Shown piece by piece: positions 1 through 64,000 of a DNA stretch of 64,000 bases. Every line of letters starts with the position of its first letter. The stretch's first letter is position 1. Position numbers and translations under genes: made by a program. Origin of the DNA: Amyelois transitella (Eukaryota; Arthropoda; Insecta; Lepidoptera; Pyralidae); NCBI RefSeq assembly GCF_032362555.1, contig NC_083511.1, positions 6,014,001-6,078,000 on the forward strand, read 5' to 3'. The notes under the pieces were generated by a model. It saw only the letters and a list, made by a program, of their open reading frames with translations. It was not told the DNA's origin and ran no database searches.

Positions 1-84
1 TTAATGCCGACTAACATACCTACATATGTCGCAGAAGGCGTTTCGGTTCAGATTAACACTCCATTCCGATCCATACGTGCCGCT

Positions 85-297
85 TAATAGTATAAATGCG
101 AAAGTTTGTGAGTATGTCAGGATGTATGTATGTTTGTTACTCTTTCACGCAAAAACTACTGAACCTACTACGATGAAATTTGGTATGTACCTAGGTAGCT
201 GAAGACCTAGAATAACATATAGGCTACTTTTTATCCCGTAGTTCCAGCCGGATTGATAGGTTTTCCATGCTGACGAAGTCGCGGGCGGCCTCTAGTC
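85..297. repeat. Dispersed lepidopteran repeat fragment
   Basis: The stretch begins near aaatgcgaaagtttgtgag, continues through a 'ttcacgcaaaaactactgaacc' type segment and ends at the 'gcgggcggcctctagt' type terminus seen in many lepidopteran intergenic repeats. The same left end recurs at 63921-64000 in the same orientation and is cut by the window edge. Diverged relatives of the 'ctactgaaccgatttttat' core occur near 1380-1450 and 16890-17000. I call it a non-coding transposon-derived repeat; the exact family cannot be named without a repeat library. Confidence 0.6.
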
Positions 298-586
298 ATA
301 CATATATTTGATTCATACGTGCCTCGAAAAGACTACGTGGCCTACATTCAGCTGGCTAAATGTTGGAAGATTCAGATGGTGACGGTAGCTAGCCCATTAC
401 TTCAAAAAATTATCTCAAGTTTATTAACTCCCTTCCTCAATTCCCTTGATCGATTGACTTTTACAATCTGTGCAAGTCTTTTCTTCGCTACCTGACCAGC
501 ATGAAACCACTATTATGCTTTAGGTTGCACTAGATGAATGTGCCTTTTCCCTTGTCGCCTAACTGTATTATATGTATTTTGTTTAG

Positions 587-3500
587 AGCATACCAGACAG
601 GGATGGCCTGCATGGACGCGTGGATCAAGCGATGTCTACCCACTGACGGGCAGAAGTTAGTCCAGCAACAGATTGGGGGAGCTCGGGCGCTGATGCGATT
701 CCTGTGCACTAATGAAACTGCACTTAGAAGAGGTATTTGGTTTGTTTGTTTTTTCAACCCTTGAGGAGCACATTTTTATACAATGTAAAACATAAATGCC
801 TAAAAAATTAGTTTCGCTTTCATTTACAAGTGTTATATTGAAATTTTTTAATCTTAAAGAAATGGTATATATAATACTAATGAGATGAACCCTATATAAT
901 AATTAAAACCCCAAAGTTTATGTATTTTGGAGGTTATAAAATTTGTGGAGCGAACTGATTTCTATGGTCTTACATTAAGAAAAATTCAATCATTTTAAGT
1001 ATTTACCCAATTTAAAAGATATATATACATAATTAAAACACCAGGAGGATTAATTGAATTGTAGTATTTATGGTTAATTCAAACTCAAGGCGGTCTCTGT
1101 AAACACAATCTGATTCAACTTCATTAAGGAAAAGTCAATAATTAATATTTATCTATATATAGATACACGAAATTAAAACACCATAAGGGGTTTGATTGAG
1201 TTGTAGTGTTTCTGAGTTTGGTAATAAATATCTTTCCCATTGACAATCTCCTTGAATATTTGCTTAGACATACTTAATTATTTTAAATAATCCTCTCTTT
1301 ATGACTATCTGAGCATTTCCTTTTCTATTCACTATCTTTTTGGTTATCCCTATTTTCTTCCATCCCTACTCATTTCATAAATGCGAAAGTTACTCTGTTA
1401 CGATTTGAACCGATTTTTATGAAATTTTGTATAAAGATAGAGTTGAAAGAACATTTTATTCCAAATAAGCAACCACGCGACGAAAGCTAGTACATATTCT
1501 ATTGACTAAAGCTTGTTCATATGTTATGGCGATTTTAAAATGATCTGTCAAAAAAAACGCGCGAATTGAGAACTTTCTCCTTTTTGACGTCGGTCAAAAA
1601 GTCTATCTACAGGGATTTCGAGTCAATACCGAATGACTGTAGGGTGGATTCAGGCCAGCAATAATACGCTCCCCGTACGGAAGTTCCGTCGACGACATTT
1701 CAATGCGTCTGGTTGCATCGACCGACATTTGCACGTGTAACCACTTATTATGTAAAGACAGAATATAATTTTAAATATAACGTTTAGGTATTTCCATGAT
1801 TATTATATAACGCTGAGACGATTTTACGAGTTGAGTCAGATCACTGAAAACTGACACTGTAGTCACGCAGTTTGTATATTGGGTAAGCATCTAATGTTTG
1901 ACAGATAATGCACAGCCCAATCCGCTAAGTATTAAAACGTATAAAATTTGATGTTAAAGTTCCTTATATGGATCAGGGGTGTAATAAGAGAGCATATTCC
2001 GAGCCCGAAATTCTCACAGGAACGGAATAGCGGGAATTTATGTGGGCAAAGTTGCGGGCGTCGATTACTAAGAACATAAAAACATATTATTCTGTGTTAA
2101 TAGATTAACTTCTTAACAATTAAGTCATAGCTAAGTTGACCAAGATAATACGGCGCACTGCTTACCTTATTACATGACAGTTATACCAAATCACTACATA
2201 ACTACATAAATTATAAACTCCCCTATTTTCTCTGTCTGTATTTATGCGTTAATCTCGGAAAGTCGGGGACGAATTTTGTTCCTGTTTGAAATTTTAAATT
2301 TTGGAGAAAGAGTTTTCTGTGTTGTTGATTGTGTGTGGTTGAATAAGGTATGTACTTATACCTAATGCTGCCATATATTTAAAAAAAATCGACGTATATC
2401 AAAATAAAAATTGAAGATACCTTTGTATTTTATATATTTTTCATTCCATATTTATCATGTTTTAATATTTTCATGTAATTTCACCTTATTATATAAATAA
2501 ATAAATATATATACAGGACAAATTACACAGATTGCGTTAGCCTTGAAGTAAATTCGAGACTTGTGCTACGAGATACTAACTCAACGATACTATATTTTAT
2601 TATAAATACTTATATAGATAAACATCCAATACGATCATTTAAGACATCAGGTAAAAGTACAAACCAGACCTAATTAGGTAATTCTTGGAAATCTGAACCG
2701 ATAGGTAAATTATCAAATTCTCGTAACTCCGTGGCAATTGTACTGTAGGTATTCATGAATTTCTACGAATTTCGCAATTATATTTGTTTCTGATAGTAGT
2801 ATTACATACATGCATATATGGTCACGTCTATATCCCTTGTGGGGTAGACAGAAGTGTACAAGGTTCGTGATAAGTGAAGAAATGTATCTACCTACCCCTC
2901 TGGGAAAGAATCGCGATTTTATGTACTTAAGCATATATTAAATAGCCAAATTTATGCAATTTCGTAGTGATTAAATAGAGATCTACCTCTTCTTCTTTGT
3001 AACTTTTTCCCACACCTTATATGGGGTTTGCTCAAAATTAAGAGGTGTATGCAAACGCAATGCTTCTATAACACGTGAACCTAGGGAAGTCATAAACAAC
3101 AAAAGGAAAAATAATGCAGAAATTCTATCAACTTTCAGAGACGCGTAGTCCGATATTTAATCTTTTGATGGCTTAACTGTCGAATCACTTACCAATTTAT
3201 TTTCCAATAACGTCAGAGGCATATTTGAGGTTTAACTGATCATTGTTATATCGACACGTGCATTAAAATCAATAATACATCAGCAAACTGAATGTAACTG
3301 GAATGTGTCTGTTAGCGCTACGTGACAGTTTCCTTTACAAACAAATGACCTTTAAGTAGTTTCTCAGATGGCATATAAGTCAACTGACCTAAAAGAGGTT
3401 TTTTTAGCAGCATATCTAAAGTCATAATATAAATATGCCTTGCAACAAAGTGTACGCAATCTTTAATAAGCAGTTTTATTTTCAGAGTTCCTAAAAGAGC

Positions 3501-5636
3501 CACAATGTTGGGGCCGAGTCTCGCCTGACTGGACGCGATGTGTGGACGAGTTGCAAGGAGCGGTCCGAGACATCAGTGACCGCGCCCAGCAACAACTAGG
3601 TTACTTCAATAGGAACGCTGAAATGTGCTGGTAATGACCCTGATTTTTAGAGTTCCTAAAGCAGTCGCATGTAAATGCAGAGTTTCACCTGACGCGACAA
3701 GTAAACGAGTTGCGAGGAGCGGCCAGAGACATAAACAGCTGCACACAACAACATTAGGATAATTAAATGAGAATTCCCAAATGTGCTGGTTATAGGTATC
3801 CCGATTAAGCTATTCATCTAAACGAGGCCTGTGAGGCGTAGGTATGTCTGCCTTGTGAGGGAAAAGACTGTATGTATGAGTCTATTTGCCGGGTTCATAT
3901 TATGGTTACAATTTTATTATTTCCTAGTTGAGCTAGAAGGTGAAATCAGTCCGCGCATAGAACCTGCGATTAATAGAACTGCGGTAATATCGGTTACAGC
4001 TAAATATTGCATAGTATACTAATATGATTAGTTACAAATAACCAATGCTAGCTATTCTTCCCACACAGAAAGGTTCTATCATAAAAATCAAGAAAGTAGG
4101 TTTCAATGTTTATTTGACTTCCATTCACTTAGTTTAGAAAACAAGGTCAATAGAGACATCTATCGCATACAGTATAAGAAATACGGGCAAAATGTACTAT
4201 GTACATCAATATCAATTTTAAAAATTATTTGATGACAATAAAGTTCAATTGCATGAGTGGATCGTATACATATAATTCTATAGCGATGAACCCTCAACAG
4301 TTCGACATACATAGATTGTTAGTTGACTTTGTAAGATTTTATCTCAGCTGGAATCCGAGCGCCCCTTTGAACCCTCGCACAATTACTGATATTTTTTCCG
4401 TCATGTTATTTGCTCGCCTCCATAGAGCACATCTCTGATGGGTCTTTTATGTATCTCAAATTTAATACTAATAGGAAATTGTAAAAATAATCTTCTGGTG
4501 GAAAAGGGGTGAAAGACATTAAGATTCGAGAATGTAGATAGGCACTAAAAGACGATTTGTCGAATTTTACGGAAGCGGATAAAAAAGATAAATTCCGTAT
4601 GAAAAAGTCACAAGGTATTTAGAGCTTTATAAAATAGCCTTAACACTTTTAATCATTACCATTCTCTTGGCGATCAGGGTATTAGTCGGATGAGGCATAT
4701 TTTCCGACATTGGCTGAATAAATGAAAGTGGTACATAATTTATTAAACTTCACCACAACAAAGTCACACTGTAAAAAAATCAAATCAAAATACCTATGAC
4801 ATCGTGAAGAACCGAAAAATTGTGATAAGACACACTGTAGTAATTCAATTTGTTGGGAAGATCCATCACTATCGCTCTTCTGTAAAAATAAAAGCGAAAT
4901 AATCTTTTGGGGCGACAAAAAAATAATAATGGATGGCTTTACAACTTGACAAACACACTTTTTCGCGATTATTACTTAAAGTCGCTAAGAAAATAGTGCA
5001 ATCACCTTTTATGATGTTTGAAATGAAAACTTGGAAAACTGTCAAATGGGGTGTCAGCTTCATTTATAATTAAGTAAATACTCTATTGATTGCAGTATAA
5101 AGCCTTTTCCAATCTCTAAAACACTGTAGAAATATGTTGGTATTTATCAATAGTACATGATTCAGTCGCTTCATGATTTAGACACTCCCATATATATATG
5201 TATATAGATAATCGTCAAAAGTGAACCCGAGCACTTCTTCAAGGAAGACGCGACCAGCACAAATGATAAAAGGAAATTGAATGAACAGCTGAACGTGGTT
5301 TATCAGTCTTTCAAGACCGCTGGCTCTGTCTACCCCGCAAGGAATATAAACGTGATTATATGAACGAATGAATGATCATAAATTCTAAAAAATCGTATAA
5401 AAAATCTTTTCTTTTTCAGCGCCAGAGACGCATTTCTCATGTGCGTGTCACATGCAGGGCGATCCTGCTCTAGTTCAGCTAGCAACCTGCTCAAGAGGAT
5501 GGCGTTCGTGCTTGCCCAGGACGTGGCAGCCTGTGGCCAGCAGCCCAGGGCTTACTGCGCCGCACCACCGCCCCCCCTTACCGCGCCACTCCTTACTGCT
5601 CTTTATGGAGTTATATTTTATCCACCACGTTTGTAA
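587..5636 (+). CDS. Cys-rich secreted/surface protein, last three exons (5' end outside window)
   Basis: Exons are 587-732, 3486-3630 and 5420-5636. The joins are phase-consistent: the first ends with G and joins AG to give Glu, the second ends with TG and joins C to give Cys. The spliced reading frame runs from GMACMDAWIKRCL through LCTNETALRR, FLKEPQCWGRV, DWTRCVDEL, EMCCARDAFLMCV and YCAAPPP to TAA. Cysteines recur at regular spacing with amphipathic helices between them, as in small secreted helical domains of arthropods. The C-terminal 20 residues are hydrophobic after a proline run (PPPPLTAP), which could be a GPI-attachment signal or a membrane anchor. No upstream exon or start is visible, so the signal peptide must lie left of the window. 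A polyadenylation signal AATAAA lies at 5929-5934. The acceptor of the first exon could be two bases further right. I do not recognise a named function. The intron at 733-3485 contains only repeats (a decayed element at about 1380-1660, SINE tail 2487-2645, RTE fragment 2815-2930). Confidence 0.72.
2487..2645 (-). mobile_element. SINE fragment, 3' (LINE-like) part only
   Basis: The stretch from 'aataaataaatatatatacaggacaaatt' to the 'agataaacatccaa' block matches the 3' half of the tRNA-headed SINE at 29262-29510, in the same orientation and without the tRNA-like head. It is 5'-truncated in its own sense, as expected from incomplete target-primed reverse transcription. It lies in an intron of the Cys-rich gene. 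Confidence 0.65.
3651..3788 (+). pseudogene. Decayed tandem duplicate of exon 3486-3630
   Basis: Twenty bases after the functional middle exon, the same sequence repeats with acceptor (tttttag then AGTTCCTAAA), coding body and donor (ATGTGCTG then GTTATA). The frame reads FLKQSHVNAEFHLTRQVNEL and later RDINSCTQQH, aligned to FLKEPQ...CVDELQGAVRDISDRAQQQ, then meets TAG. Cysteines of the parent exon are lost and a second in-frame break follows. Parent and copy also share the short spacer. It cannot add a functional domain if spliced in, so I call it a dead exon copy. Confidence 0.75.
5283..5370 (+). mobile_element. RTE-derived short element, 3' fragment
   Basis: The sequence gaacagctgaacgtgg ... 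gtctaccccgcaaggaatata ... cgtgattatatg is the 3' half of the short element family seen in full at 38082-38355. It ends in an ATG-rich tail like the RTE at 25411-28846. It sits just upstream of the last exon of the Cys-rich gene. Confidence 0.6.
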
Positions 5637-8568
5637 ATACAAAATTAGGTACGTGTTTTATAATTTAGAATTCTAACAATGTAGTTCGCAATAGCTACCT
5701 ACTCGTACTTTGAAAACAATGAAAAGTGAGTGTGAGTGCACCCACAAAATATGTTAATGAAAGTGTTTACCTATTACCTTAAGGTATTAACCCTAACTAG
5801 GTATATTAGATCTGTAAAAATTACTTCAGAGTAGTATTGTTAAAATTAAAGTGCAGATTTATGTGATGTTTGAAATAGATTTCATTGATAAAATCATTGT
5901 TAGCTTATAATGTTTTTTTTTTTCAAGAAATAAATATATTCAACTAAATTTTATTTCATGTACTTTTTAAATGTAAAATCTGATATAAGATATTGAGGTT
6001 ACAAATGTGGACTTTCCTGAACAAATGTATAAAATGTGATAACAGAGAATTATTTATTCATTTATTTGCGACTATTTCAATAGATAAAATTTCATAATAA
6101 ATTTCACTAGTAAATAATCTAAACATAGTTACTTGTTCAAAGTTAAACTAAATCTTAAGATAAATCAGAATAAAATAAGTTAAGAATTTTTAATGGTCCG
6201 TCCAAACAGTTTTCGGCTTAAAATTTTATCCACTTACCCTTTAAAATTTCTTCAAAATACTTCATTACGAATAGGTTAAATATAGTTCTAATAAATAAAA
6301 TGCTTTTCGTATAGATATATAAATAAATTAAGTTATAGAACGTTATGCTACATACTTGTTTTAATTATCTCGTAAAGCAAAAGTATTGATCTACATGATA
6401 CTAAGTATAGACTTATAAGCCTTTTGAAAGAAAAATGTTGATAGAACGCTATCTGTTCTGAATGGAAAGGATTTCACTGTAATAACATGCAGATCAAAGA
6501 TTTAGGTGTATTCTCCACTCAGAAGATACCTCGCGCTCTGAAGCAGATACTTTCGATGACAAAGGTTTCAAGAAAAGAAATTGGGAAATTATATAACATC
6601 TTTGTTATTTATAAGTGTGATAAATATCCTATTAGTAAGAATACTGTAGACCACGTTTTCCACTTGACTAAATTCAGGCGACCTAAATGAGTCCTTAACT
6701 AATCCAGGCATGTGAATTATATATAGCATTTAGAAGTAGTTAATTTTTTTTAAAATTTTTTTAACTGAGTATACAAATTCTTAGTTAAAAATCATTGACG
6801 TTCCTAATCATTCCATAATTACTTAATTCATTATTAAATTTAGTCAAGTGAAATACGAATTGGAGAAAATTTATTGATGTTCTACTTAGTTCTGCATTTG
6901 TTAGAATAGGTTATAAAGCAGACCAATAAAAAAACTAATGTATATAAGTAATAAAATAAATAAAAATAGTAAAAAATATTATTTATTTAATTAAATAAGG
7001 GAACGCTTCTAAGCGTTTGGTCACATTGCCGATACACAATTAATATATTAAATATTTTTAGATAACAAATATTGTTATTGGCCATACAATACAAAATAAA
7101 ATTGACTTATTACTTAAACAAATTGTTATTACGTAAAATTATGTTTCGCTTTGTTTTCCCGACAAACTAAAAATATTACGTAGACGCTGAATTGTATTGA
7201 ATGAGTAAATAACCTTTTCAGTGACAAAATTACTTATACTTACCTCCTTATTTCCACCGAAATTAAGTATAACTGTAATAATTTGGTGATATTCTTCACA
7301 AACCACAAAAATAGAATTTCTATGAACCTAAACCTACATACATTTTGACTGTATTGTATCTATAAAATTTTATATATTAACTGAATGTTGCTTTATTTAT
7401 TTTGTAGATTAAACTGTGAATAGCTTTAGTATAAACCAAGACTTAGTGTTAAATGTGGTCTCAATATTAAAGTGATTTTGTTCGTCGGAATTCTGCTTTT
7501 TTTTATGGCAATTGCATAGTTATACCTACGAAACTTGCTCGAATATTAATTAGGTATTATCTTATGCTGGAGAAAGTACCCTCTGTCTTTTCTCGAACAG
7601 GCCGCGCGAAGTTGAAAATTGGTTTACTTTTTGGTTACCCACTATTTATTTGAGTTTGCTGCATTCTGGCGTTCGCCTGAACTTTTATAGTAAAAAAATC
7701 AGCTAAATTAGTACTTGAAGTTAATTCTGGAGCCATTACAGTTGCATACCCACTGCAAAAGGAAAATAGGCGTACACTTATGTGGGCTTGTCAAATACAT
7801 CTGAAACTTTCTTAAAATAAATAAACAAAATAATTCTTCATAAATATGTATAGTATATACCTACCTTTTCAGGCAAATCTGTCAAATCAATGCATATCAA
7901 ACGGATAAATTCATGAAATTATTCCTATACTACTTGAATATTTCATAATAAAAGTCAAGAAATAATAAAATTATCGTTAATATAACTTAAGGAGAGGCAC
8001 TTACTCTTGCAAACTTGCCTAATTAAATGTTCTTGAAGATAGAAGGGGTTCTTTACAAAGTGGGCAGACTGAAAATTGTACAAACTTGAAGGGAATTGCA
8101 TTTTAACGGTTTGCTGTTGAACTAAAACTGATTTTTGACCGACAATTTTCAGAAGTAAAAGCGTATTCAACTCCTAGACGTTGCATATCTGCATAAATGT
8201 TTGTGACGCGGTAATAGAGGCGAATTTTGAAATGCTGTTGACTGTACAACCAGGATACTCCTTAGACTTATTGATTGTTTGCATATACCAAAGTTATCTG
8301 ACGCTTTACCCTTACAAGTAAACTAATAAATTCAGAATTTACTCTAGGCAAAATGAAAGATTACACAATTTCGCTTATAAATATTGGTATGTGGTAATGC
8401 ATATTACATACTCACCTATATGGCACGAAGTAAACATAAAACACAAGGAAAGAATGTAAGCAATTTCACACATTATTAAACAGTAAAATAACATTGCCGA
8501 AGTCATCTCAATTTTATTAGCCTCCCTTCCGGATCAGCACACGAAATAAACTTCGACAATACAATTAC

Positions 8569-8610
8569 ACACACACGCACGCACGCACACAAACATTGCA
8601 TACACACATA
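8569..8610. repeat. CA/CGCA-type microsatellite
   Basis: Runs of acacacacgcacgcacgcac occur, followed by degenerate CATA/CACA units. The tract directly precedes the perfect inverted repeat at 8635-8695. Confidence 0.8.
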
Positions 8611-8634
8611 CAAAAACATGATTATCGCAGGATA

Positions 8635-8695
8635 AATGCTAAGTCGGAAGTCGCTAGTCAGTTAGATATCGACTAGCGACTTCCGACTTAGCATT
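8635..8695. repeat. Perfect 25-bp inverted repeat, 11-base loop
   Basis: Left arm 8635-8659 (begins aatgctaagtcggaagtcgc) and right arm 8671-8695 are exact reverse complements; the loop is agttagatatc. It is the longest GC-balanced perfect hairpin outside any recognisable element here. It could be a template-switch product, a fold-back remnant or a transcribed hairpin. Confidence 0.9.
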
Positions 8696-10934
8696 AGGTA
8701 AAACTATTAAGGTGATTAGTACTTATACACTGTAGGAACAAAACCACAGTAAGTTCAAAGTTTGAATCAAATAGTTATATCATCCACACGATTAATAGAA
8801 TCGCTTTAAGTAAAAGCGATTACATGTAAATGTCTAAAGCAAAAACATAATCATTTGGGAATATTAAGCAAATTCGAAACGTCTAAAAACTTCTTACATT
8901 TAGAAGTGTAAATTTCAACGCAAATAAACTAAATTGACCGTTTTTGTTTCTATTAATTGGAGTAACTTCCATATTGTATAAGTCTGCAAGGCAAATAAAT
9001 TTTCTATATTTAAAACGTAGGTGATACCTACTTTATGATTTTTAAGATTTCATCGTAAATAACACGTTTTTTGTATATTTTGGTCATAAACTCGCAATGT
9101 CGTTGAAAAGAAATTCATTCGGTATAAATACCAATTCAGGGACGGAAATGATTTCGTCCCTTCCTTTGACAAATTAGAATTTAGGATCGAGATTCACAGG
9201 AAGAAACCAAATAAAAATATATACTAAAGTACTGATGCGAGTTAAGCTATATTAGTTGCTTAACAGATGAATCAGAATATTCTGCATGTGTTTAACGCTA
9301 ACTCTGGATTTGTAAAAAGTCTCCTGGCGGTTACTAGATTATTAATGAACTCCATTCTATTATTTAAACTTTGCCTGTGTTTATTAAGAGAGTTCAGTCA
9401 ACTTCTATTTTGCTAATTCTCCGAAGCAGTAAAATAATAAAAACAAAAGATGACCTTCCGAAATATTTTTAAAAAATTTCGACACCAAAACGTATCTAAG
9501 TATTAGGGATGGGCCCATTAGATCAATTTTTCAAAACAAATGTTTTCACTTTAACTTTTGTGTCATATGAGATTTGAAATGAGGCTCAATTTCAAAAATT
9601 ACCCATCTGCAACATTTGCTTGCCGCCGCTTAAAATTCACGCCTCATTATTTGGAGAAATTTATGTGAATGAATTGTTCGACGTCTCTTATTTTCCTTGA
9701 GTGGGAAAATTTTATCTCGGACGGGAAACCAATTTTTATTTGATGAAGACTTTTTAACTGCAAAAATACCTAGCCAAAACGAATCGGGAGTATTTTTAAG
9801 ATAGAGTAATAAGCTTATAAAGTATTTTCTTACTAAGCTAATTTTTTGGCAATTGATTTGTTGGAGTTACCAAACTAAAAAAAAGCCTACCTAAAAAGCT
9901 TCTTCTATAAAATACAAACTATAATGAAAAGACCAAATGTAAAAAGCATTATGTAATAGTCATATTTCACGCCCGGCGAAATTATAGGAGCAAAAAGATT
10001 ATATACCTACCAGTCCAACTAAAGAGAAAATACTTTCTGATTCATGGCTTGCATACTAACCCGAAAACTGCATAGATTCAATAGCACGTGCCTACGTAGT
10101 GTAATGTGCCTAGTTGGCACTTGCATACAAATTATCTCTCTAAATTAATGTGCCCGTTATGCCACTTTATCCCAAGCGAGGGTTATGAAGTATAAAAGAT
10201 AGAGGGAGATAAATAGTACATAACTGACTTGATATTGAAGTTTATAATAACTATAATTTTAATATTTATGGGCCAAGCATAAGATAATAGAGCTGTAACA
10301 CCTATATGACTATCTATGTGTGGAAACTTAATTAAATCGAGCGTGAAATATGACCGCCTCGCCGAAGTTTTATACTTAGCTCATTATGAAGTCAGAACAG
10401 GTAAACTTACAATATGGCTTCTATAAGGTGCAATTTACCTTCCTATTTAAATACTCACTTTGTACCTTTGAACCAGCTTCATAAAACCTTAAAAGATAAA
10501 TAAAATTTAATTGATCAAGTTGAATATTTCATACAATACGTATAAAAATTCTTTGAATTAGGTAAGTACCTTATAAAATTCCCGTCACAATCTCAAAAAT
10601 TTTCTTTGTGGAACTTCATGGTTGATGGGTGTCTTCGGAAGACCAGCATCGGCGTGTTGTAAAATGCTTCGACACATGCTGAGTGGACGTCGATAAGTAT
10701 TTCAATTAGGCTAGCTGGTTATTTCTACCTTAAACAAATGTAAGATATAATTGTGTGATGCTTACAATTTTATTTATTCTAAATATATAAAAGAAGGAAA
10801 TGATTCAGTGACTGACATATCAACGCACAGCCCTAACTTCTGCATCTAAATACATAAAATTTGGCATATAGGTTCTTTATATGGTCTAGGTCTGCACTTA
10901 AAGAGGATTTCCCGAAACTTGCAATATTTTCTTT

Positions 10935-11310
10935 TACGCGTTAGTCGAATCGACAAGGTGCCCAGTTAAAATCCGTGTTGCGCATAAGGGCGCAGCAGGG
11001 CAAGTTCATATCCCACCTCGACCATGTACCTACCAATGACGATTTTCGGAGTTATGCACATTGGTTTAAATATTTACTTACGGTGAGGGAAAACATCGTG
11101 GGAGAACCTACACATTCAGGCAACAGAATGTATAATCTTGAGCCAATACGGGTTAGGTTCCCCTGCAAAGTTTGCGGAGGTCAGATGGGAGTCGCTTCTT
11201 GTTAAAACCTGACTGACACCCAATCCAGGATCCATGATAAAGGCCCTTTCCCAGGCAACTCTCCAGAGTGGTGAGGATGTAACCAGGACTATAGCCAAGA
11301 GGAAGAAGAT
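10935..11310 (+). mobile_element. tRNA-headed SINE, near full length
   Basis: The head (ttagtcgaatcgacaaggtg ... gttgcgcataagggcgcag ... gttcatatcccacc) resembles a tRNA with degenerate A and B boxes. The body carries the block tgcggaggtcagatgggagt and the tail is gtaaccaggactatagccaa followed by an A-rich GAAGA end. Body pieces recur at about 19150-19340, 24130-24265, 34340-34420 and 36000-36090 on the same strand, and at about 47165-47330 and 63335-63470 on the other. The head alone recurs inverted at about 34893-34975. Confidence 0.65.
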
Positions 11311-14300
11311 AATAAAAAAACGTCAAAACATTTCATAAAAACATTAATATCCAACCTCAACCATTTTCCAGTTCATTGTCCATTCTATAGATACATTCTG
11401 ATTTTTTAGATCAATGTTCGTTCGTGTCCTCATGTCAAGCAATTTTAAAGAATTTGACAGGTTTTTGAAAAGTGTTCGTCTTATCTATAATTAAAATCAG
11501 AGTGCCGCTGTGAAAATATTTCCAGTCTAGCTGTAGCTATCTGTTAGGTGCAACCATAATTAACCAGGATTGTAATAGTACGAACTATCATTCAAATATT
11601 CTTTCGTTACGATGCCAGATTGTTTATATAGTCTACTATTGTTTATTGATGCCTTGCATTTGTTTAACTCATATAAGTAATTATAGGTCTACTTCAGAAG
11701 AGCGGATCCTCCAAACACAAGTGCATTATGCACTTAAATGGAGGCTCCAGCCACTAATTTGTTACCCGCTTGTAAGTTACTCAATAAATATTTTTTTATT
11801 TTCATTTTGTTTTTATGTGACGTTGGATATAAGACATCTTCTTTTGTTCATGGAAACTAATAAAGGACAAAAAAAACTAACACTTTACGCACCAAAACTT
11901 CAAGAGCCGACGATCGCAAAAACTTTAATAAAGTGAAGAAAAATAAATGAAACAAATCAAGCGCAATATGTTAGCAAGGTGGTTGCTTAGCTTGTGGACG
12001 GACGATAGAAAGAATGTATAATCTACCAAAGCCCTAATTGAACTTGTAATAGCTAATACTAAAAAAAATTGCATAACATGCGACATAGACTTTTTTAAAA
12101 CCATACTCATAAATAACTCGTACGGGATTCGCAAACTCCAGCAACACCTATCTATATGGTTCAAGCATTGGTTTTAGTGGATAAAGGGGGTCAGCTCTAT
12201 AAAAGAGATGCATGTGCTGCGGTTCACGCATATGATAAAAAGGGTAAACGCAGTTAGCTCGTAAAATAATGGTCGTAAAAACATTTCACCGCAGAATACG
12301 TGGCGGGTCGCGTCGAGGTCGAATATAAGAATAACACCTCTCGAATTTCAATTCCACTCACTTTAAATCTGCCATAAGAATCAATTCAGTCCGTACCGCG
12401 TATTTTATCGCTCTTTCATATTCTTTCAGAACTCAATTTCCAGTGCGATAAAAGTTTCTTATATAAAATTATCTAACCGAAAACGAAAATAACATGAGTT
12501 GATTGTTAAGGTTTTTCAAATAATTTATCTTTTGATATTAAAATTCATTGAAATGCCTTGAATAAATTTGGCGTAGGTCAACATAATCAGAAGTAGTCCA
12601 AATTTTCATTAATTACCTCTTAGTGAAGTATTTCATTATATAAATACATATTATTAATTTATTTCTATTAATACAGGAAGCCCGTAAAAGATCATGAAAC
12701 ATTAATCGTTAATCCTTTTACCAAAAAGGGCCAAAGGCGAAACTAATTGCGTTACATCCATACCTACTTGAGTTTTGTTAATTCGGCACTGCCAATACCG
12801 GCATCCTTAATCAGTTCCTTCATTCTATGGACTCCGGGCAATTAAAATAAATTAGGATTACACGGAATACGCCCTCGAAAGCAAAAGCGACGGGTTAGCG
12901 AGAAATGATTAGAACCTTTGTTGACCAAATCTGCAAAAAGGTTTCTTAATTTGGAAAGAAAAAAGTGACAAGCTAAAAATGCCGAATCTCTTGATGTCTA
13001 ATTATTCTTCTCTACAACCAAAATATTTTTTTAATATGTTTTTAAGTGATATATTACTCGGTATCGATAAATAGAAAGTAATGTTTAGTTAATTTGCCTC
13101 CGATTATATGAACGAGGAAAAACTTTCAACGTCATAAAATATGCCGCATCATAACGCCGGCTAACCATTATCTTCAAATTTCCACGTATCACGATAATCC
13201 TGTCTTACAGGTAATCACAAAAACATCTCAATTCTATTATCCGATTTAACTTTATCCAATACTGTGGGGCAGAAACATTGTTATAAATTCTTCACAATAC
13301 GTTTTACTTTCGGGAAAATAAGAACAATTAAGTACTAACACAAAAACATGTTTTTCCAAGATGATTTATGCGATACTGTTGTAGCAAAATTTAATGAATG
13401 AATGAATAGGTACGCTGCGATCTACGCTGGTATACCCAGATAGAGTTAATTACCAACACTTGTTAAAAATTGACAACTTCGGTCAATATAACTGAATTTT
13501 TCTATTGACTGGTCGCTCTTAATATTTTGACATTGTTAAAGAAATTCAAAATATTGGTAAAATACTAAACTTTTAGTGCATGCTGCACCTAGTACCTATT
13601 TCTCTTTTAGACATTAATTCATCATTGATATTACGATAAATGATATAAGTATTATTACATCAACTCCAAAATTTTAAAAGCAGTTTCTTCTAATTAATAT
13701 CTTTCATAATATTAGATATGCCATAAATATATTGCCATTCTTTGTTGACATCATTTTGTCATCCGAAATTTATTGAAGTAACCATTTTCAACGTTTGCTT
13801 TTCTCAGACCCGAAATTATGACTGGTTTTAATAAGACGATCACCTCCGATGGGCGACTCAGCGCCATTAATCATCAACCCAGCCAAATATCAACTAAAGG
13901 CAATTTTTGGGTAAAATTTTATGTATCCGACGCGGGTTCCCGCCAAATTGCGAATTTTGGCCATAGTCAAAATGTGCACCCCGGGCACCGCTCCAAAGAA
14001 GTAGGAAAAAAAGGTCATTACAGATTATCGAACAATTTTATAGATAAGTTGGTACATACCTACCTACTTATCTTTTAAAAATAGATGATGTACAAGTAAT
14101 TATTAAATGCAGAAAAACTAAACTAAATGCAAGAAATAATATTTTTTTATCATACTTAATACCTTTATAACTATGCAAAAAATACTCTCTAAAATACTTA
14201 CCTACCCGTTAGTTCATTAAGTAACATTTCGTAAATATTACGCGAATATAAGATGGAAAAACAAAAAGGAAAGTGTTACGAGCAGAAAACAAAATTATTC

Positions 14301-14767
14301 CGAGATACCAAAGAGTTTGCCCTGTCAAAAGTATATTCCACTTCAGTTATTCTTACCTAACTTCTTGTTTTAGAAGACTTTGAAACATTAGAATATGAAA
14401 CTTCAATTCTCATGAGGACTACTAACTAGTATTTATTTCTATCACTAAGGTAAATAGATTTGTATTCCATTCGTTCTTGACTAGAAAAGAAGTAAGTATA
14501 TACGTATATACTTATAGAATTTAAGTAAATGCATTTCCTCCGAAGAATACCTTAGGACCGTAGTTACGTATACCTTACTCTTAACTTTACTTGCCTCAAA
14601 TGTTCCAAATCTACTAAGCAAAGTCAAAAGGTTTTGAATTTTGTTTAAATGCGCCAATTTATAGGAATAAGCTCTATTAGGGAGATAATTCGTATTGATT
14701 TAGGTTTCCTCAATGCTAGAAATATTTCTTGTGATGTCGGTGCATCTGACTGTTGTCGGTAAACATC

Positions 14768-15120
14768 ACTACATAGTATAAAACAAAGTCGCTTTCTCTG
14801 TCCCTATGTCCCTTTGTATGCTTAAATCTTTAAAACTACGCACCGGATTTTGATGCGGTTTTTTTCAAAAGATAGAGTGTTTCAAGGGGAAGGTTTATAT
14901 GTATAATAACATCCATTAAATAGTGAAGAAATACTGTTATTTTTGAGGACTCTAATGTGTAATCATATTTTTTTCCGCTTACATTGCAAACGCAGGCTGA
15001 ACCCTACGAGATTTATCAAAATAATGTACTAATTATTTGTACACATTGAAAAGGTCTACAGAAAACTCCTCGATGGTATATGTCTATCTCTCATAGATAT
15101 CCCACAATAACTTTTATCCC
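14768..15120. repeat. Decayed transposon-like repeat
   Basis: Contains the block 'aaaactacgcaccggattttgatgc' and 'gataga gtgtttcaagggga'-type sequence that recurs in diverged form in insect intergenic repeats. There is no open frame. The family cannot be assigned by eye. Confidence 0.35.
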
Positions 15121-15517
15121 ACAAAAAATTTTTTTGTCATTTACATTTTACGACAAATAATAAATAAATATATAGTATATACGGGACAAATAATGGCAAA
15201 TTTTGAAGCAGTTTTAACCAATACAGCATTAATCCTTATCCAATTATATATCCAATAGCTTAAATACATTGTTTGTAATACATATTTAAATTGTTTGTAA
15301 TTGTTTGTAATACATATTTAAAATTGGAATGTTTTTTGCTTTGTAGAATTAAGTACAAACAAGGCAGTGTATATTTTATTTCTTGGCATATTTGAAAAAA
15401 GAAGCGAATATTACCCTGAAACGTAAATTTGGCGCGTAAAGTCAAATCAGCTCGAAATAAATTTTTGTTTTACGTACTTATCACTTTAAATATCAGGAAA
15501 CTACATTTTACACCAAA

Positions 15518-18500
15518 ATGTTTTCACCTGAAGAACAGCAAATAGAAATATGTTTACTCAAATCAAATCTTGAAAGAATTGGAGATGACTTAGTTGTTCA
15601 AGTAAGTCTTATGAAACAAATCTTAGCAGATAATCAGCAGTAAATCATTATAAAAAACCACACCGTTCATTGAATTTATGAAGAACGAATAACCACAGGA
15701 AAATCAATCCTATATTGCAAAAGTATACGTATTTTCCAAATTATAACATGTTTCCTGCAACTGTACCTAAGTAGTACGTAAGTGCTTCATTAACAACAAG
15801 GATACGTAAGATAATGCCCCCAATATGTCGAGAGTTTTCATGACCCTCGATTATTATTTTTAAATAATTAATGAATCGTTTTATTAATATGCAATAAATA
15901 CCATATTATTAAAAAAGAAAAACACATGGATACCGGTATCTACATTAGCAGGAATTTACTTTCTTTTTCGATGGAGAACAGGCTCTTTATTTAATACATG
16001 GATGTTCTTTCGACTAATGCATTATTGAAGTATTAAAAATAAATTAAGACTACTATTTATAATGGCGTAAATTTCAATACATACATAATATGAATTTTCC
16101 AGAACTCTGCATTGCCTGCTTTGGATGCTGAAAATGAACAAAAGTACCGCGAGACGATGACAGCATTACGTATTGCACGCTCTCTAAATGCAGAAAAGGA
16201 ACGACTGAATCAAGAAAATGGTGAGGAAATAGAAAGATTCTGTTATTCAATGTTCATTGTTATGACGCGTGTTGGCAGCATACAAATATGATGCGACTGT
16301 ACTTTGGAGAATAACTAACGTCTGCAAGTGTTTTTGTTCTCCTTATACTACAAAAAATACGTCATACAAAAAGAAACACATTGGGCGTCCTTTTTTATAA
16401 CATGCTTTTAACAAGGCTTTTTCTCTTTAATCCATTTCAAAGCTGCCGCTGTAGGTACTACTTACACCCAATTGTCCAGAAAATTGGGATCTGGAATTTA
16501 TGTTGGGGTGACTGTAACGATAAAATAACCTGACAACGTATGACGCTTCTTTTATTTCGTTAAATTTATATATTGTACTCGGCACAATAGGGACAATTTG
16601 CTATTCATCCGCCCTAATCATCAGATATAAAATGCTTCATTTCAAATATCTGGTGGATACCAAGGTTTTTCATCTCTTTCTCTGCTGAGTTTTTCTTCTT
16701 TTTGTATAAATCTTTTGTAATGTGGTATGTTAGAATTTTAGCATAGATTTTGTAGATACGTTGAGTATTCAGACTAAACAGATAGTACCTATTCTATCTT
16801 TTTTTGTTATTTCCCTTTTTCGGATAGATTATGAACATTACATACCTACTTAAATTAAAAAGAAAAAAGATTTGCAGTATATTTCTTGTTTGTAATGAAT
16901 AAATTCAAAAGCTACTGAACCGATTTTTATTATATTTGCCACAGAGACAGAAACAATCTTTAAGAATAACCTTCTTACAACTATTTTTTGGGAATGAAGT
17001 CTCACGAAGAGGTATTACTTTAAAATGTTGCTAAGTGTTTGAAGATGAATTTAGAATTCATACATACATATGGTCACGTCTTTATCCCTTGTGGGGTAGA
17101 CAGAGCCAATAATCTTGAAAAGACTGAATGGCTACGTTTAACTATTTGGCTTAATGATAGAATTGAGATTCAAATAGCCATCGCCTAAAAAAAATCCAAG
17201 TTTGTAAGCCTTGTTAGGCTTACATTTCCCATGGATGTCGTAAAAGGCGGCTAAGAACACTTAGCCGCCTTTCATCCATGGGAAAGAGAAGGAGTGGTCC
17301 TATCCTTTTTTGTATTGGTGCCGGGAACCATATGGCATTATTTAGAATTCATCATAAAAAATTCAAGACATTTTTTTTAAATTGGAAAAAATATTGTTTC
17401 TTTAAAAATCTTCCAAATTGGAATTCCAGTGAGATTAACGGCCAAACGCATGCAGCTAAAGCGACAATGCGACGGCATTACATCTTCGTTGGAGAAAGCC
17501 AGGCAGTGTCGCGGGGAACTAGCGGATTCTCTGAAAAGGGAGGAGCAAGATGCGGAAGCACTAATGTGAGTTCTAAGTTAATTTATAGCTTTGTTACAAC
17601 GAGATTTACCGGTGATATAAAATGTTACGACATAATGATTATTAATTTGAAGGATTGTATTGTGCCTAACAGTAAAAAATGTTAATTATTGTAAGCATGT
17701 AAATTTAGTCGTTAATCTAATTTATTAACACGTATCTAAACCGTTTCTTATTTATCTGATTTATCTTTTGATAAATACCTACCTGGAATTGAATCAGATG
17801 GGATTTCAATCAACACCTTTATTTTCATTAGCTCCCAGTTCAATCACTGTCAGTCTTTATTCGCCACAAAAAGAAGTCTCAATATTAGCTATTTTCGCCC
17901 TCTTTTTAAATGATCTTCATTTATTTTCAGAATAAATTTAAGGATTTCCTGTTCAGTTTATTCTTATTCTATTTTTATGTTCGTTCGTAAAATCTATCAA
18001 AGTTAAATTTAAACGAAAACTGTAACTCACGAAACAAACGATAATCTTAATTAACAATAAAAGTAAAAAATATATCTATAAACCTTCATAAAAAAATATA
18101 CGTACCTACATCAATCATTTATGTTCAATGGTTCCATGGGAATTTTGCCAAATTCTTATTAATATTTGATACTCTCCAAGGACCCTTAATGTTTTTCGCC
18201 ATATTTTTACGTTACAATAGTACTTTTCTATCTGTAATGGAAGAGTTTTATAAAGATTGATGATTTTCTGTTTGCAAAACGGCTTTAAAATTTTACTTTT
18301 CCTTTTCAGTCGAAAATATGAAGATACTTTACGTGACAAAGCTAATAGATTTAGAAGGACGCGCAGCTATTATGTAAGTGTATTATTTTTGACAACATTA
18401 CTCTCAAGGAAAATCTGATTTGTGTGATAATGTTTTCTGATAATATTATTTTACTTTAAGGGACGCGTACCTCGATGAGAAAAATAACCTTATTTTCACT

Positions 18501-19733
18501 CGTGTACTTCTCTATGAATCTGTCATGGCAAATTATTTAATAATCTACTAGACAAATTAAATTTATCATTAGCACTTATAAGTACTAAAACGTTTATTGG
18601 AAACTTCTTTATTTAAAGAGCATTTTGTATTTTCTAGATGATATACCATATCTTATAAAGTAAACACTTTAACTTACAAACAATTACAATCTTCATTCTA
18701 ATCCTTAACCCATTCAAATCAAATAGTATATCGAAGTGCATAACATAGGTAATTAAGTGGGTATCTTTTTACTTCAGAAAAAACCGTGGCTAAAGCTAGA
18801 TAAATATCTTAAGTAATCTTAAATAGTTAAATATCTTTAATAATCTTAGTTAATAATCTTTAAATTTACGACAAGAACGAAGAGGAGACTCGAAATGAAA
18901 TAGATAAAGTGAACAATGTAGTCATTGAGCTAGAAAACGAAAAGAAAAACTTACAAGCGGCCGTTGAGGAATTAAAACGTCAACTCGAAGCCTTGGAGCC
19001 AGCCGTCCCCGAGAATCTTCTGGAAATATTGTATGTAGTAACTACAATTATAACTACAAACATACTATATAATGCCAGCAAATATGTGATACTGTTTCAA
19101 ATCCTACTTTCCTGAAATTTACATTAGTTTGATTGCTAACAAATGCTTTTACGGTGAGGTGGAAACACTGAGAGGTTTTTTGCACGTTCAGGTCACTGGA
19201 TGTATGTATACCACATTGCGGGTTAGATTACCCGTTGCAAGGGTTCGGGAGGTCAGACTGGAATTCGATTCATGTAAAAACCAAACTTGATCAATTCAGG
19301 ATAGTGGTCACAGGTGGCCCCGAGCTCCTCTCCGAAAAAAACTATTATTATTACTATTCATTTATTTAGAAAAATACATTTACTAAATAAATGAATAGTA
19401 AGTATTGTATATATGTATATTTTAAAAATATATAGGTATAATATATCTAATATTTGATACATTCTCACATGAAATTGACACTCATTTTAAATCAAAGGCC
19501 CAACAAAATTATTATACTTGTAAATTGAGTGCAAATAGAACAGAAATGATATTGCTCAAATTAAAGTTGCCTCTTGATGTTGCTTTTGCCTAATATTTAC
19601 TTTTTTTATTATATTTCTGTACAGAGAGAAACCAAAGTTGGAAGAAACAGTCAATTTGCTTTCTCAGAAATATAAAGAATTATATGCACAAAGAAAATGC
19701 TTCGGTTCATGTGACAATATTTATAAGAAATAG
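15518..19733 (+). CDS. Coiled-coil protein, six exons, 221 aa
   Basis: Exons 15518-15601, 16103-16220, 17430-17565, 18310-18373, 18876-19030 and 19625-19733 all have GT-AG junctions and phases that chain without a break (0, 1, 2, 0, 2). The protein starts MFSPEEQQIEICLLKSNLER, is dominated by charged heptad-like sequence (for example AEKERLNQEN, LENEKKNLQAAVEELKRQLE) and ends CFGSCDNIYKK. There is no signal peptide or membrane segment. Long alpha-helical coiled coil is the only visible property, suggesting a cytoskeletal, centrosomal or sperm-axoneme scaffold; that is inference. The weakest junction is the acceptor before exon 5 (ttacgacaag, poor pyrimidine tract). Without that splice, exon 1 would read on to a stop 15 codons later. 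Intron 2 carries an RTE-derived short element (17066-17335). I do not recognise the family. Confidence 0.75.
17066..17335 (-). mobile_element. RTE-derived short element with internal palindrome
   Basis: The minus-strand copy runs from the 3' end (cacgtctttatcccttgtgg) to the head (gccgggaacca). Internally, where family members read cttagtcgccttttacgacatcc, this copy carries that segment plus its inverse, creating a hairpin at 17225-17285. It lies within an intron of the coiled-coil gene. Confidence 0.7.
17225..17285. repeat. Quasi-palindrome inside a short interspersed element
   Basis: Outer arms 17225-17237 and 17273-17285 (13 bp) and inner arms 17243-17254 and 17261-17272 (12 bp) pair perfectly; a 5-base bulge (tcgta) lies on the left and a 6-base loop (gaacac) at the tip. 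Comparison with other family copies shows it arose within the element, probably by strand switching. Confidence 0.85.
19351..19401. repeat. Perfect 19-bp inverted repeat, 13-base loop
   Basis: Arm 19351-19369 (ttactattcatttatttag) pairs exactly with 19383-19401. It lies immediately after the 3' end of a SINE body fragment (19150-19340), in intron 5 of the coiled-coil gene. Confidence 0.85.
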
Positions 19734-20039
19734 TCTACTGAATTACTTTCGCTATTAATATTTTTATTTAATTTAATAACTCAGTTTCGTTTTACTATTA
19801 ATAGTTCAGTGTTTGGAATTTAAAAGTACTTATTTAGTCATTACATATCAAATTTTCGTTGTCTTCTAATTAAAATTGTATTACAATATTTAATTTATGT
19901 TGTTTTTTTTTTGTTCCTGTTGAAACATATTCAGGTTAGTACGTACACAATAAATAAAAATTTTACAACGTTTTATGTGATAGATCATATTTCACAATTA
20001 AACGGATTTGTGGCTTATGGATAATGTCCATTATAACGC

Positions 20040-20086
20040 ATGTTGAACCACAAAATATATAATAAATATATTTTGTGGTTCAACAT
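20040..20086. repeat. Perfect 20-bp inverted repeat, 7-base loop
   Basis: Arm 20040-20059 (atgttgaaccacaaaatata) pairs exactly with 20067-20086; the loop is taataaa. It lies about 300 bases downstream of the coiled-coil gene's stop codon. Confidence 0.9.
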
Positions 20087-20511
20087 TTACTTATATACAC
20101 TTAAAATATCAGTTCGCTCATGTGTAATTAACTTAATTTAACTACAGTAACATTCACTTGACATTTAATATTGTTATCAAAGTTTTATTTACGATAGTGT
20201 ATTTTGCATCTCATGATAAGTAGTCTATATTTTATTGAGCTCCTAAATATAGGATGACGAATTTGCTGTCAAAAAAGAAAACTAGCTTCTGAATGAATCA
20301 TTTATGATTTTTTGTTATAAATAGGCTTATTTCTTTACCATTTTCCGAGGAAAAATGGGTAGATGTCAAAAGCAAACAATATGAAAAATTACTTGTAAAA
20401 GGTGACAGTGTTACCCTAACGCTCAGTAATGCCATGATGATAGATATCATCCATCAAAGTATGAATCTTTTATAGATGCTCTACTTCAAGTTCCTTATAC
20501 CACTCCCTTTC

Positions 20512-20780
20512 ACATACATACATATAATCACGTCTATATCCCGGCCTGTTTAGATAGCACCAACAGTCTTGAAAGTACTGGTAGGCCACGTTCAACTGTT
20601 TAGCTCAATGATAGAATTGAGATTCAAATAATGACAGGTTGCTAGCCCATCGCCTAAAAAAAGAATTCCTAATTCATAAGCCTATAGTCTATACCTAGCC
20701 CTTAGTCGCATTTTACGATATCCATGGGTAAGAGATGGAGTGGTCCTATTCTTTGTTCTATTGGTACCGGGAACGTCCCA
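20512..20780 (-). mobile_element. RTE-derived short element, near full length
   Basis: Runs from the cacgtctatatccc end to tggtaccgggaacg. It is a decayed copy of the family defined at 38082-38355, with several internal substitutions and a short internal expansion near 20685. Confidence 0.7.
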
Positions 20781-22426
20781 CGTCGTTCTTCTTGCAATCT
20801 TACAACAGTCTTTAGTGTCTTGACAGGTACTTTTCTAGGTACTTATAACTGACCAAAATCTAGAGATTTTACCAGCAGTATAACTTCACCAGTAATATAA
20901 TTATTATTCTGTGGTTTCTCCAGTACCCAGATATATATCCAAGTTTACTCAATTTACCGTTGCGTTTCTGCCTAAAGGGAATGCATTCCCTACATAGTCT
21001 ACAACTGGACAAGACATCTCTATACTCAAATCTAATTTGTCTGTGACTGATGTTTGACTGAAAACAGACTCGCCATTTTATGTTATGAAGCTTTATTGTC
21101 TTAGATCCGGGTGCGCAAGAAGTAATAATGTGGCCGCGCTAATTGATATCTCATCCTGTTGCTGACAGTACACTTAGTAGAAACATCACTCTTTTTTGAT
21201 ATTATCCTGTAATATTACACCTACTTTATATGTTCATGGATAATTTTTAACTTATTAGTGCTTCTTCAATTATTCTGTAAGTAGGTACTTAGTGTTCTGT
21301 ACAACAGTAAACCTCATTGAAACCCTAAAGGAAGATCGTCTTTTCATGGCTATGTCAACTAATTTAAATGTACAAAATAATCTAAGTTATTAAAATAATA
21401 AAGTCTCTGAAAAGAAGGTAAATAACTAATATGTCTCTTATTTTTAATATGAAATATCATTATTGAAAGGGTAAAGGGTAATTGACTAGATACACTACGC
21501 TACTAGTATAACAATACGTATTATTCTCACTTCTAAGCAAACATGAATCAAAATGACCATAAATTCTCAAACATGTAATAAATTGGTAACTGAGATTGTA
21601 ATTCATGTCGCTACTTCCTTTGTTGGACGTTAGCCAGTCCAGTCTGACACGACTAGGCAGTGACAATGTCTGGGTTTTCTATCGTAAAATATGTCATACG
21701 CGAACTTGATACAATATCTCGGTCTTGGTAACATTATTCAGACATACAATGCCATTGTAGATATTTTATTCACGGCATGCAACGTTACTTTTAAATTGCG
21801 CCAATAGAATACTCTGGCACACGTATTGGAGTTTCCTTTTAACTAATAGCTTCGTCGAAACTATTGTGTAGACTGTGTACCTGTTCAACGATCAAAAATG
21901 CATGAAACTTGACTATTTCTAATGATGATATGAGATAAATGAATTCGTTTTACAAACATAGTTTATTTTAATAAATTCATTAGTGAACGTTTCCATGAAC
22001 TACCCTATTCTTTTTTATGATATTATATACCTACGTTGAAGTTAACTCGAAAAACAATTTGTTTATATTTTAGTAGGTAAAAGAAACTTTATAGACTCAA
22101 CTAAATTATACCACAAATTTTTATCGAACATAATATTTTTCTTAATTTTTTAATAATATATAATGTAACAATAATCTGAAAAATTCTTAATTGTTTATTT
22201 GTTTGTAACCAATAATTACAGTAGTACAAAATGTATAAATGATCATAAAATGAATTAGAAGAGGTAGGTTATAGGTACATTACACTACACAAGTTACATT
22301 CCACTCGTACGTTGCAAAAATGTAACCAAATACATTTGTCAAGCAAGTTTTTATATTTGGTTTATGTTACAATATTTAAAATAAATAGGAACTACAACTA
22401 CAAGTTACAAGTCAATAACTTAAATG

Positions 22427-22929
22427 TTAGCTCTTGGGAGCTTCGACATGCGGCTTCATTTTGTGTGCTTTTCTTCCCTGGAAAGCCCCTTGTACTACTC
22501 CAACCACGGCAGCCCCTCGAAAGAAATTATCCTGAAAATAATTAAAAAGAATGTATAAAACATTCCGCATTATTGTGTTTAACTGTAATCAGTTTTGGCT
22601 AATTAACTTCAGACCAATGCTATAATTAAATTTATTACTTCCGATATTTCGGTAATAGAATACACGTTTAATTATGAGCATTAATTATCGAATAGTGATA
22701 TTATTATAGTTTATTTGTAAATACTTTTTCAAATCATATTAAGAAATTAAATAGATCCTTTATTTAAGTTTTCAAATGTAATACTCACCAGTCCATTTTT
22801 AATTTTTGTACCCCACGATTTAGGGGTTGTAGTTGAGACAGTGACACCCTCCATCTTTGGAGCATCGCAAGAAACCCAACATATCTGCATGCACAAGGCA
22901 ATGATAGCAAATAGGAAGACTAACTTCAT
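22427..22929 (-). CDS. Unrecognised secreted cationic peptide with moricin-like gene architecture
   Basis: Exon 1 is 22789-22929 (47 codons) and exon 2 is 22427-22531 (34 codons plus TAA), joined by a phase-0 GT-AG intron. Exon 1 has a clear signal peptide (MKLVFLFAIIALCMQICWVS, then CDAP). The probable mature part includes a Thr/Ser/Pro linker (VTVSTTTPKSW) followed by TKIKNGL at the exon end. Exon 2 encodes a glycine/alanine/valine helix (FFRGAAVVGVVQGAFQGRK) and a basic tail. Signal peptide plus cationic segment in exon 1, phase-0 intron and amphipathic helix in exon 2 is exactly the layout of the moricins 8-28 kb away. The sequence does not carry the moricin core (KAIKKGG, GAAGTAH). Core promoter: TATA-like cttttata on + at 22990-22997 (TATAAAAG in sense) and an initiator-like TTTCAGTG near 22953-22963. 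I do not recognise the family; an immune-inducible antimicrobial or signalling peptide is inference. Confidence 0.72.
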
Positions 22930-22952
22930 TATACAGGTACGTAGTTCCCTTA

Positions 22953-22997
22953 ACACTGAAAGCAAGTGACGCATATTTTAACCGAGTAGCTTTTATA
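22953..22997 (-). promoter_or_regulatory. Core promoter of the 22.9-kb secreted peptide gene
   Basis: In sense orientation TATAAAAG (22997-22990) is followed about 30 bases later by a TTTCAGTG initiator-like sequence, then a short leader to the ATG at 22929. The spacing is typical of insect TATA/Inr promoters. Confidence 0.55.
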
Positions 22998-25400
22998 ATG
23001 TAAGCATACAGGAAAATGTATTTATAATATATGTCTTATTGTGACAAGAGGTAGGCTTGAGGAAAATTCGCAAGTTCTAATTGAGACTTGGTATTTACCA
23101 CGTTTTGTCCCTTCTTTGTTTACATAATAAACCATTATCGAACACATACTTTGCTTATCTATAATGAACTTACCAAACATGTCATACAAAATGTGTATCG
23201 CAATTAATGAAATAAAATTATGTTAATAAGATTATACACATTTTTGTTTACAATAGCTACTCATGTACCACTGTCGACTTAATTTACCGTACATACCTAT
23301 ATCCCGTTATTCTCGCTCTTTCATTATTACCTACCTATGAAATCCCATCATTTTAGTACGCCACACCACAACACTCTCTAAGGGGTTGCCCCAGTAGTCT
23401 GACAATCACACAGTAACGCAAGACTTTTATCTTTTATTGATTTCCATAATCAAAAAACTCGTAGTATCTCGAAATAATAATACAGTAACCTACATAAAAT
23501 TGATAACTTCTTCATTTTTTTAAATAAATACTTTTATTTCATTTGCTCAAGTCCAAATTATATTTGTGTCATATTAGTGTCAATGTCATTGTCAAGAGAG
23601 ATAGACTAACAGTTGTAACGGCCATACAAGTCAATAAATCAGTTGGGCATTGCGTCATCATGCAAGCGAAGCTAAAACGTGTTTTATTTATAATTAATAT
23701 CCTAAACAATCATAAATTCCTATATGAAACAATATTGCATATTTGATTAGTCTCAAAGTCCAGGGTAATGTATAAAACGTGTCAAACTTCGTAAAGCCCC
23801 TTAAGCGGGGTCCGGGGAGCGTCAAAAGGCCACGGCCATCTTGGGGCATTCCCGCCAAGACCTGTCACTATGATAATGAATTTATAAGTAAATAACGAGA
23901 TAAGAAACGCGACCATCGTAATATTTTGATATCGATAGATGACTGTAAGCAAAACCACTCAGTAAAAAATAGAGCGCCGGTGATCGAACTAATAAACCAA
24001 CTAGTTTGTTTTATGATTGCTACTTTTTGACATCTTTATGAAAATATTGTAAGGAAGAATGCTTGTACAAAGAAAACCTTTCAGGCAACAAGATTATCCA
24101 GTAGCCTGAATGTGTTTCTATCAGCAGATTTCCTAGATGTTCCTTAGATTCCTTTATAAAGGTTGCGGAGATCAGACGGGAGTCGCTTTGTGTATAATTG
24201 TACCTAAAATTCCACTCCAGAATGGTAAGAATGTAACCAGGACTTACGCCAGAAGAATCTGAATAAAGAGGACATGATAGTTTTAAGAGTAAAAGTAGAG
24301 TTAAAATTGTTTCAAATAGTGTATTACTTACAAATAATAATCCTAACACAATGAAAAGAAATCCTTCGGATCAACGTTAATTTATAAAAATCGTTATTGT
24401 TTTTGTTCATCAAAACGTCTAGATTACGACATGCAAAACAAGATTAAGGGTCTATTTCTGCGGAATAAAACAACCTTCATAAATAATTTGTAATATTTAG
24501 AATATGAAAATTAGTTATCGAAATGATATAACTACTATTCCTACCATTGAAATATTAATTAGAAAGTGTAAGTAGATAGTCATACGTGAGTACATACTCG
24601 TACGTAAAAAATATAAAACACAAAGCAAATGCGGTCTTATCTCTTAAGCCAACCATAAGTTCTAGGCTTAATTATTCCGATTTTAATGATACCTACTGTT
24701 AAGACTCACTAAAGTTATGAGTACCTACGTAATGTAGCGCCTCATCTTAATCAAAACTGGTTTGTAGTCTATCGGGTTATACTCGTAATTGATTACCGGG
24801 TAATTTTGTATTGAAATTATAGTAAATCGCAACACCTGTTACTAGTATATTTTATCCTTATATTACCTAATAAAATGTATTTTCCGAATCTATATTATAT
24901 ACCATACCTAGGTTATCATATCTATATATCCTATAGGTTATCAATTGTACTAAAGAATTCGTTCTCAAACTAATTATAAACCTAATTATCCATGAATCAA
25001 GTATCTTCTCAATGGACATTATTTATTTAAACTTTGTATTGTACAAAGTACAAATGTTTAGCATTGTTGGCGGACTTAATGCTAGAAGCATTATCTACCA
25101 CTATCAATCAATCATCATTAATTCGAACATTAGGCGGGGTCGCTGGCACCAGCTAGTACATAACCAATGTAGAATAACTTAAATATGTTTTTGAAGAAAA
25201 TATTACATTAACTGGCTACAGTGTTTGCCTTAAGGTATATCACCAAAAAAAAATATATGAAACCAATAAGAATATAGCATGGAAGATATATATATAGGTA
25301 TATATTATAAACGAGTACGAGTAGGTGAATAAGGCTTCAAGTAAAATAACGGTTTAATGAAGTTATCATGAATTCCGACTTAACCGTATTATACTTTATT
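22998..25400. other. Intergenic, no gene seen
   Basis: AT-rich sequence with a SINE body fragment at about 24130-24265 (tgcggagatcagacgggagt). The short open frames here match no family and lack coding-like composition. Confidence 0.5.
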
Positions 25401-25410
25401 CATGTTTATT

Positions 25411-28400
25411 ATGCCGTGTGGTTCCCGGCACCATTACAAAAGAATAGGACCACTCCATCTCTTTCCCACGGATGTCGTAAGAGCCGACTAAGAGATAGAC
25501 TTGGGATTCCTCTTTAATGTAAATCCCTGCCAATCTAAGGTCTGCCGCGCCGATGGATGCATGGCTAGGGGCGAGCCTAGTCTCGAGCGTGCCACTTCCG
25601 CCATGGGGTTGGGCGACCCCCAGGTAATGGCTAGCCTTACCCTGGCATGCGGGGCTCTGCTGGGGCGGACAAAATTTTTCCCTAGCGTCTCGTGGGAATC
25701 GCATGGATGCAAATTTTTTGAAAGAGCACCTAGATGGCGGCGATGGTGTCCGCACCCCATCACGTCTCGTTCCCGGCGGGAGCGGTATGCGGTCTGCTGA
25801 AAGCCGCTTTGCGACGATGAATGTAAGAGGAGGAATGAAGGATAATATTGAGGAAGTATGCCAGATGATGGATGAAAGACGTTTGGATGTGTTGTGCGTG
25901 AATGAAACGAAGCGGAAAGGATGCGACGCGACGCAGCACGGCCCTTACACGGCGTATTGGTCTGGAATTTCCAGTACCAGCCGAGGCTGTCAAGGGGTCG
26001 GTCTAATTCTTTCTGCACGAATGGCTGAGTGCGTGAATGAGTATGAGTGTGTCAGCCCTCGTCTTCTATGGATTAGGCTGAAAGTTGGAATCACTCGGAT
26101 CTTCGTTCTAGGTGTTTATGCACCTTGGGATGTGGGTTCGAGGGGTACAACATCAGCAAAAAGCGAAAACGAGGAGTTCTGGAATAGTGTAAGAGAAGTA
26201 TTGAAAGTTACCAAGCCAAATGAGAAGATTATTATGTTAGGTGATTTTAATGGATGGGTGGGTGTAAAGCGTGATGGATATGAAAAGGTGCTTGGTGCGT
26301 TTGGTGACGAAAAGGTGAATGATAATGGAAGAAGTGTATTAGAAATTTGTCTAGAGTGGGATCTTTTTGTGTCGAACTCAATGTTTCAACATAAAGAGAT
26401 CCACACCTACACAAGAGTGGAAGGTATTTTAAAAAGTATGATAGACTTTGTGATTGTAGATGAAAGATTGAAGAACAAAGTGCTGGATACCCGTGCATAT
26501 CGCGGTGCTGGCATTGACTCGGACCATTTACTGGTGATATCCCGGATAAGGGGTATCTTCAATCGCTGGCGGCACAGGGTAAGGGAGCAAACCAGCGCTT
26601 TGGAAAGAGTAAAAGTAGAAAATTTGCAAGATATGGATGTAGGTAAGAAGTATATTAATAGACTGAAGGATGAATTTGAAGATTTAGAGGAAATGAGCGA
26701 TATTGAAGATGGATGGAAGGAATTTAAAGAAAGAATTGTGAAAGTAGCTGTTGAAGTGTGTGGTGTAAGTAGAAGAAGGAAAGGAAAAAATCACAAAAAT
26801 GCGTGGATGAGTAAAGATGTGCAAGAACTTGTGCGATTAAAGAAGAAAGCATGGCTGGATTTGTTAGCAGCAAAAGCTAACTTAAGAATGCAAGAGGTTA
26901 TAGATGAAGATGTGAATGAAGCACGTAAGGAATATAAGAAAATGAAAGATTTGGTTAAGAAAGCTGTGATTAGAAAGAAAGAAGAGTATAAAGAGGATTT
27001 TGATAAAAGGCTATCAGAAGACTTTCAGTCAAATCTGAAAGTATTCTGGAAATCCGTAAGGTCAGCCCGAGGAAATACTATAACCAGAGAGCTGACTAGG
27101 ATCAGATGCCAGGATGGTAGCGTTGTGAAAGGAGAAGAATGTGTACTAAAGATATGGAAGGACTATTTTGAAAGTTTATTTGAAAAAAAGGAAGGAAATA
27201 AGAAAGATTTCTGCTATAGCGAAGAAAAAGAGAATGAGATGGAAGGCGAAATTGAAATGTTCGAAATTGTGGAAGCACTTAAGAGTATGAAAGCGGGAAA
27301 GGCTGCTGGGTGTGATAGAGTGTCGGTCGAGATGCTTAAAGCAGGAAAAGGCGTAGTAGCTAGTCAGTTGTACTGCCTTTTCAATTTGTGTTGGAGAAGC
27401 GGCCGAGTACCAAAAGATTGGTGTAAGGCTGTTATCGTGCCACTTTACAAAGGAAAAGGGTCACAGCTGGACTGCAAAAATTATCGTGGTATAAGCCTGC
27501 TTAGCGTCGTCGGCAAATTGTATGCTAAGGTATTGATTAATAGAGTCAGGAATGAAACTGATGACAAAATATGGGATGCTCAAGCGGGATTTCGAAAGGG
27601 AATGGGATGTACTGATCAGGTCTTTTCCTTGCGGTGCATAGCCGAAAAGTTTTTGGCCAAGAGTCAAAAAGTCTATTGCACATTCGTAGATCTGGAAAAG
27701 GCCTATGACAGAGTTGAGAGGAATGAATTGTGGTCAGCACTTTCTATGCATGGGGTGAGCAGTCTCTTAATACGAGCACTGAAATCCTTATATGAGGATT
27801 CGAGTGCTTGTGTCAGGATAAACGGAGCGCACACTGAGTGGTTTAAGATTGAGAAAGGCGTTAGGCAAGGATGTGTTGCGTCACCGTGGCTGTTCAACCT
27901 ATTTATGGATAGCTGTTTGACAGATTTGAAAGAGTCTAAAAGTGGATTAAGGATGAATGAGTTACTCGTCAAATGTCTGCTCTATGCCGACGATCAGGTT
28001 ATACTGGCGTCATCAGCGGAGGAGTTACAGGAGATGGTAAACTGTATGCATGAAGCTTTAAAAGAGAAAGGAATGAAAGTGAACGTAAGTAAAACTAAAA
28101 CACTGGTTTTTGAAATGGAGAAAGAAATGACAGCATGTAATATTTTGATTGGAGGAGAAAAAGTGGAGCAAGTGAAAGAGTTTGTATATCTAGGATCAAA
28201 GTTTACATCAGATGGCAAGTATGATAGTGATATTGAAAGGAGAGTGAACGCGGGGAACATGGTGAATGGAGCTTTGCATGCCTTTATGAGCAGTCAGAAA
28301 CTATCCAAAAAGGCTCGACTGGCTGTGCACAGGGGCGTGTTGGTCCCGACATTAATGTATGGGAGTGAAAGTTGGGTATGGCAAAAGAAGCATGAAAGCA

Positions 28401-28846
28401 GAATAAATGCAGTGGAAATGAGAGCGTTAAGGAGTATGATGGGTGTGAAATTGAGTGACAGGATAAGGAACAGCGTGATAAGGGAATGTTGTGATGTGAA
28501 AGAAGATGTAGTTACAGGAATAGAAAAGGGTATGTTAAGATGGTTCGGTCATGTGGAGAGGATGAATGAAAGCAGGTTGACTAAGCAGATATACAAGGAG
28601 AGTGTGGAGGGAAAGGTCGGAGTGGGAAGACCTAGACGAACGTATCTTGATCAAATTAAGGTCGTCCTGGTAAAGGGTCAGGTCAAAAGTACCCGAAACC
28701 GCCGAGCTTGTATGAAGAGAGTTATGAATGTGGACGAAGCGAAAGAAGTATGCAGAGATCGTGGCAAGTGGAAAGAGGTAGTCTCTGCCTACCCCTCCGG
28801 GAAAGAGGCGTGATTTTATGTATGTATGTATGTATGTATGTTTATT
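25411..28846 (+). mobile_element. RTE-clade non-LTR retrotransposon, apparently complete
   Basis: Starts with the head gccgtgtggttcccggcacc, carries a 5' leader of about 290 bases and one long ORF, and ends in an ATGT tandem tail (28817-28840) without poly(A), as is usual for RTE elements. A candidate target-site duplication atgtttatt is present at 25402-25410 and 28838-28846, although its right copy overlaps the ATGT tail. The leader's first 105 bases and the terminal 40 bases are shared with the short elements annotated elsewhere, so this is a plausible autonomous partner for them. Confidence 0.85.
25703..28813 (+). CDS. RTE endonuclease / reverse transcriptase polyprotein, intact (1036 aa)
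   Basis: Residues about 36-280 form an apurinic-like (EEP) endonuclease: TMNVRGG at the start, CVNETKR (catalytic Glu), MLGDFNGWVG, MIDFVIVDE and IDSDHLLV near the end. A linker of about 200 residues rich in Lys and Glu follows. The reverse transcriptase has IVPLYKGKGSQLDCKNYRGI, QAGFRKGMGC, FVDLEKAYDRV, GVRQGCVASPWLFN and LLYADD (YADD at residues 761-764). The C-terminal part contains the RTE-type MYGSESWVW and GRPRRTYLDQI motifs. This domain order without a separate gag-like ORF is the RTE layout (database proteins of this type are often labelled craniofacial development protein 2-like). No stop or frameshift interrupts it, so it is either recent or potentially active. The start at 25703 is the first in-frame ATG; a later Met such as residue 39 is also possible. 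Confidence 0.9.
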   Translation: MDANFLKEHLDGGDGVRTPSRLVPGGSGMRSAESRFATMNVRGGMKDNIEEVCQMMDERRLDVLCVNETKRKGCDATQHGPYTAYWSGISSTSRGCQGVGLILSARMAECVNEYECVSPRLLWIRLKVGITRIFVLGVYAPWDVGSRGTTSAKSENEEFWNSVREVLKVTKPNEKIIMLGDFNGWVGVKRDGYEKVLGAFGDEKVNDNGRSVLEICLEWDLFVSNSMFQHKEIHTYTRVEGILKSMIDFVIVDERLKNKVLDTRAYRGAGIDSDHLLVISRIRGIFNRWRHRVREQTSALERVKVENLQDMDVGKKYINRLKDEFEDLEEMSDIEDGWKEFKERIVKVAVEVCGVSRRRKGKNHKNAWMSKDVQELVRLKKKAWLDLLAAKANLRMQEVIDEDVNEARKEYKKMKDLVKKAVIRKKEEYKEDFDKRLSEDFQSNLKVFWKSVRSARGNTITRELTRIRCQDGSVVKGEECVLKIWKDYFESLFEKKEGNKKDFCYSEEKENEMEGEIEMFEIVEALKSMKAGKAAGCDRVSVEMLKAGKGVVASQLYCLFNLCWRSGRVPKDWCKAVIVPLYKGKGSQLDCKNYRGISLLSVVGKLYAKVLINRVRNETDDKIWDAQAGFRKGMGCTDQVFSLRCIAEKFLAKSQKVYCTFVDLEKAYDRVERNELWSALSMHGVSSLLIRALKSLYEDSSACVRINGAHTEWFKIEKGVRQGCVASPWLFNLFMDSCLTDLKESKSGLRMNELLVKCLLYADDQVILASSAEELQEMVNCMHEALKEKGMKVNVSKTKTLVFEMEKEMTACNILIGGEKVEQVKEFVYLGSKFTSDGKYDSDIERRVNAGNMVNGALHAFMSSQKLSKKARLAVHRGVLVPTLMYGSESWVWQKKHESRINAVEMRALRSMMGVKLSDRIRNSVIRECCDVKEDVVTGIEKGMLRWFGHVERMNESRLTKQIYKESVEGKVGVGRPRRTYLDQIKVVLVKGQVKSTRNRRACMKRVMNVDEAKEVCRDRGKWKEVVSAYPSGKEA

Positions 28847-29049
28847 TTCCTAACTAAACAGTTAAAGGATTTGTACTTGGCTTGAGAAGATAAGCAATGG
28901 AACCAACTTAAATAAATCCTTTTGAAGAAGATTAAAGTATTGAACGCTTTTGTAATAAAATATTTTACTCATTTATATAACTGTTATTTGTATTATATAT
29001 ATACCTATTTGTTACTTTTCCTTTGTAACACGTACCTTTTTTTAATCAA

Positions 29050-29250
29050 TTAGATTAAAAGGCGACTAAGGAATAGGCTTATAAACTTGAGATTCTTCTT
29101 TTAGGCGATGGGCTAGCAAACTGTCACTAATTGAATCTCAATTCTACCATTAAGCCAAACAGCTGAACGTGGTCTATCAGTCTTTACAAGATTGCTCTGT
29201 CTACCCTACAAGGGATATAGACGTGATTATATGTAGGTATGTATGTAAGT
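29050..29250 (+). mobile_element. RTE-derived short element, 5'-truncated
   Basis: Runs aaggcgactaaggaatagg to the ctacaagggatatagacgtg end and an ATGT-type tail. It is in the same orientation as the full RTE just upstream. Confidence 0.7.
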
Positions 29251-29261
29251 AGATTTGGATT

Positions 29262-29510
29262 AAATATAAATAATAAATATATACGGAACAAATTACACAG
29301 ATTGAGTTAGCCTCGAAATAATGTCGAAACTTGTGTTTCGAGATACTAACTCAACGATACTATATTTTATATTAAATACTTAGATAGATAAATATCCAAG
29401 ACCCAGACCAATCAGAGAAAGTTCGTTTCTCATCATGCTCTGACCGGGATTCGAACCCAGGACCTCCGGTGTCACAGACAAGAGTATTACCGCTGTGCCA
29501 CAGAGGCCGT
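29262..29510 (-). mobile_element. tRNA-derived SINE with intact pol III boxes
   Basis: In minus orientation it begins ACGGCCTCTGTGGCACAGCG. The A box TGGCACAGCGGTA lies at 29488-29500 and the B box GGTTCGAATCC at 29447-29457. The body contains ctctgattggtctgggtctt and gtatcgttgagttagtatct, and the tail is a TAAATA-rich tract at 29262-29280. The tRNA-like part looks well preserved. The 3' half matches fragments at 2487-2645 and about 15160-15250. Confidence 0.8.
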
Positions 29511-30119
29511 AATTATTTCGTATCATAACTAATTTATTACAAATGTTGATTGATCAGTGTATTGAAGATCGTTTTAAAACGTAACTATAAATACTTAAAT
29601 GGACAAAAAGAAAGATAAATTCTTAAAATTGATTACTTCATGATCTTTTAAAACATTAAAGTATCACAATAGCGTCTGGCGAGAAAAAAATTAGATGGTG
29701 GGTACTACCTAACTTTTATCCACTGCATGATTTTTGATAATTTGTCCACTGCATTTTTATTGATAATCCCACAGGAGACAATGTCAGGCAGAAATGCACA
29801 AAACAGCCAAAATATAAAAATAATTTATTATTTTTATTGTTTTTAAACAAGGTGTTACAGCACAATTTGTTTTCGATACCTGAACATTGAAATTTAAATA
29901 TTTTGTTACATTAATACTGAAATTATTGTATAAAACTAAACATACTTTTTAATTTATTGACCTTAAAAATATATTCACTTTATGTGTTGAATAAGTTCAC
30001 TTTAAAAAAAATCAATAAATACCTATTTAAATTTATAAACGAACAATGTACGCGCTAAGCTAGATATCTTATTAATGCGTTAACATTAATAAGCATATAT
30101 TATTCTAATATATTCAATT

Positions 30120-30693
30120 TTAATGTTTTTTCTTCTTATGATGGAATTGACTGATGATATCGTGTGCAGTGCTTGCTATGCTGATGCGATTCAACGCCTT
30201 TCCCTGCAAGAAAAGTATAAACGCAAATTAATTAACATCTGTAGGTACAAGTTTCATTTTAATTAATAACACCTCGTACATACACTCAACAACGGAGAAA
30301 CATGACACCCTGTTCATTCAGCAATTGTAGACTATTTAGTAACTATGTTATATTAATATCAAGACGTTTAAATGATGTTGACATACAATGTAGGTATTCT
30401 AATAGACACATTTAAAAACCATAACCAACCTTTGGGTGTCGAAATAATCAGGTTTATAATATCTAAAATTACATATTGCAGCCTAATGAAACAATAGATA
30501 CTTTTTTAATATAAGTATAGGTATAAGTTTAATCTAAGTACCCTATAGATAAGCTAAAAAAATATCTACTTACTATAATTTGGCCACCTTTCTTGATCGC
30601 TTTCACTGGTATTTTGCCAGGAGCCGCCTCTGCAGGGCCTAGGAACGCTGACAACACCATTACGAATAAGGTAATAAAAACCGTTAGCTTCAT
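30120..30693 (-). CDS. Classical moricin precursor (67 aa)
   Basis: Exon 1 is 30574-30693 (40 codons) and exon 2 is 30120-30203 (27 codons plus TAA), with a phase-0 intron. The signal peptide MKLTVFITLFVMVLSAFLG is followed by PAEAAP and a mature peptide starting GKIPVKAIKKGGQII, then in exon 2 GKALNRISIASTAHDIISQF and the basic tail HHKKKKH. The IPVKAIK...GK..NRISIASTAHD pattern and the poly-Lys tail are the hallmarks of Bombyx/Spodoptera moricin, a long amphipathic helix that permeabilises bacterial membranes after secretion into haemolymph. Promoter in sense: TATAAAA at 30777-30771 and an ATTCAGTG initiator within 30757-30741. Further upstream lies a GGGAGTGTCCC-like kappaB match, consistent with Toll/IMD induction (inference). 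This is the only member here with the poly-basic tail and the only one without a head-to-head partner. Confidence 0.95.
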
Positions 30694-30740
30694 ATTTGAA
30701 CTGATAGCCGTAAGTATTTAATTGGAAACGTTTTCAGATT

Positions 30741-30777
30741 CAAATGACACTGAATGCAAAACCGTTGAAGTTTTATA
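30741..30777 (-). promoter_or_regulatory. TATA/initiator of the classical moricin gene
   Basis: TATAAAA on the minus strand (30777-30771) is followed about 25 bases downstream by GCATTCAGTGTC, a match to the arthropod initiator TCAGT. The leader to the ATG at 30693 is about 55 bases. Confidence 0.6.
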
Positions 30778-32536
30778 CTTAGGAGAAAAAGATATGGGAC
30801 ACTCCCGAGTCCCAAGTGATGTTTGTTTATAACTTAAGCATTCAGACATAATGTCTGGGTCATCGGTGCAGTAAATATTTAATGATATTACACACGCGGG
30901 TAAAGTACCGCACCCTTACTCGAAATAACTTTGATTAATTTTGAGAAATCAGGTCATTTAACAGAACTAAGTGGAGGAGTGTGCTTGTCCCTTTGAGTAC
31001 TTAAGGAGTCCGTGGAGGACACTCAACGAAAGCCTTTGAGCGATACGGGTTAGTAGAATCCTCAAAAAATATTTAGGTGTCCTCACTCTTGGGCCATTAA
31101 AACGCCTTTGTTAATTAATGATCTAGACAAAAACATTAGATCAGCTTCATTCAGTTCTGCTTGGATTTTTGCTCTAGATCGTCAAAATTATTTAAATTAA
31201 TAATTTTTGGTGAACATTAATAAATGTCAGTTAATTGTACCTTTTATTTCTACCCAAAGTAGCTCAAAGACTCTTGTGCCTCATAAATAGGTATATGGCT
31301 ATAAAACGGAACAAGTGTACTCTCATAAGAGTATAAGTGATAAAATTATTGAGTGTTATTCATCCGGGTTAGTGACCGAGTGTCCGATTTGCCGTGACCG
31401 TGAAACAAGCGACATGTTACATAATTCAAATTTGAGTTCATCATTAGTACCGGTTGCACGTTGCAATCTTCTGTCCCAGCTTCTTGTCTAATGTAGTGAA
31501 GTGCTATACGGAGGTAAGATTATTGCATACATACATATAATAACGCATTTAACTTTACGGGGTAGACAGAGCTAACGGTCTAGCAAAGACTGAAAAAAGA
31601 AAGATGATTAAGATGTGAGCTTATTCCTGGTTTATATTCATAATTTAGTTTAATAAGGATGTTGTAGCTAATGGATAAAGCATCTACAAAACTATCAATA
31701 AGTCCCAAAATTGGTGACAATCAGGCAGACTTTGTTAAATCATTTCAATAAGTTACAAATTCGCGTTTGCTATCTTTATGAGATTCTAAGCTTGGAAGTC
31801 CACGAAAGGTTCTTACATGATAAATAGTTACAACGATGGTTCCACTACAATGGGCAAGAAGGGAAATAAAGTCCCATGACTTAAGGCTAGGGCACTATTT
31901 AAGGATATTGTATTTAGCTAGGATAATGCCTTATCACATTGAAAAAAGCATTTCTACTTAAAAACAGACCACGAACACCTTTAATGCCCTTGCTTCATCC
32001 CAATCTCCTAAACGACTCTCGGGTAATTTTTCTTGCCTGTAGTTCACCTCAAAAATTCTGAACGGACCACGTGTGTAATTTTTCTTAAGCGGTGTAAGAA
32101 AATATTGATGTTATTTTTTTCATTTTCATTTCACAATTCCTAGAACACACACTAGCTGTTAGCCGCGGTTCAGTTTTTGTCGGACTTAAAGCAAAAGTTA
32201 ACTATTAGTTAGTAAGCCATTAGACTAGGTAGGCTTGCCGTCTATTTCCCAACACTTTATCATAGAGTCATTCCAAGAAACTGAGAACGTCGCCAGAAGG
32301 AAAAGAACAGTTACGGGTAAACGAGTTCAAGCTTATACAATAGGTACCTATTAGGTCAGCTAGAAAACTTTGATATACATAAGTGTAAAATAAATTAAGT
32401 AAGTTCTATTTCACACATTGTTATTTGGGTTCTTTCGAATTAAACACAAAATTAACAGAAACATATTTAATAATTTAAATAACATTAAGTACTTCATTAA
32501 TACAATTTAAAAAGCTATAAGTTTTATAATCCATTT

Positions 32537-33173
32537 TCAGTGCCTGTGTCTATATTGATGAGCGAGGTCATGGACGGTGCCTGCTGCGCTAATTACCCTG
32601 AAGCCTGTGCCCTGTAAATTAATTAAAATTCAGATACATTTAATAATGTAAAATGGAAAACAATTGACATGAGTAACAATATATTTTTGATGATATCCCA
32701 ATGAGCAAAGAGGTTCTCATGTAAATTTGTTTTGTTTTGATATAGAATATAAAACTGTTCTACCTAAATCTTTTTTGAGACTCAAATAAGTATCACCTAC
32801 ATATCACCTACATATCATTATCTACTTCAAAACATAACCTGTCATTAGGACAGCAAAAAAAAATAAGGCAAGAAAATTTTAATGATGGCGATGCCCTTTA
32901 GGGATCTGTCAGAATAATTTTATTTATTCATGAAGGTACCTTAACATAGTACCTTATCTCTTACCCATACGTAAGCCTGACCGTATGCCAGTTTCACAAT
33001 GTGATATTGTTGAAATGCACAAACATAAACATTATTGCCAATTATTTTATACTTACAATGGCTTTAGCTCCCTTTTTGAGGGAATTAACATTGACTTTAG
33101 GTGCGGCTTCACAAGCGCCAAATAATAAGGCCACTACTGCCAATACTGTCAAAAACAAGGTATAGATTTTCAT
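32537..33173 (-). CDS. Moricin-like peptide, Galleria-type (63 aa)
   Basis: Exon 1 is 33057-33173 (39 codons) and exon 2 is 32537-32611 (24 codons plus TGA), with a phase-0 intron. Signal peptide MKIYTLFLTVLAVVALLFGA; mature part APKVNVNSLKKGAKAI joined to GTGFRVISAAGTVHDLAHQY and RHRH. The KVNVN...KKG.KAIG.GF.VISAAGT.HD pattern is very close to the moricin-like peptides of Galleria, so it links the classical gene to the Trp-containing subfamily to the right. TATA-like TTTATAAA at 33267-33274. It forms a head-to-head pair with the plus-strand gene at 34014, 840 bases between start codons. Confidence 0.92.
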
Positions 33174-33922
33174 CTTTAAGATATTGTATTGTCTAAAAAG
33201 GCAAAAATATGTATGTGTGTTCTTCGAAGTCCACAACAGGAGTAACTTCTGACACTTCAAACTGCCTTTATAAAGACCGATTATTATGTTCAGTTTTGTG
33301 CTCTTGCGTTTCCCAATTGGGATTCTCCAACTTATATTATAGCAAATGAATTTTACTCAGAACGTGATGAACCGGCGTTTTCCTCTATAAAAACTATGTG
33401 TTGGAAGTTATTGCCAATGCGTCATGATTTATGTTACTGCGACGTATCGCTGGCCTTTGTTTGATCGCAAATATTTTGATTGATCGATAGACCTACCAAT
33501 TTTAGTAAGTAAAATGTATTGTCAAAAAAAAAATATAACAGTTTTAAAGTTTAACAGAATTTAAAATAAAATGCTTTATTCTGAAATAAAAGACAATTTT
33601 GGTTTTTACTCCTGAAATCAATTTTATTACTTAAATGTTATACTAACATAAAAATGTCTTAAAATGTTTTACATTTTTTTTTAATCAATTAGAAAATTAT
33701 AATAAAAAAATTAGAATCTAAATTAAAAAATTACGTACGTATCGTGTTTTAAATTGATAACATCTAAAAATAACCAATACATACCTCACAGAAGCAGATA
33801 TTCTATTTTGGAAACATTGATATAGGTTAAGTATTACCACGCAAACTTATTTTCCTTCATATGAATAGGGCAATTGGGTTTCGTCCTGGAGAAACCCATA
33901 CATCTCCGTTACAAGTAAACTT

Positions 33923-33970
33923 CATATAAATAAAGCAAGGGACTCGCTTCTGGACATTAACACTTGAATT
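33923..33970 (+). promoter_or_regulatory. Core promoter of the 34.0-kb moricin-like gene
   Basis: TATAAATA lies at 33925-33932 and the initiator-like tctggacattaacacttga at 33949-33967. This sequence is conserved with little change in front of the other cluster members. Confidence 0.65.
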
Positions 33971-34013
33971 CCCTTGTTGTTGAAACCTCCTACATCCTCC
34001 TTCGCCATATAAA

Positions 34014-34570
34014 ATGAAACTGACTGGATTATTTTTCATGGTAATAACGGTGTTCACACTGTTCATTAGTGGAGGAGAAGCTGCTCCGAAGATAAATGTC
34101 AAAGGACTAAAGAAAGGCGCCAAGGCGATCGTAAGTACCATTACATTTTTCTCGCATTTATTTATACAATCATTGTAAAAAAAATAAGGGTCGAATCACA
34201 ATTTACACTGATTGAATTCGTCACTAAGTACGAGTAATTCAATTATGAGTTATCAACGGTATTAAAATTTTATAATAAGTTCATCTATTCATATCTATAG
34301 GTATTGATAAACATCAAAAAATTCTAACAAATACCAGACTTACACAATCCAGTCACAGTATAAAAAATTTATATAGAGAGCCCAAAAAGGCGAGAACGCA
34401 ACCGGGACTGACGGCAAGACTGATCATTTTTCACCAAACTCATATTTGGCTAAGGAAATTTTTCATTTGTTTTAATGCTTTCGTTATACTTATTTCAGGG
34501 TAAAGGATTATCGTTTGTGGGTGCCGCCGGTACAGCACACGAACTATGGCAACAGCACCGACAGGGCTAA
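34014..34570 (+). CDS. Moricin-like peptide, Trp-type, HRQG ending (62 aa)
   Basis: Exon 1 is 34014-34130 (39 codons, donor gtaagt) and exon 2 is 34499-34570 (23 codons plus TAA, acceptor ttatttcag), phase 0. Signal peptide MKLTGLFFMVITVFTLFISG, then GEAAP; mature KINVKGLKKGAKAI joined to GKGLSFVGAAGTAHELWQQ and HRQG. The GAAGTAHE segment is shared with Galleria moricins. The peptide ends in a Trp/Gln/Gly segment instead of the usual basic tail. The intron contains a SINE body fragment (about 34340-34420). The ATG is the first after the conserved initiator, and its context AAAATG suits an insect start. Confidence 0.93.
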
Positions 34571-34892
34571 TCTACTCGTATTATATCTAAGCGCAGAAAC
34601 CTGAATTATGATGGATTTATTTGAATTTCACCTATACAATTATTACCAGTTGTATTTAATAGTTGTAGATCCCTTTCATTGTTACTTTACATTTATTTAA
34701 CATCACCATATTCACCTAAACCCAAGTGTTCCTAAGTACCTATATTATAAAATAAAGATTGAATTATAAGAAATTACCTAACTGACTATGTATTATTTTT
34801 GATCACAAATTTTATACTTTGACATCACTATAACCCACATTTATAAAACGATATAGTTACATTAAGCAGACTAGTTTAATACTAATGAGATA

Positions 34893-34975
34893 GATGGGAT
34901 TCAAACCGGTGCCCTTATGCGCAACCGCGTTTTAACCAGGTACGTTACCCATTCGACCAACGACGCTATTTATCC
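34893..34975 (-). repeat. tRNA-like SINE head
   Basis: In minus orientation, GTTGGTCGAATGGGTAACG looks like an A box and GGTTTGAATCCC like a B box. Between them is the gttgcgcataagggcac block that also occurs in the SINE at 10935-11310. The acceptor-stem ends do not pair as a functional tRNA should, so I treat it as SINE-derived rather than a tRNA gene. Confidence 0.6.
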
Positions 34976-36447
34976 CAAATAATTATACTCACATTATACT
35001 CTTATAAAATATACGCAATAGACAACATAATCAAATACCATATCTTTTATAATTTACATTCTATGACCTTATAAATTATGCCAATATTGCCTCCTATACG
35101 AAGAATCCGTGCGCGCGTAATCGGGCCGCTGGGAAAGTATCTAAATAAATTCCTCGCTATGCCGCGTCTGTGTATATTCACAATTAATTACCTAAATAAT
35201 ACCTACTGTAGTTCCTAATATTAATTCTGTAAACACAATAGGTATGTCCCTTTAAGTTTCCAGACTATAAATCCAAAGATTCCTTTTTTATACGCACACA
35301 TGAACTTAAATATACAAAACTTAAAATCAGCTTGCTAAAATGATGAAAATTTTACCTAATTAACTAGGATGTTCACAATCAAACCCAACTTCAAACCTTT
35401 GTCCAAAACTTGAAGTATTTTGGTGCCCAAAAAGTTTTAAAATTAATGATCATAGGTAAGTTTGGACAGATCGAGAAAGGGGGAGACAAATTGACATAGA
35501 TAAATTAAAATCTGTCTTGATATTACTGGTTAAGGAATCTCAGTGTTTGATTAATTACCGACTATTTATTTAGGGATTCCCACGGGAGAGATAGAAGGGT
35601 GAGATTACCTCAGGAGCTAGATCTTAATCAAAGTAGCAAACAATGTCTAGAAAGAAGATTTCTTCTTATTGGAAATATGCCCAAATGATTCAATGCTTAT
35701 TCATGACGAAATGATTTTGCAATTTTGTACACAAAGTCTTTTTGTTCCGGACGTTGCCATATTTGCCTATCACGAATAGTTAGCATTTATAAGAAATCTT
35801 AGTATTTTTATAAAATAATATTAATCCACTCAGCTGAACGACGTCTTTTATTATTTTCGAGACTGGTGTCTTCCCCGTAAGAGATAACATACGTGATATA
35901 TGTACTTATGTAGGTACCTATTTCCTCCAATTTCAGATTTCCTTTACCTACTTATACTGCTACCAAGGAACATAACAATTTCAGTGGCGGTCAACCCACT
36001 CCTGGTACATTATCATGTTCATAGGCGAATCCAGGGCTTCTCTCCTAAGAAAACACAACCGGGACAAACGCCAGGAGAATCCCAGTAAATTTCTTCCTGT
36101 TGGAATTCCTGGAAACTTCTCTTAACTACTTAGGGAATCTACATGAGTAATATCATGTCTCTAGAACCAGCGATTTAGGCTGTGCGTTAATATGTTATAT
36201 GTGTTGATATTAACCGTTTTGCCAACTGTTAATCCACGCGAGTTGCGTCTTAATTTTTTAGGTGATAGGTGTTCAAATCTGTGAGAGATTTTATACATCA
36301 TAATAAAACTGTAAATCTAGTATTAAAAATATATTTTTACTCTATTTACGCAGAATTTACATCTAAAAACTGTTACAATAAATATTTGATTAATTATTTT
36401 TATGACTTTAAATAAATGCTACATATTTTTGGAAAATAGATTGTAGA
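34976..36447. other. Intergenic between convergent moricin-like genes
   Basis: Contains an RTE short-element fragment (about 35825-35915) and a SINE body fragment (about 36000-36090, caaccgggacaaacgccagg). No coding region is supported. Confidence 0.5.
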
Positions 36448-36949
36448 TTAGCCTTGTCGGTGTTGTTGCCACAACTCGTGAGCAGTACCGGCGGCACCCA
36501 CGACCGAGAGTCCTTTTCCCTGAAAAAAAGGAATAAATGAATGTATCAGATGCACCGGGACAAGATTCTTATATTTCATACATTAAAAAATGCATTAAAA
36601 AATCAACAAATGAATAATCCTTGATGAAATAACCCTAGTTTTTCACTTACTATCGTAGGAACAAACAAACCCTTGTTTTGTAAAATTCAAACAAATTGTC
36701 AATCATCTAATATCTCATCGGGCCTGTAGATTTTATTTAAATCGATGTGATAACCATCGATTTCCCGCTCTTCGATATCAATAACTGGACTTTTTAGTTA
36801 GAAAACCTTTTGTTTTTAAAATTTTTACTTACAACAGCTTTTGCCCCCTTCTTAAGAGCCTTGACATTGACCTTGGGCTCGGCCTGCCCTCCACTGAGGA
36901 GCAGGGCGAACACCGCCACCACCATCAGAAAGAGCCCAGTCAGCTTCAT
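36448..36949 (-). CDS. Moricin-like peptide, Trp-type, HRQG ending (62 aa)
   Basis: Exon 1 is 36833-36949 and exon 2 is 36448-36519; phase-0 intron with donor gtaagt. Precursor: MKLTGLFLMVVAVFALLLSG signal, GQAEP, then KVNVKALKKGAKAV joined to GKGLSVVGAAGTAHELWQQ and HRQG. It is convergent with the HRQG-type gene at 34014-34570, so these two same-type genes lie tail to tail. Promoter in sense: TATAAATA at 37024-37017 and ctggacattcacacttga at 36999-36982. An EP dipeptide follows the predicted signal cleavage site, where AP occurs in several paralogues; either could be trimmed by a dipeptidyl peptidase as in other moricins (inference). Confidence 0.93.
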
Positions 36950-36981
36950 GTTGTATGTATGGAGTCTTCACCACAGGGTAA

Positions 36982-37024
36982 TCAAGTGTGAATGTCCAGA
37001 AAGAAATCCTAGCTTTTATTTATA
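36982..37024 (-). promoter_or_regulatory. Core promoter of the 36.9-kb moricin-like gene
   Basis: TATAAATA and, about 25 bases downstream, the conserved ctggacattcacacttga element, in minus orientation. Confidence 0.65.
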
Positions 37025-37429
37025 CGAAGCCACTGAAATCTGCGTGTCATCAATCATTTAGGTTTCTTAAGCGCGAAACAAAATTTCCTCTTACGTACAA
37101 AATAATTTTATTTGATTCACGTAAAGGGAATACCTACGTATCACAATTATTTATGCGTCAAAATTTTACTAAGATTGAAGACTGTTTACTTATGTGTAAT
37201 TCTGTGGTTACCTCTTTTCCCATGAACAACGTTAGAGGCAACCAAATGTATAACCCTTCAATACAATTCTCCAAGTTCAACCAAATATGTTGCTTGTGAT
37301 GAAACACAAATGCCAAGAGATATGGTGAATTGGGAGGCATTTGGAACACCCCCTTATCTGTTGTCTTTCCAATGTTGAACCACCAGACAGCTACTCCACA
37401 GAACCCGACAGAAAAAAGTTATGTATCTA

Positions 37430-37570
37430 AATATATTAACTGAAACTCTTAATATATTTTAATATATTAACTGAAACTCTTAATATATTTTAATATATTA
37501 ACTGAAACTGTTAATATATCAAAATATATTAACTTTTTCTGTTAAAAAATTTATACATCTAAATATATTA
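37430..37570. repeat. 31-bp AT-rich tandem repeat with palindromic unit
   Basis: The unit tgaaactcttaatatatttt plus aatatattaac recurs at 37441, 37472 and 37503, spacing 31, with two decayed partial units after. Each unit brackets a short core (ctgaaactc) with AATATATTAA and TTAATATATT, so every unit is itself an inverted repeat. It lies between the divergent promoters at 36.98 and 38.6 kb. Confidence 0.8.
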
Positions 37571-38081
37571 ACATTTTCTCTCTGTTGTTCTTACGAACAA
37601 TTATGATTTTCTCATATTTATAATTAGAATTATGAATAATATTACGTAATTATAGTTTAAAAACTTTAGTTTTTAAACTTATTTCTTTCTTTAAAAAAAA
37701 GGTTTTGCTCTATCAACGACCTGAATATACTATAAGACGTTGGAGTATAGGTTACCTAAAATTTCTACTAAAATACTTTAAAATATTGTTTTTATTATGT
37801 TCATCTTTTAACATTAAATATTATTTGTTACTTTGTTTCTTTATCTGTATTTAAATGAGAGTTTCCCAAAAGAACAACAACTTTAATTAATATCGTAAGG
37901 TTGTTTATTATCATCACATTTTCTGATACTCCATACAATTAAAGCAAAAAGTCATATTAACGCATTATTTTAAAGCGATTATAATGTATGGATTCTTCAC
38001 GATCATCTGTGAAGAATTTATTTTATAAAATCATAATGTTGTGTCGTATTGTTAACATTCTGTTTCCTAATTTTGTTGTTA

Positions 38082-38355
38082 TACATACATACATACATAC
38101 ATATGATCACGTCTATATCCCTTGCGGGGTAGACAGAGTCAACAGTCTTGAAAAGACTGAATGGCCACGTTCAGCTATTTGGCTTAATGATAGAACCGAG
38201 ATTCAAATAGTGACAGGTTGCTAGCCCATCGCCTAAAAGAGGAATCCTAAGTTAATAAGCCTATCCCTTAGTCGCCTTTTACGACATCCATGGGAAAGAG
38301 ATGGAGTGGTCCTATTCTTTTTTGTAATAGTGCCGGGAACCACACGGCACTGTTT
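38082..38355 (-). mobile_element. RTE-derived short element, full-length reference copy
   Basis: In sense (minus strand) it begins GTGCCGTGTGGTTCCCGGC, continues with ggaccactccatctctttcc and ttaggcgatgggctagcaac, and ends gggatatagacgtgatcata followed by a (CATA/TATG)n tail at 38083-38104. About 105 bases of the head and about 40 of the tail match the autonomous RTE at 25411-28846; the middle (about 130 bases) does not. It was inserted between two divergent moricin promoters. Confidence 0.8.
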
Positions 38356-38577
38356 GTTATGACACTTTGTTGTTATAATAAAATTATAATAAAAACGAGA
38401 CCTAAGACGCGATGTTAATCTGTCTTATCAACATAGATAACAGGAAACTTGACCATAATAAACATCTTGAAGTAATCATACAACTATGTGCTTAATTAAC
38501 ATACAGTTTTTAAGCATGCATTTTCCCATCGAAGGATTTGGCACGTGTTTAAGGAAATTTTGAATTTAAAATCTGGT

Positions 38578-38652
38578 AGGAAAACCCATATGATTCCATG
38601 CAAATTAGCTTAAATAGAGCGAGTGAAACCTTACTGGTCATTCATACTTTAG
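38578..38652 (+). promoter_or_regulatory. kappaB-like site and core promoter of the 38.7-kb gene
   Basis: aggaaaaccc at 38578-38587 (reverse complement GGGTTTTCCT, kappaB-like), TATA-like ttaaatag at 38610-38617 and initiator-like ctggtcattcatactttag at 38634-38652. The arrangement and much of the intervening sequence repeat, inverted, at 42252-42325. Confidence 0.6.
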
Positions 38653-38683
38653 TTTCTCTGTTGCGAAGATATCTCCAACAAAC

Positions 38684-39435
38684 ATGAAGCTGTCTGGTCT
38701 GTTTCTGATGGTGGTGGCGGTGTTCGCTCTGCTCTTCAGCGGAGGACAAGCAGAGCCCAAGGTCAACGTCAAAGCTCTTAAGAAGGGGGCTAAGGCTATT
38801 GTGAGTACCACCTACCTACAATGATATTTTATAAGTTTTATATGTTTTACTAGCTGTGCCCGCGACTACGTCCGCGTGGAATAGTTATTTTGGGTATTAT
38901 TGAAGCCCTCAAGGATGAATAATATTACCCATTTTTTCACATTTTCCATTATTTTTTCGCTGCTAAAAGTTGCAAAGTGATGTTATATAGCCTAAAGCCT
39001 TCCTCGATAACTGGTCTATTCAACACAAAAAGAATTTTTCAATTCGAACCAGTAATTTCTGATATTAGCGCGTTCAAACAAACAAACTCTTCAGCTTTAT
39101 AATATAAGTATAGATTTATAATTTAATTATTATATATGAGAGTGGTGCAAAACAACTTAGTACAAGAAGTCGTGGGTGAATGGATGAAATGGAGAAATAT
39201 GTGATCAGGAAGATGAACTCTGAGCTTTTTCGTTTCAGAGCCTAGGGTCCGCTTTCCTTTTCTTTCTATTTTCCAATTCATTTCGGTAGCTAACAAATAA
39301 GATAGTTTGTTATCTTATGACTTAAAAAATGGAATGTACAAATGTGTTGTTTTTTTTTTACAGGGTAAAGGCATCTCTCTGGCAGGCGCGGCTGGCACTG
39401 CGCACGAGTTGTGGCAGCAACGACACAATGGTTGA
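38684..39435 (+). CDS. Moricin-like peptide, Trp-type, RHNG ending (62 aa)
   Basis: Exon 1 is 38684-38800 (donor gtgagt) and exon 2 is 39364-39435, phase 0. Precursor: MKLSGLFLMVVAVFALLFSG, GQAEP, KVNVKALKKGAKAI joined to GKGISLAGAAGTAHELWQQ and RHNG. The intron carries a dispersed repeat (38850-39115) that begins actagctgtgcccgcgac. Exon 1 differs from that of the minus-strand gene at 45860 by a single base over 117, while the upstream region is closest to the gene at 42211; this gene is therefore a mosaic of its paralogues. Confidence 0.93.
38850..39115. repeat. Dispersed repeat (ctgtgcccgcgac family)
   Basis: Begins actagctgtgcccgcgacta and ends ataatataagtatagat. A second full copy with the same ends is at 57226-57482, and starts only are seen near 50684 and 53968. 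It is non-coding, with the termini of a widespread lepidopteran interspersed element. Both full copies are on the same strand. Confidence 0.75.
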
Positions 39436-41746
39436 TTTAGTTTTATAATGTGTAATACTAACTGTGATTTCCTTTATTTATTAACTTTATTTATACTTTC
39501 CAAAGAAATAAAATAAATTATACGGTATGCAAAAATAGTCAAAAGCTTTTTCTTTTAATGTTTAAGAGCTGGCTCTTCTCAGACAATTTAGGGGAACTAC
39601 GTGAATAAAACATTATTTTGTCTTACAAACTTAATAAAGTTTACAAACTACTAAAGAAAAATCTCACTCAACAGCCCAAAAATAATTGGTGATTCTATTT
39701 GTGATCAAAAAACACCTTACTGATTTCGTCAAATCCTTTGATTGTATAAATTTTAGAGTTTACTTCAGGCCATAGAAAACGGAATAATGTGCGATAATTG
39801 AAATGCTTCATTGTACAAGTATTTAAAACTAACGTCACGACATAAAAATGCTACATTGTATTAAAAACTAATGTCACGACATTATTACCCCAGTAGATTT
39901 TTGCGCAGTTATAAAGCTTGCAAATAAATTGAGATGCAATACATTTCCAATATTCAAAAGTTTAAATATTAATAGTTAAAACCATCATTTGCGACGTTAC
40001 ATTAACCGGTACTTTAATAGTCCAATGTTAACAACTAGGCACATACTAAGAGACGCAAAAATTTTTCGTGATCCCAGAAGCATCAAAGGAGAATAATAAC
40101 TTATTTAATTACCTATATCAAAAGCTGAACGTGGCCTAGCAGTCTTTTTGAGACTGTATTGTATAGGCTCTGTCTACCCCTGAGGTCTTAAGACATAAGG
40201 ATATGGAATAAAGACGTGGTTATTATATGTGTTAAAAGAATTATTAAACTGATACAACATCCTATATCTACGATCATCGCAATCAACAAACTCCCTGGAG
40301 GTTTTACCCTTCAATTTGCGTTTTACAAGCTTTTATTTAACTTCCAACGTATATAACTATGTTTGTTCGGATTGAATCTTGAAAGATACCTTCAACCAAT
40401 TGAGCTGTATTTTACTTACATACTTATATAAACATCTTTATCTCTTACGGAGCAACAGCGCCAGCAATTTGAAATGACGTGTTCTGCTGTGTAATTGAGA
40501 TTCACTAGTTCTACATTCATTCGTGTTTTTTTATTGTAGACAATGTGCATTCGTCCATGATTTAGATTTAAGATATATATAATGTAAATTGTCGTCCGGT
40601 GAAAATGCTGCAGTGTAGTTTGTTCCGCTGCTTCTTCTACACATGCGCTTTAGAAGCGGTAGTAGTTATAATTAGATTTAAGTGATGTGACGTCAACAAG
40701 TGATACCTTGTATCCAATTTTGAATATAAATTTATTCTATTCACATAGGTTGCTAGCCAATCGCTTGTATAAAAATAATGTGGGGCGGTTGTTTCTCTTC
40801 CCGTGCAATTTGTAAAATTGAATCAAGGGAAAGGCTTAGCTGAAATTTTAAATATACCGTGTTTATATAATGCCTGATTATTTACTGAAAATTCAGGCTT
40901 CTTGTTTTATCCACAACGAAATTATAGGAGGGTCGAAAGTAGCCTGAATTGCTTCGAGAAAATGATGGTGTACGGCCGTGCCGCTTTTTTTGCTCGACTT
41001 GGCGGGGTACTGCCGTGCCCCCAGATTAAGTTGGGATTTTTATTGTCAGGCGATGTGCTAACTACCTTTCACTGTTTGAATCTCAATTCCATCATTAAAC
41101 TAGGTACACAGAACGTGATCTTAGTCATTTCGAGTGTCTAAATACTGAATTGTGTATATTTTTAAAAGGTAAGAAAATATTTTTAAAGGCAAACATACAT
41201 AAATCGCACTTGCCACTTTATAAGCATAGAATTCGGAATAATACAAGACTATAGAAAAAGTAAGTACACAGGCGTATATTTTTACAGCCGCGTGCGATGT
41301 AATACGTTGACATATAGTTTCTTTGTTCAATTGCAATATGGCACTTCTATTGCTTTATATTATTCCGATTTCTATGGCCTCAAGTAAACCACTACGGACT
41401 ATGTCTTTCTTAGTGTTTAACTAAGTATTATATACTTCTATCTGCCTAATGCGATAATTTATAAGGATGTGTGTCTATGTGTTTCTCACCTACTCTTTAA
41501 CGCAATGGCTACTAAATTTAACCCACGGATTTTCATGAAACTGCAGTTATATAGGTACTTAGATATTACAAGTTAAAATTTATACGGATTTAAGGCGGGC
41601 AAGGTTCCGGGCAACAGCTACGTGTTAAAGAAATAAAAATAAGGTATAATTACCGAATCATATAATTTATTGAATCTCTTTGAAAGTATTAATAAAGTTT
41701 ATAAATAAAAGATATCACAGTTAGTAGTGCACATTAAAAAATTAAA
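39436..41746. other. Intergenic between convergent moricin-like genes
   Basis: Holds an RTE short-element fragment (about 40125-40235) and a decayed repeat near 41460-41640. No supported coding region. Confidence 0.45.
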
Positions 41747-42211
41747 TTAACCATTGTGTCGTTGCTGCCACAACTCGTGCGCAGTGCCAGCCGCGCCCGC
41801 CAAAGAGATGCCTCTACCCTGTAACAAAAAAACAAAACATTTGTAGATTTGTGTATTGTGGGTCATGTATTTATCATGGTGAATGGAATACTTTTATTTG
41901 CAAGCTAGCAAAAATTTGGTATTTTATCTATTAGAAGAGATATAAAATAGTTAAATGTTGGAAAGCGAACTTAAGACTCCGGAACGAAATAGCTCCGGGT
42001 TCATCTTCTCGAATTCATGGTTTTGCGCTTTTTGTTTTACGCCACTCTTTATTAAAATACAAAAAAAGCAACAATTTTCATTGAATATACTTACAACCGC
42101 TTTAGCTCCCTTCTTTAGGGCTTTGACATTGACTTTAGGCTCTGCATGGCCTCCGCTGAAGAGCAGAGCGAACACGGCCATCACCATCAGAAACAGACCA
42201 GACAGCTTCAT
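41747..42211 (-). CDS. Moricin-like peptide, Trp-type, RHNG ending (62 aa)
   Basis: Exon 1 is 42095-42211 and exon 2 is 41747-41818, phase 0. Precursor: MKLSGLFLMVMAVFALLFSG, GHAEP, KVNVKALKKGAKAV joined to GRGISLAGAAGTAHELWQQ and RHNG. The second residue of exon 2 is Arg, as in the gene at 45860, where other paralogues have Lys. It lies tail to tail with the gene at 38684-39435. The two 5' flanks (38521-38640 and 42260-42390) are near-identical inverted copies, so this pair arose by an inverted duplication. A canonical kappaB-like gggatttcct is at 42316-42325. Confidence 0.93.
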
Positions 42212-42251
42212 GTTGTTTAGGAGAAATAAGAGGTCGTCTCAATAGAGAATC

Positions 42252-42325
42252 TCAAGTGTGAATGACCAGTAAGGTTTCACTCGCCCTATTTAAACCTATT
42301 TGCAAAGAATCATACGGGATTTCCT
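42252..42325 (-). promoter_or_regulatory. kappaB site and core promoter of the 42.2-kb gene
   Basis: gggatttcct at 42316-42325 fits the NF-kappaB/Rel consensus GGGRNNYYCC except the final base. TATA-like ctatttaa is at 42286-42293 and the initiator block tcaagtgtgaatgaccag at 42252-42269 (minus-sense ctggtcattcacacttga). Confidence 0.65.
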
Positions 42326-42836
42326 ACCATATTTTAAATTCAAAATTTCCTTAAGACACGTACCGAATCCTTCGATGGGAAAATGCATGCTTAAAAAATA
42401 TTTAAATTATGCATATGGTAAGTATAGTTTATTTAGATATTAATTATTGATTGTTTCCTGTTATATAAGTTAATAGATAAAACATCATTATATATTAATA
42501 GATATACTTATACATAACATTACATAGGTGTCGTGTGGTTTCCGGCACTTTAGAAAAGAATCACTCCATATCTTTCCCATGTATGTCGCAAAAGATTTTT
42601 ATAAAGCTTCATAATAAAATATCCTTCTCTTGCCGCGTACAAACTGCTTGCTTTTTATTTAATTAACATGACCTAGCAACCTGTCCCACCCACCTATGAG
42701 GCAATTAGTCTCGTGACATATGTACATGTTCCAGTCACCAAAGCCCTTTAAGTTACCGAGCATTAATAACTCGTGATCAAATCATATTGATAATTCCAAA
42801 TTTCCCGGTCTTAGAAATTTACTTGTTATTCCAAGC

Positions 42837-42918
42837 AGGAAAACCCGTACTACGATTTGTTTATGCGCAGATTGATATAAATAGAGTACGTAATAAGTTA
42901 CTGGACATTCACACTTGA
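42837..42918 (+). promoter_or_regulatory. kappaB-like site and core promoter of the 43.0-kb gene
   Basis: aggaaaaccc at 42837-42846, TATAAATA at 42876-42883 and ctggacattcacacttga at 42901-42918. The whole block is nearly identical to the inverted block in front of the gene at 49354. Confidence 0.65.
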
Positions 42919-42963
42919 TTTGTCTTGTGGTAAAGACCTCTGGTTAAACTCCGTACATACAAC

Positions 42964-43442
42964 ATGAAGCTGACTGGTCTGTTGTTCTTGGTGCTGGCGG
43001 TGTTCGCGCTGTTCATCAGTGGAGGACAAGCCGCTCCTAAAGTCAATGTCAACGGCCTGAAGAAAGGAGCTAAGGCTATTGTAAGTATCATCAATATTGT
43101 AAAATAGAATGCAGTCTTGAAATAGTATGTCATCATCGAAAGTTAGGTGCTGATAATAATATTTTACGCAGCTTCTCTTTATCACAAAAGATATCATTGG
43201 CCCACTTATCAGTTTAATGAGAACATGTTTTTAATTAAACTTGTAATAACCTAACATAACTTATTTCAATATTGGTCATACCACCCTAAGTCAAATACTA
43301 AAAAATAAATCAAAATACTTAAAATAAATTATCAAAAGATTATTGTAAATATTAATAATATTATTTATTCCAGGGTAAAGCAGTTTCCTTGGCGGGTGCG
43401 GCCGGGACAGCGCACGAGTTGTGGCAACAACGACATGGCTAA
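42964..43442 (+). CDS. Moricin-like peptide, Trp-type, RHG ending (61 aa)
   Basis: Exon 1 is 42964-43080 and exon 2 is 43374-43442, phase 0. Precursor: MKLTGLLFLVLAVFALFISG, GQAAP, KVNVNGLKKGAKAI joined to GKAVSLAGAAGTAHELWQQ and RHG. One codon is missing near the end compared with the RHNG type. It is the right-hand partner of a head-to-head pair with the gene at 42211 (752 bases between starts). The first 91 bases of exon 1 are identical to the minus-strand gene at 49354, but the last 26 bases and exon 2 are not. Confidence 0.93.
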
Positions 43443-43599
43443 CTTAATTTTTTTGTTCGATATTTATTAAGATGTTTTAAGGTATTATTTTATCACCAAA
43501 GTAAATAAATTATTATATTTTTTATAAGTATATTTTTTCTTCAAGTCCTTACGCCAATTGTCGCATTTTCACTCAATAATTAAAGAAATCGATTTTGAA

Positions 43600-43830
43600 A
43601 TTTGTATACTTACAATCACGCCTTTATCCCTTTCTGGCGACCAGCCCCTGGTTCGAATTAATGTCTATATCCCTTGTGGGGTAGACAGAGCCAACAGTTT
43701 TGAAAAGATAGAGTGGCCACTCTCAGCTACGGCTAACTGATAGAATTGAGATTCAAATAGTGATAGGTTGCTGGCTCATCGCCCACAAGAAGAATTCCAA
43801 GTTTATGAACCTTTCCCTTAGTGCCAGGTA
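43600..43830 (-). mobile_element. RTE-derived short element, decayed
   Basis: Contains atgtctatatcccttgtggg, the ttgagattcaaatagtgata block and the gccttagt end, lacking the head. A short duplication of the left part (cacgcctttatccctttctg) precedes it. Confidence 0.6.
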
Positions 43831-43926
43831 TATCTACGGCCGCACCGCACACGCACACCCGGAGTTAATGGTAAAAAAAATCATGATTCCAAAACACACA
43901 AGCAAAGTTACCTCTTTATCTTAATA

Positions 43927-43929
<3 letters not shown>

Positions 43930-43958
<29 letters not shown>
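43930..43958. repeat. (TA)n microsatellite
   Basis: An uninterrupted run of alternating T and A leads directly into the hairpin at 43953-44008. Confidence 0.9.
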
Positions 43959-43961
<3 letters not shown>

Positions 43962-44008
43962 ACGTTCATCTGTATATATGTATATATACAGATGAACGTG
44001 GGATATAT
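43953..44008. repeat. Perfect 26-bp inverted repeat, 4-base loop
   Basis: Arm 43953-43978 (contains cccacgttcatctg) pairs exactly with 43983-44008; the loop is tgta. It lies at the end of a (TA)n tract and just left of an RTE short-element head fragment (44021-44035). Confidence 0.9.
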
Positions 44009-45118
44009 CTAAAGTGCCGGTAACTACACGGCAAGAGTATTTCCAGCAATATGAGTAGTTCTAGTTTGCTCAGCCGGAAATCACACCGCTCGATTTAGCC
44101 GATTCTGTACAATTACACAGAAATTAGTGATTATGGCTCAGGGCGGGCGGTGGAATAACTTAATTAATTGCAAATGACTACCCAGTTGGTACACATAAAT
44201 ACAAAAACACGACTTTAACCCTTGCGGGGTAGACAGAGCCAAAAAGTCACATAACTTCTACATTTATATTAATTAATATAAATTGTGCAATACTAGGTTT
44301 AAACAATTCTAATTAGATTTAAAATTATAATGTGATACTAAGTAGGTACCTCTATGTATAAGTTTGTATGTCTACTAATACATATAAAAATGTTTGCAAC
44401 ACCCGAAAGGGTAAATATGAAGATCTGTTATACATAATATTTAAGACCTTGTTGTACTCATATTATGCAAATAAAAGTTTGAATTTGAATTTACTAGCTT
44501 TTATCAGTAGCTTCACGCGCGCGATTTTAGAGTCACCTTCAAAAGAATACAGCTTTATCGCAAATCCCACAGGAACTACTAGATTTTACTAGTAAAATCA
44601 TAAGGATAAAAGTTACCCTGTATTCTTCTCCAAACTCTTAATCGAAATATCAAGAAGATTGGTTCAGTAGATGAAGCGTGAAGAGGTAACAAACAAATCA
44701 GATGTCAGATCTTTTGGTTTCATGACATTGGTTGACGTCTTATAAATTACTTAAAACTAAGTTTACTGCCGCTTCCAAAGCGTCAGTGCAGATGAAGCGC
44801 TAACAGACTGCACTGCAGCTTTTTTTTTCATTAATGTCGTCTTCACAATTATTAAAACTTTGAAAACAGTGTGGACGAGAGAATACATTGTTATGGTTAA
44901 TTGATTTTTACGAAATTTTAATAAAAAATAATAAAATTTAATCATATAAAATTTTAAACGGTGATTATTTTTGACGTAACTATCAGTCACTTAAATGGGA
45001 ATGAAAAACGTGTCTAACAAACCAAGAAAATTTATTTTTATATTGCTAAAGAATAATTTACTAAAAAAATACATCGCAGAAAGAATACTCTGATCATAAG
45101 TCATCAAATAGTATAAAA

Positions 45119-45860
45119 TCAACCATTGTGTCGTTGCTGCCACAGCTCGTGCGCAGTGCCAGCCGCGCCCGCCAGAGAGATGCCTCTACCCTGTAACAAA
45201 AAGAGATTGAGATTTGACGATTTATTTTTATAAGTATGAGATAGTAACAAATTATCTTATTCGTAATTTAATCAATTTAAATAATATGTATTTATTAATT
45301 CACCTCTCCTTAACAAGAAAAAGTGAACAGCTGAACTTGGCTTATAAGTCTTGCTTATAAGACTGTTGGCTCTGTTTACCCCGCAAGGGATATAGACCTG
45401 ATTATATGTACCTATGAATGTATGTATTAGCAAGAAAATTTGTACTTAAAATCATAATAAGTAAGTACATAACAAAGTTACTTAGTACATACATACATAT
45501 AAGTAGTAATGTGTATGGCAAATCTTGAGTACGAATTTCACCAAAGTCATCGAGTAATTTGTCGAAGTGATAACGTGTCTGGTGTAATAAGTTTTTATAG
45601 TAACAAAAATTTTATAACATTTAAATCTAAACTTTTCAATACTAGAAGAAGAACATTTACTATTATGAGATACTACTTGTGAATTAAAAGTTGTGAGTAA
45701 AGTGGCCGTCTATCAAAATATCTTATGCAGTAGGTACACTTACAATAGCCTTAGCCCCCTTCTTAAGAGCTTTGACGTTGACCTTGGGCTCTGCTTGTCC
45801 TCCGCTGAAGACCAGAGCGAACACCGCCACCACCATCAGAAACAGACCAGACAGCTTCAT
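45119..45860 (-). CDS. Moricin-like peptide, Trp-type, RHNG ending (62 aa)
   Basis: Exon 1 is 45744-45860 and exon 2 is 45119-45190, phase 0. Precursor: MKLSGLFLMVVAVFALVFSG, GQAEP, KVNVKALKKGAKAI joined to GRGISLAGAAGTAHELWQQ and RHNG. Exon 1 matches the plus-strand gene at 38684 except one base (Leu to Val in the signal peptide), while exon 2 is closest to the gene at 42211. The intron holds an RTE short-element fragment (45325-45430). A kappaB-like gggatttcct is at 45961-45970. Confidence 0.92.
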
Positions 45861-45902
45861 GTTTGTTGGAGTTGAAATCAGAGGTTTTCTCAACAGAGTA
45901 AC

Positions 45903-45970
45903 TCAAGTCTGAATGTCGAATAATTTATTACTCGCCCCATTTAAATACTTTTAAATTTACGGGATTTCCT
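45903..45970 (-). promoter_or_regulatory. kappaB site and core promoter of the 45.9-kb gene
   Basis: gggatttcct at 45961-45970, TATA-like atttaaat at 45939-45946 and the initiator block tcaagtctgaatgtcga at 45903-45919. The block is more diverged than in the other genes. Confidence 0.6.
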
Positions 45971-46983
45971 ACTCGGCTTTTGATATTGAAATTTCCTTAT
46001 GACACCTGCCAGTGGCTTCGAAGAAATATTATTGGTTTGAGCAAAAATTGTTTTCTTAAAATATGTCGTCGTAATACATTTTGCTTTGCTATACGAAGTA
46101 ATATACGATACGTGAAAAAAAAAACGTGACGACCTGTCTATCAACGCACAACTGAATCACGGAATGATTATCGATTTGCATTTGGCATACTTACAAGAAT
46201 AAATATTCTAGCGTACATACACATATCAGGTCTCCTTGCGAGGTAGATAGAGCCACCAGTTCCGAAAAGACTGAAAGGTAGCATTCAGCGGAATATGGCT
46301 TAATAATGAAGTATGGAGTATAGGATATACTTATACGATTACTCTTAGTTATATCATTATCCAAATTTATAATATCTTCTTACGACTTAGGCCAAAGACA
46401 GGTTTTAGTGAAATTCTGTGGATGAAAGTCAAAGTTCAAAGAAAGAGTAAAAATGTATTTTTGTCTTCTCCCTTTTTATTTCGGTTAACTTCAGGAATAG
46501 AAAGTGAATGGTGCTGAACTTATAACAATGAGAAATGTATAATATTAGTTTTACTAAGTACTACGAGTAGCAGTCGGTTAGCTTCAGAATGACATTTTAT
46601 AAATATAACGCTTGACTTATTACATCCTAATCATTTTAAAGCATTTTTCCTTCAGACCGCATCTATAGGTAATACTAATTAAATAAGAGATGAAGAGGTT
46701 CTAATCCACAATTCCATATACCAAGCGGCTTATAACACAATACAAAGGTATGTTTTTAAAACCTTTATAAATTTATACCGTCAATATGCGAGTTATTTTT
46801 ATTTAATTAAATGAGTAAAAATCACATTATTTTTCTTCATGAGTCAGTAAATTTTCTTGTGTGAGTGAGAATGCAAAATCGCATTTCAGGAGAAACCCAA
46901 ATGTATTCCGTGGTTTTAAATGACGCTTATGATTCTTTCAAGACTCATATTTAATTTTTCCTGTAGTGAAGACTCCATACAAT

Positions 46984-47496
46984 ATGAAGTAAATTGGAAT
47001 ATTTTTTACAGTGTTGGCAGTGATCACCCTTATCTTAGTAGGGGCCAGCTGAGCTGAGCCCAGGGTCTACTTTGAGGGCCAACAAAGTTATTGTAAGTAC
47101 TACACTGAACTAAGAAATTATTTTCCACTTGCCACGATCCCCGCATACTTAGCTAGCTCTTCTCCTTCCTCCTGGCGGTAATCCATGTAACCGGGATTAC
47201 CTCTGTGGAGAAAAGCCCGGCGTGAGCATCTTGACCATGAGCCTGGATTGGGTTAGTCAGATTTTTACAGGAAGCGACTCCCATCTCATTACTGTAACTT
47301 TTGCTGGGGAACTTACCCCATATTAACTCATAAAAGCGTCATGATTACATGTCAATTCTACTGATATCCTACGATAAAACAGCACGTACCCAAAGATATA
47401 AGTATTCTATGTCTCTTGCAATGCACGTTACTTTTATAGACAGCTGAGCAAATAGAAGAAGTGGCAGGCGCAACTGGTACAAGACAGAACGGTTGA
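46984..47496 (+). pseudogene. Moricin-like pseudogene
   Basis: The position and flanks of a moricin-like gene are kept: leader gtgaagactccatacaat, ATG at 46984, donor gtaagt at 47093 and a remnant of exon 2 at about 47445-47496 containing gtggcaggcgcaactggtac and ending aacggttga. Exon 1 has a stop at codon 4 (the third codon still encodes Lys), a further in-frame stop, and totals 109 bases instead of 117, so it is frameshifted. Exon 2 is shortened, lost its GTAHELW core and its first codons read through a stop. The intron also carries an inverted SINE body fragment (about 47165-47330). It is the plus partner of the fourth head-to-head pair, with the gene at 45860. Confidence 0.85.
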
Positions 47497-47939
47497 TTTA
47501 CGTCCATAAGTATTATATTTATTTATCTACCACAGTTTCAATGATTATATTTTAGGTTTGCAATGATTTTTTTTGTACCTACTCAATAAAATATCATGGG
47601 TCTATCTATTTTCGCTACGTTAACGGGCAAAAGTACACATAGAATCTATGGGCTATCGACATAAATTAATTTCCTTTATTTTTAATATACTTATATTATA
47701 ATTTACAAAATTTATTTTACGAGCATGTAGAATAGATGTATATATACATATACTTAAGATTTAAATGGTAACGGATATCGCACATTAGGCGATTAAATTC
47801 AATCGAATTCTGCTTCCACGTTAGAGATATACATAGTGTCTTCAGAAAAATGTAGATCTATAACTAACTATTAAAACATCTGCGAAAGCTTATACCTGGC
47901 ATTTATATTTTAACAACGTTATCTACTTCTATAGGGACA

Positions 47940-48262
47940 AGAGCACATACATCTAGGTGCCACAAAAGCATACCCAAAGAGGGTTGACGTCAGGCAGGCG
48001 GCCGGTCATAAAACTAAAGCCAAAGCTTTCCAGTATGATTAGTGATAAGACAGACAGCGATAGGACTAGGGCGTACCCCCGAGGCGACGCGCAGACGCAG
48101 CACCCGGCGTCTGTGGGAAATGGATCAGGGTTGTTGCATCAAGGACGGGTAGGAGAAAGGGAGTGACCAGAGATGGCAATTGACAGAAGTAATTGGAAAA
48201 AACTAACATACTGTGCCGACCCCACGTAGAAAGTGGGATAAGGTAACGACGAAGAAGATCTA
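47940..48262 (+). mobile_element. LINE 3'-end fragment
   Basis: The block contains gcgtacccccgaggcgacgc and ends gccgaccccacgtagaaagt gggataagg with a GAAGAAGA tail, like the 3' ends of lepidopteran non-LTR elements. A short frame (47957-48166) is the remnant of its coding end. It is a different family from the RTE at 25.4 kb. Confidence 0.55.
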
Positions 48263-48378
48263 CTTCTATATTATAAGGAATAATTATGTAAATAGTTATT
48301 ACCTATAGATATTGAATATAGATATTCAAATCAATTTGTTATTTATTTATTGTATATTAAATTAAATGAAACTTGACC

Positions 48379-48421
48379 TATAAAATAAGATTAAAGTAGG
48401 GTACTTTAATCTTATTTTATA
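48379..48421. repeat. Perfect 20-bp inverted repeat, 3-base loop
   Basis: Arm 48379-48398 (tataaaataagattaaagta) pairs exactly with 48402-48421; the loop is ggg. Confidence 0.9.
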
Positions 48422-48839
48422 CTGATTCATATACATATATTAAATTACTTCTTTTTATATTGAGTGAATATGTTCTACGGTTTACATCTTTCTCAATGAC
48501 AATATTACCTATTTTATTGTGGGTTTGTATTTACTTAGCTTTTTGTAAAAATTCACATAAGAATTTATGTGGTTTGGTTTCATTATTTTCCAGCAACTGA
48601 ATATATTTAACTAAAAATTAAATTCAAACGAAATTATCGTATGAATTGAATTTTTGTAATATCATGTATATACCTTTAATACAAAATAAAGAATTTGAGT
48701 CCGATTAACAACGAACGGGAGTTCAATAAAATATACTTATAAAAATAAAATAATTTATTTATCACTTTTTTTAGCAAAATAATACCCATATAAAACTTAT
48801 CTAACAAACATTATAACTTAATATTAATTGCACCGAAAT

Positions 48840-49354
48840 TTAACCGTGTCGCTGTTGCCACAATTCATGCGCTGTTCCGGCGGCGCCAGCCACGGATAAG
48901 ACTTTGCCCTGAAATAAAAAAAAATATATTAAATTAATTTTTTGTGCCGTGTGATTCCCGGCACCAATAAAAATAAGAATAAGACCACTCCATCTCTTAC
49001 CCATGGATGTCATGTGTACATAATATATTTTAATTAATCTGCTGCATATTTTTCTTTTGGAAGAGATTTATTATGAGAATATATTGAAATACTATGAAAC
49101 TCATGGGGATAAGTCCGCCATTGTACATTGTTATTTTTTTAATGTCTTTTTATGTACTCCTAAACATTTGTTATGTACAATAAAGTATTTACAAAGAAAC
49201 AAACAAACAATACTCGTCAATTATGAATGATACTTACAACAGCTTTAGCGCCCTTTTTAAGGCCATTGACATTGACTTTAGGAGCGGCTTGTCCTCCACT
49301 GATGAACAGCGCGAACACCGCCAGCACCAAGAACAACAGACCAGTCAGCTTCAT
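48840..49354 (-). CDS. Moricin-like peptide, Trp-type, RHG ending (61 aa)
   Basis: Exon 1 is 49238-49354 and exon 2 is 48840-48908, phase 0. Precursor: MKLTGLLFLVLAVFALFISG, GQAAP, KVNVNGLKKGAKAV joined to GKVLSVAGAAGTAHELWQQ and RHG. The intron contains a head fragment of the RTE short element (48945-49015). Promoter in sense: kappaB-like AGGAAAACGC at 49481-49472, TATAAATA at 49442-49435 and ctggacattcacacttga at 49417-49400. Promoter, leader and first 91 coding bases are almost the same as in the gene at 42964; the rest has diverged. Confidence 0.93.
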
Positions 49355-49399
49355 GTTGTATGTACGGAGTTTAACCAGAGGTCTACACAATAAGACAAA

Positions 49400-49481
49400 T
49401 CAAGTGTGAATGTCCAGTAACTTATTACGCACTCTATTTATATCAATTTACACATAAACAAATCGTAGTTCGCGTTTTCCT
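49400..49481 (-). promoter_or_regulatory. Core promoter of the 49.4-kb moricin-like gene
   Basis: TATAAATA and ctggacattcacacttga in minus orientation, with an upstream aggaaaacgc that is one base off the aggaaaaccc seen at 42837. Confidence 0.62.
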
Positions 49482-49784
49482 GCTTGGAATAATGTGCAAA
49501 TTCCTTAAACGGGGAAATTCAATAAGATCGATATGATATGATAATTACGTTTTTATGATCTTTAGATGAGGTTTCCTGTTTAGGACCTTACCTACTGAAA
49601 AATACGCAGTGGTCATAAAGAAATTTGGAATCTAAACAAGTTAGTACACTATTTTACAGTTTGATTTTTAAAGACCTTACATCTGATAAAAATAAATTTC
49701 TCTAAAATCATAACAATACCTCGTATGCAAAGCGAAATTTAATAATTAGAAGCAAAAATCCCCTAAATAAGCAATTACTTTATA

Positions 49785-49960
49785 CATACATATAATCACA
49801 TCTATTGGCTTATTTATAGAATTGAGATTCAAATAGTGACAGGTTGCTAGCACATCGCCCAAAAGAAATATCGCAAGTTTATAAGCTTATTTTTTAATCG
49901 ACTTTTACATCCGTGAGAAATAGACGGAGTGGTCCTATTCTTTTTTTATTGGTGAAATAC
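49785..49960 (-). mobile_element. RTE-derived short element with internal deletion
   Basis: Tail catacatataatcacatcta is directly followed by ttggcttatttatagaattg, so about 60 bases of the 3' half are missing; it ends near gtcctattctttttttattg. It lies between the two divergent promoters of the fifth pair. Confidence 0.65.
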
Positions 49961-50238
49961 AAAAAAATTCTTACGTTAGGTACTATTTGCTTTATTTAAT
50001 TTTTTCTCAACATAAACACCCACAAATTTTCAATAAGTGTTAGTTATGGGGTTTTTTAACTAAAACTTTTACGCAAACGAGTATGTAATTAAACTATTTG
50101 TCATTCAACCTAAGTAAGGAGTAACTGGATTAACCCATGCGTGAACAGGTAAAACTTAAGCTTTTATTTAAATAGAGTGTAGCGCCGTATTGCCATCAAA
50201 CTTACTTCAACTGTTGTAAAATCTCCTTTACACTCAAG

Positions 50239-51221
50239 ATGAAGCTGACTGGATTATTTTTTATGGTGCTGGCGATATTCGCGTTGTTCCTCGGCGGTGG
50301 ACAGGCTGAACCAAAGGTCAATGTAAATGCACTTAAAAAAGGGGCAAAGGCTATTGTAAGTTTTCAATTGTTTTTCATATAGAGAGTACAGGCACTTTTA
50401 TCATTTTGTGGCCTTTTAAGATGATTCAATTAAACCTACTTAAGCAGTTTCAGCAATGCTCTTTAACCCATTGTCATATTTAATACGTAGTACGTACTTA
50501 TTTCAGTTTTGTCTGCTTGACATATTTTTATGCACGTAAAGGATAACAGCACTAAAGTGCACAATAACACAAGTCATCATACTTTAATCGTCCCCTACAA
50601 TTTCTGCAGTTGGGCCTATTCTAGTAAAATCAGCGGGTCTATTCACATATATTGACAAGGCTTCATAATATTGTACTAGCAGCTGCCCGCGACTTCGTTC
50701 GTCGTTAAAATTCACCCTCTCTTTCCCTTTTCTCACAGTAAAAAGATATGCCATGCCTATGTTCTTTCTCAATGTCAACTCTATCTCTGTACCCAATTTC
50801 CTCGAAATCGGTTCAGTTTCCTCTCTATCTTTTAAATTAAGTAAAATAGAGAGAGAGGGAAGATAAGACACATAGCTTATTAGCATACAATCATTAGGTA
50901 CATATACATACACATATCACGTATTTACTCTTAATGGGTAGAAAGAGCCAACAATCTTAAGAAGCCTAAATGGCCAAGTTCAGCAGTAGGTATAGTTTCA
51001 TGGTATTTGATTTTTTAACGTTAATAGTATATTTTTACGTTATAGTTAAGTAAATAACCTCGCAAGCCTATTTTCCTCCGACTTTCACTACTTACGTCTG
51101 TCTAAGGCACTCCGGCACCATTTTTATAAATGTGCATGTTTTGTTACAGGGTAAAGGCTTATCCTTCGTGGGCGCTGCTGGCACCGCCCATGAGTTGTGG
51201 CAACAACATCGACAGGGCTGA
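50239..51221 (+). CDS. Moricin-like peptide, Trp-type, HRQG ending (62 aa)
   Basis: Exon 1 is 50239-50355 and exon 2 is 51150-51221, phase 0; the 794-base intron is the longest of the family here and holds two repeat fragments (about 50684-50830 and 50895-51000). Precursor: MKLTGLFFMVLAIFALFLGG, GQAEP, KVNVNALKKGAKAI joined to GKGLSFVGAAGTAHELWQQ and HRQG. Exon 2 encodes the same 23 residues as the gene at 34014, 17 kb away, although the DNA differs at many third positions. TATA-like atttaaatag is at 50166-50175, and a diverged initiator gccatcaaacttacttca follows. Confidence 0.93.
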
Positions 51222-52220
51222 CTACATTTAATATTAACCATACATGCCTGATATTGTTGCAAAACCAAAGATTAATTATTTACTATTAAACATAAACTTA
51301 AATAAATTAAATTTTAATATTTTGATATGTCATGCAAGATATTATGCGATACAAACTATCTAATGCAGTAAACATAAATTGATACTGTACAAATATACGA
51401 AAATACATACACATTCTTACTAAAAGGTATCAATGTTTTCAATAACCTCAAGGTAAGAAATTCACTTGTATGACGTCAATGTAGAATAAACAATAAAGAA
51501 AATATACTTAACCATTTTTACAGTAGGTAATGGCTCCAGAATGTCTGATGCACCTACGTACTCGTAACTACATATCAAACAAAATCAAATAATTATAATG
51601 ATAAAGATTTTAACTTTGTTTGTTTGTAAGGGCTAGGTAATCTTCGGAAATACTAAACTAAACCGATCACGAAAACTCTTTCTTATCTGCGGGTGCTACA
51701 GCTTTATCACGGACTAAGTAGCAATGGTGGTTCTAAATAAACGATTACCTTTATCCCGCGTGAAGTTGTTTGAAAAGGCATAAAAAACTTTAATTGACTT
51801 TGGGACGCCACAGCCGTGAAGAAACTAAAGGAATACTGTAAGAAAATTAATTTCATTGACTTTTTCTCGAAAATATTTTAAAGGATTTGTAAGATTGATG
51901 GTGGTTCTAATAAAACTATTTAATGAAACATTATAATCTGTTATTATTTTGAAAGTTAAATAAATATCTTAATTACACAGAGATTCGCAAAGACAAATTA
52001 AAAACCAACATGCAGATATAAAATGTACTTAGGTAATACAACCATGTAAATGGCTTTGCTATAACAATGCTGCAATTAACACCGTAGATAAACAAATAAT
52101 GTAAAGGTATGACGTCAATACGTAGGAAATAAGTATCATCTTAAACTTTGGAAACGAATAACGAACTTACAACTTACTGATGGGAATGTTGTAATTAACT
52201 TATAATAAACATTATAACAC
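51222..52220. other. Intergenic between moricin cluster and asparagine synthetase
   Basis: AT-rich, with a decayed repeat near 51600-51740. No coding region is supported. Confidence 0.5.
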
Positions 52221-53891
52221 TTAGTTATCTATCGTTGAAGAAGCTGCATAGTGTTTGATGAATCTTGCTGATGGATCGGACACTTGTACCCATTTCGGCA
52301 TCCAGTAATACGGCGTAAAACAATGTTGGCCAGGGTAAGTTTTCTCAAAAATATATCTGTAGTATTTTGATTCCTTCGTGGTAGGCTGTAAGCCTTCATA
52401 TTTTATATTCTCGTCTTGTAATCTCTCTGAAATTATTTCCGATATTATAGTGAATAACGATTTTTTAATAGATGCAACACCATCACTAAAGGCCTCCTTA
52501 TGACGCCACAGAATAGCACTCGGCAAAAGACCACTGTTGTCAAAACTGCTTCTAAGCAAATATTTTTCTACGCCGTCTTGAGGTTGACGCAATTTAGGGT
52601 CAACGGCTAAATAATGATGTGTAAATTGAATATCCAAAAATGGGACACGAAGTTCTAAGCTAAATGCACTAGTTGTTCGGTCAGCTCTCAATCCATCGTA
52701 TAAGTATATATCTGATAAAAGACGAATACTTTCTTCATGACCTGCTGCTTCCGAAGGAGCATCTCTAAAGTAGATATAACCCTGCGCTAATTCGTCAGCT
52801 CCCTCTCCACTAAATATAACCGTCGAATCTGTATTATTTTTTATATATTTAGCCAAAAGAAACATGGGAATACTAGCACGTATCGTTGTAATATCAAAAG
52901 TTTCCAAGTGATAAATAACGTTGTCTAATTCCGCCTTTATATCATTTTCGTCAAATCTGACTTCATGGTGTTCAGTCTGAAGATATTCCGCCACTTTCCG
53001 AGCAGCAATCAGATCAGGAGAGTCGCCCATACCAATAGCGAACGTTTGAATTTTATATGGTAATTTTTCTTCCTTGGCTAGTTTGACAACAAGGGCCGCA
53101 ACAAGGGATGAATCGAGTCCTCCGCTAAGGAGGCAACCTATTCTTCGGTCCGCCATTAACCTTTTTCGGCACGAAGCTTCTAATAAACGAGCAGTTTTTT
53201 CTTTCAAGTCCATGCCTGCTAGCACATTGTCTGAAACAAAAGGCTCAAATTTCGGTGGCATACCAGGCTTAAAATATTGCTCTGTGTAATCAAGTTTCAT
53301 CTTTCCATTTTCCAATATACTCCATTGTTCAAAGTATCCTGGTGGAAACTGCTTCAAGGTAGAGGATTTACTTGATTTAAGTTTTAGACCCATCAAACCC
53401 TTGCCTTCAGAGCATACACCAACGTAACCAAGTTCGTCATCTTGTAATTTGAATAGTGGCCGAACGCCATATGGGTCACGGGCAAAATATACTTTTTTCT
53501 TTTCGCCATCTACCAAGCAGATTGCGAATACGCCGTCTAACTGCTTTATTGTTTCAGCGATGCCAAATTTATGATATAAATGTATTATGGCTTCTACATC
53601 ACAGTTTGTCTCATAAGGAAATTGATATTGAGTTTGAAGACGTTTGCAATTGTATATTTCGCCATTGCAAAGAAGGGACGTGCGAGGGAAAGTATGCAAA
53701 CGCATCGGCTGCATGCCGTGCAACCCATCAACGATTGCAAGTCTTCGAAAACCAAGTACGACTCGGGGTTCCCTGGCGTCTTGTTCAATACGCCAAGCAT
53801 CAGGTCCTCTGTGTTCGATTTGACAAAAGCAGTCAGTACACGTCTTGCTTACTGCTCCTTCGATTCCAAACGTTCCCCAAATGCCGCACAT
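52221..53891 (-). CDS. ASNS: Asparagine synthetase (glutamine-hydrolysing), 556 aa
   Basis: Converts aspartate to asparagine using ATP and glutamine in the cytosol. The N-terminal class-II glutamine amidotransferase domain starts MCGIWGTFG, so Cys2 is the catalytic nucleophile after Met removal; RGPDAW and CNGEIYN follow. The synthetase half has the pyrophosphate-binding loop SGGLDSS at residues 256-262 and the FSGEGADEL motif. Length agrees with animal ASNS (about 560). The coding region is a single uninterrupted exon. Sequence just before the ATG (tttcag then TTCAAAATG in sense) looks like a splice acceptor, so a 5'-UTR intron is likely; a donor-like AAATAAGTAAGTG in sense near 54950-54965 could be its start, placing transcription initiation near 55.0 kb. 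The start is fixed by the obligatory Met-Cys. Confidence 0.97.
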   Translation of the reverse strand: MCGIWGTFGIEGAVSKTCTDCFCQIEHRGPDAWRIEQDAREPRVVLGFRRLAIVDGLHGMQPMRLHTFPRTSLLCNGEIYNCKRLQTQYQFPYETNCDVEAIIHLYHKFGIAETIKQLDGVFAICLVDGEKKKVYFARDPYGVRPLFKLQDDELGYVGVCSEGKGLMGLKLKSSKSSTLKQFPPGYFEQWSILENGKMKLDYTEQYFKPGMPPKFEPFVSDNVLAGMDLKEKTARLLEASCRKRLMADRRIGCLLSGGLDSSLVAALVVKLAKEEKLPYKIQTFAIGMGDSPDLIAARKVAEYLQTEHHEVRFDENDIKAELDNVIYHLETFDITTIRASIPMFLLAKYIKNNTDSTVIFSGEGADELAQGYIYFRDAPSEAAGHEESIRLLSDIYLYDGLRADRTTSAFSLELRVPFLDIQFTHHYLAVDPKLRQPQDGVEKYLLRSSFDNSGLLPSAILWRHKEAFSDGVASIKKSLFTIISEIISERLQDENIKYEGLQPTTKESKYYRYIFEKTYPGQHCFTPYYWMPKWVQVSDPSARFIKHYAASSTIDN

Positions 53892-55103
53892 TTTGAACTG
53901 AAATCAAAAATGTTATAAAATTAAGTACTTAAATTAGTTATGGATATAGAATCAGATACTAAATTTTGCCCGCGACTTCGTTTGTCCAACGTTTGTCCAA
54001 TACGTAATCGGCGTGACTAATAGTTCACATAATTAAAAAAAAACTGAGTCCCTGTATTGAACAATATTTGCGTATGTAGGTATATATTTTACGGTTTTAG
54101 GTACCCCCCTTAGTTTCCCTAAGGGATAAACGTAGGGAGACCGCAGGTACCTACCTAAACGACGACCTATACAACTAGCAGATCTTAGAATGTATCCCAT
54201 AACAATATTGATATCAATAAATACCGATTCTAAAGTTTTGAAGACTATCTAGGTACTTAGATATTTTTTATTACCATTTATTGGCGATAATTTAATGAGA
54301 CCCATCCCGCGCCCGCCAGTTTACGCAATCGACCAGCACTGTTCATGGTAGGTATACCTACTTATAACATGAGTACTTTCTCCCGTAACAAACATGGCAA
54401 TTGCATCATTCTGCTCTTACAAATGTATGTAACAAAAATAACCGCCAAATTCAAAAGCCTACCTACCTAGCCGTACCTACAAACTCTCCATGGAATGAAA
54501 CGAGTCAGCTGATTTCATTTGTAGGTTAGAATTGGAAGAAATGCTAAAAAGCAAGCAGGCAAAAAGTGCCATCCTAATTTTTGGAAAGAAGAAAGTAGGT
54601 ACTTAGTTACTTTTATAGGTAAGTCAGAGATATTGGTAAGTATTTTATATTAAAAACTTTTTAACATATGTTAGGTTTATAAACTGCCTCACAAATAGTC
54701 AAACATCTAATTAGTTGACTAGATTTTTATTAAGCTAGAGTTGAAGGAGTGGTAAGTCTTGAAAATATTTTAGAAAAAAGTTAAGTATGTATTAGAACAC
54801 ATTAAAGTAAGCACAAGTGTCCCCCATTATAATATACCGGGTCCGATAATGTAAATTAACATTATTTTCTTCCGCATATTTTGTAAATGAATATAAAAAA
54901 AAATTAAATAGATATGTAAATACTTAATAGCAGCATAAATGTTTCACTTACTTATTTTAAAATATCCAAGAAATGACTAAAAATAACCTCCACAAACAAA
55001 CTAACGCCACTTTCAACGTGCAGAGCACACAAACACGACACGACACCTACCTAACCTATATCATAAAAATACCTCTACGCATGCGCGACCTAGCAGCGCG
55101 AGA

Positions 55104-55705
55104 TTTTTTTATGATACACACGAGGACGTCTCAAAACGACGCGAATGGGTAGTGTGACTTGTGAGTAAAGCGGTGGTTCGAAATTTCATAATTGTAAGCA
55201 AAATTATTTGCTTTGCATGTAGAGCAGGCGTTCAGAAACAAAAAAATATTATAAGAAATGAGATGAGCTTAAAAATTTTATTAATTAAAAATAAAGAGGT
55301 AGGAAAAGACTACATTTTATGATACACACGAGGACGTCTCAAAACGACGCGAATGGGTAGTGTGACTTGTGAGTAAAGCGGTGGTTCGAAATTTCATAAT
55401 TGTAAGCAAAATTATTTGCTTTGCATGTAGAGCAGACGTTCAGAAACAAAAAAATATTGTGAGGAATGAGATGAGCTTAAAAATTTTATGAATTAAAAAT
55501 AAAGAGGTAGGAAAAGACTACATTTTATGATACACACGAGGACGTCTCAAAACGACGCGAATGAGTAGTGTGACTTGTGAGTGAAGCGGTGGTTCGAAAT
55601 TCCATTATTATAAGCATAATAACAAAAAAATATTGTAAGGAATGAGATGAGCTTAAAATTTTTATGAAATAATAATAAAGAGGTAGGAAAAGACTACATT
55701 TCATT
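55104..55705. repeat. Tandem triplication of a 208-bp unit
   Basis: Three units begin with atgatacacacgaggacgtc at 55111, 55319 and 55527 (spacing exactly 208). Units 1 and 2 are almost identical. Unit 3 lacks about 40 bases in the middle (the ttatttgctttgcatgtaga segment) and has more substitutions. Each unit has a GACGTC palindrome and a cgaatgggtagtgtgacttg block. The array is just upstream of the probable ASNS transcription start. Confidence 0.9.
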
Positions 55706-55747
55706 TGCAACTATCCACGCATTCTTTTACTTAATCTTTAATTTTAA

Positions 55748-56092
55748 CTCTCTTTATCCAAGCTCGTTGGTGCAGAGTACTTCAGTTCTTTATTTTTTAC
55801 TGATGACTATAGTGACACGTCTACCTCTGCCCACGCCTGGATCACATCCACGGTGTCTCTTCTTTCCAGCGTGACAGGTCCGGGCGACAAAGCGCTAACA
55901 TTCGACATTGCTCACAAAAGTCTCGACCCACTGCAGACTACAAGCATCATCTCACATCTGACTCACTGGCACTTGCAAGCTCAACACGCACAGATTGCAC
56001 AGCAAGACCAAGACTTCAGACCTCCCGGTCTTGGGGGGGAGTTTTATGACGACATCTCTACGCCACAAGTCAACAACAACCAATTACAGTGA
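55748..56092 (+). other. Orphan coding-like open frame
   Basis: Open from just after a TAA at 55745-55747 to TGA at 56090-56092 (about 114 codons), with no ATG near its left end. The sequence reads ...HAWITSTVSLLSSVTG, PGDKALTFDIAHKSLDPLQ, ISHLTHWHLQAQH, ending STPQVNNNQLQ. It is clearly richer in G+C and in C-ending codons than the flanks. A splice acceptor-like gtctcttctttccag at 55855-55869 would make 55870-56092 a last exon, but I find no upstream partner. It may be the 3' end of a plus-strand gene, a retrocopy fragment or an old element gene. I do not recognise it. Confidence 0.35.
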
Positions 56093-56198
56093 TAATACGA
56101 TGCGCTCAACCAATACCAATCCTCGCTTCCACTACAAAACGAAACAAGGCACTTTCTAAAAATGAAAAATTTTTTCATGGCTCATAATAGTTTTTTAT

Positions 56199-56846
56199 TC
56201 AATTATTTCCTAAATTCAATGGCGGTCTAATTGAATTTATAAAACTATCCATACAAACAGCGTGTGAGATATGCGGTGGTACAACATCTTGTTTCGGTAA
56301 AGTACATCCAAAATAAGCGTCCAAAAAGTTGACCTCATGGTTAGGCGAATGATGACGGTACATGCCGTCATTTAAACATTCACTGGAGAAGTCATGAAAC
56401 GCAAAGTCAGAATAAGGTGGACTAGTAAAAGAAGTAGTTCTGGACATGTATCCACTGCCACAGTCCACGGGGTCTCGCATATCCTCTCCAGATCTATGAA
56501 TTTCAAAGTCAGTTATCAGCTCCTGATCCTTCATTACTTTCTTATTAGAGGCTGCATTAAGTACACTGAATGCAACGAGACATGTTGGGCACATGGAAAC
56601 GTTATTATACGAGTTGAACATGTTTAAAGATGAAGCCAAATTGGATTCAATTTGTGTGGTCTCGTCAACCTTTTTGGGTTCACATTTCACTTGAATTCCT
56701 TGTTCGCAGTAATCTGATTTAGTCTCATAAAGAGTTGGGTGTCTACGAAAATCATGCTTGCACGATAAGTTTGCCAGTTGCCTCTTTAACATTCGAACCT
56801 CAATGGGCTCGCAGTTCCATTGATATGCTTGTGATTTACTTAACAT
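56199..56846 (-). CDS. Uncharacterised intronless protein, 215 aa
   Basis: A single open exon begins with ATG at 56846 (MLSKSQAYQWNCEPIEVRML) in a good context (gaaaATG); two extra upstream codons are open but start with TTG. No signal peptide or membrane segment is seen. An N-terminal Leu/Arg helix (RMLKRQLANL) is followed by several scattered cysteines, an acidic middle (HRSGEDMRDPVDCG), a SPPYSDFAFHDF segment and a Pro-rich C-terminus. The Ser/Pro/Tyr/Phe composition suggests a disordered regulatory protein. AATAAA overlaps the stop codon region (TGAATAAAA in sense), supporting a real transcript end. I do not recognise a family. Confidence 0.6.
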   Translation of the reverse strand: MLSKSQAYQWNCEPIEVRMLKRQLANLSCKHDFRRHPTLYETKSDYCEQGIQVKCEPKKVDETTQIESNLASSLNMFNSYNNVSMCPTCLVAFSVLNAASNKKVMKDQELITDFEIHRSGEDMRDPVDCGSGYMSRTTSFTSPPYSDFAFHDFSSECLNDGMYRHHSPNHEVNFLDAYFGCTLPKQDVVPPHISHAVCMDSFINSIRPPLNLGNN

Positions 56847-57225
56847 TTTCAAATTATTGTTTGTTATTAAAATTCTTATTGTTTAACTTATGTCATCACT
56901 TGTGGAGTGTTGGTAGATAAGAGATGCTTTGTTCAAGGATATTTTTATTAAGATAATTAGGTACTTGTTTCACTATTTTACATTGTTATTTATTTGTATT
57001 TGATTAGGTAGTCGGTAGGTGAGTTTGGTACCTGTGTAGGTTATAGGATTCTAGCACTTTATTAAGACATGAGTTTTTTCACTGACAGTTTTTGTTTTTT
57101 CTATGTCACTTTGTAATTTGAGTTCAATTACGAGGCTCAATTTGCGTAGCAAACAAATTTCTAAAAGAGAAGGCCCGATCACAGAATTAAAAACATTACT
57201 TACTTGAAGAGTCCGAATATTAAGC

Positions 57226-57482
57226 ATACTAGCTGTGCCCGCGACTTTTTCCGCATGGAATGGTTATTTTGGTCATCAAGGGTGAATAATTGACCCCGCT
57301 TTTTTCACATTTTCCATTATTTCTTCGCTCTTAATAGTTGCAGCGTGATGTTATATGGCCTAAAGCCTTCTTCGATAAATGGTCTATTCAACACAAAAAT
57401 AATGTTTCAATTCGAACCAGTAGTTCCTGAGACAAGCGCGTTCAAACAAACAAACTCTTCAACTTTATAATATTTGTATAGA
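57226..57482. repeat. Dispersed repeat (ctgtgcccgcgac family)
   Basis: Second full copy of the element at 38850-39115: starts actagctgtgcccgcgactt and ends caaactcttcaactttataa tatttgtatagat. Confidence 0.75.
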
Positions 57483-57880
57483 TTGGTACTTGTAGCTTAT
57501 TTTCTTTAGACAATTTTCAATTTCTTCATCTGTTTTCTTAATATGGTTGCAATATTAAGAAAACGCTATGCTGATTTTTTACTTATAGTATAAGTAGTTC
57601 TTTACTCAGTTACTCAGAAAAACCCATCAACCCATGCCACATTTTTATTTATAAATTAAAATAAATTATTGTATTTTTATATTACTTTTAGTCCTGCATA
57701 TATAAAACAAAAAAAAAATTTCACGATGACAAAATACTTCAGTCAATCTTATTCTGACATTTTCTGAAGATATCTTCAACATAAAATGTAGGTAAACTAA
57801 AGCTTAACACCAAAATAAAGGAAATCTTTACGAATATACTTATCCTTATTTCAATCCATAATAACAATGACGAAACAAAT

Positions 57881-58486
57881 ATGAAAAAAGCTCCGCAGGG
57901 GAGTAAAAATAAGGGTCCTAGCGTATCACCGTTAAAAACAAAGGTAAACAGTACTGTTAAGAGAAATTCTTATCTGTTTTTGTTCTTCTAAAAAGACTTT
58001 CGTTCCACTTAGTCATTTATATGCGGAATTTACTGCGCTCATAAAGCTTCCTTCTATTTGTTTTCCTTATCTTACTCCAATACCTTAGAAACATCATTCT
58101 TATATTTTTTTATTCAAGGCAAATGGTTCCTTATTTCACAACAAACACAAATATTTTAGCCTTTCTGCGATTGCAAGAGTTGCGAATGCGTAGAATGCCC
58201 AGACATTCTAGATCTACTAGGGATAACGGTCACTGAAAAGTCATGCGATTTCGGTTCGAAGGTGGGCAAAGGTAAAAGCGGTGAAAAGAAAAAGGCTACG
58301 GAGAAAATCACAGTGACGCCGAGTTTGCTGGGCGTGCTTAACGACGACAGAGACTGCGCGTGCGAGATCATGGCGCGCGCCGTGCGCTCGCACACGCACG
58401 CCAACCTCGGCGCGCCCGCCCGCCCGCCGCCGCGCCGCTCCGCCGCCCCGCCAGACCCCACGCGGCCCTCCCCCGAGCCAGAATAA
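57881..58486 (+). CDS. Small Cys-rich protein with Pro/Arg/Ala tail, two exons, 129 aa
   Basis: Exon 1 is 57881-57943 (MKKAPQGSKNKGPSVSPLKT, K; donor gtaaac) and exon 2 is 58160-58486 (acceptor atattttag), phase 0. Exon 2 begins PFCDCKSCECVECPDILDLL with five cysteines in twelve residues, possibly a small zinc-binding knuckle. A Lys-rich stretch (GKGKSGEKKKATEK), a DDRDCACEIMARAV helix and a low-complexity tail (ARPPPRRSAAPPDPTRPSPE) follow. The open frame continues upstream of the chosen ATG to 57785, so a longer N-terminus or an extra exon is possible. AATAAA overlaps the stop (58482-58487). The tail region is much richer in G+C than the window. I do not recognise the family. Confidence 0.55.
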
Positions 58487-58554
58487 AAACGCACTCACTT
58501 ACTTCATCTTTTATTTATTATTACTGTACAATCCGTGAACACTGACACACCAGT

Positions 58555-58737
58555 ATGACGGCAACAACGAGGCAAAAGCTAACTGCGGTAATTGAAAATT
58601 GTAAAACCTGGATGAGACTTTATAAAATGTATCGCAAAAATGTGACAAAAATTAAGATGTTCCTATTGTTTAGTCTGTTATCTTTTTTATCTATATTATA
58701 TTATTATTATAACAAAAAAACGAATGGTGAACAGTAA
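58555..58737 (+). CDS. Possible small membrane protein, 60 aa
   Basis: ATG at 58555 opens a frame with a basic N-terminal part (TRQKLTAVIENCKTWMRLYK), one hydrophobic segment (FLLFSLLSFLSILYYYY) and a polar end. It starts 69 bases after the stop of the upstream gene and ends 42 bases before the FNTA stop on the other strand. The composition fits a single-pass small membrane protein, but the length is also within chance for an AT-rich genome. Confidence 0.3.
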   Translation: MTATTRQKLTAVIENCKTWMRLYKMYRKNVTKIKMFLLFSLLSFLSILYYYYNKKTNGEQ

Positions 58738-58778
58738 ACCGATAACGATGCGCGTCATAAAAATTATCTATCTACTGT

Positions 58779-61714
58779 TTAGTCTTCAATATTATTTTCA
58801 TGATTTTCTAAGCCGTTTTCCTCTTTTTGCAGTTTTTTGAATTTATCACAAATGTAGTTCCAATATTTGCTTCTAATTTTATCGTATTTAGTGCTTAGTG
58901 CGTGACAAAGCGTTATCGCTCTATCTGCATTATGAAAAGTGTTAGTTTCGCCTTTCTTTATGGCTTCATCACACACATCGATTATGAATGCTAATAAATA
59001 TGGTGATCTACATTTGTGTTTGTAAAGTTCATCGCAGAATGAGGTTACGACAGCGTTACCATTCATTCCTCTCTTGTCATGCAGCATCACACCTCTTAGG
59101 TAACTCCATGCACTTTCGTTATTCTTAACGAACTTGATCTTCTCCAATGTGTAACATATTTCTTTCTGAACAATTAGATCGGACCAACCGAGATGGTTGT
59201 TCACGACGAAGTAGCGTTGGTTCCACGCCGAATTGTTACGAACATCTTCACTGATCAGATTATCCACAAAATCCATTTCTCTGTCAAAGAGGCTGGAATT
59301 AGAAATAAAAGTTTATATGACACATGTAAATGTATTGGATATAACGACGAAAGTATCTGGCAGATTCAATGGTTATTAAAATAATAGTATATGTTTGACA
59401 AACAAATTGTGCTTTCATTAACAAATAAATAAAACACGGAATATATAGAATTGCTTTTAAAAAAGCAGAATACCAGATAAACTCAGCACTACAGACAGAA
59501 AAGGAGCTGCAATGAGGTACCTACTGCATTTTATTAAGCTAGGTTAAATTGCCTAAAAGGATTGGAGTAAGGTGGGAACACAACAGCTATAAATACAATC
59601 ATATGATCACGACTTTACCAAAGGGGTAAGCAGAGAAAAGATCTTACTGCTTGCCAAGACTCCTACATACTTCTTTTGCTTCATTCACTCATCACTCTTG
59701 CAGGTTAATTTAGTTTGGGTAATCTAAACAGATAGTGGTTCCTGGCTCTTTGATAGAATATGACCACTCCATCTCTTTCACATGAATGTCATTAAAAGCA
59801 ATTAAGGGATGATTAAGCTTCCCTTGCAACCGGAATTGACACCAGTTGGATTAAGAAAAGTACTTATAAGCAGCTATGTGTAAGATGTTTTGTAAGGGTT
59901 CAGTAAAGTTTACTCAGTTGGACTGTTGAGGATATAAAGATGTATGAAGAAAGGGCATAAAGACTTAAATGCCAAGCTATGTGAATCTCAGCACTTTTAA
60001 GAGTAAGACCAGAGTGGTCCTTGTGCTGCTTGCTTTCCTGTGTAAAAATTTTATAACAATAAAATTTAATTTCAATGGTACAAAGGCCATATTTGTAATG
60101 TCTGGCCCTCAAATATCAATATATATAAGGACTCACCCAAATGTTTTCATAGCCCATTGCCTGTGTTGCCAGGCATGGTAATTCTTGGGATCCTGTAATA
60201 ATGCATCTCCAGTCAGCTCCAGCTCTAGTGAGGGATCTTGCAACCATTCTACCAGCATTCTTCTATGATGCCACACCTGAAGATTTAACAATACTTTTTG
60301 ATTTTACAATCTGCATGACACTGTTAAAACAAGGGAACCTAATATAGCTTTAATCATAGCTATATATTCTTTTCCTGAAATTCAAGTTTTCTTATAATAT
60401 TTTCTGTTTTTGCTGAAGCAAGAGCATCAAATCTGCCACCAACACTTAATAACCAAACTCAGAAATCCTATAGTCATACAACAAAAATCCTTATCATTTT
60501 AGAATTTAAGGGCAGAGAACAAGGAACCTTACGTTTAAAATCAAGATTTGTTTTTATTATTATATAAATGGAACATAAAATTTATTATCTTATGAATACC
60601 TGGTAATTCTTTGGAGAATTTTTGATGACAGCTTCCACATAATCTAGTTCAGATCTTAGGTCTGCTCCCAGGGCCTGAAGGAGATCTCTCCTGAAAGAAT
60701 TCAATATCAATTTTGAGAAAACTAATAGTTTAATTTACTTCAAATTTTTGCTTCAGGATAGAGAGAAGGAAGACAGGAATATGGTCATCGCATTGTCAAT
60801 GATTATGAATAGCCCATAGATCTTGCAATATGTACTCAAGTTTAATCATGTAAAGCTTATATTTTTCACAAATTTAACAGATCTTATATTACGCTATCGC
60901 ACCTGTATTGCCAGACAGTGTAATTAGCAGGGTTCAGCTCAACAGCATCCTTGGTTAACTGAAGTGCTCTTTCAGACTTCTCATTGTTTTTCAGTACTGC
61001 ACGGAAGTAATCATACACATCTTGAACTGAAACATTTTAGATATTAAATCAGTAATTTTTAGCTTACACAATGAAGAAAATAGTAAATGAATACACTATT
61101 TGTTACAATTTTGTCATGATCCAGGCATTTTTGTCAACCTGACATATAACCTGGCAAGAGCCTGGATTCACCATGAATGCAATTCTAAAGTAAACAAGTC
61201 AGATAAATGAACCTGACCTGATTGGATCATATTTTTTTAGCACTATTAGTGCATTGATGATACTTAATATGCTGTAGAGGCTTTGACTCAACAATAGGAA
61301 GAGAAATAGGTATGTCATAATTTCTATTGTCACATTCAAGTACATTTTAATAACTAAGCACTCATAAGGTCTTACATAGAACTATGAAACATGTGGCACA
61401 TTAATGTAAAAGGTTTTATAAATATGTATGTATATTACTTACAATGGAAAATTTGACATTGCTATAAAATATGGTCAAAAGCCCTTAGAAAAATAAAAGT
61501 ACTGAACAATATAACCAAACTACTAATGTATGGAAATGATAAGATTTGCATTATAATTATATAATTCATAAAACAAATACGTACATCTATCAGAGTGTGC
61601 AATAACAACTACGGGTGCAGGCCCGTCATCCTCTGGGATAGGCTTCAAGTCATTCCACTCAGGCCTATCCTTGTAAGACACCCATGCAACGTCACTCTCG
61701 CCGCTATCCGACAT
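58779..61714 (-). CDS. FNTA: Protein farnesyltransferase / geranylgeranyltransferase I alpha subunit, 332 aa
   Basis: Five exons (sense order): 61585-61714, 60903-61026, 60600-60690, 60137-60276 and 58779-59292, with agreeing phases (1, 2, 0, 2). The protein has the repeated prenyltransferase alpha motifs: [57 protein letters not shown] and [11 protein letters not shown]. The N-terminus ([20 protein letters not shown]) aligns with the animal start without the long Pro-rich extension of mammals. The alpha subunit pairs with either beta subunit to attach farnesyl or geranylgeranyl lipid to CAAX-box Cys, for example on Ras and Rho proteins, in the cytosol. The donor after exon 2 is weak (gtgcga), the others are normal. 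Intron 4 contains a decayed RTE short element (about 59595-59815). Confidence 0.95.
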
Positions 61715-62450
61715 CTCTTCTCTAATTTAATGTTACAATAAAATCAAGGCTCCTGTGTTATTTAGTTTATAACAGATCTTATCAAATCACTTAATGCTAA
61801 GGCACACTACAGCGACGTGAATAAACACCACCCGGTTATCTAAGGCCGAATCATTTATTTTAATTAACTGTTACCTATATTTATTTATAAACACAGTTAT
61901 TTTCAATAACCAGTAGTGAGTACCTGACCCAGATAATTGGCAAATGGAATGAAATGTGCAACTTGTAAAAACAACGAACAATAGAGTCGGAGACTTTGTT
62001 CTTCAATATTCTAATGCGATACTGTAGACTGTGTGGTGTTCAAACCTAAATAATTCATAAGCAAACCCTATTGAACATGTTAAAAGCTCTATTAAAATTA
62101 TCACTAAGAATTTACGGTGGAAAACCTAATAAAAAATATGATATTGAATGCTTTTCTTAGCCTCAGTCTCAGTAAATGAAGGGCATCAACGCCATCAACA
62201 ACAATGAAAAATGAAATGAACATAAGAAACGTCACTGTCAATATCAATATGTCAGTGTCAATAACAAAAAAATTTTTAAAAGCCTTTCAATAAATTCCGA
62301 CTATGGATACTTGTTTATCTACCAAACTAACTGCAGCTCCTGGGCTAAAGAAAAGGAGAAAAAGCAACTTATCTTTTCTTCTACGGCTACTGATAACAGA
62401 GTGCTTTTACTAAACTGGTTCGTTAGGTATAACATAACTTTCACAAGGGT
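61715..62450. other. Upstream region of FNTA, no further gene seen
   Basis: AT-rich flank and probable FNTA promoter or 5' UTR region. I see no TATA or other clear element and no supported open frame. Confidence 0.4.
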
Positions 62451-62456
62451 CACCTA

Positions 62457-62521
62457 TGAATGTGTTGTAAATGTGGTTAAGCCACCTTAATTACATGGAA
62501 TACTTATTTACAACACATTCA
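62457..62521. repeat. Inverted repeat with TGT...ACA-like ends
   Basis: gaatgtgttgtaaat at 62457-62471 is the exact reverse complement of 62507-62521, with a 35-base loop. The TGTTG...CAACA ends recall LTR or short fold-back termini, but no second copy or target duplication is seen. Confidence 0.6.
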
Positions 62522-62559
62522 TTGTTCTTACACGTTCCTTTTAAATTACAAAAAAGCTT

Positions 62560-63200
62560 GAGCTTGCAAGTGCCAGGTTGTCTATTCCAATGTGTCGGGT
62601 CGGGAGTGGAGATGATGCTCCTCATCTGCAGTAGGTCAAGACTGTTGAGAGCGATGTCGACTGTTGACGCCGGTAGGAGTCGTGCAGAGCTGCCACGCTA
62701 GAGAGGAAACGCCGCTGATAAGATCCAGGCGTGGGCTGCTTTAGACGCGTCGGTCGCCAATGTCGATGCGAGAATGGGTAGAGACAGGACTTAGAAGCTC
62801 GTTAACTTGGCTGCGATACCCAGTTGCTGATTTGCTGTGAGACTGCTTGCAGAGGCAGAGTGAGGAGTGATGATAGTAAGTATTTGAGTTGATAACGATG
62901 AAGGTTGCTTCCAATCACGTCGGGATCACCAATTAGGCGTGAGCGATGATTTAGCTCGACCACCACCAAAAGGAAGATCTTCCGCCAGGCCAGATATGAT
63001 CCCTGGGGAATCGCGACTCCGACGATGTTGTGTCGGAGGTTTTTGTAATTGATCGAAGGTCGGAGGTTGTAAATATGCTTCAATCCGTGAAATCTTTGTT
63101 TGCGCGATGTAGACTTTCGCTGTTTTTGACTGTTAAGAGTCATGAGATTTTGTTGTTGTGACTTGTGGCATAGAGATGTCGCCACAAAGTAAAGCAGATA
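62560..63200 (-). mobile_element. Possible decayed LTR-retrotransposon remnant
   Basis: A GC-richer block with a minus-strand open frame (62802-63185) reading LIGDPDVIGSNLHRYQLKYL in part, from DNA of the type ttggtgatcccgacgtgatt often seen downstream of the 5' LTR in insect Gypsy/Pao elements. No gag, protease or integrase motif is recognisable, so the call is tentative. Confidence 0.3.
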
Positions 63201-63334
63201 TTTTCTTTGGGCATAAATCGCCTAATACCTAACTGTGAGCTTGAACGCGATTATTACTATGGCGTAGAGATGGGCTAACTACCCAGGTAAGAACCCGGAA
63301 AAAGAACTATTATTTTGACCCATTTCTTCATCCT

Positions 63335-63470
63335 GACTTTTAGTCCATCCTCATCACTCTGGAGAGGAGCCCGGGTTACGCCTTTGACCATGGACCCTGG
63401 ATTAGGTGAGTCAGTTTTTTACACGAAGCGACTCCCATCTGACCTCCGCAACCTTTGCAGGGGTTGGCAA
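63335..63470 (-). mobile_element. SINE body fragment
   Basis: Reverse complement of the SINE body at 11150-11290: atccatcctcatcactctgg-type sequence through ggaccctggattaggtgagt to gcgactcccatctgacctcc. No tRNA head. Confidence 0.6.
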
Positions 63471-63920
63471 TGCATTTGCAGGTTTCGTCGCTATGTTTTC
63501 TCTTGTCAGAGCATCGGTTAGTATTCAAATTAATGTACAAAACTTCTACAGTGGATACATTACTGACCGGATGAAAATACCTAGGTACTTAGCTATCGTA
63601 ATTAAATTATTACTAGACGAATCTAAAAACACTTCATGTGATCATATTTTACAAGCTTTATTTCGTTAAATTAACTAGGGTCATTGCACGCATTTTGTTG
63701 GTATCGTATTTGAAAGCCACGGCCGACGTATCCTTCGTCACTCCTGAACCATACTACTATTGGACCAGCACTGCTATCTGTAAACATGAGACCAACAATA
63801 ATAATATTTTACCATATGACAGACAGTAAACTGTTACTTACATTTCGTATCTGTTTCAGTCAAAACTCTTAACCAATCAAAAGAACTATTGACTAACAAA
63901 ATCCTACTATAAATAATAAC

Positions 63921-64000
63921 ATTATAAATGCGAAAGTTTGTGAGTATTTCAGTATGGATGTTTGTTACCCTTTCACGCAAAAACTACTGAACCGATTACG
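63921..64000. repeat. Dispersed repeat, cut by the window edge
   Basis: Same left end as the element at 85-297 (aaatgcgaaagtttgtgag) in the same orientation. Confidence 0.7.

What the first reader, a model, noticed from the sequence alone, without database searches (positions are those of the whole stretch)
32537..51221. Moricin-like genes alternate strictly in orientation as five head-to-head pairs
From 33.2 kb rightwards the order is -,+,-,+,-,+,-,+(pseudogene),-,+. The five divergent pairs have start-to-start gaps of about 0.75-1.7 kb, so each pair can share one regulatory region. Tail-to-tail neighbours are often the same subtype (HRQG/HRQG at 34.0 and 36.9 kb; RHNG/RHNG at 38.7 and 42.2 kb). 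This implies growth by successive inverted duplications rather than the simple tandem copying usual for antimicrobial-peptide clusters.
Basis: partly seen in the sequence, partly recalled or inferred. Interest (0 to 1): 0.75.

Follow-up and report, generated by a model that had tools for sequence, protein, structure and literature searches.

The report
Alternating moricin antimicrobial-peptide gene cluster
A moth-type genome carries its moricin antimicrobial-peptide genes in one cluster in which ten neighbouring copies point alternately left and right; the copies look as if they multiplied one gene at a time, often flipped, and still trade sequence, rather than spreading as pairs that share one switch.

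Summary
Ten moricin loci (nine intact, one pseudogene) at 32537-51221 alternate strictly in strand, with head-to-head ATG gaps of 753-1735 bp. All 11 PF06451 matches in the genome lie in this window.

Two supported sister pairs cross strands: g4/g5, a tail-to-tail inverted duplication, and g6/g9, not neighbours. A plus-strand clade is rejected (AU p 9e-13), so tandem copying of one divergent pair is out. But 2 of 4 tail-to-tail neighbours are not closest relatives, and same-subtype adjacency is not significant (p 0.12). Shared regulatory regions are not supported: promoter similarity follows single genes. Exon 1 of g4 and g7 (opposite strands, 7 kb apart) is identical at 39/39 third positions while 190 bp upstream is 67% identical, pointing to gene conversion.

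Why the alternation is so strict is unresolved. A simulation shows that homologous exchange among copies cannot break an alternating array; applying that here is speculative.

The parts
32537..33173 (-). g1, divergent moricin-like gene (63 aa), two exons
34014..34570 (+). g2, moricin-like, HRQG subtype
36448..36949 (-). g3, moricin-like, HRQG subtype
38684..39435 (+). g4, moricin-like, RHNG subtype; sister of g5 by flanks, exon 1 nearly identical to g7
41747..42211 (-). g5, moricin-like, RHNG subtype; inverted duplicate of g4
42964..43442 (+). g6, moricin-like, RHG subtype; sister of g9
45119..45860 (-). g7, moricin-like, RHNG subtype; exon 1 probably converted with g4
46984..47500 (+). g8, moricin pseudogene (in-frame stops in exon 1; degraded exon-2 remnant placed by eye at about 47441-47500)
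48840..49354 (-). g9, moricin-like, RHG subtype
50239..51221 (+). g10, moricin-like, HRQG subtype
38276..39788 (+). left arm of the g4/g5 inverted duplication (outer ends of BLAST pieces; similarity interrupted, first 77 bp are the end of a SINE-like repeat)
41359..42594 (-). right arm of the g4/g5 inverted duplication
38673..38806 (+). probable conversion tract shared with g7 (99% over 134 bp, inverted)
45738..45871 (-). probable conversion tract shared with g4
42758..43096 (+). promoter plus exon 1 shared with g9 (87% over 339 bp, inverted)
49222..49560 (-). promoter plus exon 1 shared with g6

Best explanation
This is the single moricin cluster found in a probably lepidopteran genome. It encodes ten small secreted antimicrobial-peptide precursors whose coding sequences are under purifying selection, plus one pseudogene. 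Each gene is a self-contained unit of two exons with its own proximal promoter. The cluster grew by repeated copying of single genes, at least once and probably several times in inverted orientation, and opposite-strand copies still exchange exon sequence by gene conversion. Shown: gene structures, strand order, sister relations of g4/g5 and g6/g9, promoter similarity that follows single genes, near-identity of g4 and g7 exon 1 against diverged flanks. Inferred: the peptides' activity, induction through each gene's own promoter after infection, gene conversion as the cause of the g4/g7 tract, and the cause of the strict alternation, which I take to be repeated inverted copying plus chance or a recombination bias rather than selection for shared promoters.
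For: Canonical splice sites in 10 of 10 intact loci and PF06451 matches in 10 of 10. The mature part of g0 matches 5 solved sequences, all named moricin (2jr8, 1x22, 1kv4, 11tj, 11tg). All 11 genome matches are in this window. dN/dS 0.05-0.33 in the 24 of 28 pairs of eight genes (g2-g7, g9, g10) where dS could be computed. Flank tree: g4/g5 95/95, g6/g9 97/96; plus-strand clade rejected. g4/g5 similarity continues in the intron (z 8.4 with a transposon-like stretch left out, 7.4 with the whole intron), upstream (z 12.9, part of it a SINE-like repeat) and on the 3' side (z 13.8 over 150 bp, 8.1 over 800 bp, 3.1 for 88-400 bp); the repeat ends 332 and 317 bp before the two ATGs. g4/g7 exon 1: 116/117 identical, 39/39 third positions, against 119/178 in the upstream 190 bp (Fisher 1.5e-6). 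Spacer similarity follows single genes. In Manduca, a 242-bp moricin promoter with one proximal kB site and a GATA-1 site responds to Relish in reporter assays, and of five predicted kB sites only the proximal one is active (PMC4742911 passages; PMC5457402 abstract and passages).
Against: Strand changes on the 8-gene trees are maximal (4), but 66 of 300 label shuffles also reach 4. On all sites the g4/g5 fork is unsupported in the 8-gene tree and 83/81 in the 10-gene tree. Exon 1 alone does not reject g4+g5 (AU p 0.30), and flanks reject g4+g7 only weakly (p 0.046). In a run-length test 4 of 15 pairs have p under 0.05 uncorrected: g4/g7 0.003, g5/g7 0.004, g6/g9 0.006, g4/g5 0.011; the runs of g5/g7 and g4/g5 lie in the promoter, so constraint may mimic tracts. 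g6/g9 introns do not align (z 0.7) although promoter and exon 1 are 90-94% alike, so that pair could be conversion rather than duplication. Removing one member of each young pair leaves two same-strand junctions in 3 of 4 combinations, so single-gene copying does not by itself predict strict alternation. Shuffles keep base composition only.
Confidence: 0.7

Rival explanations
1. Divergent pairs are regulatory units: each head-to-head pair shares a bidirectional control region, and selection for co-induction keeps the arrangement, as in silkmoth chorion genes.
For: Five head-to-head pairs with 753-1735 bp between ATGs. In Bombyx 21 HcA/HcB chorion pairs are strictly head-to-head, 330 nt apart, with common promoters over 90% identical (PMC4639761 passages). 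Head-to-head neighbours g3/g4 and g5/g6 have promoters similar to each other (z 11.0 and 12.3 over 150 bp), as have many other pairs of copies.
Against: Spacers are two to five times longer than the chorion figure; apart from SINE-like repeats and a few matches of 16-25 bp (E 0.004 or worse), spacer similarity lies next to the genes and follows single genes. g1/g2, g7/g8 and g9/g10 promoters are hardly or not similar to each other (z -0.5, 2.8, 1.1). TATA-like boxes sit by the gene in 9 of 11 loci, relaxed kB-like sites upstream of 7 of 11. No expression data were available, so co-regulation was not tested directly.
Confidence: 0.12
2. One inversion made a divergent pair, and the pair then multiplied in tandem by unequal crossing over.
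For: It gives strict alternation with the fewest orientation events, and unequal crossing over is the published view for silkworm moricins (PMC3066212 passages).
Against: It predicts that plus-strand genes are each other's relatives; the trees reject that (AU p 9e-13 flanks, 1.6e-40 all sites), and sister pairs g4/g5 and g6/g9 cross strands.
Confidence: 0.07
3. Alternation is a state that homologous exchange cannot leave. Exchange between same-strand copies adds or removes an even number of genes, and exchange between opposite-strand copies flips an even number, so an alternating array stays alternating while same-strand runs are whittled down.
For: Simulation: 0 of 2000 runs left alternation under homologous exchange alone. 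Of random mixed 10-gene arrays that still had 8 or more genes, 2.7% were alternating after 20 steps and 46% after 500, against 0.2% for random strands at n = 10. Opposite-strand copies probably do exchange sequence here (g4/g7). Five cecropin matches in the same genome lie -,-,+,-,+.
Against: It needs new single-gene copies to be rare: per step, 2% inverted copies gave 17% alternating arrays, 1% tandem plus 1% inverted 15%, 10% inverted 0.7%, 5% plus 5% 0.3%, and 2% tandem none. The clearest event, g4/g5, shares both flanks and looks like just such a single-gene copy. A three-step alternation-preserving route to the order of g4-g9 exists, but by my reasoning its crossover in g4 would have swapped g4's 3' flank, and that flank matches g5 (z 14.7), not g7 (z 2.3).
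Confidence: 0.1
4. The strict alternation is a coincidence among loci copied in random orientation.
For: Nominal P 0.002-0.011, and the pattern was picked out after the fact; g0/g1 breaks it.
Against: Sister pairs that cross strands and a similar order in five cecropin matches suggest some bias towards inverted copies, on small numbers.
Confidence: 0.3

Closest known systems
Silkworm (Bombyx mori) moricin family, 12 genes: one moricin, three moricin-like A, eight moricin-like B (PMC3066212, passages seen)
   Same: Same Pfam family name, clustered, expanded by duplication, with a classical copy (here g0) beside more divergent ones.
   Different: The passages attribute growth to unequal crossing over and do not mention strand order. 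Here opposite-strand copying and probable exchange are visible.
Silkmoth chorion locus, divergent A/B gene pairs (PMC4639761, passages seen)
   Same: Lepidopteran array of many divergent neighbours, with pseudogenes, some inverted pairs and reported gene conversion.
   Different: Chorion pairs are units with a common promoter of about 330 nt; here spacers are longer, promoters belong to single genes, and strands do not define subfamilies.
Cecropin matches of the same genome (contig C22)
   Same: Five matches in the order -,-,+,-,+; the adjacent tail-to-tail pair L011/L010 has 82.6% inverted similarity over 201 bp.
   Different: Fewer copies; the region was not read in full because the genome server was busy, so further copies may exist.

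Membership tests
Moricin (PF06451) | Profile match above Pfam's curated cut-off | tested here: met
   10 of 10 intact proteins, 70.6-87.1 bits against 27.6
Moricin (PF06451) | Signal peptide plus about 40-residue cationic mature peptide (recalled definition) | tested here: inconclusive
   Precursors of 61-67 aa with a hydrophobic start and Lys-rich part, read by eye; no signal-peptide program or charge calculation was run
Moricin (PF06451) | Antibacterial activity and induction by infection | not testable with these tools
   No expression or activity data available
Chorion-type bidirectional gene pairs | Common promoter conserved across pairs | tested here: not met
   No two spacers match at both ends beyond the short gene-proximal promoters; the nearest case, g3/g4 against inverted g5/g6, shares 399 bp at the g4/g5 ends but 40 bp at the g3/g6 ends
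Chorion-type bidirectional gene pairs | Pair is the unit of duplication, strands define subfamilies | tested here: not met
   Plus-strand clade rejected, AU p 9e-13 on flanks (8 of 10 loci)
Array grown by inverted duplication | Closest relatives on opposite strands with shared flanks | tested here: met
   g4/g5 (both flanks and intron); g6/g9 in part (about 190 bp upstream and under 190 bp downstream, no intron similarity)
Array grown by inverted duplication | Every tail-to-tail neighbour pair is a sister pair | tested here: not met
   g6/g7 and g8/g9 are not closest relatives; g2/g3 weak

The most novel reading that the evidence does not exclude
Strict alternation is a stable end state of recombination among duplicated genes. 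Homologous exchange between copies can only add, remove or flip even numbers of genes in an alternating array, so alternation is locked in without selection on promoters, and opposite-strand copies keep homogenising each other by gene conversion. Insect antimicrobial-peptide clusters would then drift towards alternating strands and change copy number in steps of two.
Probability: 0.12. Interest if true: 0.65.

Novelty: new variant of a known kind. Interest (0 to 1): 0.42.

Why it matters
Silkworm antimicrobial-peptide clusters have been explained by unequal crossing over (PMC3066212 passages). An array whose neighbours face opposite ways changes what recombination can do: exchange between opposite-strand copies flips rather than deletes, yet conversion can still spread sequence. 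If other Lepidoptera show the same order, this cluster gives a compact test of whether gene orientation is set by regulation, by the way copies arise, or by recombination.

Tried and rejected
Shared bidirectional promoters: rejected as the main reading. Tandem copying of one divergent pair: rejected by trees. Same-subtype adjacency of tail-to-tail neighbours as evidence: p 0.12, dropped. Strict kB consensus GGGRAYYYYY: 0 sites in 11 x 250 bp upstream (expected 0.13); GGGRNNYYCC: 2 (expected 0.3); only a relaxed pattern GGRNWTYYC of my own choice is enriched (10 against 1.2 expected, in 7 of 11 upstream regions), and the copies are related, so this is weak. Relatives in viral contigs: 62 pattern matches, none a relative at E 1e-3. 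No other lepidopteran genome could be searched: the genome tool holds no relatives of this one. Control families in the same genome: cecropin and gloverin answered; chorion PF01723, chemosensory PF03392, attacin PF03769 (asked once) and the full cecropin region did not complete because the server was busy. The three-step alternation-preserving history was checked and does not fit g4's 3' flank. Papers: nine searches; no listing or passage that I saw described the strand order of moricin genes. The paper that holds 'opposite direction' uses it of NF-kB sites. PMC2999431 holds only a short text here without the word moricin. Specialist papers on silkworm moricin gene structure that I recall (about 2006 and 2008) came up in no call.
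Full report
What is there. Eleven moricin loci lie in the window; I call them g0 to g10. Nine intact genes and one pseudogene fill 32537-51221 in the order -,+,-,+,-,+,-,+(pseudogene g8),-,+. An eleventh, g0, a classical moricin ending in KKKKH, lies at 30120-30693 on the minus strand beside g1, also minus. The ten intact genes have two exons, canonical splice sites and precursors of 61-67 residues, and match PF06451 well above its cut-off. g8 has in-frame stops in exon 1 and a remnant of exon 2 that I placed by eye. The window is C7:6014001-6078000 of a 327-Mb assembly in 33 contigs (C7 is 12.2 Mb), and the 11 PF06451 matches of the whole genome fall in this window (16 first-look candidates, 16 scored). 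I infer a lepidopteran from the family, which is described as found only in Lepidoptera (PMC5457402 and PMC4421797 passages).

Is it more than chance? With random strands, 9 flips of 9 has P 0.002; counting g0, at least 9 of 10 has P 0.011. The pattern was selected by eye, so the real weight is lower. It is clearly not an ordinary same-strand tandem array.

How the copies are related. Gene-oriented comparisons give the highest proximal-promoter identities for g6/g9 (90%), g4/g5 (84%), g5/g7 and g4/g7 (73 and 72%) and g2/g3 (67%). In exon 1, g3 is nearest to its head-to-head neighbour g4 (88%); in exon 2 it is nearest to g2 (83%). Trees from flanks support g4/g5 (95/95) and g6/g9 (97/96), both on opposite strands; a plus-strand clade is rejected (AU p 9e-13 on flanks, 1.6e-40 on all sites). 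These are, built on 8 of the 10 loci, with the divergent g1 and the pseudogene g8 dropped; in the 10-locus trees strand changes number 5, 4, 5 and 5 for flanks, exon 1, exon 2 and all sites, and g4/g5 has 94/93 and g6/g9 95/95 on flanks. On all sites the g4/g5 fork is weaker (83/81 with 10 loci, unsupported with 8). The plus-strand group is the prediction of a rival model, but I named it after seeing pairwise similarities. The strand changes on the 8-gene tree are the maximum possible (4), yet 66 of 300 shuffles also reach 4, so that count alone is not evidence.

The g4/g5 pair is best read as a true inverted duplication: similarity runs through the upstream region (z 12.9, partly a repeat), the intron (z 8.4, or 7.4 with the whole intron) and the 3' side (z 13.8 for 150 bp, 8.1 for 800 bp, 3.1 for 88-400 bp alone), and a SINE-like repeat ends 332 bp before the ATG of g4 and 317 bp before that of g5. 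The names SINE-like and transposon-like are mine, from look and copy number; no repeat library was searched. The g6/g9 pair shares about 190 bp upstream, exon 1, exon 2 (78%) and under 190 bp downstream, but no intron similarity and nothing beyond, so conversion is possible there. Of four tail-to-tail neighbour pairs, only g4/g5 is shown to be an inverted duplicate; g2/g3 is weak (no similarity beyond promoter and exons); g6/g7 and g8/g9 are not closest relatives. Same-subtype adjacency is 2 of 4 tail-to-tail and 0 of 5 head-to-head, p 0.12 and 0.43. The shuffles behind these z values keep base composition only.

Gene conversion. g4 and g7 lie on opposite strands 7 kb apart. Their exon 1 differs at 1 of 117 bases, with 39 of 39 third positions identical, while 190 bp upstream is 119/178 identical and 80 bp of 3' sequence 40/67. 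By flanks g4 belongs with g5. Fisher test of third positions against upstream: 1.5e-6. This is best read as gene conversion limited to about 134 bp. Limits: in a run-length test 4 of 15 pairs have p under 0.05 before correction (g4/g7 0.003, g5/g7 0.004, g6/g9 0.006, g4/g5 0.011), two of them with runs in the promoter; exon 1 alone does not reject g4+g5 (p 0.30) and flanks reject g4+g7 only at p 0.046.

Regulation. The five divergent spacers were compared in both orientations. Apart from repeats and a few matches of 16-25 bp (E 0.004 or worse), similarity is gene-proximal and follows the gene: g4 upstream matches g5 upstream over 399 bp (its far end in the repeat), g6 matches g9 over 188 bp. 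The spacers g3/g4 and g5/g6 do mirror each other at both ends, but at the g3/g6 ends over 40 bp only. Head-to-head neighbours resemble each other in the proximal 150 bp for g3/g4 and g5/g6 (z 11.0, 12.3) but hardly or not for g1/g2, g7/g8 and g9/g10 (z -0.5, 2.8, 1.1). TATA-like boxes occur within 100 bp of the ATG in 9 of 11 loci and relaxed kB-like sites within 250 bp in 7 of 11. In Manduca a 242-bp moricin promoter with one proximal kB site and a GATA-1 site is activated by Relish in reporter assays, and only the proximal one of five predicted kB sites is active (PMC4742911 passages); forkhead sites in it also count (PMC5457402). So each gene appears to carry its own switch. Co-regulation by a shared chromatin domain was not tested and is not excluded.

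Why alternate? Removing either member of g4/g5 and either of g6/g9 leaves same-strand neighbours in 3 of 4 combinations; only removing g5 and g6 together leaves a strictly alternating array. So single-gene copying does not explain strictness by itself. A simple argument, checked by simulation, shows that homologous exchange among copies cannot break an alternating array (0 of 2000 runs) and tends to produce one from mixed arrays, but frequent new single copies destroy it. A concrete three-step route of that kind reproduces the order of g4-g9 but conflicts with g4's 3' flank. Five cecropin matches of the same genome lie -,-,+,-,+ with an inverted adjacent pair, which hints at a general tendency towards inverted copying; five genes are too few to say. 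The three gloverin matches lie on three contigs.

Compared with what is known. Moricin families are known: 12 genes in silkworm, mostly clustered, 9 in Mythimna separata, 3 on one scaffold in Plutella. Strictly head-to-head lepidopteran arrays are known from chorion genes, but those are paired units with common promoters, a membership test failed here. I saw no account of moricin strand order in nine literature searches; the library lacks many subscription papers, so it may be in print.

Verdict. A real and somewhat unusual arrangement of a known gene family, with good evidence for inverted copying, fair evidence for opposite-strand gene conversion, no evidence for shared promoters, and an open question about why the alternation is strict.

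Noticed in passing
   Followed up: yes
38088-38352 and copies through the window: SINE-like repeat; 23 BLAST pieces in the window, 21 after I merged two split copies, 12 of them inside the cluster (29% of the window), binomial p 0.007, or 11 of 20, p 0.014, without the query copy, which came from the cluster. Inverted copies might promote inverted duplication.
   Followed up: partly
52221-53903: Asparagine synthetase (PF00733) in one uninterrupted 560-aa frame on the minus strand beside the cluster; possible synteny anchor or retrocopy.
   Followed up: no
58779-59312: Frame with protein prenyltransferase alpha repeats (PF01239), minus strand; second possible synteny anchor.
   Followed up: no
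25628-28813: Long open frame with a reverse transcriptase domain (PF00078) and an endonuclease-type match at the cut-off (PF14529), of a non-LTR retrotransposon type, left of the cluster.
   Followed up: no
L009-L013 (contig C22): Five cecropin matches in the order -,-,+,-,+, including an adjacent inverted pair; resembles the moricin pattern.
   Followed up: partly
37408-37562: Tandem 31-bp AT-rich repeat in the g3/g4 spacer.
   Followed up: no
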